A program made the translations under genes and the position numbers. Under the pieces are notes generated by a model that did no database searches, was not told the origin of the DNA, and saw nothing but the letters and a program-made list of their open reading frames with translations. A stretch of 64,000 nucleotides of DNA from Escallonia rubra (lineage: Eukaryota > Streptophyta > Magnoliopsida > Escalloniales > Escalloniaceae). Shown piece after piece: positions 1 to 64,000 of this stretch. Position 1 is the stretch's first letter, and each line of letters starts with the position of its first letter. The DNA lies in the NCBI GenBank assembly GCA_033065855.1, contig JAVXUO010001293.1, positions 1-64,000 of the forward strand, read 5' to 3'.

Positions 1-554
1 TATTTAGTCATTAGCTCGAAAAAATCATTTCGAAAATAGATAAGATTCAGTTTCAATAATTTTCAAGATTTCTGCAATGTGTCATTGTGCTGCAAAGTTT
101 TTATTGACAAAGAATTACAAATAAAAGTGTTTTGTCGTTGTTTCTAAATATACACTTACATTTTTTTGTTGTTAGAGTGCATTTAGCCACATTTTGCAGT
201 TATAGCAAATGTGTAGTACAGAAAAATGATCTTAAGCCGTCGATACGAGTAAAGCAGATCTTGAGAAAGTCATCATTTAGCAACAAAAATTAAACGAAAT
301 GACACCACTGGAATAATTACAAATATGCATAGCACTATTTCACAGAGAAATTAACAACAAATTTGGTGTGGGGATGGACCTACAGCTTCATGACAGGCAC
401 GTTCAGGCACAGCCCCACATCATCAAAATTAAAAAGAACCAAAAGAGCCAAAATGATGAAGTAGACGGCAAAGAAGGAAAAAGATAGAAAAAGATATGGC
501 CCCATATGATCATCACCAGCAAAATGCTCCTCATTTCCTCCTCTGAACACCTCC
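1..554. other. Unassigned left-edge sequence
   Basis: AT-rich sequence upstream of the USP-like gene. I see no recognisable gene, RNA or repeat. A 66-codon minus-strand frame at 380-580 has a hydrophobic stretch but starts only about 30 bases from the USP start codon, so it is not called. Confidence 0.4.
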
Positions 555-562
555 TTATAAAG
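555..562 (+). promoter_or_regulatory. TATA-like box of the USP-like gene
   Basis: The sequence TTATAAAG lies about 50 bases before the ATG at 611. The spacing suits a short 5' leader. This is a positional inference only. Confidence 0.35.
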
Positions 563-610
563 TTTGAACACTTCACACACAGTTGCTAGGGACTAGACCC
601 CGTTGGAGAG

Positions 611-1814
611 ATGGTGCGAAACGGGGCGAAAATGCCTAGCTTTTGCTTGAATAGGATTAGGCCTCATGTTAAGGTCCGTTCACCAACTATTCAGTTCAAT
701 GGTGGCCCAAATTCGGCTGAAACCGATCGGAAAACCGACGATTCTGGCAATGCTGGGGAGGAGAACTCGGACAATGTCGCGAAAGCAGGCGTGCGGCTGG
801 GGAGGAAGATAATGATAGTGGTGGATTCGAGCTATGAAGCCAAGAATGCGGTACAGTGGGCATTGACTCACACTGCTCAAAGTGAAGACGTTTTGGTTCT
901 TCTTTATGTAGCCAAGCCTTCTAAACAAGGTTGGAGGACCCTCTTTTATGTTATTTAGGTAGATATGTTTGGGGAGAAGTGTTTTACTAGTTTTGGTTGC
1001 AGGTGAAGAATGCAGGAAGAACATAGCTCCAAGGATAAGTGACTTTCTTTCTTCTATGAGGAGTATGTGTAAGGTGAAGAGACCTGAGGTGGGTATACTT
1101 TGTTTGAGCTTTTGATTCATCCAATGGGGAATCCTGGAGGAGTTTTGACATAGTAACATACTGTCTTTATGTCTGTTTTCAATTTTCATATAAAAAGCAG
1201 TTTGGAAATGTTTTCAATTTTGGCCTCTTTGGTACTACAATAAAGAGAAATTGTGTTTTGGGGACATAGTGTGTGAAGAATCGTTGTATTTTCTTTGGGA
1301 ATTACAACGAGTCACATCATTAGAGAAGTAGGATTAACGAGGGGTAACTTTTTCTTTACTCAAAAAACGCTTTACGCTGACACACGAACCGATTGCTGAG
1401 GACTTTTGATCGTGTTGAGCATTGTACATAAGGGTTGATTTAATGCAACCACAAGAAGGCTAGCTAATTAAACAGCCTTTCAGGCATCAGATTAACCACA
1501 AGTGAATGTTGCAACTTTGTTTCTAACAGGTAGAGGTTGAGGTTGCAGTGGCGGAAGGGAAAGAGAAAGGTCCGACCATAGTGGAAGAGGCAAAGAAGCA
1601 AGAGGTTGCGCTGCTGGTTCTAGGGCAGAAGAAGCGGTCCACGACGTGGCGGCTGCTGATGATGTGGGCCGGGAACCGGGTTGGTGGCGGGGTGGTGGAG
1701 CACTGCATTCAGAACGCCAGTTGCATGGCTGTTGCAGTGAGGAGGAAAAGCAAAAAAGGTGGTGGCTACCTGATCACCACCAAGCGTCAGAAAGACTTTT
1801 GGCTCTTGGCATAA
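611..1814 (+). CDS. Universal stress protein-like (adenine nucleotide alpha-hydrolase fold)
   Basis: Three exons, 611-929, 1003-1088 and 1530-1814, joined at GT/AG sites with compatible phases, give a 229-residue protein. An N-terminal extension of about 65 residues, low in complexity, precedes the USP-like core. The first core strand is KIMIVVDSS, followed by a helix (EAKNAVQWAL) and the strand DVLVLLYVA. The C-terminal half has the ALLVLGQ strand and ends with SCMAVAVRR. This order matches plant USP-A domain proteins, which are soluble and often stress-responsive. The classical Gly-rich ATP loop (G-2x-G-9x-G-S/T) is not clearly present, so ATP binding should not be assumed. The ATG at 611 is preferred to the in-frame ATG at 632 because it is the first. 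The gene has no partner; NOP14 lies 2.5 kb downstream on the same strand. Confidence 0.85.
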
Positions 1815-3940
1815 AGTGTTTTGGTCTTACTGCATAATTTACCTGATTATTATCATTGGATTGCTTGTAACTACTTATGTATATTGGTGGTTAATGGAAA
1901 AGGGAATTTGGGACTTGGGAGTGGATGGAAAAGTTACTATTTAGGCTATAGGAAAGATTAAATATGGAATTGTCATAAATTAGGCTATCAATTTCGCTTT
2001 TGCTCAAAAGGGGTTGAAGCCTATCGGATCGAATTCGATTAGAGTACGGGTGTGCTTGTACTCACATCCCACTTTTGTAACCCCTAATTCGAGATGGTCA
2101 CCCTTACGTACAATAAGTGCTTGCATAGTGATCAAAGTCTGTGGACTGAAAAATATGGGCAATAGTCTATGTTGAATATGATATACATTGTTGGATACAT
2201 TTTTAAATTGGTTAAGTATTTATAGCACATGATAACCTTAACATGGTATCCAAACTCTCATCCTGAGAGGTTTCTAATTAGTTTGCTCTTTTTGCTTGCT
2301 TACTCTGTCATTTTCTATTATAGTACAATTTGCACTCACGACGTATTTCTAATCAATCTGCTTGAGTTTAAGCCTTGAACCACTAGGAAATGACCCTTCA
2401 AATTCATCCGATTACAAGATGATTTTCTTGTAGAGTAAATGAGATTTTGTGTTTGTTCATCCAATTTCAACAAAGTTTCTACAATCTCATATTTAGATGC
2501 GATCAAAATCCTCATCTGTCTCCTCTTTGTTTGTAATACAGGCGGTTTGTGTTATTGTTCATATAGGATGGGATAGAATAGGATATGATCATAGTTATGT
2601 ATTATTCATTAGATGACTATCCATTTATTTTCGCAAATGTGCTCTTATCGGTGTATTTAATTTTTTTTTAATTTTTTTATTCGTCCAAAATATGTGCAAA
2701 TTTGGATTTGATATCCAAATACAACTTTATTTGAATGTTAAACTCAAAATTACAAACCAAACAATAAAATTGAGTTACTACATATAATTATTAATTTTTT
2801 TTTTGTTGGTGCAACTACATATATAATTATTAATACACAATCTTTTCAACGAATTTCTTAACCAAACAAAGGGTTAACTACCCAGGCCATTAGCTTTGCT
2901 TGGAAAAAGGTGAGAGACACTGGGGTCCTGTGGAAGCTAAACTGGCTGATGAAGGCACATGGTCTATGAGCTTTTTGGCAACATAGACCCTAAATCAGGA
3001 CAGTGTGGGGGACACCTTTCTCCTGGTTGAACTGTCACCTTGGCTCAGAGATATAACCCACCTTTGGTGAAATGTATGGTATGTGACCTTTGTCACAACC
3101 GGTTCCACCAAAAGCCGCACGAACTGGCCTCATGTGCAAGTGTTTATTTATTATAATTAAGGAAAAAAGAAATCTGCTGTAGGGTTGCATGCCCCTCTTT
3201 ATCATGACAGTAGCGAACCCCGTGAACCTTGATATGTCATGCATTCTTTTGTTTCTTGTTCTTTTCCCTCTTTCTCTTCAAATGGCTATCACTAGAATAT
3301 CAGACTTCTAGCTATCTGCTTTGATGTCTAATGGTCCTGGAAACCCATACTTGCAACTCTCATGTTTGTCAATGGCAGTCATGGTGGGATTGAACATATG
3401 GTTTGTGATGAATGCTATTAGCAAATAACAGGAATCAGAAACCACCGAACTAAAAAAGTCACATTTCTCACATGCATTTGGATACCTAAAGCAAAATAAC
3501 TTTAAAAGATGCAGAACTCGTTTTACATTATAATAGTTCCTTGATTGTTATCTGGCAACATACGCTGTTGATGGTCGTGGGAACAAATAAGCCAAGAAAG
3601 ATGAGGAACGTGCCGTGTCACAGTTGAATCGCTTAGCTACGCTTGCTACTAATACTGACATCAATCCTGGTTGAAGCCTTTCTTTTTTTATCTTCCCGAA
3701 AGGAAGGCAAAAGTACTTCGAGTAAGTTGCTATGACGTCGTAATAAGGGCCGATGAATGGTTTAAGTCAAACCTATAGGCTTATGACCGACACGTAAGGT
3801 AAGAGTTCCAGATAAAGTAAAAATAATCTCATCTGATGCTTGGTCGCACATATAAAAGGCACATAAGCTATTATTTAACGAACAAGTTTTATCCAATTTC
3901 ACTCCGATAATTTTAACGGAAAATTTTTAGCTGATACGCG
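1815..3940. other. Intergenic region, USP to NOP14
   Basis: AT-rich DNA holding the USP 3' flank and the distal NOP14 promoter. I see no supported gene. Oligo(T) tracts occur near 2660-2690 and 2790-2806. A 69-codon minus-strand frame at 3035-3244 has no recognisable content. Confidence 0.5.
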
Positions 3941-4105
3941 AGTTGTAAGAAGATAGTTACAACCCTCATATAACATTATTAATGTTTGTTAAATATTTTT
4001 AGTGATTTTTACTTGATAATGTTAAAAATTACGGTTAAAAATTATTTCTGAAAGTATCAACGTAATCATATTTTTCAATTATTAAGTATCATTACATGAA
4101 AGGTA
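3941..4105. mobile_element. Degenerate hairpin MITE (copy M1) in the NOP14 upstream region
   Basis: This 165-base stretch begins TTGTAAGAAGATAG and ends near CATTACATGAAAGG. Its internal order (AATATTTTTAGTGA, then a TTAAAA block, then CTGAAAGTAT) matches the MITE family seen repeatedly at 23-55 kb. It is more diverged than the others, which suggests an older insertion. It ends about 260 bases before the NOP14 ATG. Confidence 0.5.
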
Positions 4106-4243
4106 TAATAGCCAAAATTAATCGGCAATTGGGGATAGAAGATACGGGCCAATGAGCACCCATCGTCGACGGGTCACAACTACTTTCGATTCGAGATACA
4201 TTTACGGGTCAGGACTACAACCCATTAACCCAATCCCTATTGC

Positions 4244-4283
4244 AGCCCATTCCCCTGTATGGTCCTAACTCCTAAAACCCTAA
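4244..4283 (+). promoter_or_regulatory. Site II element plus telo-box in the NOP14 promoter
   Basis: AGCCCA (site II, TGGGCT on the other strand) is at 4244-4249 and AAAACCCTAA (telo-box) at 4274-4283, about 80-120 bases before the ATG. In plants this pair is known to mark growth-regulated genes for ribosomal proteins and ribosome assembly, which fits the product. A pyrimidine-rich leader (CCCCTCTTCTCCCTCTC) follows. Confidence 0.65.
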
Positions 4284-4363
4284 CCCCTCTTCTCCCTCTC
4301 ACACACGCGCACAGAGCAAAGCTGAAGCTCAGGCACCTAGGCGAATTCGTTACACCGAAAATC

Positions 4364-7300
4364 ATGGGGAAGAAACCGAACCCTAGCAAAAATGACGACA
4401 CCAAGGCGAAGAAGAAGAAGAATAAGGGCAGGTCAGGCCCCGAAGCCATGCGAATGAAAACCAAGGCTCCAAAGCCCAACCCGTTCGAGACCATATGGTC
4501 TAGGCGCAAGTTCGACATCCTCGGCAAGAAGCGCAAGGGCGAGGAGCGCCGCCTCGGCCTTGCCCGCTCCATTGCCATCGACAAAGTCTGTACTTTTGAC
4601 TTTTTAATGCATTATTAGAATAAACTTGAATGCTTGAAACATTTGCTTTTACTCTTGCAATAATCGTGATTTGACTGCTCGAAAGATACATATTTGTCTG
4701 CTTTATATTACCATCCTAGCTCAATTTAATGTTTAGACCTACTAATTTTTGCCATAAGTTATGAAATGGAGAGGCTACATAATGATGGAATTTGAGTAGG
4801 GTCCGTTATATAACTTTTGATTGCGTTGACTTTTTGTGAATTTGTAGAACAAAGTTGTAACCACCTGAAAAATTCACCTATTGTGTTTGCCCTGGTTTGA
4901 TAATATTCAAATGTGCGAAATTTTGGTCTTAAAATATTAAAAGTCTAGTGAGAAAACTTATGAAGTGCAATGGCTATTTGGAATTTCGTAATGTGAATGG
5001 TTATTGGGTTGGATTGCTGCAGAGAAAGAAGACGCTGCTGAAGGATTATGAGCAGAGTGGGAAGGCATCGGTGTTTGTGGATAAGCGAATTGGGGAGCAA
5101 AATGAGGGGCTTGGCGAGTTTGACAAGGCCATTTTGAGGTCCCAGCGGGAAATGCAGGTGATTGTTGTGCTATTACACATTTTGGAGCGAGTAGTACGAA
5201 GATATCTGATTGGCAGAGTCAAAACTCTTAAGCTTTGTAGCACATTTGTTTTCCTTTCATGGAGGGTTGAATTAAATCATGTATGTTATAGTCATTGGCT
5301 AGGGCTTTTGGTCTTTATGTTACTGTTTGTTGTTACAGTTGAAAATGAGCAAGAAAAGTAAGTATAATTTATCTGATGGGGAAGAGGATGAGCTAGAGAT
5401 CGAAGGTCTTGGTTCCTTTCCAGAAAGAGATGATTTTGAGGATGATGTGCCATTTGAAGACTACGATGACAGGGAAGCGACTGAAACAGAGAGTATGTTT
5501 GCCTTTGTGACTATTTTTATCTTTAATCTGTCAATGCGTTGATGCTTTCTGAGGAAAAAATATAACTATGTGACCACATTGAATTTGTGATCTTCATAAG
5601 TTGGGACTTGAGCAAGGATATATTCTGTCAAGTCAACAAATAAATGGACTGTTCTGAGAATTTTTTTCGGTATAATACACGAATAAAGTGCCGAAAATAA
5701 CTTTATTGTTTCTTGATCAATCAACCAGAGGACTTACTTTTGATTTTTGTAACATTATTGTTTTCCAGTTCTGGCATTCAGAACTAAATGTCAAAGATTT
5801 TTTATGTGTATTTGAACATCAGATATTCAAATCTTTAAATACAATTCAAATTCTTTTTATTTCTCTTTTTGATTTGGCCCTTGTTTGAACTAGATCTACT
5901 TGGAGCTTCTCATATGTCTTTGCAATCTTATGCAATATCGCTTGCTTGTAAGCCCGTAACTACCAAGTACTTTTGTGTCATAACTCCGTGTTTATAAGTT
6001 TAGGTTTGTCCTGGCCATGACATGTATTTGAACGAGATAAAATGACAGTTTTTCTTTAATGGAGCAGTTTGGAATCAATAATCCTCTCAAACCATGTGCA
6101 TGACTTACTCTTTAATCTTTACATGGTGAATTTCTTCCTTGGCTCCTTGTATCTAGTAGCTTAAGTGAATCAGTACATTCAGAAAGAATTCATCATCATC
6201 AATTTGTTAGTTTGCATACATGCATACGAGCCTTGCATCTTAGAAATTGAGTTTGCTGAATCTTGCTTAAGAGTGAAATCATTTCTTACTCAGGAAGCTA
6301 AGAATCTGATAGCTTTTGCAAGCTTTTATTATTTCCAGTAACCAACCATCTTTTCTGCACAGAGAGGTCGGCCATCTTAAAGCAACTGAAGGCCAATGGT
6401 AGTCAACATATTATGGAAACTGGCTTAGTCGAAGGAGAAGAGAACGTGAGTTGCCTATATATATCAGATTTTTGGTGCATTATAATTTCATTTTATTTCT
6501 TCATTTGCTCTTCTTCTTCTTGTGTTAACTGTCTCTAGCGGGGTATTGACCTTACCTACCTGTGCACTTTTTGATCCTGCTATTATCCTTCTGTGCAATA
6601 TTGCCCTGTGGGTTGCCAGGTTGTAACTGCTTAATTAGTTTAGCGAAGATATATAAACAAGGAATAAGCTGACCAGCGGATATACTTTTTTATACAGAGC
6701 ACATAATGTATCTTTATGTTTGACATGTTCCTATGAAGCACGGATATGGGTGCAGGTGCGGATATGATACGAATACAACATTTTTGAAAATTTTAGGATA
6801 CGGGTGCGCAGGGACACGGCAAATTTTATATATATATTTTTAATTATATATACTTAATATTAAATTTCTAAACAAAACAGAGATCATTTAAGTTTTAAGA
6901 AAGCTCATATATAGTGCAATGTAATTTATCATGAGCTGTTATATACCTGCATGTGACTATTGGGAGCTATTATAATCATTGGGCTTGAAAATGCATAGAC
7001 CCACTCACATGTATCTGCATGGGAGCTGTTAATATTGGTCTTGTGGGCTTGCATGTGTATAATTAGTGGGCTTGCATGTGATTATGGATTGCCATGTGGC
7101 CAAAAAGGACCTGTTGGGTCAGTCCCATAATCCCAACCCAACTTCACAAAAGAGAAAAGAAAATTGTAACAGAAGAGAGGAGAATAAACTGCTCCAGTGC
7201 CTAGTGGCTTCGCGAAGGTCGCGAGTGGTCCCGATCGTCGCTTGTGGTTGCGGGTGGTTCCCATCGTCGTCGGTGGTTGCCGGTTGTCGCTTGCCAGTGG

Positions 7301-10300
7301 TTGCCGTCGTCGCCGACGGTCACTCTCTCTGTCTCTATCAGTTCTGCCCTTCCAAAAGATCAAGCCCCAGCTGTAAAGATCTGCCATTTATTAGGTTAGT
7401 ATGATTTTTATTATTTAGGATTTGACCCCAAAATTTCTGTTTTTATGTTTTGACCCCTGAAAGTTGTTTTGAAAATTGTACTTTTCACCCCATAAGTATT
7501 GGATCCGCACCCGATCTGTATCTTAACCGCACCCGCTATTTAGGAAATTAAAAAAAAAATAGGCATGAAAATACTGGAAACGCACCCGACGCGCACCTAT
7601 GCCGCACCTGCCCTCCACCCGACACACACCCGATGCCAGTGCTTCACCCTTCTAGGCCCACCCGTGCTTCATAGGCATGTTCTGAGATACATGAGAATCT
7701 CTCATTGCAAAGATATTTTTTCAACCATAAAGATATATTATGGCGGCGTAGTTATATCATCTACAGGTTGGCAAGAAAATTAATTGGTTCAAGACTTCAA
7801 GCATTCGTCTTTTCCGTTGCTTATTAGTTATTACCTTGTGGTTAGAATGTTCTTCTTTTTGGCAGTTTTGTAGGATTCCCAACTTAGTGATTTTACTTCA
7901 ACAATAAAAAAAGGAAACTCTAGATCCTAGACCTTTCTTGACTTGAAGTAAAATTCAAGAGATAACTACGCCAATGGTCATTGAATTTTGTGTCAAATTT
8001 TACCTTGTCACTAGTTTTAACCTCGTGCTTGGACATGCGGGCAACAACCGACAATATATTCATTGAGAAAGCTCCACCTCGTACCTAAAGTATTAACAAG
8101 AGAGGTACTGATGATAATAGTTATGGTACCAAAAGAAATGTTATTTCCATCTTTTTATTTGATTTTTCTGTCATTTTCAATTGTTAAAATGAACTTCAGC
8201 AATTGTTAGCTTTTTAGCAACAAATGAAGAAGTGAGATAGCATATAAAGTGGTAGGAATTGTGATGCCAAGGAAATGAGTTCGCAGCTTACATGGAGGTG
8301 CTACAAAGAATGCAGTCCGAGTTAGATGCCAGATATACTGATGTGGGACAGAACAAAGATAGAGTAAGGACATAGACCAAGAGCTTCCCAGACAGAGCCC
8401 AAGGAGTGGCAGTGCTGTGAGGGCGATGGCGCGTGGTGAATACACGACGACAGTCACAGTCCAATGCTTAGGTCCAGAGTCAAGGTCCTGTGTATTTCTC
8501 TCTCTAGGATTCTAGAGTGCGAAAGTGAATGTGAGAATGAGTTTTGTTCTTTTGTTCTCAAAATGAATTCTCAAGCCCCCTATTTATTGGGGTTGAGATC
8601 ATGTTGTCATCAATTGAGACGTGGTGCTCTGGGAGTGACACGTCACTGAGGGGGCCATAGGTGTCGGTGGTCCGCAGGCTGTCGGATCGCATATTTACTC
8701 GGCATGCTCCTCACAGCGTCGCTCTGTCTAACTGGAAAGACTTGCCCACACAGTGCCGGTGTGGCCAAAGAGCCCCCTTGATCCAGCCACCAGTTCAAGG
8801 CCCTTGCAGAGTCCCATAGTGCGTTGAGAGACGTCGAGGACCTGACAGAGGTGGGGAAGGCTCGACAACCAATTTCCTAGGCGTGATTCCCTCTGGAGAC
8901 CTACTCCCGTCTTGGAGTGACCCGGGGGTCATAGTCGCTAGGGGTATCGATGAAAGCCCCCAGAGTGTCGGAGCACGTAGACTAGTCACGCAGTCACCCT
9001 GCTGGAGATAGTGTCTTAGAGAGTGAGCCTATCCTGCGGGTGAGTCCTTATGCCGAAGCACTCGGAGCGCGCCAAGGTAGTGTTTAGGAGGAGTCGCCTA
9101 CTTGACGGGCTGAGGTAGTGTTTGGAAGGAGTCGCCTACCTGACAGATCGAGGTAGTGTCCCGGAGGAGTCGCCTACCCGACAAGCCAAGGCAGTGTCCT
9201 AAAGGAGTCACCTACTTGGCAGAAGGGGAGTTTGAGCTCCCTGGCGGAGATAGTGTCTTAGAGAGCGAGCCTATTCCTTGTGTCGGAGCACCCGGAGCGC
9301 GCCAAGGCAGTGTTCAGAAGGAGTCGCCTACTCGACGGGCCGGGAGGGAAGTCCTCATGCCGGAGCACTTGGAGCTCCTTGGCAGAGATAGTATCTGGAG
9401 GAGTCGCCTATTCCCGCGGGATGCTGCACACTCCGGGGAGTGGGTCGAAGCATGTTCCACAACCAAGACAAGGTGCACATGGTGTGGTGAAAGGATGGAC
9501 CAATACTGGGGCACGATAGTGTGACAGGATGTCGGAGGCGCGACTGTTTAAGCAGCGCGGCGCATAGGCGTGGCAGATGTGTGTGGTGCCGGGGCACCGA
9601 CATTGAAACGGCGCACGGGCGCGGCGACGGGTGTTGCGGAGTTGAGGGTCGTGCCGGGGACCCGTGACACAGAGACAATGCTCGGGTGCGCACTGACGGG
9701 CGTCGGTTGGGGGCACGTGACGGGGAGACGACGCAACCACTGATGTCGCGGAGACGGACGCACGGCGGTCCAAATGTGCGTAACCAGATTGAGATAACAA
9801 GTGTCCAAATGTACGCAGCCAAATTGGGACAGCTAGGGTTCAAATGTTGGGGCAGCCAGATTGGGAATTCCGGGGTCCAAATATTGGGGCAGCCAGATTG
9901 GGACAGCTGGGGTCCAAATGTACGCAGCCAGATTGGGATAGCAGAGGTCCAAGTGTGCTTAGCCAGGATGGGATAGCAACATATAGTATCTTCCAAATAA
10001 AAATAATAATGATAATAATAACCCGTTTGATGAGGTTTGTATTAATAAAGGCCACCATGAAAAGTATAAGAAGGTATATAAGTTTGATAGAAAATAAAAT
10101 GAGTGATAAGAACTATATATAGGGCTTATACTAAAATGAAAGGGGCGAGATTGGAATATTGGTTTGTCTAAAAAATAGGAAAGGTTTAAGATTACAGGAG
10201 AGACTTAAATATAAAATTAAGTGAGGGAGGGAGGGAAATTTGATTGGTTGATTTCCAAATGGCAAAACAATAGAACATTAATTCTCTCAGCTTCAACGTT

Positions 10301-13300
10301 ACATATATTTAGATTGGAGTTTCAGTTTGTCCATTCTGGTCACTAGACTCTTCAGTTTGTCCAATCAGATCATTCCGTTAGCTGGTGTCATTAAAGGCCA
10401 CTTGGCAAATAAAAGAACATTAACTTTCTCCTGGCTTCAACTTGACTTTATATATATTTAGATTGGAGTTTCAGTTTGTCCATTCTAGTCACTAGACTCT
10501 TCAATTTGTCCAATCAGATCATTCCGTTAGCTGGGGTCAGTAAAGGCCCTGTTAAGTGGTCAGTTGCGCCTTAACACAAGGACAAAAGAGTCGATCTTTT
10601 TTAAAGCACAACCCTACACCCAAAATCTAAACGACAACAGCAACCTCCGTTTCCAGCTTTACCGCGACCACATCGGCTGCCACTACAATAACCACCTCCA
10701 CTGCCACAAGATCGGCTGCCACCCGAACCCAACCAATTACTAAACCAACCCACACGACTGGTTCACAACTCATGCGCCACCCAATCTGTTGCCACTCATC
10801 ATCACCGCAACAGATCACAACCAAGCACTGCCTTCACCCAAGCCGTCGCCACCTACCACCACCAAATTATCATCATTACTGCCCCCTATCCCCAGTCAAA
10901 TTCTCAAATCAACCCCGAGATCCATAATTTTACTCTGTCGTCTTAGTGGTGATGCTGCCGCCAACCTTTTGTTTTGACATTCTCGCCAACTCCGACAAGG
11001 ATCCAATCTGGTCATTTTTCAAGTTACGACAGTGCAACAGCATGGTTGCAAGCTCAACAATTGAATTCCCGTGCATTGAACCGAATAACATCTTGAGCAA
11101 TTCTTTTCCCTTGATTCTTACTTCTTTTCTTTGATCTCACAATTTTGAATCAGGTGTCCCATTGATTGGATCGAGAACAAACGTTATTGATGTAGGGCGC
11201 ATCAAAAAATATAATGACCAAGATGACACAAATTCAAGTCGAGTAACCAAAGTGAAATCTGACCCAAAGTTACAGTGACTTTGGCGTAGTTTTCTCAAAA
11301 TGGAAATATAATTTATTGAGTTATTGCTTTTAAATAAACCCTATAACATGTTTTACTTCTGATATCCTTGTGCTTTCCATACAGTTGTTTAGCAAGTCTC
11401 TCAATATGTTCTTACTCTGCTTCAGAATATCGCTTATTTACATAGATAAAGACTGTGTATCTATCCCTATCAAGTTTGAAAGCATTTGGCTATCTTATAA
11501 AATCTAATTATCAGTTCGTCCTACTGTGTAAGATCTATTTGTCACGTTGTTCTACTGCAACATTAACATTTGTGACGGTTCAACTCCTTTCTTCCTTCAG
11601 CCTCTCCTTTTGATTAATGTCATCTTACATATACTAAGGGGCATGCCCAGTTCAAAGAAAGCAACAGAGGCCAGAACTCGTGATGCAGTCATGTTTAGGG
11701 GGACTTCAATTATGTTTACATATACGTATATCTATGCAGATACACACACGCAAAACACTGTTTATTTACTTCAGAAGCCTATCTCTTTGTTATTAGCTGA
11801 AATATCGAACCTTGTTTTGTTTAACTGTGATGCTTTTCCTATTGCAGAGGCAAAGAAGTAAAAAAGAAGTGATGGAGGAGATTATTTCAAAGAGTAAATA
11901 CTTCAAGGTGGTGATAACTGATATATCTAGAATTGCTGGCAATTCCGCATTTGTGATGATGAATCACTAAATTGTGCATGGATATGTGATTTTTTCTTCC
12001 CTTTTACATTCCCTACCAGGCACAAAAAGCCAAGGATAAGGAAGAGAATGTACATTTGCTTGAACAACTGGACAAAGATTTCACATCTTTAGTGCATTCT
12101 AAAGCCTTGATATCTTTGACCCAACCAAATAAGATGAATGCTTTAAAGGCACTTGTGAACATGAGCATTTTAAGTGAAAATGCAACGAAAGATGAGGTTT
12201 CGTCTTCTCAGAACAATGTTTCTTTTCAGCAGGTATATGTCAGGTACCTTGGTCTATTATTATCTTATTGTATCTTGCTTTTCTTTTGATATTAAATGTC
12301 TTATCTGAATTCATTTTCGGGGTTCATAATATCTACTTGTTTTAACCTTGCATGTGTCATGCTGTAATCTCTTCTATGTTATTGTTCAGAGCAATGATTC
12401 GTCAAAAAGTCTCCTATGCAATTTGTTGCCTTAGTCAGTTTATAGCTTTATGTACAACGATCTTCCTTGTTTTACACATATGATAGACTTCAAGCTTCTT
12501 AAAGCGTTTGTAATTTGGTTATCCTGTTATATTTAGTTAATATCCGTTTGACAGGAAAAACCTGATGCTTATGACAAACTTGTAAATGAGATGGTCTTGG
12601 ATATGCGTGCTCGCCCATCAGACAGGACGAAGACACCCGAAGAAATTGCACAAGAAGAGAAAGAACGACTAGAGGAACTAGAGGTATATCCCAATGCAGA
12701 CATTGATTAGATATGATTGTTGTCTGTGGTTGTTATCGGTGTTACTCTACTTAGCAATGTGAGTGGTTGGTTTTTCTGTTGTATTAACTCAAAATAACCT
12801 CAACCTTATTCTCTTCATCCTCATTATTCTTAACCTCGTATAAATCTGGCGGGTTAGGGTATTTTCAGAATCTGAAGCCACAGAAATTTGATCATGTCAC
12901 ATATTGGTTTTCTGTTGAACGAGTTGTGATATGACATTTGGTAAAAGCACAAACCACTTGGTTGTCCTTATCTGCAACTAAGGATCGGATATCTTTATTT
13001 GTTTGGATATATTGTTACCGTTTGGTTTTGACAGTAGCAATTTTTCTTTTGTGTTAAAGAAGGCTTTCAGTAGCTCTCTCTAAATAATGTTAATAGTAGG
13101 GCCGCAAAACAAGCCGAGCCCTTCGAGATTAGTTGGTGAGAAAAACGATCGAGCTCGACTCAATTAGCTAATAACCCTATAAAGCTCGGGCTCAAGCTCA
13201 TTTGAGATCAACTCAAGAGATAAACAAGCCAAGCTTGAGCTTAAGTAAAAGCTTGATAGTTTAAGTGACAAGCTTGAGCATCCCTAATCTTGGCTCGGCT

Positions 13301-16300
13301 TGACTTTACTCATTTACAGCCTTAATCAATAGGTTATGGTTGGATTTCTGTTATTAGGTTGGCCGCCTTTGTGCTCTCTAAATGGAATCACTTTAATTAT
13401 GACAAAACTAATATAATAATGTTAACTGGTGGCAATGTCTCGATATTTAGAAAGTTGCTAATGCAGGTTTCACGTATGACAGCTGTTCTTTTGCATCAAG
13501 TTATTAGATACTTTCGAACCTTCAACTTTTTTTTTTCCTTTCGTGTTGGACGAGAACCACAAGGAATAGTCATCAAGAAAGGAAAGGAAAGGGAAACAAA
13601 ATCATAATAAGAAAACCAAGCTCAATGGTAGTTTTTCTGCTACCCTCTCTGCGAAGCTAATATGATTTGGCAATCAGAATGTTAAGGACAACATTCTCAC
13701 TGTAATTTCTTGCGTTGTCCTTAACTTGTATTATGGTCTACATATGCAGGAAGAACGTCAGAAGAGAATGCTTGCTACGGATGACTCTGGCGATGAAGAT
13801 GGTGATGCTTTCCAAGATGATAATGTATCCAAGAGGTTAAGATCTGTTTCTGGGGATGATCTTGGGGACTCCTTTGCACATGATGAAGGGCCCAGCACTA
13901 AATTGGGTTGGATTGATGAGGTTCTGAAAAGAGAAAAAGCAAATGATGTTGGAAGTGAAGGTGAGACATCTTCTGAGAACTCGGAGAGTGGTGAAGATGA
14001 TGGTGATGAAGAAGGGACTGATGACGGAACCAACGAAGATAATGAGGAATATGAAAGTACTCAATCTTTGAAGGACTGGGAACAGAGTGATGATGAAAAT
14101 ATTGATGCAGATTCAGAAGAAGAAGAGGAGGAGGGAGGAGAAGAAGATAATGGTGGTGTTGACATAGAGATAAAACCAGAAGGCCAAAAGAAGGAATTAG
14201 AAATTAAGAAGAGACAGACAGTTGATGAGGAAACAAAGGCCAAAAAGCCATCAACTCAGAGAGGCGAACTCCCGTTTACAATCGAAGCTCCAAAAAGCTT
14301 GGAAGAATTATCTTTATTGTTGGAGAATCGTCCTGATGATCAAGTTGTTGAGGCGATCAAGCGAATTCGAACATTCAATTCAATCACTGTTGCAGCTGAA
14401 AATCGCAAGAAAATGCAAGTATGAAACACTGACTTTTAGTTTTCTCTATGGTTCATGACAGAAGAACAATAAAGCTTTCATCGATATTTTGATGAGAGGG
14501 GTCAGGTTTCGCTACCACGCTAGAAACTGTCAGATGTTTGAAATAATTCTATTGGTGTGCTTGGTTATTTACCTAAATTTATGTGGATTAACTTTGCCAA
14601 CTAGACGACTTGGTCTGGTATGGTTGTCAATTGTACTTACAACTAGTGTTACGACATAGGGTTTATTTAATTTGAAGAAAATATTGTCTCACTTCTGATT
14701 GAGATGTCCGTTTCTTTCCAGGTATTCTATGGTGTACTATTGCAGTATTTTTCTGTTTCAGCAAACAAGAAGCCTTTGAATTTCAAGCTTTTAAATTTGC
14801 TTGTCAAGCCCTTGATGGAGATGAGTGCTGAAATTCCTTACTTTGCTGCAATATGCGCTCGACAAAGGCTCCTTCGAACTCGAACACAGTTTTGTGAGGA
14901 TGTTAAGATGTCAGGTTGGCTGTAATTAGATTTTAGAAGTTCTTGTGCAGCTTTAAAGGTTTCTGTTGCTGAAAGTTTCCTCTACTTGTGGGCCGGTTCT
15001 CTTTTGTGCAGGGAAAAGCTGTTGCCCTTCTCTGAAGACACTATTTCTCTTGAGGCTCTGGTCCATGATATTTCCTTGCTCTGATTTTCGACATGTTGTC
15101 ATGACTCCAGCGATATTGTTAATGTGTGAATATTTGATGCGTTGTCCTATCATGTCTGGTCGAGATATTGCCATTGGTTCCTTCTTATGCTCTATGGTCC
15201 TTTGTGTAAGTGCACTTACGTCTATTTACAGCTTCTTATTTTAATTCCAGTAGTGTTGGGCATCTCATGATAAATTTAAGCAGTAATAGAAAACGTATCG
15301 AGTTGTGTTCTAGCAGCATTGTTTCTCCTGTTATCATGCCTTCTTTTTTTTCCTTCTTCTCCTCCTCCTGACCCAGAGCACCTTCCCGTTTAAATAGCAA
15401 TGCTCTTCTATCTTTTCTCGAAATATTTCCTTAGAGCAGGAGAAAAAATGTCAAAAAAGTGTATATGCGCAAATAAGTATGAAAGTTGGCATTGTGGATG
15501 ATGGGAAACACTTGGTGGATATAGATGTTAGCCTTTCAAGAGGAGAAACTCTCTCCTACTAATCTGAATATAGGAACAGTATGGTTAGAGCCAAGAGCTC
15601 CATTATGGATGTGATGTAGAAGAAGAATTCAAACTATTTGGCAGGTTGGACAGCTCAAGACTACCCATATTAAGTCATTGCCAAACTCGGGAAGCCATAG
15701 TGGCACCCGACAGCAAGCCATGACATTAGCGCACATGCGCTGTGCTAAAATTGCAGTTTAGACACAATCCTCGACTTTTTACTGCACATGTGCATTTTCT
15801 TTGCTTTCAATAATTTCCAGAATGGTTTTGCAGTTAGCTTTTAGTTAGTTGTTGTGATCCTCTCATCTATACGGACTTTTCTCAAGGTTTTCTTGGTTTC
15901 TTTTCACTAAAGTAGTTTTTTTTGTTTTCGTTTTTTCCCCCCCGGTTTCATGTTTCTATTTACTCATCAGAATTAACAGTCATTTACATGGACTCTTCAA
16001 AATGAATCAAGTACCCGAGTCGGACACACGACACTTGGACTTGGGTATGGGATATGTGTCCTAGCCGTAGGTTTAGCCAACAAGAACACTACAATTTAGT
16101 TTGTTATTGCTCTGAAATGAAATCAGTTTTACAAAAGAATAATATGCGTATTGTTGACTAAGGATAACTAAAAATAACAAAATTTGTGAATATTTTGCCG
16201 TGTTCCCGTGTCTTGAGTGTTGAAAATTAGATAAATCCAACACTTGAACATGTATTTGACTTGGACACTCATGCTGAGTTCATGTAACACAACATTGCTC

Positions 16301-19255
16301 AGAAGCAATTGTCATCACAAATCAAACCCATTTAAAACTTTAAATGATTAAGCACGTATAGAAACTCCAGATCATCTTAAACCCTAAACCCTATTGGCTT
16401 TCTTCCTAGTTTTGCAGTATGGTGTTCTATCATTGCCCGGCAGGGTGGTGGTAGATCTTAGGTGGTTGGTGCAGATTGGAGGTCGTGGGTGATCAAGAGA
16501 GAACTAGAAGCACTATTTGCCGTTAAATTCACAATAATATAAGAGTGATCAAGAAACTTGCCTAAGGAGCTCGATGGGGTTAGACACTATTGGTGGTAGA
16601 GATTTTGCGTTTGACTTTGGACATTCTGTACACCACTCCAGATCTGAGGCTTGGTCTACTTGATTCTTGCTCTCTTTTAGATGATAGTATGATGGGAAAT
16701 TGGAGGAGATTGGAAAGGGTTCAAGGTGTGGAAAGCATCAGATGGTGATTTGATTGTGATGATGGTGGTTTGTTGTTGGTGGGTGGGGGGAGGGGGGGGG
16801 GTTGGTTTAGATGGTTGTTTAAGATGTTGATTGTTTGTTCTCGTGGGGGTTGTGCTGAAGATTGGATTGGCTGTGCTTGATTGGATCCATAATGATGTTT
16901 GTGAGGAATTCGTGATCATAAAATTCGAATAATAGGTGAAGGATGAGGAAATTTTTGTTATGAACTGTCAAGGATTGTTTTGGATTTTTGGAAATACTCT
17001 AAGATGACATCAGCCTGAAAGTACATTTTATGAACAGCTGATTGACAGATGGACAAGGCTTTCCACTTCTCAAACATTATGTCTTTAACCGTAGTTACAC
17101 CCAAGCCTGTATCAAACTTACATAATTAAGGGGCGGCCATATTCAGGCCTTGATGTGCACAGTGCCCCGGAGACATTCTATAAGGCTTCTTAGAGCCATG
17201 AAGGATTTTATCTGTTTCTATTTGTTGCATAAAGGAGCAATTTCGTGACCGACGAGATTGAAAAACACACTTTTTGCGGTTGTTTATCTTGCTATACAGA
17301 CATCATATCCATGGCGGTGGAGTTGACTGACATTTGTGACCATGGATGGTCCTGTGTTGATGATGCAGCCATCGCCAGAATCCTGTGTTGGGGATTCTAT
17401 CAGACCGGATTAACACTTGTAGTAGTCACTTAGCCTAATGGTGTCCAAGAGATGCTGGTCTCTGGTACTTGACCCACATGGACTTGTTGCCTATCTAAAA
17501 GGTGTCTATGCTTCCTAGCTTTTGTATTTCATACCTCTTGTCAGCTTATCAACTGAATGTGCTCCCCCACTTTTAATTCTTGAAGGTCAGGAATGAGGTT
17601 GTCATGGCATTTGGTTTGATTTCTGGTGGTCAGGAATGACCTTAGTTTGGAGATGGCGGCAAATTATTCTAACATACAATTGAATTGGTCCAATTCCTTC
17701 GATTTAGTATATAGCTTCGGCCTTTTAGTTTTTATACATGCTATTGAGATTTCTACTTACAGTCCTGGAAGTTTCTATCATTTCACTAAATCCAATCAAT
17801 TGGAATTGTTGATGATCAGTTCTCTAAGTTATTTTGCAGATCACTAAACAATCTCGGAAGTTCTGTCCTGAGGCAATAATGTTTCTACGAACTTTGCTCA
17901 TGGCAGCAATGGACAAAAAACCAGGACCATGTTCAGAGTCTCAGGTACACCTTCAGTCTGTCTCTAAGGTTTACATCAATCGAAACCGAGATAATGCTAC
18001 CTACCAAAGTCATCAGCTTGGCAATTGCTTGCAGACTATGATGATTCTTTTCTTTAATCGCTCAAATTAACTTATTGGTTTGCAGTTGTATCATCTTATG
18101 GAACTTAAAGTACTTAGGCCCCTGCTTCGTATAAGAGGTTGTGTAAACGAGATTAGACCTCTTGATTTTCTTTCGTTGATGGCCTTGCCAGAGGACTGCT
18201 CTTATTTCAATTCTGATAATTTCAGGTTAGTGGTTGCTGGGGTTTTGTTGGTAGTTATAGCATATTATGTTGTAAATTCTGTTACTGGATGGCAATAAAC
18301 CATGCAATATAGATGCTTGTTGGTTGGATGTTCATCTGAAAGAATGTTTTCTGGCTTTGGCCTAATTAGAGGCTCTGTTTATCAAAGTTAACACTATTGA
18401 AAATGAGTTACTGAAGAAGTGATTTTATCCACCTATCTATAGTTATTAACTTGCATGTATTCTATTCACTTCAACATGCTGGACCCCAGTTGTGTGTCAG
18501 ATTAAGAATGGTCAAGGATTTGTTAGCATTAGTGTTGATTCAATGATGTTTTATTGAGCTTCTTGTTGCGGCCTATTGATAATATCAGCTTTTTATGAAG
18601 TATCTGCTTTCATATTCAGGGCCAGCATGCTTGTAGCAGTAGTTGAAACTCTTCGAGGATTTGTAAACGTTTATGAAGGATTGAATTCCTTCCCTGAAAT
18701 GTTCTTGCCAATTGCAAAATTATTAGTTGAATTGGCAACAGCAGATCATATGCCAGTTGCATTACAAGATAAAATCAGAGATGTTGCCCAGCTCATAGAG
18801 AAGAAAGCTGATGAGTATCACATGTTGCGTCGACCCCTGCAGATGCGAAAGCAAAAACCCGTGCCTATCAAGTTACTTAACCCGAAGTTTGAGGAGAAGT
18901 AATATACTCTTTTCTAATGGCTTTTTCATTAGCATGTCAAAAAATGAATCCTGTATGGAGTTCCTAAACTTGGTAGTTCAATTTTTGCAGCTTTGTTAAG
19001 GGAAGAGATTATGATCCAGATCGTGAACGAGCTGAACAAAGGAAGATTAGGAAACTTGTTAAAAGGGAAGCTAAAGGGGCAGCTCGTGAACTGCGGAAAG
19101 ATAATTATTTCTTGTCTGAGGTGAAGGCAAGCGATAAGGTGCGACTAGAAGAAGAAAGAGCTGAGAAGTATGGGAAAGCTAGAGCTTTCCTCCAAGAACA
19201 AGAGCATGCATTCAAATCTGGGCAGTTGGGAAAAGGCAGAAAGAGGAGGCGGTGA
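4364..19255 (+). CDS. NOP14: Nucleolar protein 14 (SSU processome component)
   Basis: Fourteen exons: 4364-4585, 5023-5157, 5339-5492, 6363-6445, 11848-11907, 12020-12232, 12555-12683, 13750-14418, 14722-14914, 15012-15205, 17840-17944, 18086-18225, 18620-18898, 18991-19255. All junctions are GT/AG, phases agree, and the sum is 2841 nt (946 residues), close to the usual length for plant NOP14. The N-terminus is basic (MGKKPNPSK) and includes FETIWSRRKFDILGKKR, typical of the family. Exon 8 encodes a long acidic tract (about residues 340-475, many Asp/Glu/Ser/Gly). Exons 9-13 give the helical core, with WSMIFPCSDFRHVV and FCPEAIMFLRTLL. The tail is FVKGRDYDPDRERAEQRK and ends in a basic GRKRRR, a likely nuclear/nucleolar signal. 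In yeast, Nop14 acts in the U3 snoRNP-containing small-subunit processome for 18S rRNA maturation in the nucleolus. Intron 4 (5.4 kb) and intron 10 (2.6 kb) are swollen by repeats, but the coding frame is intact. Confidence 0.95.
6731..7674. mobile_element. Non-autonomous hAT-like element in NOP14 intron 4
   Basis: The termini are inverted: CTATGAAGCACGG at the left and CCGTGCTTCATAG at the right. They are flanked by near-identical 8-bp duplications, ACATGTTC (6723-6730) and GCATGTTC (7675-7682). Both ends carry GGGTGCGG/CGCACCC-type subterminal repeats. No transposase frame is visible. An 8-bp target duplication points to the hAT superfamily. Confidence 0.75.
9085..9410. repeat. Minisatellite with a unit of about 39 bp
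   Basis: AGGAGTCGCCTAC or a close variant recurs near 9088, 9127, 9167, 9206, 9319 and 9393. The first four are spaced about 39 bp apart, with GACGGGC-type and AGGYAGTGTYY segments between them. Confidence 0.7.
9769..9975. repeat. Minisatellite with a unit of about 34-37 bp
   Basis: Six imperfect units run from one GTCCAAATGT to the next, each followed by GCAGCCAGATTGGGA or a variant. Two unit types alternate: one with ACGCAGCC and one with TGGGGCAGCC. Confidence 0.75.
10262..10555. repeat. Two-copy tandem duplication of about 149 bp in intron 4
   Basis: AGATTGGAGTTTCAGTTTG and the following TCACTAGACTCTTCA and CATTCCGTTAGCTGG segments occur twice, offset by 149 bp (AGATTGGAG at 10311 and 10460). 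The copies differ at a few positions. Confidence 0.75.
13097..13324. mobile_element. Small hAT-type MITE in NOP14 intron 7
   Basis: The left end TAGGGCCGCAAAAC and the right end (read inverted) TAAGGCTGTAAAT are related inverted termini. The inside is made of AAGCCGAGC / AAGCTTGAGC repeats, a common plant pattern. Flanks GTTAATAG and ATCAATAG agree at 6 of 8 positions, consistent with an aged 8-bp duplication. Confidence 0.55.
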
Positions 19256-19654
19256 AGCGTAGCTTTCAATTTTTTGCTTGGCCCCTCCTCCTACTGCAGC
19301 CTTTGTGCTTTGGGTAAGAGGTTTATTCAACAAGGATTTCTTTTCTTTTCTTTTTTATGTTATTTATTCATAGTATGTTCAGTTGGCAGCTGATTTAAGG
19401 TCAGTTTGAGTAGCTTAAATGACAGGTTAGGAAACAAATTTGAGCGTGCTTTTACAGAGTATAGATAACCGATTTTAGTTGCTTGAATTGTAAAATTATA
19501 GACAAGCCCTAATGCCAAAGCGCATATTTTCTCCATGGGACCCATGTAATAGTACGTGTATGGCTTGTCCTTCTTGCCAAAATTGATACTTCGTTTTTTC
19601 CCATGACAAATATTGTTTGACATACATATACAACTGCACAAGAATATTTCATAA
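19256..19654. other. NOP14 3' flank
   Basis: This should contain the NOP14 3' untranslated region. I see no gene and no single convincing poly(A) signal. Confidence 0.4.
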
Positions 19655-20732
19655 TGTAGGTTGCTAAAAACTCTCCCACATTGACGCTGTTTATATGCCG
19701 GTGAGTAATATCTTGCATTTTTTTTTTGGGTGCTTATTCAGGTATTCCCAATTACAGACATTCAGAAAGTTGCTTCCTTCTGTTGTACATCTATCCTTGG
19801 ATGGAACGTAGTACTGGAGTCGAAGTCTTTTGCAAACCTGCGGAAGAGAAGAACCCTGCCTTAGCTGCAAAGAGAATACTGTATGTACATTCTCGAAGAA
19901 AAAGGTGGAGAACATCTAGGGATGAGGGCTGCGATGAACGATTTTGACGGTAATAGATTGTAGTTTTCAGCTGAAGCGACGAGCTCCGAAATGGTTTTCG
20001 TCTCGTGCAGCTTTAATCCATGGTAACGTTATTTTTGTGTGCTCGAGTTGATTTCCCTCATCTTCTCTTTCAATTACATGAGCAGAGAGCGAACATTTCT
20101 TGTTCAGATCAGAGAAGTATTTTTGAAGAGGGAATGAATATCATATTTTCCACAATGTGAACTTTCCCGCGATTTTTCTAATTATTTTTTCTTATAATGC
20201 TATTGCCGATTAGGCTTTATTACTATATACCTTGTTCATCGGGGCGAGGAAAAGAGTTAATCTGTTATATAACCGCTCTTCTCTTCTGTTAAATTTTTAG
20301 TGACAAAAGGATGATACTAAAAGTGATTTGTCGTTGTTACTACATGACAATTTTTTACAGTAAAACAAAGGATCTTAGTTCGGGTGGTGGTGGTGTTTCA
20401 TTACAGTAAAACATGCTGAAGTAATTTTATTAAAGTATTATGTATATTTGCTTCCTTATCTACGGTAAAAGAAACCTATAGGGTGATCAAGTCGCTCAAT
20501 TATTGTCTACTAGGTATTTTTATCTTAAAAAAATTGCATCCAATATAAAATATAATTTTTAGCGAGGAAAGAGGTTTTTAGTGGCCAGCAACAACTGCAC
20601 GAAGACCTTGCAAAGACTACTGTTGATGAGTTGAAAATGATTCGGTTAGGTACCAACTAATTGACTCTTTTGTCCACTCAATCAATTTGCTTCCCGAGAA
20701 AGGAAAATGGTTCAACTATTGTAGATAAAAGA
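19655..20732. repeat. Left copy of a direct repeat from the NOP14 3' flank
   Basis: The 28 bases beginning TGTAGGTTGCTAAAAACTC at 19655 recur at 22483. The long stretch from about 20219 to 20732 recurs at 22511-23013 with around 95% identity by eye, including CGGGTGGTGGT and the final CAACTATTGTAGATAAAA. The left copy has an extra 536 bases (19683-20218) absent from the right copy. Confidence 0.8.
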
Positions 20733-22482
20733 ATAAATTGCACCAATGGCCACTGAACTATGCCTCATTTTTCACTTAAGTCACTGAACTTCATTTTGTG
20801 CCATTTTGGCCATTGGACTATCAAATCTGACCGATTTCACCATTATGTCTGCCGGTGTTAATTTCTCTCCGTTAAATGGTCATGCGTCGTGCACATGACC
20901 ATTCAAATCAGGGGTAATTTCGTCCCTTTTCCAAAACCAGGCGTCATTCGTCTTTCCTCACAACTGTTCACTGTCTCTAAAACTAGTCACGACTCTTCCC
21001 TTCTTCACCTCTGTAAAAAACTAAAACTTTACACAATCACACATACACAAATCCATTCATTGTTTAGGGTTAGATTTAATCAGTGAGTTTGGAACCAGTC
21101 GAGATCATAACTCTTGGTGCTCTGTGGCGTTGTGTGAAGACGATTGAGATGTCGTGGGTCCTTAGAGATGATGGAATTTACGTCAACCCACATGACTTGT
21201 ATGGTATGTAGATTTAATGTTGTTTATTTCCCTTCGATTGTGGTGTTCTACGCACAGATAAGCACAATGCATATACAAATGATGGGTACACTTAAAATAT
21301 TCATTTGATTGTGTTAAATATTGCATGCATGTCGATCAGTATATTATTTACATATTCATTTGATTGGGAGTTGGGACATTTTTAATTGGTTTCAGAGATA
21401 AAATGCCACGGACTTAGGGTTTTCTTTGGTGATTTTTGTGTTTGAACCAGGAAATGGAGTTGAATACTTTACCACTGAGTTGCATACTGGGGGTGAGTTT
21501 TTTTCCAGTCCACAGAGGGTTTATGTTGATGGTTTCATAACTTATGTTGATTACTGTGACCGTGACAAGTATTCAATGCATGAATTAGATGAGATGCTAA
21601 AAGAATTAGGTTATACTGATGGGGTTAGGTTTTACTTCTACAAAATTCCTAGCATGAGTCTTGACAATGGGTTGAGGGTTCTAGGAGGGGATGATGATAT
21701 AAGGGGACTCTTAAAATTGTTACACTATTATAAGTATAAAGTAATTGAGGTCTATGTTGAACATGGAAGTACATCAATAGAGGAGTTTTTTATGCCACCA
21801 CCAATACCATCTTCAGTTGTCATTGAAGAGATTGAGTTAGGTGATGATCATCCTTAGGCTACCCAAGATATAAATGATACACAAGATGAGAAAAGATTTG
21901 AGGGTGGTAATCCTCTACTAATAAGTTTTTATGATGAGGTAATGCCTCATTTTGATGATACTCAGTTCACACAGTTGCTGCTTCCCAGTAATGACATACT
22001 GCACCCTAGTGAGCATGAGGATGTGACTGAGGTGCCTAGTAGAGATGCCCATACCATTGAGCAAGAGCAAGTAGGTACATAGCAAGTAGGTACAGAGCAT
22101 GTATGTACAGAGCATCAACAACAGAGTGATGAGATAGTTGAGTCATCTGAGTCAGAAGATGAAGGTGAGGGTGCAGATTGCATGACAGTGAGTATGAGGC
22201 TGAGGAAGATGTACACATTTACAATGCACAAGTGGAGACTGAAGAAGGCAGGTATAGGGAAAGTATATCACAAATTGAGGATCGAGAGGGTGTCAATTCA
22301 GAAGGCTATCATTCTGATGACTTGAGGAGTTTGCCTAGTGAATCTGAGAATGAAGAAGGCAAGGAAAGCCACCTTCAGTTTAATCTTGACAGTGACATGA
22401 ACAAACCCAGATTTAGTGTAGGCATGTTATTTGCTAACTCACAACTACTGATTTAATTAACCCCTACAGTGACAAATCACAT
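20733..22482 (+). mobile_element. Truncated Mutator-like element (MULE)
   Basis: The left terminus (AAATTGCACCAATGGCCACTGAA onward, to about 20930) is the kind of AT-poor long terminal repeat seen on plant MULEs. It is followed by decayed transposase-associated coding sequence. The right terminus is absent: the element stops after GACAAATCACAT, directly against the second copy of the flanking repeat. Confidence 0.65.
21149..22456 (+). pseudogene. MULE-associated protein, PB1-like N-terminal domain, broken
   Basis: A short first exon (MSWVLRDDGIYVNPHDLYG, from 21149) appears to splice into a frame at about 21450-21857. That frame has the plant-transposon PB1-like pattern: GGEFF..., YVDGFITYVDYCD, LDEMLKELGY, YYKYKVIEVYVEH. 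The frame reaches TAG at 21855-21857 but the coding pattern continues past it, meets another stop near 22080, shifts frame near 22180 and ends with DMNKPRFSVGMLFAN. The last piece resembles the start of the MuDR DNA-binding/transposase region. The catalytic part is missing, so no active transposase can be made from it. Confidence 0.7.
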
Positions 22483-23013
22483 TGTAGGTTGCTAAAAACT
22501 CTCCCACATTATTATATATCTTGTTCATCTGGGCGAGGAAAAGAGTTAATCTGTTATATAACAGCTCTTTTCGTCTGTTAAATTTTTAGTGACAAAAGGA
22601 TGCTACTAAAAGTGATTTGTCGCTGTTACTACATGACAATTTTTTACAGTAAAACAAAGGATCTTAGTTCGGGTGGTGGTGTTTCATTAACATGCTGAAG
22701 TAATTTTATTAAAGTATTATGTATATTTGCTTCCTTATCTACGGTAAAAGAAACCTATAGGGTGATCAAGTCGCTCAATTATTGTCTACTAGGTGCTTTT
22801 ATCTTACAAAAATGCATCCAATATAAAATATAATTTTTAGCGATGAAAGAGGTTTTTAGTGGCCAGCAACAACTGCACGAAGACCCTGCAAAGACTACTG
22901 TTGATGAGTTGAAAATGATTCGGTTAAGTACCAACTAATTGACTCTTTTGTCCACTCAATCAATTTGCTTCCCGAGAAAGGAAAATGGTACAACTATTGT
23001 AGATAAAAAACGA
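22483..23013. repeat. Right copy of the NOP14 3'-flank direct repeat
   Basis: Matches 19655-19682 joined directly to 20219-20732. It lacks the intervening 536 bases and one GGT of the GGTGGTGGT run. Beyond 23013 the sequence passes into the repeat landscape of the MKAPGR cluster. Confidence 0.8.
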
Positions 23014-23474
23014 AAAACAATGGTTAAAGTAGGAGAATAATGAAAGCAAAAGGAGAAAAATCAAAAGATTTAAGCATCATATAAACCACTGAAGTAAAGT
23101 TTGGTTAGAAATTCCTCGTCTTTCTACGCCACTTGAGTAGTGTTATTTTATTAACATGCTAAAGTGTGTGTGTGTGTGTATATATATATTTGCTTTCTGA
23201 TCTGCGATGATACACATGATAATCAAGTCTCTCAAAGAGGTTTTTAGTGCCAGTGACAACAGCACGATGACTCGGCAAATTATTAGTGTTAATTAGTTGA
23301 GTATGACTGGTGTAGGTAGTTGGTACCAATTAATTGGCTTCTTTGTCCACTACATTTGCTTCATGTGGAAGGAAAATAGTAGAATGATTGCAGATAATAA
23401 AAATATAAAAAAAACCCTTAAAGTAGGATCGCAATGAAAGCAAAAGAAGATCATGAAATGAACAAATTTTGGTA
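23014..23474. repeat. Start of the duplicated MKAPGR-cluster landscape
   Basis: Matches 31730-32133 over most of its length, including GTAGTTGGTACCAATTAATT and the TTTGTCCACTACATTTGC box. A (TG)n(TA)n microsatellite lies at 23166-23190. No gene. Confidence 0.6.
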
Positions 23475-23656
23475 CAATCTTCTCCCGACTTCACACGTAG
23501 TGATAATTAATAGTCGCTACATATTTTTAATAATTTTTCTGTTAACACTTTCAGCGACAATTTTTAACATATTTTTCTAACGCCACTAAATAAAAAGTCA
23601 TTAGAAATATAGAGTGACTATTAATTGTCACTATATGGGAGGTAGGAGAAAGATTC
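23475..23656. mobile_element. Hairpin MITE (copy M2)
   Basis: The best-preserved member. Left end CAATCTTCTCCCGACTTC runs into AGTGATAATTAATAGTCGC. Right end, read inverted, is AATCTTTCTCCTACCTCCC followed by AGTGACAATTAATAGTCAC. The inverted termini pair over about 40 bases. Inner TTTCAGCGACAA and ACGCCACTAAAT boxes add further pairing. No coding sequence. Confidence 0.75.
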
Positions 23657-24396
23657 CTTCAATCCAGTCCGGATAACAGCCAAATTTTTTTCATCAAATT
23701 AGTAGACATCATACACGCCACTAAGTTGGTTGTGGCCCGGAACCAACTTAGAAATTCTTATGATCCGGCACCAACATTTTACACGTCAAATATACCGTGT
23801 TCTTTGTAGAACACGAACATGTAACTCTGCATATACAAGAAGATGATGTATATGACTAGGAAAAGGAGGCAAATGTCCGCGTCTTTCTACGCGGGGGTGG
23901 GGTGGGGCTGGTAACAACGCTTTTTTTTAACACCACTATTAAAATTTAGTAAACATATTCAGTGATCAACATTGTTTGTTTACAACCCAATCCAAATTAC
24001 AGCTAAAACTCCATGATTCCATGCGACGACGTGCTCTTTGAACCAAAACACATAACTCTTTGCAGCCTAACGCCGTGAAAATTACCATTCATGACTAAGT
24101 TGGATCGTGGAATATAATGAAGGATTGGAAAGATGGATATTCACAAGTACGTAGAGAGCCATTAGCATCCAAAGCTGTGATCAAAACATGGTTGACACAA
24201 CATATAAACTAAACACTACGAACATTACAACTGCGAGAAAAAAAGGAAAAACATAGTGAAATAAGACTTCATAGCAACAACACCTTAATTATAGTGGATA
24301 CTCTGCGTCTCCCGCCGCAGGACAACCGTTCATACCTTGGCATCCATGTAAAACAATGTACACGCTAACAGAGTCTACGCGCCCTCGTGCATGGTG
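23657..24396. repeat. Conserved 3' flank block of an A-type gene
   Basis: Contains ACACCACTATTAAAATTTAG, TGCGACGACGTGCTCTTTGA and GCCGTGAAAATTACCATTC. The same ordered boxes recur 3' of A2 (32.76-33.3 kb), before A5 (52.08-52.5 kb) and A6 (55.14-55.48 kb), and around 43.65-43.8 kb. It probably includes the A1 3' untranslated region. Confidence 0.6.
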
Positions 24397-24816
24397 TCAA
24401 TCACGAGAGGGACGACGAAGGTCGCGGAAATAGGTAGCAGGGTCACGCTCAAAATCGTCCCTATAAATTTTGCCGTCCCTTCCAGGTGCTTTCATCGTCT
24501 CCCTCTCGTCAGCAACGGGGGTCTCCGAGGAGCCAGAGGGACGACGAAGGCTGCGGAAATGGGAAGCAGGGTCACGCTCAAAATCGTCCCTATAAATGGT
24601 GCCGTCCCTTCCAGGTGCTTTCATCGTCTTCCTCTGGTTGTCAGCAACGGGGGTCTCTGAGGAGCCAGAGAAAAGGCTGAATATGCCCTTTGCCACAAGA
24701 GCTGCACCAGCCAATACCCCGACCCCTACCCCAATAACCTTGGCTACCTCGTCCTTCCTTTTCCTCGGAGAATCGGGGGAAGGGCCGTTGCTGTTGTTGT
24801 GTCCAGATCCACTCAT
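24397..24816 (-). CDS. A1: small single-pass membrane protein with duplicated MKAPGR module
   Basis: An uninterrupted 139-residue frame from ATG at 24816. Residues 1-23 are polar and Ser/Asn/Lys rich; 27-49 form one membrane segment (IGVGVGVLAGAALVAKGIF) with closely spaced glycines. Then follow two copies of a 43-residue module, each with SSETPVAD, MKAPGRDG (65 and 108), a YRDDFERDPA box and FR(S/D)LRRPS. Other A copies have one module, so A1 gained a 129-bp in-frame tandem duplication. There is no signal peptide. The family resembles uncharacterised small plant proteins ending in an MKAPGR...NP..YFR motif (from memory, not searched). No function is known to me. The TATA box upstream and an intact frame argue that it is expressed. 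Confidence 0.7.
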   Translation of the reverse strand: MSGSGHNNSNGPSPDSPRKRKDEVAKVIGVGVGVLAGAALVAKGIFSLFSGSSETPVADNQRKTMKAPGRDGTIYRDDFERDPASHFRSLRRPSGSSETPVADERETMKAPGRDGKIYRDDFERDPATYFRDLRRPSRD

Positions 24817-24874
24817 TCTATATGTGCTTGATTCTCAGGCTGGTCAATGTGCATAATGTATAGGCCACTTTGGT

Positions 24875-24884
24875 TATATATATA
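24875..24884 (-). promoter_or_regulatory. TATA box of A1
   Basis: TATATATATA lies about 60 bases upstream of the A1 start on the minus strand, inside a block conserved with A2 (CCACTTTGGTTATATATATAG). Confidence 0.6.
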
Positions 24885-25016
24885 GGGACCTTGGAGGAGC
24901 CTGAAGGTCACCTGGGGATGGGTGGTTTCTTGGGTAAGTCAACAGTTGTGGTACCAAAAATATTTAGGGAGACTAAGAGGGTGTGATCTTGGGAAAAGTT
25001 TTGGCGATTTTCCGGG

Positions 25017-25262
25017 TTGTAAAAAGGTAATTACAACTTTTATATAGTGATAATTATTGAGCGTTAAAATATCTTTAGTAGCTTTTATTTAGTGAGATTA
25101 AAAGGTGCTGCACATAATTATCGTGGAAAGTGTAAGCATATTAGTTACCGCTATATAAAGAATATCTATTGTGAGACTAAAAGGTGTTGCACATAATTAT
25201 CGTGGAAAGTAGCTAACTATATATAACGATCATTAGTTACCGCTATATATTGTACCTATCTT
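25017..25262. mobile_element. Hairpin MITE (copy M3) with internal duplication
   Basis: Starts GTTGTAAAAAGGTAATTACAAC and ends near TGTACCTATC. A segment containing GTGAGACTAAAAGGTGTTGC, CACATAATTATCGTGGAAAG occurs twice, making this copy longer than the others. Confidence 0.6.
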
Positions 25263-26712
25263 TGTGTAATCTTGATAGTCACACCGTGATCTTAGTAACT
25301 TGAAGATTTGACCAGTTAATGCACAGATACATAACTTTAGTTGTATTTAATTAAGTTTTATCTCTATATGGAGTAGAAAAGACATTTTTGTAAATGTTTT
25401 ATTTCATTCCAAAGTACGAATGTACAATATTATTGTCATCTATGTAGCTTTAAACGAAAAGGAGGACAACTCCGCCCCCACGCAACACCCCCCCCCCCCC
25501 CCCAGCATGGGTGGTGAGGATAAGGATCATATATTGCATATCATCTCTGTTATTACAGTTTACTAACAAAAGATTGTCATTAAAAGTGTTTTGTTGCTGT
25601 TACTTTGTGCCAACCTTTTGTCCTTAAAACATATATATTTTGTGAAATTTTTTGTCATGTACATCATAGAATCCTCGAGCCAGTTTAAGATTGATTTTCA
25701 AAACTAATTTTTTGATTAAAACATAAAAAGTAATTTTAATTAGTTATTAGCAGAATTAGTTTCGGTTTAGTAAAAGTTATGGAAACACTTGCTTAAAGAT
25801 GTGCAAGGCGTATGGCTAATAGTGAGAAGAATAACTAAAAAGAACATCAAAGAACATGCAAAATTCTCAATATTTTTCGTTTACAGAAAACTTAAAGTAG
25901 ATAAAATTTATACTATAACTATATCTTCACTCTTTTGTAACGAACTAATTCAATTGTTCTATAAATATTTTTAAATATTTGTTCACCGTCTCATTGTATC
26001 TAGTTGCACACGGTAAAAATATTTAATGAACTTTAGTATGTGAGGGTAATTTAGAATTTTAATATGTAAAACCTGTTTTTTCCCTAAAATATGTAGAACC
26101 ATTTTGGGTGCTTTAAGCACCATGTCATTTTTTTTAAAAATACAACTCAACTTGTTTTAAAATTTTAAAATAGGTTTGACCACTCCAGAATTAATACCAA
26201 AAGTCTTCCTAATCTGGATGATGCTGTTTCAGTAACATGCTGAAATAATTGCAGTGTGCATTGCTTTCTGATCTGCGGTAAAAGACACATACGCAGGATA
26301 ATCAAGTCTCTCAATTATTATCTATTAGGTGATTTTATTGTAAAGATTCAATCAACATGAGTATAATTTATTAGCGACGAAAGAGGTTTTTAGTAGCCAG
26401 CAACAACAGTACGAAGACTACGCAAAGACTAGTGTTCAATAGTTAGGTACCAATTGATTGACTTTTTCGTCTACCCTCTAAGAAAAACAATTCAATTAAT
26501 TACAGATAAGGACGAAAAAAAGTTGTTAAAGTGGCTTATAATGAAAGCAAAAGGAATATGACCAAAGGACACATCATGCACACCACTAACTTTCTATGTT
26601 CCTCGTAGACTTAAACACGTAGCTTTGCATATGACAGGTAGATGCCTTAATCACCATAATTGACGCTTGACGAGGAAAAAGAGACACTGAAAAGTTTTGG
26701 CGCCTTTCCCTG
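25263..26712. repeat. Intergenic repeat block YZ, copy 1
   Basis: Ordered boxes: CCAAAGTACGAATG with a poly(C) run at 25490-25503, GAGCCAGTTTAAGATTGATT, CATGCAAAATTCTCAATATT, and GTTTCAGTAACATGCTGAAA with a TTAGGTACCAATTGATTG box. No gene is seen. The same order recurs at 26.86, 34.03, 38.86 and 49.8 kb. Confidence 0.65.
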
Positions 26713-26855
26713 TTGTAAAAAAATAACTACAACTTTTATATAGTGAGAGAAAAGAGTTTTGCACAGAATTGTCGCTGAAAGTGTAAGCAAAAATTTCACT
26801 AACTATATATAAAGATTATTAATTGTCACTATATGAAGGATTGTACCCATCTTTG
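26713..26855. mobile_element. Hairpin MITE (copy M4), internally deleted
   Basis: Retains both ends (TTGTAAAAAAATAACTACAA and CACTATATGAAGGATTGTAC) but lacks about 40 inner bases relative to M6. Confidence 0.6.
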
Positions 26856-28153
26856 TGTAATCCGGATAGTCACAAAGAAAATTTTCGTAATCTTAGTAAC
26901 TAGAAGATTTGACCAGTTCACATATACATAAGTTTAGTTGTATTTAAGTTTATCTCTATATGGAGCAGAAAAGATATGTTTGTAAATGTTTTAATTCATT
27001 CCAAAGTACGAATGCACAATATTATTGTCATCTATGTAGCTTTAAACGAAAAGGAGGACAACTCCGCCCTCACGCAACACCCCCCCCCCCCCCCCACCTT
27101 CCCTCCCCCTCGGTGGTGAAGATAAGGATCATATATTGCATAGCATCTCTTTATTACAGTTTGCTGACAAATTGTCATTAAAAGTGTTTTGTCGCTATTA
27201 CTATATGACAACCTTTTATCCTTCAAATGTATTTTGTGAAAATTTTTGTCATGTACATCATAGAATTCTCGAGCCAGTTTAAGATTGATTTTCAAAGCCA
27301 GTTTTTTGACTAAAACATAAAAAGCAATTTTAATTAGTTATTTGCAGAATCAGTTTCCGTTTATTAAAAGCTATGGAAACACTTGCTTAAAGATGTGTAA
27401 GGCGTATGGCTAATAGTGAGAAAAATAACTAAAAAGAGCATCAAAGAACATGCAAAATTCTCAATATTTTTCGTTCACAGAAAACTTCAAATAGATAAAC
27501 TTTATACTATAGTTATATCTTCACTATTTTGTAACGAACTAATTCAATTTCACCGTCTCATTGTATCTGGTTGCACACGGTAAAAATATTTAATGAACTT
27601 TATTATGTGAGGGTAATTTAGAATTTTAATACATAAAACCTGTTTTTTTTTTCCCGAAAATCTATAGAACCATTTAGGGTGCCTAAAACACCATGTCATT
27701 TTTGTAAAATAAAACACAACTTATTTTAAAATCTTTAAAATAGGTTTGACCACTCTAGAATCAATATCAAAAGCCTTCCTAATCTAGGTGATGCTGTTTG
27801 ATTAACATGCTGAAATAATTGCAGTGCATATTTTCTTTTTGATATGCGGTAAAAGACACCTATATAGGAAAATCAAGTCTCTCAATTATTTTCTACTAGG
27901 TGCTTTTATTGTAAAGATGCAATCAACATGAGTATAATTTATTAGTGACGAAAGAGGTTTTTAGTGCCCCGCAACAACAGTACGAAGACTCTGCAAAGAC
28001 TAGTGTTCAATAATTCAGTTAGGTACCAATTGATTGACTTTTTCGTCCACTACATTTGCTTCCTCACGAAGAAAAACAATACAATTATTTACATATAAGG
28101 ACGAAAAAGAGTTGTTAAAGTAGGCATATAATGAAAGCAAAAGGCAAAAGAGA
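26856..28153. repeat. Intergenic repeat block YZ, copy 2
   Basis: Tandem neighbour of copy 1 with the same order of boxes, a poly(C) run near 27080-27095 and the TTTCGTCCACTACATTTGC box near 28042. It leads directly into C1. No gene. Confidence 0.65.
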
Positions 28154-29488
28154 CACTTTTCCTCGTCTTCTTCGACAAGATTTTTCTAGTAGAGATCAAC
28201 AGAGAGACAAGTACTACCAGATGGTGCACCTTTTATCGTGGCTGGGTTAGTTTTAGGGCTAATTACACCTATGTCCCTGAGGTTAGGGGGTAATTACAGT
28301 CAAGGACACTAAGTTTCAAAATGTAACATACGTGACCAAAAAAAGTTAAAAAAGTAACACTTTTATCCAACCGTTAGGGTTCCGTCCAAAAAGTGTAATT
28401 TTCGTCATTACGTATTTTGAAAATGGCAATATTGCCCCTGTACAGTATATCGTGAATAATTATAATTTATAAATTTTAAATTAGGATATCAAACCCTAAT
28501 TTTTTTAAATTAGGGTTTTAAAACCTAATTTGAAAATTAGGCTTATCAAACCCTGAAATTAAGAACCTAATTTGAAAATTAGGGTTTCAAAACCCTAATT
28601 TTCAAATTAGGGTTTCTATCTCCAGATCTGATCTCGCCGCCAGCAGCCCAAGCCTCATCCCTCACCCCACGCCGCCGGCAGCCTCTCTCGGCCCACCATC
28701 CGGCAGACTCGCCCCACCCCACCACGCCGGCAAGCCCTTTGGCAAACCCACACCGCTGATACGCCGCCGGCAAGCCCCTTGGCAAACCCACGCCGTTGAG
28801 ACACCGCCGGCAGCCCTTTCTCACTCTAAACCCCATTTCAATTCAATTCAGTAATTCAATTCAATTCAACGGAGTGGTCGTCGTCATTTCTTGGGCGACG
28901 GGGGTCTTTGAGCGATGATCGGCGTCCGACTCGAGGAGAGGAGAGAAAGCTGTGCGACGACGGGGGAGGGGGAGGGTGGTACGGTGGCCGGGGAAGGGTG
29001 AGGGTGTTGCGGTGACGGGGATGGGGCCAATGATTGTAGCGACGACGAAGGGCGGAGGCAGACGGGGTGGGTGGGGGGTGACTGGGGGAGGGAGGGCTGG
29101 GGGGGGGGGGGGGCGAAGGGCAGGGGTGTGGGTGGCGGCGAAGTGGATGGGGAAAGGGTGGGGGAAGAGAGAGAGAGTGAAAAAAATTTAGGGTTTTTCT
29201 TTTCTAAAAAGAGACAATGGCATTTAAAAAAATAACTTTCTAACCTAAGGGTAATAAAGTCATTTTGTTAAAACCGTTAGAATTTTTAGGGTTCCGTTTG
29301 GTCAATGGACACAAGTGTAATTTGTTCAAACTATTGTCCTTGCCTGTAATTACTCAAAAACCTCAGGGATATAGGTGTAATTAACCCTTAGTTTTAATAA
29401 TATGTATATGTTTCCGCCGCAAAGGGAGAGCACAGAAGACGATGAAAGCCCCATAGAGAAGTACAATGATTTCAGGGCGGACCTCTGA
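28154..29488 (+). pseudogene. C1: B-derived MKAPGR gene fragment split by a MULE
   Basis: The left part (28154-28255) aligns in order with the middle of B-type genes: a TTTCCTCGTCTTCTTCGAC segment equivalent to the helix before the membrane, then GGTGCACCTTTT...GCTGGGTTAG encoding the membrane segment. The right part (29397-29488) continues with the Arg-rich stretch and ACGATGAAAGCCCC (MKAP) and ends at TGA. A 1132-bp transposon sits between them. Frameshifts and in-frame stops are present as well. Confidence 0.65.
28256..29387. mobile_element. Non-autonomous MULE with 9-bp target duplication
   Basis: Terminal inverted repeats: GGGCTAATTACACCTATGTC at the left and, inverted, GGGTTAATTACACCTATATC at the right. 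Exact 9-bp duplications TTAGTTTTA lie at 28247-28255 and 29388-29396. Inside are alternating AAATTAGGGTTT inverted repeats (28480-28615), then a GC-rich core at about 28615-29180 that might be captured gene sequence. No transposase is seen. The 9-bp duplication assigns it to the Mutator superfamily. Confidence 0.85.
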
Positions 29489-31207
29489 AGTTAAAAAAAA
29501 ATATCTAATTATTTTGTGCTAAGAAAACTTTCAAAATAAATAAACTTTATATTATGATTATTTCTTCACTGTTCTGTATAATGAACTGCTTCATATGTTA
29601 TATAACTAATTTTAAATATTTGTTCACTATTTCTTTGTATCTAATTGTATAGAGTAAGAATATATAGTAAAGCCTTAAAAAGAACAATCTTAAAAGAAAA
29701 GAAAGGCATCTAATGTGGCATATTGTAAAAAATGTGAGGGTAATTTGGTACTTTTGGTGGTCAAACATGTTTTTCCGAAAGTATTTAAAATCATAAATAG
29801 CAAAACCGTGGTTCATGGTTTTAAACTTTTTTTTTATTTCTTTTTTTTTTGTTTTATGAAACACAGACCTGCTTTAAACTATTCAAAATAGGTTTAACTA
29901 CTTTAGAATCAATCTAAAAATTCTACTTGCTTTAAACAAAATAAAAAATATTTGCCTATTTTAGAATTAAACTCAAACACCATCCTACACTATTTTACTT
30001 TGGGTGGTGCAGTTTAATTGAGTTATAGTAATTGTACTCTGTAGATTTGCTTTCTCATCTGATCTGCTAGCTGTGGTAAAAGACACCAACACATGATAAT
30101 CAAGTCTCTCCGTTATTATCTACTAAGTGCTTTTATCGTAAAGATGCAATTATCATTAATACAATTTTTAGCGACGAAAGAGATTTTTAGTGGCCAACGA
30201 CAATATCACGAAGACTCTGCAAAGACTAGTGTTAATTTACAAAGACTAGTGTTAATTACTTGAGGATGATTTGGTTAGGTAGCAATTAATTGGCTCTTTT
30301 GTCCACTTTATTAGTTTGCTTCCTCACAAAGGAAAATAGTAATATTGTTAGAAATTTGATAGGATAGGAATCACAACTATAGACTTTGAGACGCGTAACG
30401 CTATCTTTAAAGTTTTATTTGTCACCACTCAAAATCGAGTTTGCTAACGGGTTAACGACAAACAATCGTCCGGGATACAACAAAGTCTTTTGAGAATCTT
30501 CAAATAGCAAATTTGAAAATTCCCCTTGAAATTTTCTTCAAAGCAAAGTACGTTTTGGCCATAGAAATTTTACAGAAAAAAAGAGATAGCAAGCAAGGGT
30601 TCTGGAAGAACACAAAAATCTTGTATTTATAAAACCTGAGGTGTAACAGAATATACACAACTGTTGGGAGAAGGCAATTGAAACATTTAAAAAATTTGAA
30701 ATAAAATAACTGTCAGAAAATAAATCAAAATCAAAATTTTAAATAAATCACACCTTTTTAGTAAATCTATTTTCTCTGAAAATACAAAATATTTTCCAAA
30801 AAACACACGCCTAAACTTGCTCACCCGCATGCGGATAGCATGGGAACTATTTTCTTATGTAATCCGCATCCGACCCACCCCATTGCCATTCTTATTTTAA
30901 ATTAGTTTTTGATTAAAACTTAAACAGCTTTCAAAAATAATTCTAATCGGTTATTAACGGAACCGGTTTTCATTTAGTAAAAGTTACAGAAATACTTGCT
31001 CAAAGGTGAGAAAGGTATTTGGCTAGTAGTGCTGAAAACCATGCTAGCTAGTACGAAAATTAACCAAAAAGAGCATTAAAGAACATGCAGAATTCTCAAT
31101 ATTTTTCGTGAGTAAAAATTTTAGAATAAACAAACTTGATATAATAGCTATTTCTTCCCTCTTTTGTGCGGAGTGTAACAAACTACTTCATATGCCCTAT
31201 AAATATA
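29489..31207. repeat. Cluster repeat U, copy 1
   Basis: About 1.7 kb that follows C1 and recurs after C2 (35.65-37.55 kb) and C4 (41.37-42.74 kb). It includes an LTR-like segment. No gene is supported. Confidence 0.65.
30346..30893. mobile_element. LTR-like segment (copy 1), truncated
   Basis: Starts TGTTAGAAATTTGATAGGAT and contains a promoter-like CTTGTATTTATAAAACC, as in plant LTRs. The end is cut relative to the copy at 42.24 kb. No target duplication was recognised, so this is tentative. Confidence 0.35.
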
Positions 31208-31216
31208 TTTAAATAT

Positions 31217-31386
31217 GGGTCGTGATTTATTGCTAGCGCTAGCACGTTGCTAGCGCTGTTTTGCCGTCCGCTACATAATGTAGCGGACGATAATTTACCG
31301 TCCGCTACATAATGTAGCGGACGATAATTTACCGTCCGCTACATTATATAGCGGACGTTGCTAGCGCTAGCAACGGATCAGCTCCC
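31217..31386. mobile_element. 170-bp palindromic MITE with three inner palindromes
   Basis: Inverted ends: GGGTCGTGATTTATTGCTAG and, inverted from the right, GGGAGCTGATCCGTTGCTAG. Both continue into CGCTAGCA. The 9-bp flanks TTTAAATAT (31208-31216) and TTTGAATAT (31387-31395) agree at 8 of 9 positions. The sister repeat at 37.33 kb shows the empty site. Inside, a 25-bp palindrome starting CGTCCGCTAC and ending GTAGCGGACG occurs at 31265-31289, 31299-31323 and 31333-31357, with a 34-bp period. The 9-bp duplication suggests a Mutator-type source. Confidence 0.85.
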
Positions 31387-31395
31387 TTTGAATAT

Positions 31396-32133
31396 TTGTT
31401 CACCATTTCTTTATATCTGTTTGCACATAGAGATACAGAGTAATACTCAGTGAAGCTCAAAAAGGAACAATTTTTTTAGAAAAAAGCATTCAGTGTCATG
31501 CCGTAATAAATGTGAGAATAATCTAGTACTTTTGTGCGTGAAACCTGCTTTTTTGAAAGTGTGTAGAACCATAAACCACAGTTTCTAGAATCGTTGCAAA
31601 CATTTTTTCTTTTATTTTTTGGGTGTTTTAGCACCTTACCTGTTCTTCCAAATATAACAAAAACCTGTTTTAAAATGTTTAAAATTTGTTTCACTATTCT
31701 AGAATCAATATCAAACACCCACCTAATTTGAGTTGGGTTATTTTATTAACATGCTAGAGTAATTTTCGCCTATACACACACACACACACACAAGCTTACT
31801 TTCTGATATGCGATAAAGACACCTACACTGGATAATCAAGGTGGTCCTTTTATTGTAAAGGTACAATTAACATAGATACAACTTTGTAGCGAGGAAAGAG
31901 GTTTTTAGTGCCATCGAGAACAGCACGGTGGCTCGGCAGACTAGTGTTAATTAGTTGAGTATGACTGGTGTAGGTAGTTGGTACCAATTAATTGGCTTCT
32001 TTGTCCACTACATTTGCTTCCTGTGGAAGGAAAATAGTAGAATGATTGCAGATAAAAAAAAAAAAAAACAACCGTTAAAGTAGGATCGCAATGAAAGCGC
32101 AAAAGGAGATCATGAAATGAACAAATTTCGGTA
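31396..32133. repeat. Cluster repeat sequence with (CA)n
   Basis: AT-rich repeat DNA shared with 37.34-37.55 kb and 23.1-23.47 kb. A (CA)n microsatellite lies near 31773-31791. No gene. Confidence 0.55.
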
Positions 32134-32320
32134 CAATCTTCTTCCAACTTCGCATAGAGTGAAAATTATTAGTCGCTACATCTTTTTAATAATTTTTCTG
32201 ATAACACTTTTAGCGACAATTCATAATAGCATTTTTTTAACTCCACTAAATGAAAAGCCACTAGATATATTGAACGACTATATATTAATTGTCACTATAT
32301 GAGAGGTTGGAGAAAAATTC
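32134..32320. mobile_element. Hairpin MITE (copy M5)
   Basis: Colinear with M2 and at the same position relative to A2 as M2 has to A1. It was therefore probably duplicated with the gene rather than inserted independently. Confidence 0.7.
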
Positions 32321-33303
32321 ATTCAATCCGAATAGCAGTCAATTTTTTCTCATCAAATTAGTAGACATCATACACGCCACTAAGTTGGTTGTGGCTCGGA
32401 ACCAACTTAGAAATTCTTATGATCCGACACCAACATTTTGCCCATCACATATACCGTGTTCTTCGTAGAACACGAACATGTAACTTTACATATGATAGGA
32501 AGATGCCGTCATCATGAATAATTGATGTATATGATTAGGAAAAAGAGGCAAATGTCCGCGTCTTTCTATGCCTGCCACTTTCTAACGCGAGAGGAAGAGA
32601 GGAAAAGGGGGGGGGGGGGGGGGGGGGTGTTAGCGGTGGTAAACTAGCACCTTTTCTCTTGGCTGGGTTAGTTTTCATTGTTTATACATGTTTTGTTTAC
32701 CCTCTTATCGTTGCTAAAATTCATTTTGACAAATTTTAACGTTTTACGGATAAATAAGAAAGTGAATTATCTTAACAACGCCTTTTTAACATCACTATTG
32801 AATTTTAGTAAACATATTCAGTGATCAACATTGTTTGTTTACAACCCAATCCAAATTACAGCTAAAACTCCATGATTCCATGCGACGACGTGCTCTTTTA
32901 ACCAAAACACAGAACTCTTTGCAACCTAACGCCGTGAAAATTACCATTCACTAAGTTGGATCGTGGAATATAATGAAGGATTGGAAAGATGGATATTCAC
33001 AAGTACGTAGAGAGCCATTAGCATTCAAAGCTGTGATCAAAACACGGTTGACACAACATAAATAACTAAACACAACAAACATTACAACTGCGAGAAAAAA
33101 GGAAAAACATAGTGAAATAAGACTTCATAGCAACAACACCTTAATTATAGTGGATAGTCTGCGTCTCCCGCCGCAGCACAACCGTTCATACCTTGGCATC
33201 CAAGTAAAACAATGTACACGCTAACAGAGTACACGGAGACATTTTTTGCTCAGATGCACCGAGATAAACTGTTGGCTGCCCTGCTGCGCCCTCGTTCTTA
33301 GTG
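32321..33303. repeat. Conserved 3' flank block of A2
   Basis: Duplicate of 23657-24396, with a poly(G) run near 32607-32627 and an extra stretch ending AACTGTTGGCTGCCCTG just 3' of the gene. It likely holds the A2 3' untranslated region. Confidence 0.6.
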
Positions 33304-33624
33304 TCAATCACGAGAGGGACGATGAAGGTCGCGGAAATAGGTAGCAGGGGAATGCTCAAAATCGTCCCTATAAATGGTGCCGTCCCTTCCAGGTGCTTTC
33401 ATCGTCTTCCTCTGGTTGTCAGCAACGGGGGTCTCTGAGGAGCCAGAGAAAAGGCTGAATATGCCCTTTGCCACAAGAGCTGCACCAGCCAATACCCCGA
33501 CCCCTTCCCCAATAACCTTGGCTACCTCCATGAACTCCTCGTCCTCCTTTTTCTTCTGTGCATCGGAGGAAGTGGCGGTGCTGTTGTTGGGTCCAGACCA
33601 CTCTGTGCTCTTGTTTCCACTCAT
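33304..33624 (-). CDS. A2: small single-pass membrane protein, MKAPGR family
   Basis: An intact 106-residue frame from ATG at 33624. Residues 1-36 are polar, with an acidic/basic stretch KKKEDEEF. Residues 37-59 are a glycine-rich membrane segment (VGVLAGAALVAKGIFSLF), followed by SGSSETPVAD. The C-terminal module has MKAPGRDG at 75-82, YRDDFE and PATYFRDLHRPSRD. It carries a single module, unlike A1, and is the best candidate for the ancestral A architecture. The topology cannot be fixed; Lys residues flank the segment on both sides. No function is known. Position: downstream of MITE M5 and flank block, promoter block to its right. Confidence 0.7.
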   Translation of the reverse strand: MSGNKSTEWSGPNNSTATSSDAQKKKEDEEFMEVAKVIGEGVGVLAGAALVAKGIFSLFSGSSETPVADNQRKTMKAPGRDGTIYRDDFEHSPATYFRDLHRPSRD

Positions 33625-33682
33625 TCTTTATATGCTTGATTCTCAGGCTGGTCAATGTGCATAATGTGTAGGCCACTTTGGT

Positions 33683-33692
33683 TATATATATA
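33683..33692 (-). promoter_or_regulatory. TATA box of A2
   Basis: TATATATATA at the same distance from the ATG as in A1, inside the same conserved promoter block. Confidence 0.6.
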
Positions 33693-33839
33693 GGAACCTT
33701 GGAGGAACCTGAAGGTCACATGGGGATGGGTGGTTTCCTGGGTAAGTCACAAGTGTGAAAGATTGACCAGTTGTGGTACCAAAAATATTTGGGGAAACTA
33801 AGAGGGTGTGATCTTGGGAAAAGTTTTGGCGCTTTCCTG

Positions 33840-34028
33840 GGTTGTAAAAAGATAATTATAACTCTTATACAGTGACAATTATTGAGCGTAAAAATATGTT
33901 TACTAGCTTTTATTTAGTGAGACCAAGAAGTGCTGCACAAAATTGTCGCTGAAAGTGTAAACAAAAGTCTCGCTAACTATAGATAACGATCATTAATTGT
34001 CGCTATATGAAGGATTGTACCTATCTTT
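33840..34028. mobile_element. Hairpin MITE (copy M6)
   Basis: Runs from GTTGTAAAAAGATAATTATA to CGCTATATGAAGGATTGTAC and carries the inner boxes TTTAGTGAGACC and ATTGTCGCTGAAAGTG. It sits upstream of A2 as M3 does upstream of A1. Confidence 0.65.
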
Positions 34029-35440
34029 GTGTGATCAGGATAGTCACAAAGAAAATTTCCGTGATCTTAGTAACTTGAAGATTTGACCAGTTAATTCACA
34101 GATACATAACTTTAGTTGTATTTGAGTTTATCTCTATATGGAGTAGAAAATATATTTTTGTAAATGTTTTATTTCATTCCAAAGTACGAATGCACAATAT
34201 TATTGTCATCTATGTATCCTTAAACGAAAAGGACAACTCCGCCCCCACGCAACACCCCACCCCCTCCGCAACACGGGTGGGGATAAGGACCATATATTGC
34301 AGAGCATCTCGATCTGTTATTACAGTTTACTAACAAAAAATTGTCATTAAAAGTGTTTTGTCGCTGGTACTATGTGACAACCTTTTGTTCCTAAAATATA
34401 TTTTGTGAAAATTTTTGTCATGTACAACATAGAATCCTTGAGCCAATTTAAGATTGATTTTCAAAACTAGTTTTTTGATTGAAACATAAAAAGCAATATT
34501 AATTAGTTATTAGCAGAATCAGTTTCCGTTTAGTAAAAGCTATGGAAACACTTGCTTAAAGATGTGTAAGGCGTATGGCTAATAGTGAGAAAAATTACTA
34601 AAAAGAGCATCAAAGAACATGCAAAATTCTCAATATTTTTCGTTTACAGAAAACTTAAAATAGACAAACTTTATACTATAGCTATATCTTCACTCTTTTG
34701 TAACGAACTAATTCAATTGTCCTATAAATATTTTTAAATATTTGTTCACCGTCTCACTGTATCTGGTTGCACACGGTAAAAATATTTAATGAACTTTAGT
34801 ATGTGAGGGTAATTTAGAATTTTAATATGTAAAACCTGTTTTTTTTTTCCCGAAAATCTGTAGAACCATTTAGGGTGATTTAATCACCATGTCATTTTTG
34901 TAAAGTACAACACAACTTGTTTTAAAATCATTAATATAGCTTTGACCACTCTAAAACCAATACCAAAAGCCTTTCTAATTTGGGTGATGCTGTTTCATTA
35001 ACATGCTGAAATAATTGAGTGTGCATATTTGCTTTCCGATATGCGGTAAAAGACATCTACAGAGAAAAATCAAGTCTCTCAATTATTATATACTAGGTGC
35101 TTTTATTGTAAAGATGCAATTACCATGAGTATAATTTATTAGTGACGAAAGATTTTTTCTGTGGCCAGCAACAATATTACGAAGACCCTGCAAAGACTAG
35201 TGTTTAGTAGTTTCAGTTAGGTACCAATTGATTGGTTTTTTCGTCCATTACATTTGCTTCCTCACGAAAGAAAACAATACAATTATTTGCAGATAAGGAC
35301 GAAAAAGATTTGTTAAAGTAGGACTATAACGAAAGCAAAATAAAATTTTGACCCCACGCCAACTTTTTATGTTCCTCGTAAACTTAAACATGTAGCTTTG
35401 CATATGACACGAAGATGCCTTAATCACGATAATTGATGCT
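34029..35440. repeat. Intergenic repeat block YZ, copy 3
   Basis: Same box order as 25263-26712, ending at the CGATAATTGATGCTTGACG sequence that precedes C2. No gene. Confidence 0.6.
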
Positions 35441-35651
35441 TGACGAGGAAAAAGAGGCACTTCTCCTCGTCATCTTCGACAAGATTGTTCTAGCAGAGAT
35501 CAATAGGGAGACAAGTACTACTAGATGGTGCACCTTTTATCATGGCCGGGTTAGTTTTAATAATATGTACATGTTGCTGCCGCAGAGGGAGAGCACGGAA
35601 GACGATGAAAGCCCCAGGGAGAAGTACAATGATTTTAGGGCAGACCTCTGA
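35441..35651 (+). pseudogene. C2: decayed B-type MKAPGR gene
   Basis: Nucleotide-level relative of B1/B2 from the helix before the membrane (CTCGTCATCTTCGACAAG) through the membrane segment (GCACCTTTTATCATGGCC), the Cys/Arg stretch (TGTACATGTTGCTGCCGC) and the MKAP codons, to TGA at 35649. The parts lie in different frames, and the FESNPRSYFR end is lost. Confidence 0.65.
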
Positions 35652-37556
35652 AGTTAAAAAAAAAAAATCTAATTATTTTCTGCTAAGAAAACTTTCGAAA
35701 TGAATAAACTTTATATTATGATTATTTCTTCACTGTTCTGTATAATGAACTACTTCATATGTTCTATGACTAATTTTAAATATTTGCTAACTATTTCTTT
35801 GTATCTAATTGCATAGAGTAAGAATATATAGTAAAGCCTTAAAAAGAACAATCTTAAAAGAAAAGAAAGGCATCTAATGTGGCATATTGTAAACAAATGT
35901 GAGGGTAATTTGGTACTTTTGTTGGTCAAACATGTTTTCTCGTAAGTATTTAAAATCATAAATAGCAAAACCGTGGTTTATGGTTTTAAACTTTTTTTTT
36001 TAATTTCTTTTTTTATTTTTATGAAACACAAACCTGCTTTAAATTGTTCAAAATAGGTTTAATTACTTTAGAATCAATCTAAAAAATCTACTTGCTTTAA
36101 ACAAAATAAAAAATATTTGACTATTTTAGAATCAATCTCAAACATCATCCTACACTATCTTACTTTGGGTAGCGTTGTTTAATTGATATATAGTAATTGT
36201 ACTCTGTAAATTGGCTTTCTCATATGATCTGCTGTGGTAAAAGACACCAACACATGATAATCAAGTCTCTCCGTTGTTATCTACTAAGTGCTTATATTGC
36301 AAAGATGCAATCATCATTAAAACAATTTTTCGATGACGAAAGAGATTTTTTAATGACGAAAGAGATTTACAAAGACTAGTGTTAATTACTTGAGGATGAT
36401 TTGGTTAGGTACCAATTAATTGGCTCTTTTGTCCACTATATTAGTTTGCTTCCTCACAAAGGAAAATAGTAAAATTGTTAGAAATTTGATAGGATCGGAG
36501 TCACAAATAAAGACTTTGAGACGCATAATGCTATCTTTAAAGTTTTATTTGTCTCCGCTCAAAATTGAGTTTGCTAACGGGTTAACGACAAACAATCGTC
36601 TGGGATACAACAAAGTCTTTTGAGAATCTTCAAACAACAAATTTGAAAATTTCCTTTGAAACTCTCTTCAAAGCAAATTGCGTTTTGGCTATAGAAATTT
36701 TACAGAAATAAAAGAGATTGCAAGCTAGTGTTCTGGAAGAACACAAAAATCTTGTATTTATAAAACCTGAGGTGTAACAGAATAGACACAGCTGTTGGGA
36801 GAAGACAACTGAAACAGTTAAAAATTTTGAAATAAAATAACCGTCAGAAACAAAATCAAAATTTAAATTTTAAATAAATCACACCTTTTTAGTAAAACTA
36901 TTTTCTCTTAAAATACAAAATATTTTCCAAAAAAACACGTCTAAACTTGCTCACCCGCATGCAAATAGCATGGGAACTATTTTCTCATGTAATCCGCATC
37001 CGACCCATCCCATTGCCATTCCTTATTAGATTGATTCTCAAATTAGTTTTTTGATTAAAACTTAAACAGTTTTCAAAAAAAAAAAAAATTCGGTTATTAA
37101 CAGAACCAGTTTTCATTTAGTAAAATTTACGGAAACACTTGCTCAAACGTGAGAAAGATATTTAGCTAGTAGTGCTGAAAACCATGCTAGTATGAAAATT
37201 ATCCAAAAAGAGCATTAAAGAACATGCAGAATTCTCAATATTTTCGTGAGTGAAAATTTTAGAATAAACAAACTTCATATAATAGCTATTCCTTCACTCT
37301 TTTGTATAACGAACTACTTCATATGCCCTATAAATAAATTTAAATATTTGTTCGCCATTTCTTTATATCTGTTTGCACACAGTAATACGGAGTAATACTT
37401 AGTGAAGCCCAAAAAGGAACAATTTTTTTTAAATAAAGCATTCAGTGTCATGATGTAATAAATGTGAGAATAATCTAGTAATTTTGTGCGTGAAACCTGC
37501 TTTTTTGAAAGTGTGTAGAACCATAAACCACTGTTTCTAGAATCGTTGTAAACATT
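35652..37556. repeat. Cluster repeat U, copy 2
   Basis: Matches 29489-31620 but without the 170-bp palindromic MITE. It is cut at about 37557 by a MULE fragment. No gene. Confidence 0.65.
36476..37022. mobile_element. LTR-like segment (copy 2), truncated
   Basis: Same start (TGTTAGAAATTTGATAGGAT) and same cut end (CCATTGCCATTC) as the copy at 30.35 kb. The two were duplicated together with repeat U. Confidence 0.35.
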
Positions 37557-38677
37557 TATGACCACAAACATTAAAAAAGTAACACTTATGTCCATCCGTG
37601 TATCTGTCCAAAAAGTGCAATTTTTGTGATGTCATCGGTACATATTTTCATAATATGACAATCCTACCCCTAGATTACTGTTACCTCTCTTCTCACTCTT
37701 CCATTTTCTCTTTCACGAGCCTCCTCTCTCTTCCCCTTATCTCTCTCTTCTTCCATCAGACGCATCCAGCCACCATGCGGCAGCCCCCAACATTTCACCA
37801 CGCCGCTGCTCCCACCGCCCACCACCACGCCGTTGCCCCCACCATCCTACCACCAAGTCGCTGCTCCCACCACTCACCACCATGCCGCTGCCCCCAGTGT
37901 ACCACCAACACACCGTTGCCTACTGCCGACCACCACGTTGATGCCCACCGCCGACCACCACGCCTGTTGCTCCCACCGCCGACCACCATGCATGTTGTTC
38001 CCATCGCCCACCATCACGTCGATGCTCCCCCAACCCCCGCTGTCGTCCCCCTCACTCCCCCTACCCCGCCGCCTTCCACTTCGCTCCACCCCATCCATTC
38101 GTCCCCCGTACATCCTTCCCCTTACCCCATCTCGTCGTCCCCCGCCCTCGTTTCCCTTACCCCACCGCTTTCCCCTTCCCCCTTCCCCCACCACGTCGTG
38201 GCGTCGTCCCCCGTCCCGCTGCCTTCCTTTCCCCCACCCTACCCTGCGCCGTCCCCCTCACTTCCCATACCCCATGCCTTCTGATTTCTTGAAAATTTGG
38301 ATAATAAGTGTTGGAATTGCAAGAATTGAAACCCTAATTTGAAAAATAAGGAGAAAAAAAGAATGGCTTGAAACCCTAATTTTCAAATTAGGTTTTCAAA
38401 TGAAAAAGAATTGAAACCCTAATTTGAAAATTAGGGAGATAAAGGAATGACTTGAAACCCTAATTTGGAAATTAGGGTTTCAATTCTTTTTGAACCCTAA
38501 TTTGAATGGCATGGTAAACAATTTACTTTTCAAGTCATGGACAATATGGTCATTTTGACCATTCCGTTATGTATATGGGTATTCTGTTAGGTCAAATGAC
38601 ATAAGTACCTATTTTCCAAACTTATGGACACACGTGTAATTTCACCCAAACCTCAGGAACATAAGTGTAATTAACCC
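37557..38677. mobile_element. MULE related to 28256-29387, left end missing
   Basis: The right terminus, inverted, is GGGTTAATTACACTTATGTT, matching the complete element. The left terminus and about 70 adjoining bases are gone. The core is a C-rich (CAC/CCC) low-complexity tract at 37750-38280; its open frames (up to 228 codons) are artefacts. The flanks belong to different cluster repeats (repeat U at the left, a MITE at the right), so the element marks a rearrangement junction. Confidence 0.7.
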
Positions 38678-38680
38678 AAA

Positions 38681-38860
38681 GATAATTATAACTCTTATAC
38701 AGTGACAATTATTGAGCATTAAAATATCTTTAATAGCTTTTATTTAGTGAGACTAAAAATTGATGCACATAATTGTCGCTGAAAGTGTAAGCAAAAATCT
38801 CGCTAACTATATATAACGTTCATTAATTGCCGCTATATGAAGGATTGTACCTACCTTGTG
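38681..38860. mobile_element. Hairpin MITE (copy M7)
   Basis: Begins AGATAATTATAACTC, cut at the left by the neighbouring MULE junction. The right end, GCCGCTATATGAAGGATTG, is intact. Confidence 0.6.
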
Positions 38861-40367
38861 TAATCCGGATAGTAACAAAGAAAGTTTCCGTGATCTTAGT
38901 AACGTGAAGATTTGACCAGTTAATTCGCAGATACATAAGTTTAGATGTATCTAAGTTTATCTGTATATGGAGTAGAAAATATATTTTATGTAAATGTTTT
39001 ATTTCATTCCAAAGTACGAATGCACAATTTTATTTCAGTCCGCCCCCACGCAACCGGCCCGCTCCAGCTCCCCCTCCCTCTCCTTAGCACGGGTGGTGAG
39101 GATAAGGATCATATGTTGCATAGCATCTCCGTTATTACAGTTAGTGATAAAACGATGTCATTAAAAGTATTTTGTCGCTGTTACTATGTGACAACAATTT
39201 GTCCCTAAAATGTATTTTATGATTTTTTTTGTCATGTACAACATAGAATCCTCGAGCCAGTTTAAGATTGATTTTCAAAACTAGTTTTTTTGATTAAAAC
39301 ATAAAAAGCAATTTTAGTTAGTTATTAGCAGAATCAGTTTCCGTCTAGTAAAAGCTATGAAAACACTCGCTTAAAGATGTGTAAGGCGTATGGCTAATAG
39401 TGAGAAAAATTACTAAAAAGAGCATCAAAGAACATACAAAATTCTCAATATTTTTGTTTACAGAAAACTTAAAATAGATAAACTTTATACCATAGCTATA
39501 TCTTCGCTCTTTTGTAACGAACTAATTCCATTGTCCTATAAATATTTTTAAATATTTGTTCACCATCTTATTGTATCTGGTTGCACATGGTAAAAATATT
39601 TAGTGAAGCCCTAAAAAAAATCATAAAAATTAGTGTCATATTTTGTAAAAATGTGGGGGTAATTCAGTACTTTAATATAAAAAAAAAGGTTTTTTTCGAA
39701 AGTCTGTAGAACCATTTGGGGTGCTTTAAGTACCTTGTCGTTTTTGTCAAATACAACACAAACTTGTTTTAAAATGTTTAAAGTATGTTTGACCACTCTA
39801 GAATCAATACCAAATTAATCAGGGTGATGCTGTATCATTAACATGCTGAAGTAATTGCAATGTGTATATTCGCTTTCTGATCAGAGATAAAAGACACCTA
39901 CACAGGAAAATCAACTCTTTCAATTATTATCTACTAGGTGCTTTTATTGTAAAGATGGAATCAACATGAGTATAATTTATTAGCAACGCAAGAGTTTTTT
40001 AGAGGCCAGCAACAATAGTACGAAGACTCTGCAAAGACTAGTAGTGTTCAGTAGTTGACGACGAGTCAGGTATGTACAAATTGATTGGCTTTTTTGTCCA
40101 CTACATTCGCTTCCTCACGAAGGAAAACAATACAATTATTTGCAGATAAGGAACGAAAAAGAATTGTTAAAGTAGGACTATAACGAAAGCAAAAGGAAAT
40201 ATGATCAAATGATTAGACATCATGAACACCATTAAGTTGGTATCGACTTGCAATCAACTTTGAAATTCTTTTGACTCCACGCCAACTTTCTATGTTCCTC
40301 GTAAAACATAAACATGTAACTTTGCATATGACATGACGATGCCTTTGTCACGATAATTGATGCTTAA
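38861..40367. repeat. Intergenic repeat block YZ, copy 4
   Basis: Same box order as the other YZ copies, leading into C3. A duplicate of its last part recurs at 40.79-41.14 kb. No gene. Confidence 0.6.
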
Positions 40368-40562
40368 CGAGGAAAAAGAGGCACTTTTCCTCGTCTTCTT
40401 GGACAAGATTTTTCCAGCAGAGATCAACTGAGGGAGACAGATACGAGCAGGCGGTGCACCTTTTCTCATGGCTGGGTTAGTTCTAATAATCTGTACATGT
40501 TGCTGCCGCAGAGGGAGAGCAGGGAAGACGATGAAATCCTCAGGGAGAAATACAATGATTTC
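40368..40562 (+). pseudogene. C3: decayed B-type MKAPGR gene, 3' end replaced
   Basis: The translated pieces DKIFPAEI, then GAPFLMAGLVLIICTCCCRR, then GRAGKTMK align with DKVFPPDT, VGAPFLIAAVVLITC and the MMKAPGR region of B1. The ATG context is missing. The copy is interrupted after AATACAATGATTTC by LTR-like sequence, so the C-terminal FR(N)L end is absent. It keeps the clearest Cys/Arg cluster among the C copies. Confidence 0.65.
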
Positions 40563-40703
40563 TGTCAAGTTTCACGTCGACAATACATGGGGTTTAAGAT
40601 TGGTTCTTATACCTGGTGGGCTTCTCCTACTCTTGAGCATGCTTTTGGGTTGGACACCAAATTTAACATGGTATCAGACCTAGGTCCCTTGCCGCCCTAT
40701 TCT
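40563..40703 (+). mobile_element. Short LTR plus primer-binding-site fragment (TRIM-like)
   Basis: TGTCAAGTTTCACG...TTTAACA (40563-40668) has TG...CA ends. It is followed at once by TGGTATCAGACC, close to the TGGTATCAGAGC site used by plant retroelements that prime with initiator methionine tRNA. The element breaks off by 40703. A 106-bp LTR would be short, hence TRIM-like. Confidence 0.5.
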
Positions 40704-41145
40704 ATCCAACAAAACTGTGGTTTATGGTTTTAAACATTTTTTTCTTTTTTTTTTTTAAATTCTTTTTTGTGTTTTGATTACCTTGTCTTTTTAGTGGCCA
40801 TCAATCAACAGTACGAAGGCTCTGCAAAGACTAGTGTTCAGTAGTTGACGACGAGGCAGGTAGGTACCAATTTATTGGCTTTTTTGTCCACTACATTCTC
40901 TTCCTACCGAAGAAAAATAATACAATTATTTGCAGATAAGGACGAAGAAAAATTGTTAAAGTAGGACTATAATGAAAGCAAAAGGAAATATGATCAAAAG
41001 ATTAGACATTATGCACACCACTAAGTTAGTAGCTACTTGCAACCAACTTTGAAATTCTTTTGACCCCACACCAACTTTCTATGTTCCTCGTAAAACTTAA
41101 ACATGTAACTTTGCATATGACAGGAAGATGCCTCCGTCATGAAAA
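40704..41145. repeat. Partial tandem copy of block Z
   Basis: Matches 40000-40367 and leads into C4, so C3 and C4 form a local tandem pair about 0.8 kb apart. Confidence 0.6.
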
Positions 41146-41370
41146 TTGATGCTTGACGAGGAAAAAGAGGCACTTTTCCTCGTCTTCTTCGACAAGATTT
41201 TTCCAATAGAGATCAAGAGGCCGGGGGAGACAAGTACTAGCAGGTGGTGCACCTTTTACCGTGGCTGGGTTAGTTCTAATAATATGTATATGTTGCTGCC
41301 GCAGAGGGAGAGCGGGGAAGGTGATGAAAGCCCCAGGGAGAAATACAATGATTTTAAGGCAAGCCTCTGA
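41146..41370 (+). pseudogene. C4: decayed B-type MKAPGR gene
   Basis: Carries the same ordered blocks as C2 and C3. The helix before the membrane is EEKEALFLVFFDKIFPIEI. The membrane segment, reading AGLVLIICICCCRRGRAGK, and MKAPGRNTMI are readable in the next frame, so at least one frameshift separates the halves. TGA follows at 41368-41370. Confidence 0.65.
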
Positions 41371-42235
41371 AGTAAAAAAAATAAAAAAAATCTCAATATT
41401 TTACGTTAAGAAAACTTTCAAAATAAATAAAATTTATATTATGATTATTTCTGCACTGTTTTGTATAATGAACTACTTCATATGTCCTATAACTAATTTT
41501 AAATATTTGCTCACTATTTCTTTGTATCTAATTGCATAGAGTAAGAATATATAGTAAAGCCTTAAAAAGAACAATCTTAAAAGAAAAGAAAGGCATCTAA
41601 TGTGGCATATTGTAAAAAAATGTGAGGGTAATTTGGTACTTTTGTTGGTCAAACATGTTTTTCCGACAGTATTTTAAATTATTAATTGTGAAACTGTGGT
41701 TTATGATTTTAAACATTTTTAATTTTTTTTAATTTCTTTTTTGGGTTTTGATCGATTACCTTATCTTTTTTGCCAAATGAAACACAAACCTGCTTTCAAC
41801 TGTTTAAAACATGTTTAATTACTTTAGAATCAATCTAAAATTTTTACTTGCTTTAAACAAATAAAAAATATTTTACTATTTTAGAATCAATCTCAAACAC
41901 CATCCTAAACCATCTTTATTTGGGTGGTGTTGTTTCATTGACATATAGTAATTGTACTCTGTGTATTTGCTTTCTCATTTGCTGTGATAAAAGACACCTA
42001 CACATGACAATCAAGTCTCTCCGTTATTATCTAGGTGCTTTTATTGTAAAGATGCAATCATCATTAAAATAATATTTTAGCGATGAAAGAGATTTTAGTG
42101 GCCAGCAACGTAACAACAAGAAGACTCTGCAAAGGCTAGTTTTAATTACTTGAGGATGATTAGGTTAGGTACCAATTAATTGGCTTTATTGTTCGCTATA
42201 TTAGTTTGCTTTCTCACAAAGAAAAACAGTAAAAT
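41371..42235. repeat. Cluster repeat U, copy 3 (left part)
   Basis: Matches 29489-30345 and 35652-36475 in order. No gene. Confidence 0.6.
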
Positions 42236-42996
42236 TGTTGGAAATTTGATGGAATCGAAATCACAAATGAAGACTTTAAAGCGCGTAACTGTCTTTAAAA
42301 CTTTATTTGTTCCCACTCGAAATTGAGTTTGTTAACGGATTAACAACAAACAATCATCTGACATATAACAAAGTCTTTTTGGAATCTTCAAACAGCAAAT
42401 TCAAAAATTCCCCTTGAAATTCTCTTCGAAGCAAAGTATGTTTTGACTATAGAAATTTTATAAGAAAAAAAAAAGAGATTGCCAGCAAGTGTTCTGGAAG
42501 AACACAAAAACCTTGTATTTATAAAACCTGAGGTGTAATAGAATAGACACAACTATTGGGAGAAGACAATTGAAACAGTTAAAAATTTTGAAATAAAATA
42601 ATTGCCTGAAAATAAATCAAAATTTAAAATTTAAATAAATCACACCTTTTTAGTAAAACTCTATTTTCCAAAAATACAAAATATTTAAAAAAAAAACACG
42701 CCTAATCTCGCGCACCCGTATCCGGGTAGTATGGGGACTAGCACACTCTAGTCTTACTACAAAGTGCATTGTAAAAGCACTTTTTTCCGTTTATAAACCC
42801 TTTTCAAAACCCATTTCCAAGTAATGTGAGAGAAAAGAGTTTGCTTATTTTCAAACAAATTTACAAATCCAAGAATTCTCCACTTGTTTGAAAATAACAA
42901 ACGATTTAAAATTAACTATTGTCAAGACATACGAAAAACTAATATGCATACGTGAAAGTGTCTTTCGAATTAAACCTTCCGTTAGTGCGAATAACA
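42236..42996. mobile_element. LTR-like segment (copy 3), longest form
   Basis: Starts TGTTGGAAATTTGATGG, has a TATA-like CTTGTATTTATAAAACC near 42510 and ends GCGAATAACA. It is about 760 bp and could be a solo LTR. I could not find matching 5-bp flanks. Confidence 0.4.
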
Positions 42997-43183
42997 TGAT
43001 TGCTGATAAAAACCAAAAACAATGGTTGAAGTAGGACTCTAATGAAAGCAAAAGAGGATAATCAAATGATTAGACATCATAAACACCACTAATTTGGTCG
43101 TGACTTTTAGTAACTTAGAAATTCTAATGACCTGACGCCAACTTTCCACAGGAAGATGCCTTCGTCACGAATAGTTTTGAGAG
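42997..43183. repeat. Short block Z remnant
   Basis: Includes GTAGGACTCTAATGAAAGCA and TGACGCCAACTTTCCAC, known from the leaders of other C copies. Confidence 0.5.
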
Positions 43184-43290
43184 AGAGAGAGAGAGAGAGC
43201 AGGGAAGATGATGAAAGCCCCAGGGAGAAATGCAATGATTTCGAGTCAGGCCTTTGAACGGTTACTTCCGCAAGCTGCGTTGATGTTCCT
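43184..43290 (+). pseudogene. C5: 3' fragment of a B-derived gene
   Basis: Follows a (GA)n run. Only the region from AGGGAAGATGATGAAAGCCC (MMKA) to CTTCCGCAAGCTGCGTTGAT (FRKL, stop) remains. The helix and membrane segment are deleted. Confidence 0.55.
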
Positions 43291-43813
43291 CGCAATAGGC
43301 ACCAGGTTATTACAGGCAAACATACAAGGGGTAGCGAAACCTCTTGATTGAATAAGTTTAGCTATTAAACTGTACTCGTCTATGTGACAGCTTGGTGTAA
43401 TTTGGTGATAATGAAATGTCTTCTGCCCTTATGTGTTCGTATTTCCTACTCAGAGTTGTGTTTGCCATATATATATATATATATATTGATTTTGGCTGCC
43501 AGGCAGGACCAATGGCCTACAGTCCTCCCATATACGATTAATTTTTGCTATGGTACTGGCAAATTGGTTTTTGCCAAATATTGCTAATGACAGATTGATT
43601 TTTGTTAAATATTGCTAATAATTTTTTTTTGTGACACCACTTGTTAAAGGTCACTAAACTTATTCAGCGACCGTGATTAGTTGCTTATAACCTGATTTAC
43701 GGTCAAAATTTTTCTGTACATTGTTCCACGGGACAATGTGCTCGTTGAACCAAAACACAAAACTCTTTTCAACATAACGCCGTGAAAATTAATATTCGCT
43801 AAGGTGGATTGTG
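43291..43813. repeat. Flank block between C5 and A3
   Basis: Corresponds to 51.85-52.26 kb and 54.93-55.32 kb. It includes a (TA)n run near 43470-43486 and the GTGCTCGTTGAACCAAAACA box. No gene. Confidence 0.55.
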
Positions 43814-43821
43814 ATTAGTGG

Positions 43822-44464
43822 CAGGGGCGGAGCACAAGCATGACCAGGGGGGGCCATGGCACCCCCCCCCCTCCCCCCCCCCCCAACCCCCACCCAAAAA
43901 AAAAAAAAGTTTGAGATTTTTTTGTTGTTGTTTAAAAATATGGGTAATTTTGCTTAAAATATTTACTAAAATGGCACTATATTATAAATGAATGTATTAT
44001 AATTTCATTTTGTTATATTTTTTACTTTTTATGCCACCGGCTGTCGTGGTCTTTATCTTCCTCGTTCCTTTGTCCATCTTCATTCTTTCAAATTATAAAT
44101 CTCCAGATTATAAAGAAAACACTAATAGATCAAGCTCAGTTATTTATTTTTTCTTTTTTAGTTTAAATTCTTATAATATGTTATACGTGACTATTGTCAT
44201 CATACAATTGATAATCGCACTAGTGATACATATATACAATAAGAGTTAAGTTTTTTTCATACAAGATTAGTGATTTGTTGTTGACTAACTTTATCAAGTT
44301 AAATAAATCACTACGAATAGTGATATTATATAATTATTAGTCAAATTGAGCAATCAATTTTGCATTTAACATATTCAATCGTGACGCGAATTCTTTTATG
44401 TTAGCTGTCAATTTTTTTTAGAACTTTTTGGTCCCCCCGGTTGAACTTCCTGGATCCGCCCCTG
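43822..44464. mobile_element. Non-autonomous hAT element with perfect 8-bp target duplication
   Basis: Ends CAGGGGCGGAGC and GGATCCGCCCCTG are inverted. The target duplication ATTAGTGG is exact at 43814-43821 and 44465-44472. Sister blocks at 24.1 and 52.27 kb lack the insert. Poly(C) and poly(A) tracts lie just inside the left end. An 85-codon frame inside is AT-rich and has no transposase motif. It has the same terminus as the element in the P450 gene at 59.2 kb. Confidence 0.9.
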
Positions 44465-44472
44465 ATTAGTGG

Positions 44473-44752
44473 AATATAATGAAGGATTAGAAAGATGGGT
44501 ATTCATAATTAACAAGAGAGCCATTAGCATTAAAAGCTGTGATCAATACATGGTCGACGCGACATAAATAACTAAGTACTACGAACAATATTACTACTCC
44601 AGAAAAGAAGGAAATACAGTGAATTATTAGGTGGATACCGTGACATCCAAGTAGAACAATCTAAACGCTGACAGAGTCCACACGCATACCAACTTCATGC
44701 TTAGATGCACCAAGATAAATTTGTTGCCCTGGCCTGCCGAGCCCTCGCGGTG
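44473..44752. repeat. 3' flank of A3
   Basis: Contains GAGAGCCATTAGCATT and AAGCTGTGATCAA boxes found 3' of the other A copies. Confidence 0.5.
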
Positions 44753-45066
44753 TCAATTATGAGGGGGACGATGAAGGTTGCGGAAATAGGCAGCAGGGTC
44801 ACGCTCAAATTCATCCCTAGGAATGCTGTAGTCCCTTCCGGGTGCTTTCATCATCTTCGTCTCGTTCGCAGCAGTGGTGGTCTCTGAGGATCCATAGAAA
44901 AGGCTAGAAATGCCTTTGCAGCAAGAGCTACACCAGCCACTGCCGCAACTCCTATCCCAACAACCTTGGCTACCTTCATCGACTCCTCCTTTTCCTTTTC
45001 CTTCATCTGAGTGTTCGGAGTAACCGGAGGGTCACATCGATTTGGGTGGTCCTTTGGGTAAGCCAC
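44753..45066 (-). pseudogene. A3: broken A-type MKAPGR gene
   Basis: The KVAKVVGIGVAAVAGVALAA membrane segment and the module MKAPGRDYSIPRDEFERDP with YFRNLHRPPHN and a stop are both readable, but in different frames. One C is missing in the ATGCC(C)TTTGC stretch near 44912 compared with A5. The 5' end is also gone: sequence jumps from GTGTTCGGAG straight to GGAGGGTCACAT, losing the start codon and TATA region present in the sister copies. It lies 0.94 kb left of and divergent to B1. Confidence 0.75.
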
Positions 45067-45360
45067 AAGGGTAAAATATTAGAAATATTGCCCATTTTAT
45101 CTACTTATTCAAAAATGTCTAGGGAGACTGATTGAGAAATCTTGTCCATTTTATCTACTTATTTGATTTCCGATTCCAACTCATGGCACCAAAAATGTCT
45201 AGGGAGAGTGTTTGGGAAATACTGTCCATTTTATATACTTATTTGGTTTTCAATGCCAACTCCTGGTGCCAAAAATGTTTAGCGAGACTGATTGGGAAAT
45301 ATTGCCCATTTTATCTAATTATCATGTTCCCAACGGTAACTCATGGCACCAACAATGTTT
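45067..45360. repeat. 84-bp tandem repeat upstream of A3
   Basis: About 3.5 units, each with CCCATTTTATCTACTTATT, CAACTCATGGCACC and AAAATGTCTAGGGAGACTG. Only one partial unit occurs upstream of A1 and A2. Confidence 0.75.
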
Positions 45361-45732
45361 TAGCTGCATTTAAGATTATCTTTGGAAGATATAAAAAAAT
45401 ATTTTTAGAAATGTTTTATTTCATTTCAAAGCGTGATTACACAATAAATATTGCTGTCACGTATGTGCTTTAAACAAAAAGGAGGATGACCCTCCACACC
45501 AATTTTTTTTTTTGTTGCCATATAACAGAGGTGTTCATAATCTATTATATCCAATCACAACACTTGCATCTTGTATATGATTGTCAAAAAGTCATTACGA
45601 ATGAAACACAAGATGAAAGTCTATATTTATTTCTTAAAGTCAGAATTCAATTGGTTATAAAGAATAAACTCAATGGTCCTAAATATTGCGTGACAATAAG
45701 AACACCACCATTATTATAATCCTGAATTATTG
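45361..45732. other. AT-rich spacer between A3 and B1
   Basis: Contains a remnant of block Y (TTATTTCATTTCAAAGCGTG). No gene is supported. Confidence 0.4.
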
Positions 45733-46007
45733 CGTGACACTGATTTTAGTACTAAAAAATCGTTAAAGCTTAAGAACCCCACCATAATTATGGTCCAAGA
45801 TTATCGAAATTTTTCTTGTGTTTTTGAGATTCTTTCATATTATGACTTGAATGATCAAGTTATTAGGTAGGAAGTCTTGGTCTTTTTCTATGAAAATAAA
45901 ACATCTCCACTATGTGAAAGTAGCAAGTTCAAAGACACTGCTTAAACAATTTAGTCACTTCACTTTCCCTTTACCAGAAGCATACTCTTTTTGAGCTTGT
46001 GAGAGAA

Positions 46008-46502
46008 ATGAGATCTCAAAGCCTGATGATCAATGTGCGAGAACATCTGAACAAGATGGAAACAGATAACTGGATGAACTATGTGCGAGAAATGAGATCA
46101 CAAAGCCTGATGATCAATGTGCGAGAACATCTGAACAAGATGGAAACAGATAACTGGATGAACTATGTGCTTGACAAGTTGAAGGGATTTCTGCTGGTGC
46201 TACAAAACTTTGGTAGATCTGTGCTGGATTGGTTTGACAAGGTCTTTCCACCTGACACCAGAGGAGACCAGCTCCGCCACTGGCTCCACGTGGGTGCGCC
46301 GTTTCTGATAGCTGCCGTGGTCCTCATCACCTGCATTTGGTGCTGCAAGCGCCTCTGCCGTTGCTGCTGTGGCCGAGGGAGAGTCGGTAAAATGATGAAG
46401 GCTCCAGGGAGGAATTTGAGGATGCCAAGGAATGTGTTTGAGAGCAACCCCAGATCATACTTCAGCAATCTCCGCGCAAATCCTGGCGATAAACTTGTCT
46501 AA
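46008..46502 (+). CDS. B1: MKAPGR-family membrane protein with duplicated N-terminus
   Basis: 164 residues from the ATG at 46008. An in-frame GTG lies 9 bases earlier, but ATG is preferred. Residues 1-28 (starting MRSQSLMINVREHLNKM) are repeated almost exactly as 29-56, an 84-bp tandem duplication absent from B2. Then comes an amphipathic helix (LDKLKGFLLVLQNFG), VLDWFDKVFPPDTRGDQLRHW, one membrane segment at about 95-112 (VGAPFLIAAVVLITCIW) and a Cys/Arg-rich strip (CCKRLCRCCCGRGR) that could be S-acylated. The C-terminus is MMKAPGRN...NVFESNPRSYFSNLR. There is no signal peptide. A 1-kb context is shared with B2. The function is unknown; the shared C-terminal module ties it to the A genes. 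Confidence 0.7.
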   Translation: MRSQSLMINVREHLNKMETDNWMNYVREMRSQSLMINVREHLNKMETDNWMNYVLDKLKGFLLVLQNFGRSVLDWFDKVFPPDTRGDQLRHWLHVGAPFLIAAVVLITCIWCCKRLCRCCCGRGRVGKMMKAPGRNLRMPRNVFESNPRSYFSNLRANPGDKLV

Positions 46503-46783
46503 AGCTTTCTCTATGTTGCGAGCTTTTATCCCACAAAGTAAGCTAAATTTGGGGTATCTTTTCTAGTCTCCCGTGAATTACTATGTGTACTGGGAGTGAC
46601 TTTGTGGCCTTGAAAATTGCTGTTTGAGTTTGTGGAGGAATTTGTGTCTATTCAATCCGGTAATATGCTATGGAGATGTGTGTTCATGTTGTGGCATATT
46701 GAAGTAACTTGCTTCTTTGTTGCGTGAAACAATTTCCTTATGAGTATTCTGACCTCTGACTGAGAGATCGTTCTAATTCCAGG

Positions 46784-46848
<65 letters not shown>

Positions 46849-47349
46849 GTATATGTAAATCTCTGTTAAATCTGTTATTTTAACAAAGGTCAGACAAGTT
46901 TAAGAAGAAAAATTCTCCATATAGCCAGGTATAACCAATTTCCAAAAACTTCAATTGATCGAAGGCATTTCATCCCTAATTGTTCCACTTTGGCCAACAT
47001 TCAACTGTAACATCTCTATTGGCTCCCATAAAACCTGAAGGACAAACATACTACAGGCCATGGTTACCTCATTACCACTAGTCATGACGATCTTGGATCA
47101 AACATGAATGGTATATAAATTTGTGTCAAGATAGGAACATGATAGGTAGAATACTAGTATTTCTTTTCACACTTGTAAATATCTGCACACACGGATTGTA
47201 ACCTTAAACAGTGTCCAGCTCCAGTCTTACCCTTGCTCAATGATCTTTGGCTGCTTGCATGCATTTTCTGCACCCTGTGCACATTTACGAGCAAATTTGG
47301 CCACGCATTTTGGTTATATAATTTCTTCTTAGAACTTTATTACTTCTCT
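46503..47349. other. 3' flank of B1
   Basis: Duplicate of 56956-57848. It contains a long (TA)n tract. No gene. Confidence 0.5.
46783..46855. repeat. (TA)n/(TATG)n microsatellite
   Basis: An almost uninterrupted TA run of about 70 bp. The sister copy at 57.24 kb has only a few units (ATGTATATGTG), so the tract expanded after duplication. Confidence 0.9.
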
Positions 47350-47433
47350 TAATGAATGAAGAATGACTTGGACTCCACGTTGCGGTCGAACCATGAAAAG
47401 TTGAATTGGGGTGTGAACATAAGTTGGTGATAG
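47350..47433 (-). pseudogene. Fragment of a CYP749A-like P450: last codons only
   Basis: The minus strand reads SPTYVHTPIQLFMVRPQRG then VQVILHSL, matching the final residues of the P450 at 57.84 kb almost exactly. The stop is changed and nothing upstream of this segment is present. Confidence 0.85.
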
Positions 47434-47667
47434 GAAAACATAGTGAAATAAGACTTCATAGCAACAACACCTTAATACCAATTTTAGGTATGGAAAAGTC
47501 ACTAAAGGTGGATAGTCTGCGTCTTCCGCCGCAGGACAACCGTTCATACATTGATTTAATCCAAGTAAGACAATGTACACACTAACAGAGTCTACGCGCT
47601 GACACTTTTTGCTCAGATGCACCAAGATAAAATGTTGCCCCGCCCTGTCGCGCCCTCGTGCATGGTG
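47434..47667. repeat. 3' flank of A4
   Basis: AACATAGTGAAATAAGACTT and CATAGCAACAACACCTTAAT match the A1 and A2 flanks. It is joined abruptly to the P450 fragment at the left. Confidence 0.6.
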
Positions 47668-47993
47668 TCAATCATGAAGGGGACGATGAAGGCTGCGGAA
47701 ATGGGAAGCAGGGTCAGGCTCAAAATCGTCCCTATAAATGATGCCGTCCCTTCCAGGTGCTTTCATCGTCTTCCTCTGGTTGTGAGCAACGGGAGTCTCT
47801 GAGGAGCCAGAGAAAATGCTGAATATGCCCTTTGCCACAAGAGCTGCACCCCTGCACCAGCCAATACCCCAACCCCTATTGCAACCACCTTGGCTACCTC
47901 CATGAAGTCCTCGTCCTCCTTTTGCATCTGAGCATCGGAAGTGGCGGTGCTGTTGTTGGGTCCAGACCACTCTGTGCTCTCGTATCCACTCAT
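47668..47993 (-). pseudogene. A4: A-type MKAPGR gene with an 8-bp frameshifting duplication
   Basis: The start (MSGYESTEWSGPNNSTAT, ATG at 47993) and the TATA-containing leader are intact. After VVAIGVGVLAGA the frame breaks: GCTGCACCCCTGCACCAGCC replaces the family's GCTGCACCAGCC, a tandem 8-bp duplication near 47845-47860. The rest (ALVAKGIFSIFSGSSET, MKAPGRDGIIYRDDFEPDP, stop at 47668) is clean in the next frame. The lesion looks recent, because no other disabling change is seen. Confidence 0.8.
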
Positions 47994-48177
47994 TCTATAT
48001 ATGCTTGTTTCTCAGGCTGGTCAATGTTCATAATGTGTAGGCCACTTTGGTTATATACAGAGGAACCTTGGAGGAACTTGAAGGTCACCTAGGGATGGGT
48101 GGTTTCTTGGGCAAGTCACGAGTGTGAAAGGTTGACCAGTTATTGTACCATTAAATATTTAGGGAGACTAAGAGTGT

Positions 48178-49572
48178 GTTTGGAACCATGAAATTGATGA
48201 AATTTCATTTCAAATCCTTAAATTTTGTTGTTTAGAACATTAAAAAAAGGAATTGGAATTTGATTTCATGGGATTTGACTGAATTTGTTTCTATAGTGTG
48301 AAATCCGATGAAAAATGGTCGGATTTAATGGGATTTCGATTTACTTGAATTAAAATTAATTATTTACCTATCTTACCATTTTTTCTCTGGATCTCTCCAA
48401 CAATGAACCCACCACCACCATCTTCATTGCCGTTACCGCAACACCACTTTTATTACCACCACCAGCACCACTACTGTCGCCACCACCACCGTCGTCGCCG
48501 CCACTACTACCACCACTGCCACCACCACCACTGCCACTGTCGCCATCACTATCACTGTCGTTGCCGCCACAACCAATGCGAACACTACCGCCACCACCAC
48601 CACAACCACCACTACAACCACCACCGCCACTGCATCCCTCAACTCTACCCCACCGCCATCGCCACCGCCACCAACAGTACTGCCACTACTGCCACCACCA
48701 CCACCATTGCCACCCCTATTGCCACCACCACCGCCACTGCATCCCCCACCACTACCGCCACTGCCACCACCGCCAGTACTACCACAACTACCACCGTCGC
48801 CACCACTACTACCACCACCAACGCCACCACTGCCACCACTGCCACCACTGCCACCACAACCACTATCGCCGCAGCTGCCACCAATAATGCCACTACCACC
48901 ACCGTCACCACCACCACTATTGCCACCACCGCCACTACTGCCTTTACCCCCACCACCATCACTACCACCACCACCACCACCACCATCACCGCAGCAACCA
49001 CTACTGCCACCACTACCACCACTATTGCCACCACCATTACTGCCACCATTGATGCCGCCATTACTGCCTTCACCCCCACCACCATCACTACTGCCGCCAT
49101 CACCACCATCGCCGCCGCCACCACTACTACTGCCACCACAACCGTCGCCATCACTACTGTCGCCTCCGCCGCCACCACTATTGCCACCACCGCCGCCACT
49201 ACTACCATCGGCATCACAATTGGCGTCAGTTGATGACCTCTAGTTACACTTTGTTACACCTCAATACCACGACTACCATCATTACCATCACTTGACCACC
49301 CAACCACCGTCGATGTTGCTACACCGTGCAGTGCCGCCGCTGCCGCCACCACCATGTGCTGGCACTAGCACACTTGAAACCATTTACCGTAATTTATTTT
49401 TCATCGTAAATCAAGGATATAATTGTCTAAAAAATTATTACCTTTCCATTTCCTATGTTCTCCAAACACAAAATTGAAATTTTGTTATTTGAATTCCCTT
49501 TCGTTCCAAACAAAAAGAAGTGAATTGAATTCCAAATCTGAAATCCAAATCCCAAAAGAATTGGTTCCAAAC
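48178..49572. mobile_element. Trinucleotide-rich element with inverted termini
   Basis: Inserted in the A-gene promoter landscape. Left end GTTTGGAACCATG, right end GAATTGGTTCCAAAC, with GTGT on both sides. The subterminal halves (AATTTCATTTCAAATCC left; GAAATCCAAATCCC right) are also inverted relatives. The core, 48405-49235, is an imperfect (CCA/CCG/ACT)n tract. Frames of up to 276 codons there are repeat translations. The superfamily is not assigned. Confidence 0.6.
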
Positions 49573-49607
49573 GTGTGATCTTGGGAAAAGTTTTGGCACC
49601 CTCCCGA

Positions 49608-49795
49608 ATTGTAGAAGGATAACTACAACTCTTATATAGCGACAATTATTGAGTATTAAATGTTTTTAGTAACTTTTATTTAGTGAGACAAAAAAATATT
49701 CTTCATAATTATCGCTAAAAATGTAAGCAAATATTTCGCTAATTATATTTAACAACTATTAATTGTCATCGTACGAAGGATTGTAGCTATCTTAT
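49608..49795. mobile_element. Hairpin MITE (copy M8)
   Basis: TTGTAGAAGGATAACTACAA at the left; TTGTCATCGTACGAAGGATT at the right. Confidence 0.6.
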
Positions 49796-51120
49796 ATAAT
49801 CTCAATAGCAACAAAAAAAATTATTGTGATCTTAGTAACTCAAAGATTTGACCAGTTAATGCAACGATACATAAGTTTAGCTGCATTTAAGTTCATCTCT
49901 ACGGAGTAGAAAATATATTTTTGTAAGTGTTTTATTTCGTTCCAAAGTACTAATGCACAATATTGTTATGTATGTATATAGCTATAAACAAAAAAGACAA
50001 CGACCACCCCCACCCCTTCCTCCCTGGGGCGGTGAGGATAACGATCATATGTTGTATAACATTCAATACTTAATGAAATTTTTGTGTTGTACATCATAGA
50101 ATCTTAGAGCCAGTTTGGGGTTGATTTTCAAAAATTGTTTAATACTAGTTTTTAGTGGAATCAGTTCCCCTTAGTAAATGTTACGAAAGACCCGCTTAAA
50201 GATGTGAAAGGCATATGGCTAATAATGCTAAAAACAATGTTAGTGTGAAAAATAACCAAAAAGACCATCAAAGAGCATGCAAAATTTTCAATATTTTCCT
50301 TTTACAAAAAATTTGAAATTCATAAAGTTTATATTATAGCTATTTCTTCACCCTTTTGTATAATGAACTAATTCAAACTGCGCTAAAACATTTGTTCACC
50401 ATCAGTACGAATATTTAGTGAAGCCCTCAAAATAATAATCTGCTTCAAAAAGAAAAGAAAAAAAAAAGCACTCATTGTCATATTGCAAAAAAGTGAGGAA
50501 AATTGAGTACTTTGGTTGGTGAAACTTGTAATTTCAGAAGTACTATGGTTTATGGCTGTAAACATTTTGTTTGGGGTGCTTTAACCACCTTGTCGTTTTT
50601 GTCAACTACAACACGAACCTGTTTTAAAACAGGTTCAATCACAACCAGGTCCATTCTAAAATCAATACCAAACACCTTTCTAATCTGGGTGGTGATGTTT
50701 CATTAACATGCTGAAGTAAATGCAATCTTTATATTTGGTTTCTGATCTGCTATAAAAGACACCTACACAGGGTTTCTCAACTATTCTCTTCTAGGTGCTT
50801 TTATTGTAAAGATGCAATCAACATGAATATAATTTTTTAGCGAAGAAAGAGGTTTGTAGTGGCCAACAACAACAGTACGAAGAATTTGCAAAGACTAGTA
50901 TTGAGTAGTTGACGACGACTCGGTTAGGTACCAATTGATTGGCTTTTTCTCCACTACATTCGCTTCCTCACGAAGGAAAACAGTACAATTATTTGCAGAT
51001 AAATACGAAAGAGAATCGTTAAAGTAGGACCATATTGAAAGCAACATGAAGCGATCAAACGATTAGACATCATATACACCACTAAGTTAGTAGTGACTTG
51101 CAACCAACTTCGAAATTCTT
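49796..51120. repeat. Intergenic repeat block YZ, copy 5
   Basis: Same box order as the other YZ copies. The part from 50690 onward is also duplicated at 53440. No gene. Confidence 0.6.
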
Positions 51121-51141
51121 TTGACCCGACAACAACTTTAT

Positions 51142-51182
51142 ATGTTCCTCGAAAAAGTTGAATATGAAACTTTGCATATGAT

Positions 51183-51213
<31 letters not shown>

Positions 51214-51420
51214 GTGCTGTTGTTCCTGTTCAACAGAGGGAGACAAGTACCGGCGAGTGCTGCACCTTTTCTCTTGGCTGGGTTAGTTCTAATAATTTGC
51301 ACATTTGCTGCCGAGAGCTGGGGAGCAGGGAAGACGATGAAAGCCTCAGGGAGAAGTACAATGATTTCAAGGCAGGCCTTTGAACGTAACCCCAAAGCTT
51401 ACTTCCGCAAGCTGTGTTGA
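51142..51420 (+). pseudogene. C6: B-derived gene remnant with a surviving short frame
   Basis: A 92-codon frame runs from ATG 51142 through a (GA)n-encoded Glu-Arg repeat into AAPFLLAGLVLIICTFAAE (membrane segment), GKTMKASGRS, SRQAFERNPKAYFRKLC and TGA. The C-terminal module is complete and in frame, with Pro of MKAPGR replaced by Ser. The normal B N-terminus is missing and replaced by repeat sequence. It may be a pseudogene or a minimal new member; only expression data would tell. Confidence 0.5.
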
Positions 51421-51613
51421 TGTTCCTCCCAATCGGCACACAAGGGTAATGGCAAAGTTTCAGCCAATTGTTAACATAGGGTGGTTATGCAAACTCATCT
51501 CCAGTTGCTTCAGCCTCTGCACCCATCTTTCCTGACCATTCTTTTCCGTAAGGAAATGTTACTTTCGTTCTGATTATATGTTTTTGGAAAAAAAATTGGT
51601 TGTTACCTTGATT

Positions 51614-51797
51614 GGAAGAATCTTCATCCTACCTCCTATATAGCGACAATCAATCATTTTTAAATATTTCTAGTGACTTTTATTTAGTGACGTTAAAAAA
51701 ATGCTGCTAATAATTGCAGCTGAAAGTAGAAGAAAAGTCACTAAAAATATTTAGTAACTATTAATTATCATTATAGAAGGAGTTGGAGGAAAATTCC
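51614..51797. mobile_element. Hairpin MITE (copy M9)
   Basis: GGAAGAATCTTCATCCTACC at the left pairs with GAGTTGGAGGAAAATTCC at the right. Inner ATTGCAGCTGAAAG and TAGTGACTTTTA / AAAGTCACTA boxes pair as well. Confidence 0.75.
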
Positions 51798-52519
51798 TAC
51801 AACCGAGTAGGAGCCATGATAAGACAGATAAGAAAGTGAATTAAAATACAAGGGGTAGAAGAACCTCTTGAATGAATAAGTTCAGCTGTACCTGTCTGCG
51901 TGACAACTTGGTGTAATCTGGTGCTCATGCAATGTCTTTTCCCCTTATATGTTCGTTCGTATTTCCTACTGAGAATTATGTTTGCCACACACACACACGC
52001 ACACACTCGTTCCATATACAATCCATTTTTGCGATGGTAATGGCAAATTGATTTTTGCCAAATATTACTAATGACAAATTTTTGTAACACCAGATATTAA
52101 AAACCGATAAGCGTATTCAGCAAATATCATTAATTTCTTACAACTCGAATCACGGTCAAAGTGACGGTGAAAATTTTTCTGCCAATTATTCCATGGGACG
52201 ACGTGCTCGTTGAACCAAAACACAAATATCTTTGCAACATAACGCCGTGAAAATTAATATTCACGACGGTGGATTGTGGGTTGTGGAATGTGGAATGTAA
52301 TGAAGGATTGGATAGATGGAGATATTCATAAGTAGAGAGCCATTAGCATTCAAAGCTGTGATCAAATCATCGCTGACACAACATAAACAACTAAACACTA
52401 CGAACATTACTACTCCAGAAAAGAAGGAAAAATACAGTGAATTATTAGGTGAATACTTTGACATCCAAGTAGAAGAATCTAAACGCTGACAGAGTCTACA
52501 CGCAGTGACGCAGACCAAA
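51798..52519. repeat. Flank block between M9 and A5
   Basis: Contains a short (AC)n at 51988-52006 and the A-gene 3' boxes. No gene. Confidence 0.55.
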
Positions 52520-52925
52520 CTTTTTACTTAGATGCACCAAGATAGATAAATTTGTTGCCCCGGCCTGCGGCGCCCCTCGTGGTGTCATCACGAGGGGGAC
52601 GGGGAGGACGAAGGATGGGGACTTCAATCCTAGAAATTTTGCAAGCCTTTTCAAGTGCTTCATTCATCTTCGGCTCGGTGTGAGCGGCAAGCATGCCCTT
52701 TGCGGCAGTACTGGTGGTTTCTGAGGAGCCAGAGAAAAGGGTAGATATGCCCTTTGCGGCAAGAGCTACACCAGCCACTGCCGCAACCCCCCTATCCCAA
52801 CCACCTTGGCTACCTTCGTCAACTCCTGCTTTTCCTTTTCCTTCATCTGAGCGTTCGGAGGAAGTGGCGGTGCTTGTTGTTGTTGTATACGGAGTAGACC
52901 ACTCTGTGCTCTCGTCGTTGTATGC
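52520..52925 (-). pseudogene. A5: heavily decayed A-type gene
   Basis: Three defects relative to A2 and A6: the start codon region reads ACGACGAGAGCAC with no ATG; two extra C in the GCAACCCCCCTATCCC stretch shift the frame before the membrane segment; and the C-terminal module reads MNEALEKACKISRIE instead of MKAPGR..., with an internal deletion. The membrane segment AGVALAAKGISTLFSGSSET is still recognisable. Confidence 0.75.
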
Positions 52926-53045
52926 TTGATTTTCAGGCTGTTAATGTGCGTAGGCCAGTCTGGTTATATAGGAGCATTGGAGGAACCGGAGGGTCACATG
53001 GATATGGGTAGTCCATTGGGTAAGCCACAAGGGTAAAAGCTTAGA

Positions 53046-53290
53046 AATATTCCCCATTTTATCTACTTATTTTGATTCCCTACGGCAACTCCTGGTACCA
53101 AAAATGTCTAGGGAGACTGATTGGGAATTATTTCCCATTTTATCTAATTATTTGGTTACCAACAGCAACTCATAGCACCAAGAATGTTTAGGGAGAATGA
53201 TTGGGAAATATTGTCCATCTCATCTACTTATTTGATTTCCAATGGCAACTCATGGTTCATTGGTTTCCAAAAATATTAAGGGAGACTAAA
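53046..53290. repeat. 84-bp tandem repeat upstream of A5
   Basis: Three units of the same minisatellite as at 45067-45360 (CCCATTTTATCTA, CAACTCATGG, AATGTTTAGGGAGA). Confidence 0.75.
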
Positions 53291-54022
53291 AGGGTGAGAT
53301 GTTAATAACTCGAACATTTTGACAAGTCAAAGCATTGATACATAATTTATCAATGCATTGAACATTTTGCAATCTGTATTTTTAACTCGAACATTTTGAC
53401 AAGTCATTCTAAAATCAATAGGAAACACCTTCCTAATCTGGGTGATGATGTTTCATTAACATGCTGAATTAATTGCAATCTGTATATTTGGTTTCTGATC
53501 TCTGCTATATATAAAAGACACCTACACAGGGTAATGAAGTCTCTCAATTATTATCTTTTAGGTGCTTTTATTGTAAAGATGCAATCAACATGAATATAAT
53601 TTTTTAGTGAAGAAAGAGGTTTGTAGTGGCCAACAACAATAGTACGAAGACTTTGCAAAGACTAGTGTTGAGTAGTTGACGACGACTCGGTTAGGTACCA
53701 ATAGATTGGCTTTTTCTCCACTACATTCGCTTCCTCACGAAGGAAAACAGTACAATTATTTCCAGATAAATACGAAAGAGAAGCGTTAAAGTAGGACCAT
53801 AATGAAAGCAAAATGAAGCGATCAAACGATTAGACATCATATACACCACTAAGTTAGTAGCAACTTGTAACAAACTTCGAAATTCTTTTGACCCGACACC
53901 AACTTTATATGTTCCTCGAATATGTAACTTTGCATATGATAGGAAAATGCCTTCGTCACGAATAATTGATGCTTGACTAGGAAAAAGAGGCGTTTTTCTT
54001 CATCTTCCTACGCCACTTTCCA

Positions 54023-54026
<4 letters not shown>

Positions 54027-54062
<36 letters not shown>

Positions 54063-54255
54063 GCTCTTATTCCTGTTTAACAGAGGGAGACAAGTACTAG
54101 AACGTGGTGCACCTTTTCTCTTGGCTGGGTTAGTTCTAATTATTTGCACATTTGCTGCCGAGAGCTGGGGGAGCAGGGAAGATGATGAAAGCCCCAGGGA
54201 GAAGTACAATGATTTCAAGGCAGACCCCAAAGCTTACTTCCACAAGCTGTGTTGA
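54027..54255 (+). pseudogene. C7: B-derived gene remnant, frameshifted
   Basis: Starts with a (GA)n run of about 34 bp. GAPFLLAGLVLIICTFAAES is readable, but one extra G in GCTGGGGGAGCAGGG moves MKAPGR out of frame relative to C6. A 15-base deletion (the FERN codons) precedes KAYFHKLC and TGA at 54253. Confidence 0.65.
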
Positions 54256-54265
54256 TGTTCCTCCC

Positions 54266-54491
54266 TGTTAGCGACCATTTAATGGTGGTATGAAGCATGT
54301 ATATGTACAGCTTATCCACTTATCTTCTCATCACAATTTTGTATTTTAAACTTAAATTCCTTTTGTTTAACTTTCAGATTGTATCTACGTTAGATATGAT
54401 TATCTGTAAACTCAAATGATTTGTATTCTATATAAATAGAGAAGATCACTCACTTAAGGTGTGTGATTCCAGTGATACCTTTCCATTTACA
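54266..54491 (+). mobile_element. Solo LTR, 226 bp, with exact 5-bp target duplication
   Basis: TGTTAGCGACC...TTTACA, bounded by CTCCC at 54261-54265 and 54492-54496. The empty site is present in unit 1 (TTCCTCCCAATCGG at 51422). A TATA-like CTATATAAATAGAG lies at about 54430. TG...CA ends with a 5-bp duplication define an LTR retroelement; the lone copy implies internal recombination. Confidence 0.9.
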
Positions 54492-54671
54492 CTCCCAATC
54501 GGCACACAAGGGTACTGGGCAAAGTTTCAGGCACTTGTTAACATAGGTTGGTTATGCAAACTCATCGATCTCCAGTTGCTTCAGCCTTCAAGCACCCATC
54601 TTTCCTGAACATTAAATGATACTTTCGTTTGATTATATGTTTTTGGAAAAAAATTGATTGCTATTCAGGTC

Positions 54672-54861
54672 GGAGGAATCTTTCTTTTACCCTCTATATA
54701 GCGACAATCAATCGTTTCTAAATATTTCTAGTGGCTTTTATTTAGTGACGCTAAAAAAATATTGCTAATAATTATCACTGAAATTGTAAAGAGGAAAAGC
54801 CACTAGCAAAACATTTAATGATTATTAATTGTCATTATACACGAGATTGGAGGAAGATTCC
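54672..54861. mobile_element. Hairpin MITE (copy M10)
   Basis: GGAGGAATCTTTCTTTTACC at the left, GATTGGAGGAAGATTCC at the right. Same place in the tandem unit as M9. Confidence 0.7.
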
Positions 54862-55481
54862 TACAACCGGGTAGGAGCCATGATAAGACATATAAGAAAG
54901 TGAATTAACATACAAGGGGTAGAAGAACCTCTTGAATGAATAAGTTCAGCAATTAAACTGTACTCGTCTATGTGACATCATGGTGTAATTTGGTGCTCAT
55001 GAAATGTCTTTTCCCCTTATACGTTTGAATTTACTACTCAAAATTATGTTTGCCATATAGTCATCCCATATACGATCCATATTTGCGATGGTAATGGCAA
55101 ATTGAATTTTGCCAAATATCATTAAAGACAATTTTTTGTAATACCAGTTATTAAAAACCAATAAGCATATTCAGCAAACATCATTAGTCATCATTAGTCT
55201 CTTACGACCCGAATGACGGTCAAAATAATTTCTGTCCATGGGACGGCGTGCTCGTTGAACCAAAACACAAAACTCTTTGCAAAATAACGCCGTGAAAATT
55301 AATATTCACTAAGGTGGATTGTGGGTTGTATGTGGAATATAGTGAAGGATGGATATTCATAAGTAGAGAGTCATTAGCATTAAAAGCTGTGATTGAAACA
55401 TCGTTGACGCAACACAACAGTGAATTATTAGATGCACCAAGATAAATTTGTTGCCCCGGGCTGCCGCGCCCCCTCCTGGTG
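54862..55481. repeat. Flank block between M10 and A6
   Basis: Duplicate of 51798-52519, with a small TCATTAG repeat near 55177-55198. No gene. Confidence 0.55.
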
Positions 55482-55736
55482 TCAATCGCTAGGGGGAAGA
55501 CGAAGGTTGCGGAAATAGGTAGCAGGGTCACTCTCAAATTCATCCCTTGGAATGCTGCAGTCCCTTCCAGGTGCTTTCATCATCTTCGTCTCGCTGGCAG
55601 CAATTGTGGTTTCTGAGCAGCCAGAGAAAAGGGTAGATATGCCCCATGCAGCAAGAGCTACACCAGCCACTGCCGCAACCCCTATCCCAACCACCTTGGC
55701 TACCTTCATCAACTCCTCCTTTTCCTTTTCCTTCAT
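55482..55736 (-). CDS. A6: A-type MKAPGR protein with lost original start
   Basis: The ancestral ATG context (ATGAGTGGATAC) reads ACGAGAGGATAC here, and the original N-terminal frame ends in a stop. An in-frame ATG at 55736 still opens an 84-residue protein: a charged MKEKEKEELMK start, a membrane segment at about 12-34 (AKVVGIGVAAVAGVALAAW), SGCSETT, then MMKAPGRDCSIPRDEF with a DPATYFRNLRLPPSD end. Everything needed for the membrane segment plus module is intact. TATA-like GGTTATATAGG lies upstream near 55860. It is either a shortened functional form or an early pseudogene. It is divergent to B2, 0.8 kb away. Confidence 0.5.
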   Translation of the reverse strand: MKEKEKEELMKVAKVVGIGVAAVAGVALAAWGISTLFSGCSETTIAASETKMMKAPGRDCSIPRDEFESDPATYFRNLRLPPSD

Positions 55737-56207
55737 CTGCGCGTTCTGAGGAAGTGGCGGTGCTTGTTGTTGTTGTGTTGAGACCACTCTGTGCTCTCGT
55801 ATCCTCTCGTTGTGTGCTTGATTTTCAGGCTGTTAATTTGCATAATGAGTAGGCCAGTCTGGTTATATAGGAAAACTGGAGGAACCTTGGAGGAAACGGA
55901 AGGTCACCTGGGGATGGGGGCAAGTCAACCATCAATCAACTCATGGTACCAAAAATGTTTAGCCCAGCCTGGTTATTCCGGTTTCAAGGGGCCCGACATA
56001 AAATTTTATACCAAAGGTCTCTGGAACTGAATGCACAACTGTTTACACTGTTTATTGTAGACATCCATTTAAACTGTTATTTGGAGAGACAATAAAGAAG
56101 TATAAATAATAAATACTAAAAAATATATTACAATATCTTCTTAATTTACATAGAACAATTCAAAAAACTATACGATCATCTGGACAATCTAAAAAGAAAA
56201 TATAATC

Positions 56208-56234
56208 AATTATTTGGGACGGAGGGAATATAAA
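56208..56234. mobile_element. Single end of a Stowaway-like MITE
   Basis: TTGGGACGGAGGGAATAT is the typical inverted terminus of plant Stowaway (Tc1/mariner) MITEs. No partner terminus was found to the left. Confidence 0.45.
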
Positions 56235-56544
56235 AGAAAAAAGTCCATATTTATCTATTCAATGGTCTTGAGCCACTCACGTGACAATGATTTTAATACT
56301 AAAACATCAATAAATTTTAGCGCTGCCATCGTAATTATGGTCCACGATTATCGAAAGTTTTTGAGATTCTTTCATATTAAGACTTGGATGGTCAAGTAAT
56401 TAGGTAGGAAGTCTTGGTCTTTTTCTTTGGAAATAAAGCATCTCCACTATGCGAGAGTAGCTAGTTCAAAGACACTGCTGAAACAATTTAGTCACTTCAC
56501 TTTCCCTTTACCAGCAGCATCCTCTTTTTGAGCGTGTGAGAGAA

Positions 56545-56955
56545 ATGAGATCACAAAGCCTAATGATCAATGTGCGAGAGCATCTGAACAAGATGGAAAC
56601 AGATGACTGGATGAACTATGTGCTTGACAAGTTGAAGGAATTTCTGCTGGTGCTACAAAACTTTGGTGGGTCTGTGCTAGATTGGTATGACAAGGTTTTT
56701 CCACCTGGCACCAGAGGAGACCAGCTCCGCCACTGGCTCCGTGTGGGTGTGCCGCTTCTGATAGCTGCCGTGGTCCTCATCACCTGCATTTGTTGCTGCA
56801 GGTGCCTCTGCCGTCGCTGCTGCCGCGGAAGGGGAAGATCTAGGATGATGAAGGCTCCCGGGAGGAATTGTAGGATGCCAAGGCATGGGTTTGAGAGCAA
56901 CCCCAGATCATACTTCAGAAATCTCCGCGCAAATCCTAGCGATGAACTCGTCTAA
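56545..56955 (+). CDS. B2: MKAPGR-family membrane protein with Cys/Arg cluster
   Basis: 136 residues from ATG 56545. Residues 1-26 are polar and helical (MRSQSLMINVREHLNKM); 27-41 are amphipathic; 44-66 include VLDWYDKVFPP and GDQLRHWLR; 67-85 are one membrane segment (VGVPLLIAAVVLITCICCC). Residues 81-100 hold eight Cys and many Arg (CICCCRCLCRRCCRGRGRSR), a plausible S-acylation or metal-binding strip. The C-terminus is MMKAPGRNCRMPRHGFESNP at 101-120, then SYFRNLRANPSDELV. It is the unduplicated form of B1 and sits beside the P450, so it is probably the parent locus. The role is unknown. The charge pattern (basic after the segment) predicts a cytosolic C-terminus. Confidence 0.75.
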   Translation: MRSQSLMINVREHLNKMETDDWMNYVLDKLKEFLLVLQNFGGSVLDWYDKVFPPGTRGDQLRHWLRVGVPLLIAAVVLITCICCCRCLCRRCCRGRGRSRMMKAPGRNCRMPRHGFESNPRSYFRNLRANPSDELV

Positions 56956-57839
56956 GGCGTTCTCTATGTTGCACGCTTTTGGCCCACCAATTAAGCTAAA
57001 TTTGGGGTATCTTTTCTTTGTTTCTTTTGAATTACTATGTGTACTGGGACTGATTTTGTGGCCATGTAAGTTTCTGTTTGATTTTCTGGAGGAATTTGGG
57101 TCTGTTCTATTCGGTGATATGGTGTGGAGATGTGTGTTCATGTTGTGGTATATTGAAGTAATTTGCTTCTTTGTTGTGTGAAACAATTTCCTTATGAGTA
57201 TTCTGAACTCTGATTGAGAGATTGGTCTAATTCCAGGTATATGTATATGTGAATCTCTGTTAAATCTGTTACTCTGACAAAAAAGGTAAACAAGTTGAAG
57301 AAGAAAAATTCTCCGTATAGCCAGGTATTACCAATTTCCAAAAACTTCAATCGATCGAAGGCATGTCATCCCTAATTCTTCGACTTTGGCAGACATTCAA
57401 CTATAACATCACTATTGCCTCCCAGGAAACCTGAAGGGCAAACATACTATAGGCCATGGTTACCTCATTACAACTAGTCACGACGATCTTGGATCAAACA
57501 CTAATGGTATATAAATTTGTGTCAAGATAGTGACATGATAGGCAGAATACTAGTATTTGTTTTCACGCTTGTCAATATATGCACACGCTGACTGATAACT
57601 TTCAATTACAGCTTGAATCACCAATATCTTACATACTTTATTGCAATTACTAGCTATTTGTGCTTACAAGGCCAATTATTGTAACCTTAAACAGTGTCCA
57701 GCTCCAGTCTCACCCTTGCTCAATGATCTTTGGCTGCTTGCACGCATTCTCTGCACCCTGTGCACATTTACGAGCAATTTTCGCCACGCATTTTGGTTAC
57801 ATAATTTCTTCTTAGAACTTTATTACTTCTCTTTTTGCT
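56956..57839. other. Spacer between B2 and the P450
   Basis: Contains the B2 3' flank and probably the P450 3' untranslated region. The part from 57840 leftwards recurs at 46.5-47.35 kb. No gene. Confidence 0.5.
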
Positions 57840-60800
57840 TCACTCGAGTGAATGAAGAATGACTTGCACTCCACGTTGCGGTCGAACCATGAAAAGTTGA
57901 ATTGGGGAGTGAACATAAGTTGGTGACAGGGTGAATGTGTAGTTCTGTAGAATCATTGAAAGTGCAATCTTTGCTTCAACGATTGCAAAACTTAAGCCTA
58001 CGCATGTTCGTGGACCAAAACCAAATGGTAAGAATGCTACTGCAGTACCTTTAGTTGCTATAGCCACCCCTGCTGCAAATCTCTCTGGCCTGAATAGGTG
58101 AACATCTTCTCCCCATATTTGGGGATCATGATGAAGTGCTAGGGCTGAGATATAAAGCTCCATATGAGGTGGAAGCATGACCTTTCCTAGTTTAACTTCC
58201 TTCTCAACTTTTCTTTTGATGAAAGGCACTGGAGGGTATAGTCTTAAGGATTCTTCAATAATCATATTGATCTGCATGGATTAATTACGAAAAGAAAAGA
58301 GTTAATAGTTAAACATGTAATCTATTGCATCATAATGGTACAAATACGGTTGTAAGAGCTGCTTAGAGATTGACATTTTGCTTACTACTTTCAGTCTTGC
58401 AATGCCATCTGAATTGATGCTTGTTTGACCAAAGAACTCGATCACCTCGTTCCTTGTTTTCTCTTGCCAGTCCTTATGGGTGGCTAAAAGAAGTATCGTC
58501 CATCCGAGCAAGGATGTAGTTGTTTCATGTCCAGCAAAATACAATGTCTTGCACTCGTCAACCATATCCTCCTCTGATATCCACTTGTTTTTGTCAATTT
58601 CATGATTAGCCTCTATAAGTTTTCCAAGAAAATCACTTTCCAAGCTCCCATTGCCACCACCCTTTACTTGCTGTCTTCTCTTTATAATATTTACAACGCA
58701 ATCTCGTATTCCTTGCTCAAGTTTCTCTGACTCGATATCATCATCACTTTTAACAAATTGACTGCAAAGATACAGAGTGATGCTTATTCAAAAAGACAGG
58801 GATGGAGTAAATCTGCATAGCTTCCCCAAGAGGAATAGTTCAAAAAGCTTAGGATGATGGTAGCTGGTCTACAAGAGCTTATCGTGAAGTGATAACTTTT
58901 TTCTGTGGAATCCAGGATCCTCGCAGGTTTTAGTAACTTCACTCTAGCTTAGTGGCATATAGTGGTGAAAATTGCCAAGTTGTATAGATTCAACTTACCT
59001 GATGCCAGGAAACCTTATTTTCTGGGCATTTCTGGAAACTATCATAGTCAACTTCATCAGCATCTCAAAAATGCTTTTCCTTCTAGATAACTGCTCCCAA
59101 AGGCTGTCTTGGAAATGACTTCGGATGTTAGTAACCTAAACTCTTCAAACACCTCAATCTCTTTTCCTTCATACGCTCTCCACCTTTCGAGCATAATCTC
59201 TGTACTTGTGATCATTGCTGGAAGCAGGGGCGGACCTACGTGGGAACTAGGGGAGGCTAGTGCACCCCCTGGAATTTTGACAATTTTTTTTTTTGGGAAA
59301 TTGCACCCCGTCTCCCGTTCCCTAAGACCCTGTCCGCTTTGCCTCTCAGTCTCTCACCTCAGTCTATCTCTCTTCGTGACCGCCGACCGGTGACTACACT
59401 CCGACCGTGAGTCCGTGACGACGGCAATGGCCACTTCCCTAGCGCCCGAGCACGAGCTGTGACCAAATCTGAACGCCAGATCGTTTCTTGAGCTGCGCCT
59501 GTGCCGCTGTGCGACTGACAGTGACGGGCGACGCCGTGACGGCCAAGTTGCCGACGACTGTGCAGCTGCAGCCTGCAGGCGACGCCGTGACTGACCGACG
59601 AGCGACGGCGACCGGTCACCGGCAAGCTTCTCTCATTCTCTGCTCTCTCTACTGACTGTTGTTACTTCCCATCTTGAGGTAAGCTGCTTCTTTATCTTGA
59701 AATTGTAGTTTAATTTCTTGAAATTGTAGTTTAATTTCAGTAATTGATTATATAGAAATTTAAAAAATATGTTTGTTTAATTTGCTTGTTAATTCTTAAT
59801 TGGTAAGCAGAAATTATGCATTGATTATATATATTTATGTTCCCTAATGAAAATGCTAAACCAAATAATGAATTATGCCTTGATTATATATATTGCAGAA
59901 TTATTGGTGATTTGGTGGAAGTTGGAACACCTTAATTATTTGGTTAATTTGCTTTACTAATTCTTAATTGGCTAATTGCTTTTCTAATTCATAAATTAGT
60001 GCATAGATAGTTTATAATTGTGCTGGAATGTGACGTTGAGCTTGAGTTTGTTTGGCTATTTAATTTTAAAATTGGGAAGTTGAAAGTGTACTGTTTTGTT
60101 GGAATTTGATGTTGTGTTGAGATTGGGAAGTGGAGCTTGAGCTCGGGAGCGGAGGTTGATCTTGAAATGTGATTTAGTTTTAAAATTGGGAGTTTGATAT
60201 TGAGCTTGAAATGTACAGTTATTTAACTACATGAATTTGTGTTGAGAACTGAGATTTTGAGATTTTTTTCCAAGGTGCGTGTGTGTGTGTTTTTTTTTCC
60301 CAGAATGAAAAAGTTTTTTAGAAAGAAAGGAAAATTGGCAGAATCCTCGCTGTCTAATCAAGATAGTATTATTTTACTAACAAAATTTTTTTGGCTATTA
60401 TTTTATTAACAAATTTTTTTGGTGAATTCGATATAATTTTTGCACCCCCTGAAAAAAAAATCCTGGTTCCGCCCCTGGCTGGAAGCATACTCTGCATTTA
60501 GTGCATGCCTTCATGTCAGTAGTTAAGACAAGAATTACCTTGACCATATTCTCAGATTACGAAGTATCATCATAAATTAACAAAGAGTAAACTTACTTTC
60601 AAGCTCTCTGCGTGAAAAACGTGGTTGGCCAGTTTCCGCAGCTTCACCCACTTTTCACCTTTGGTTGATGAAAGTCCATCTCCTAATAGCTTCTTTGCAT
60701 AGCCTTCAAGATCTATTTTTGGATAAGCATCATTTCTGTTGTTAAGAATTTCTTTAATAAGTTCTGGTTCGGTAACAATCAGTTGAGCTTGAGGACCATA

Positions 60801-61237
60801 CCAGTTCAGAAAAGTCTTCCCTATTAGATGAATGATAAAATTCAAAAGCAGAAGTAAATGTTAACTTCGTCATTACTTGATAGTTTCTTTGTAACTATAA
60901 TTTCCCAAAGAGTAGGACTATTTGGTTCTGACAGTATGCATAATGTGTTACCATAGATGTTTATCCATGAGTGCACATGCGGGAGAATCCTCGGAAATAT
61001 GTCGTGTGATAAGTCATCCATGGAACTTGCCATGGATTCTCTTCTCATGTTGGAGATCTCTTTGGTGTTCCCGTGGAGAAACTTGTAAGAAGGTCCTTTT
61101 ATTCCCTGCGATCTCATAATGTGTTGTATGCGAATAGGAGTCCACCATACGTTGTGAAGAAACCTAATGAGGGCCAGTAGGGGGTACAGGCATAGTGAAC
61201 TACCAAGGATAATAACTAGGCTCCAAATCAAATCCAT
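57840..61237 (-). pseudogene. Cytochrome P450, CYP749A-like (CYP72 clan), disrupted
   Basis: Five exons on the minus strand: 61237-60952, 60820-60597, 60491-60478 plus 59216-58999 (one exon split by a transposon), 58761-58389, 58271-57840. It has an N-terminal anchor (WSLVIILGSSLCLYPLLALI), NVWWTPIRIQ and QGIKGPSYKFLHGN typical of the CYP72 clan, an I-helix AGHETTTSLL, EESLRLYPPV with the ExxR region, a FRPERF box and heme loop PFGFGPRTCVG. About 515 residues would be the intact size. Two lesions: a 1253-bp hAT element in exon 3, whose sequence adds a stop soon after entry, and a one-base deletion near 59074-59078 (after LEGK) that shifts the frame. CYP72-clan enzymes act on terpenoids, fatty acids and hormones at the ER; the substrate here is unknown. 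Confidence 0.85.
59225..60477. mobile_element. Non-autonomous hAT element inside P450 exon 3
   Basis: Termini CAGGGGCGGACC and GGTTCCGCCCCTG are inverted. The 8-bp duplication GCTGGAAG is exact at 59217-59224 and 60478-60485. Both subterminal regions contain GTGCACCCCCTG or TTGCACCCCCTG. A GC-rich stretch at 59340-59650 carries open frames but no transposase motif, and the rest is AT-rich. Same terminal family as 43822-44464. Confidence 0.92.
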
Positions 61238-62191
61238 AACTTGATGATTATGGACACAAAACCAACTAAACTACAGAACTATCAATATTCAGGGCATGCT
61301 TTCTTTTTATGCTCTGCAGTTCTGGTTTGGAATCTTCGTATGAAGTAGAATGCCAAATGCTTAGGCACTAACTTTGGCTTCATATAAAAGATCTCACATT
61401 GTGAATGTCTAAAAGAAATGGCAATTATTGTACTCTCAAGAGCTACCATTGATGTGGAGTTGAAAGGAAAACTTTCATAAAAGAACGACAACATGGTCCA
61501 TCAATATGTAGAAGCATTGGTGTAGTTTGACAGGGATGGTTTTATGAAAATGGAAATTGTGGTCCATGAAAATCTGGTAGATCTTGAGTTGAAAGAGATT
61601 ATTTAACAAAAAGATTGATATAGTGATCCATCAAAATTTAGAAGCCTTGATGTTGAGTTGAAAAGTATGGATTTCATAAGAAACTGGAGAACTTAATCTT
61701 CCTCGAATCAGGTGACTTGTCATATGCAGCATATTTGGCATCAAGTATACCATGTATTTGCGCATGCTATGGATATCTTTTGAGATCAGTTGTTTTCATA
61801 TCAATATCTTAGCTTGAAGTCCATGCTTATTGATAAATCAAATAGTCATAGAAGTAGTCCCTCTCACTAATGGGATGCAGCCAACTTGGTGGTCCTTCAA
61901 CTACCTAGGCTGCTTTGTAAGTTTATAGTTGTTTGCATGCAGATCAATTTCTGTTAGCTAATGTTAACAGGAAGGAAGATAAGAACAGAGTAGGATCTAC
62001 TTCCAGATGAAATTATACAATCATAATATTACATCTTGATCACCATTTATGTACATCATGGTTCTTGACTCTCATGATAATGGCTTGAGAATTTATTCAC
62101 GTAGATATTACAGAATCTCGGCATCGATCGCCTAAAATGAAACAGCAGGAAAAATATGAACACAGGACAAAAAGTTACATAAAAACTCCAG
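61238..62191. other. Intergenic region between the two P450 genes
   Basis: Holds the promoter of the first P450 and the 3' flank of the second. A diverged repetition of TTGAGTTGAAAG-type segments occurs at 61450-61680. No gene. Confidence 0.45.
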
Positions 62192-63763
62192 TCATATAGT
62201 TTGGAGGATGACTTGAACTCCATTCTTCGGAGTGAGGATGAAAATATCAGCTGGGTTGTGGACATAATTTGGAGAGAGACTGAACTTGTATCTTTGCAGA
62301 ATCATTGAGAGGGCGATCTTTGCTTCATTGGTTGTGAAATTTAAACCAACACAAGTTCGAGTTCCCATCCCGAATGGAACAAATGCTGCAGCATTATTCT
62401 TGGTAGCTTTAGTCACCCCTTCTGCAAATCTTTCTGGTTTGAAACGGTGAACATCATTCCCCCAAATTTGAGGGTTGTGATGAAGTGCAAGTATTGAAAT
62501 GAAAATATTTATGTTGGCAGGCAGGTTTAGGTTCCCCAATTTAACTTCCCTTTCGACTTTTCGTGTCACGGTAAGCACAGGTGGATAGAGCCTGAGAGAT
62601 TCATTAATGATCATGTTCATCTGCAGGTAAGCACAGGTGGATAGAGCCTGAGAGATTCATTAATGATCATGTTCATCTGCAAGAAAAACGTAAGACCAAA
62701 AATTTCTATTAGCTAGTGTTTTCGCTGCTTCTCAATTTGTAAACCTCAAATCTCAGGTCATGTATGAGACAATTTTCCTTCATGCGAATGCAGGTTGATT
62801 ATTTGAATTTTAGGTTAATAAAAGGCCAGAGGTCTATTCCAGAATCAGTGAATGACGTATTGGGCGAAGTTTGAGTTGGACCTTATTGGATTAAATGCAT
62901 ATGCTCTAATATTCTTACACTTTTCAGCCTTGCAATGCCATCTGATGTAGGGCTTTTGTGGCCGAAGAACTGGAGCACCTCTTTCCTGGCCTTTTCTTGC
63001 CAGTCTGTATGTATTGCTAGAAGGAAAACAGTCCATGCAAGTAAGTTTGTAGTTGTTAAATGTCCAGCGCCATACAAAGCCTTGATCTCGTCAACCATTT
63101 GTTCTAGTGAAATGTTCTTGTTCTTGTCGGGATCTTGGGCAACTTTAACAAGTTGTCCAAGATAATCACTTCCTAAATTATCAACTTCTCCATTCTTCAC
63201 TCTGTCTTCTCTTTTCTTAACAAGGTCAAGAATTGACGTCTGGATTCCACGTTCAAGTTTCTCTGCTTCGATCTCATCATGGGTTTTTAGTATTGTACTG
63301 CACAAGTGACACTGGTAATCAGATCAAGGATAAGAGTGCTACTGATTTTCACAGAGAAAATTAGAAAGGAGAAGAAAATCTGGAACGGGAGCGGTTTTGA
63401 ATGCTTCGTTGTAGTAATCCTCGTTAACTCACCTGATGCCAGGAAGCCTAACATTGTAAGCGTTTCTAACAGTAACGGCAGTCAGCTTGGCTACCATCTC
63501 AAATATATGCTTTCCTTCGAAGAAACTACTCCCAAAGGCTGTCCTGGAAATCACTTCAGTTGTCAATGACCCGAATTCTTTGAACACGTCGATTTCTTTC
63601 CCTTCAAATTGTCTCCACCTTTCTAGCATCGTCTCAACACTTGCACTCATTTCTGGTATCATCCCCTGCAATTAAATACGTTGATATGGTCATAACGACA
63701 AAAATTGTATCAAATCTAGAAGTAGAGGTTTACTTTCAAGCTCTCTGCATGGAAAGTATGTTG
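62192..63763 (-). pseudogene. Second CYP749A-like P450, 5' part missing in window
   Basis: Exons seen: the end of exon 2 (63760-63734, HTFHAESLK), exon 3 (63665-63433), exon 4 (63297-62919) and exon 5 (62620-62192, stop TGA). Phases match the first P450 exactly, so they are tandem duplicates. Heme loop PFGMGTRTCVG, FKPERF and NESLRLYPPV are intact. The I-helix reads GAGHLTTTNLL, with Leu where the family has the acidic residue of (A/G)Gx(E/D)T. Exon 2 is interrupted upstream of HTFH by a GC-rich repeat. Exon 5 has a 56-bp tandem duplication over its splice site. Whether the 5' half survives beyond 64000 cannot be seen. Confidence 0.8.
62621..62676 (-). repeat. 56-bp tandem duplication across a 3' splice site
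   Basis: The unit from the ATGAACATGATC exon start through GTGCTTACC and TGCAG is present twice (acceptors before 62676 and 62620). Using the first acceptor gives a TGA after TCR; using the second keeps the frame and leaves the extra unit in the intron. Confidence 0.85.
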
Positions 63764-64000
63764 TGAGCACATGTTATGAAAGTGGCGCATGGGCGCGGCG
63801 ACGAACGTCGCGGAGCAATACTCGGTGTCGGCGACGAACGTCGCGGAGCAATACTCGGTGCCGGGGGCACGTATCATGAAAGGGGCGCACGGGCGCGGCA
63901 ACGAACGTCACGGAGACGGTGCACGGGCCCGCGTCGGGTGTCCCGGAGACGGGGCGTGAGCCAAGTATGCATGTTATACCAAAATAATAAGTGCGATGTT
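63764..64000. repeat. GC-rich repeat interrupting the second P450
   Basis: Two tandem units contain GGCGACGAACGTCGCGGAG and CAATACTCGGTG. Diverged units follow (GGGGCGCACGGGCGCGGCAA, TCACGGAGACGG). It resembles 9.59-9.77 kb in NOP14 intron 4. It runs to about 63960, and the right boundary is not resolved. Confidence 0.65.

Follow-up and report, generated by a model that had tools for sequence, protein, structure and literature searches.

Among described plant systems, the CYSTM proteins form a multigene family of small proteins with a single cysteine-rich membrane segment. Secreted-peptide precursors, such as those of the STMP/SCOOP type, are also short, are encoded in tandem arrays and carry a conserved C-terminal motif. 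Group-2 executors (XA23, XA27, BS4C-R and others) have three to four predicted membrane helices in the rows available from PMC8835739. The family analysed here, in Escallonia rubra, resembles CYSTM by the small size of its products, their single membrane segment, which may also be comparable in its cysteine content in the B-type, and its being a plant multigene family. It differs in that a conserved tail follows the cysteine stretch of the B-type, and in that the A-type has no such stretch; moreover, the CYSTM profile did not match A1, A2, A6, B2 or C51 (Pfam, E up to 5, a search in which HMMER filters may hide very weak matches). The likeness to STMP/SCOOP-type precursors covers short proteins, tandem arrays and a conserved C-terminal motif, but full-length copies of the family lack a signal-peptide-like start. 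Likeness to the group-2 executors consists in being small plant membrane proteins and in the acidic cluster of the A-type tail, which may or may not correspond to their acidic C-terminal ED motif; a single hydrophobic stretch is present here, against several helices in the rows of that source.

No Pfam match above the curated cut-off was obtained with A1, A2, A6, B2 and C51. The lowest E-value, 0.0025, joined residues 92-120 of A1 to Sipho_tail (18.5 bits, for a cut-off of 24.2); four further weak matches of A1 and three of B2 were all below cut-off, and A2, A6 and C51 gave none. With NCBIfam, A2 matched SecE below cut-off (E 0.07) and B2 had no match. Rfam gave no match in positions 20000-64000. 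Relatives were found neither in bacterial and archaeal genomes (seven tails searched), nor in viral contigs (B2 and seven tails), nor in plasmids (B2). Eight parathyroid-hormone chains matched B2 among PDB sequences (E at least 0.45) and were taken as chance. A literature search with MKAPGR and further family peptide strings retrieved no relevant paper, MKAPGR occurring in one unrelated paper only.

The window, a stretch of 64,000 nucleotides (positions 1-64000 of contig C1157), contains 15 family copies, six A-type on the minus strand, two B-type and seven B-related C copies on the plus strand; all those listed by an earlier note were located again. A1 (24397-24816) is an open frame of 139 residues with one membrane segment and two tandem tail modules, and A2 (33304-33624) is open over 106 residues. 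A6 (55482-55736) is open over 84 residues from an internal methionine, having lost its N-terminal part compared to A2. The remaining A copies are broken: A3 (44753-45031) is frame-shifted inside the membrane segment and A4 (47668-47994) has an 8-base insert there that shifts the frame, the tail being readable in a second frame in both, and A5 (about 52528-52992) is decayed and has lost MKAPGR. B1 (46008-46502; 164 residues, with an in-frame N-terminal duplication of 84 bases) and B2 (56545-56955; 136 residues) are both open.

All seven C copies are broken or altered. C29 (29388-29504) is decayed, with a stop within MKAPGR; C35 (35494-35703) and C41 (41210-41400) have nothing of the tail beyond MKAPGR; C40 (40432-40593) has an upstream stop and reads MKSSGR; C43 (43181-43351) keeps MKAPGR, lacks the membrane segment and has a frame-shifted tail; and C54 (54140-54271) keeps MKAPGR, the remainder being decayed. 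C51 lies in an open frame of 107 residues (51097-51420, family DNA from about 51238) with MKASGR, the whole tail, and a membrane segment altered by frame changes. The description of the array as a locally amplified family undergoing birth and decay is supported. MKAPGR and one membrane segment had also been said to be common to all copies; MKAPGR is exact in 11 of the 15 only (not in C51, C40, C29 and A5), and C43 is without the membrane segment.

Whole-genome searches covered 566 Mb. A degenerate DNA pattern for MKAPG[R/S] gave 35 matches in the window at up to three mismatches, some of them outside the family, against 8.2 expected and a maximum of 22 in 100 shuffles. At zero mismatch the genome yielded 20 matches, compared to one in a reversed control: 12 on C1157, two on C1156, three on C3059, one on C676, and two on C982 and C3093. 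The last two were rejected as family members, their reading frames being unlike those of the family. The searches located the tail at two loci only, the C1157 array (with an overlapping haplotig) and C3059, apart from one dispersed C fragment, which is the C676 match. The array extends past the window, with a third open B frame (B3, C1157:65311-65730) and a broken A copy (C1157:72215-72400). At C3059, A and C copies lie in 250001-270000, and two A frames are open, one starting at an internal methionine.

The tail is some 30 residues long, and consists of MKAPGR followed, at fixed spacing, by I/M, R, FE, P and F.R.L. Only this C-terminal part is common to the A- and B-types: in the whole-genome search B2 matched A6 from residue 79, with 47% identity (E 3.3e-9). 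In all 18 A-B pairs, 27 tail codons showed 13.7-17.9 synonymous differences at 16-17 sites, path counting being able to give more differences than sites, so synonymous positions are saturated, and yet dN is only 0.18-0.43. Three pairs were bootstrapped, dS being capped at 3, and gave upper bounds of dN/dS of 0.12-0.22. We conclude that the tail is old and was formerly under strong constraint, which bears out the proposal that the shared module is the conserved part. Its terminal F-x-x-L is compatible with the loose shape of the ATG8-interacting motif, a reading set aside because that motif is too common to be informative.

The copies multiplied mainly by segmental tandem duplication, and the duplicated segments take in long non-coding DNA. 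Transposition as the main route was set aside, since the copies have long flanks in common. A repeat at 34886-35353 has at least 23 matches in the genome, at least 14 on C1157 (itself included), at least four on C1156, three short stretches, and one near-full copy on each of C676 and C2551; the latter two indicate that some dispersal occurred. The family might also be a by-product of the expansion of a neighbouring cytochrome P450 cluster, with B genes hitchhiking on P450 duplications. B2 and P450 sequence (window 56182-63763) were indeed duplicated together at C1157:64985-71154, with 87-96% identity. A and C copies, however, multiplied at 22-45 kb, where self-comparison revealed no similarity to the P450 stretches, and the C3059 segment carrying A and C copies had no blastn match above 120 bases to these stretches, so that we hold this explanation to be improbable.

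According to the earlier note, a dead repeat would combine an absence of transcripts in every tissue and stress with dN/dS near 1 in the intact copies. Such a ratio was found for the A-type, with dN/dS of 0.56-1.63 in 13 of 15 pairs and about 6 in the other two, but not for the B-type (0.37, 0.50 and 0.40 in the three pairs). Fisher tests on rounded counts gave p values of 0.006 for B1-B2 and 0.044 for B2-B3. In 20,000 runs of a neutral simulation with an assumed tree and assumed indel rates, the three B frames all survived in 0.25% of runs at the flank rate, and 1.2% at 0.7 times that rate. Codon positions differ little in the three B pairs, the third changing least in B1-B3, and a codon-model test against dN/dS = 1 was not significant (2 dlnL of 3.1 for B, 2.4 for A). 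Constraint on the B-type since duplication is therefore likely but not certain. For the A-type, the third codon position was fastest in only one of the four paralogue pairs measured, and this, with dN/dS near 1, means that rates do not support a current function.

The array could be a mostly dead or dying local repeat, derived from an old functional family, in which A and C copies now drift, carried by regional duplication, and only the B-type (perhaps a single B gene, or the C3059 genes) works. Besides the A-type rates and codon-model result, the ten broken or altered A and C copies and the non-coding DNA inside the duplications speak for it. Against it, A1 is open in both alleles (143 residues on C1156), which differ by an in-frame 12-base indel, and the C3059 locus retains its two open A frames. 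The simulated chance of one A frame remaining open was 0.20 at 5% divergence and 0.08 at 8%, and by this model three open frames of six would be somewhat, not strongly, more than expected. We regard such a dying repeat as possible, but rather unlikely.

We consider an overlapping antisense gene improbable. In the antisense direction one frame stays open over 68-83 codons within the six A frames examined, and 111-115 within the three B frames; openness alone therefore does not single out the sense frame. Its ends are not common among copies. In four aligned A copies antisense dN/dS was 0.39-0.79 in five of six pairs (about 1.4 in A1-A2), and was below sense dN/dS in five of six; since third positions of the two frames face each other, dN/dS cannot separate them.

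All nine frames examined by simple hydropathy contain one hydrophobic stretch (best 19-residue mean 1.84-2.77). In the B-type, the 15 residues after the stretch carry a charge of +6 to +7, and those before it 0 to +2. As a positively charged flank faces the cytosol (positive-inside rule), the B tail is predicted to be cytosolic; flank charges of the A-type point to no clear topology. B2 carries CICCCRCLCRRCC at the end of the membrane segment, where the A-type has no cysteine stretch. Alternatively, the tail might be an extracellular signalling peptide, either set free or displayed at the surface, from a precursor resembling those of phytocytokines. This could be suggested by a variable precursor that ends in a short conserved module, by the tandem arrangement of the paralogues and by the natural in-frame duplication of the tail. 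No hydrophobic start was found by the same simple measure in A1, its allele, A2, A7 and B1-B3 (best 10-residue mean of at most 0.32 in the first 30 residues), and in A6 and A8, whose frames begin at internal methionines, the N-terminal peak is the membrane segment itself. With the B charge pattern placing the tail in the cytosol, we find a secreted peptide hard to credit.

The A tails contain DDFE or DEFE, and in the six that were counted acidic (5-7) and basic (5-9) residues roughly balance. With 7 basic and only 2-3 acidic residues, the tails of B1 and B2 are basic, and that of B3 is neutral. The acidic cluster of the A tail, the small size, the membrane segment and the lack of a known domain would fit proteins of the executor kind, which harm membranes or set off cell death. 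The basic B1 and B2 tails and the single hydrophobic stretch make this very improbable indeed. For the defence role towards which the earlier note leaned, nothing was found beyond the tandem array itself.

The reading we prefer, and to which we give an even chance, is that of a small family in birth-and-death by segmental tandem duplication, with an old tail used on two unlike anchors as a cytosolic binding motif. Each open copy would encode a microprotein of about 80-165 residues that crosses the membrane once and whose long-conserved working part would be the tail, the A and B anchors being interchangeable. In favour of this reading, A1 has acquired its second tail in the same reading frame while keeping a single membrane segment, and the doubled frame is open in both alleles. 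The tail may lie on the cytosolic face and be bound there by a partner protein as a short motif, and the anchor would do no more than keep it at the membrane; the juxtamembrane cysteine-rich stretch of the B-type is possibly S-acylated, and paralogues might alter dose or compete for the partner. The array points to a short, old motif of plant microproteins that is unannotated and was kept by selection, among small open frames of a kind that annotation often misses. Should function be confined to the B-type, the array would be no more than a usual birth-and-death cluster. The A/B anchor swap, the in-frame tail doubling of A1 and the graded decay of C copies are natural experiments, which would make function easy to dissect.

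A further possibility, which we consider doubtful, is that unrelated anchors share an old binding peptide, the tail, which works autonomously and now diversifies in the A-type at contact positions, with A1 bivalent, as expected of a plant decoy or interaction system on which selection acts. A1 and A2 differ by 19 nonsynonymous and one synonymous changes (Fisher p 0.053), and third positions carry 2 of 23 differences (p 0.007). Positive selection is only a hint here, because an identical tract of 152 bases between the two suggests gene conversion. A tails exist in two versions, ASHFRS and ATYFRD, with eight amino-acid-changing and no silent differences between the first A1 module and A2; ASHFRS is found at both loci, and A1 fuses one ASHFRS and one ATYFRD version.

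All fifteen family copies listed in the earlier note were located in the window (C1157:1-64000, on a 219 kb contig of a 566 Mb genome in 3222 contigs) by six-frame reading and DNA alignment; exons of NOP14 and cytochrome P450 were also present there (Pfam), and the stretch looks to be of plant origin. The claim that MKAPGR, which begins the conserved C-terminal tail, is common to all copies held for 11 of them, namely A1 (twice), A2, A3, A4, A6, B1, B2, C35, C41, C43 and C54, and the exact string was missing from the other 4. Open frames were found for A1 (139 aa), A2 (106 aa) and A6 (84 aa, starting at an internal Met) on the minus strand, and for B1 (164 aa) and B2 (136 aa) on the plus strand. 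The membrane segment is frame-shifted in A3 and A4, and MKAPGR is gone from A5. Among the seven C copies, plus-strand relatives of B, none combined an unaltered membrane segment with a whole tail; C51 has an open frame and a whole tail, reading MKASGR. Relatedness of C to B extends upstream of the tail, B2 residues 39 to 115 matching C40, with one stop inside, and residues 62 to 122 matching C41.

The array extends past the window, with a third open B copy, B3, at C1157:65311-65730 and a broken A copy at C1157:72215-72400. The end of contig C1156 is probably the other haplotype of the window start, kept as a separate contig, since C1157:1789-28414 and C1156:150001-176445 match piecewise at 96–99% identity. 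An open A1 allele (143 aa) lies on C1156, and the NOP14 exon is identical at the protein level between C1156 and the window. A second locus, C3059:258.8-260.9 kb, holds two open A frames, A7 and A8 (the latter starting at an internal Met), together with a C-like copy interrupted by a stop. A genome search with the tail alone gave 15 matches, none of them outside C1157, C1156 and C3059; the number is a lower bound because decayed C copies are missed by this query. At C3059:260265-260879 (L031:265-879), two A reading frames stand in direct tandem, their stop-to-stop stretches less than 20 bases apart; unequal exchange on this pair could yield something like the A1 double tail. Beside the second locus, a 510-codon open frame (L030:5925-7454, C3059) appears to resemble a PORR-type organelle RNA-binding protein.

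Copies have spread mainly by segmental tandem duplication. In the 25 largest chains, genes and non-coding DNA were carried jointly at 68–90% identity, as in the block pairs 50652-52992 with 53405-55893, 29388-31605 with 35551-37557, and 44701-47434 with 55428-57930; the 65-71 kb region of C1157 repeats B2 together with P450 sequence. Tandem P450 sequence adjoins the array (57853-63763 and C1157:65-84 kb), one exon being confirmed by Pfam and the remainder assigned by DNA similarity or by eye. A repeat of 0.3-0.5 kb (20386-20728, 22665-23051, 34886-35353 and others) gave at least 14 matches on C1157, and C676 and C2551 each carry an almost complete dispersed copy; judged by its 34886-35353 member, this repeat is almost restricted to the array locus. 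C676 also holds the adjoining C gene fragment. A stretch of 152 bases, covering the membrane segment and the first part of the tail, is identical between A1 and A2, inside near flanks differing at 4.5-6.7% of aligned sites (A1 allele versus A2) and wider blocks of 85-87% identity with indels, which points to gene conversion.

On an old time scale the tail has been under selection, because synonymous sites are saturated in all 18 A-B pairs (27 codons; 13.7-17.9 differences at 16-17 sites) while dN is only 0.18-0.43. Nine aligned tails share, without exception, M, K, A, G and R within MKAPGR and, further along, an R, F-E, P, F and L; B3, outside this alignment, reads MRAPGR. The strand opposite the A and B copies also carries one open frame (68-83 codons in A, 111-115 in B); its degenerate positions are those of the sense frame, and we consider an overlapping antisense gene conceivable but unlikely.

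Tests of selection since duplication are all small-sample, and gene conversion weakens them further. A dN/dS near 1, part of what the earlier note took to mark a dead repeat family, was found for A (0.56 to 1.63 in 13 of 15 pairs) and not for B (0.37, 0.50 and 0.40 in the three pairs). For B, Fisher tests gave p = 0.006 (B1-B2) and 0.044 (B2-B3), and all three frames stayed open in 0.25-1.2% of neutral simulations, under our own assumptions; the codon-model likelihood test was not significant (2 dlnL 3.1), and codon positions differed little from each other in all three pairs. A copies are, on these data, relaxed or diversifying, since besides the 13 pairs the codon-model test against 1 was not significant (2.4); A1-A2 and A1 allele-A2 gave about 6, on one synonymous change.

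Variation among A tails recurs at a small set of shared positions, which read ASHFRS in A1 module 1, A4 and A8, ATYFRD in A2 and A1 module 2, AAYFRN in A3, ATYFRN in A6 and AAYFCS in A7. A1 joins one ASHFRS tail to one ATYFRD tail. Between A1 module 1 and the A2 tail there are 8 nonsynonymous and 0 synonymous changes, few but suggestive of interface diversification.

Each of the nine frames examined has one hydrophobic stretch. That of B terminates in a Cys-rich, Arg-rich stretch; flanking charge is used to orient membrane proteins by the positive-inside rule, and the charge difference predicts a cytosolic B tail. A flank charges decide topology neither way. The earlier view that the shared module is the conserved part agrees with the same constrained tail standing on two unlike anchors; from this, and from the doubling in A1 of the tail but not of the membrane segment, we infer that the tail would be the working unit, a short, membrane-tethered cytosolic binding peptide. 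A defence role is no more than a possibility.

No fitting family was found in Pfam, NCBIfam or PDB for those proteins scanned, and peptide strings searched in an open literature library returned no relevant paper; within these searches, the MKAPGR-tail motif appears undescribed. Three memberships each failed on one tested feature: CYSTM on the profile match, executor on several membrane helices, secreted peptide on the signal peptide. The kind is a familiar one: small membrane proteins in a tandem family shaped by birth and death. Finally, 48349-49253 has open frames of at least 150 codons in five of the six frames, of low complexity and mostly H, P, T, A or G, V, and by its appearance is no gene.
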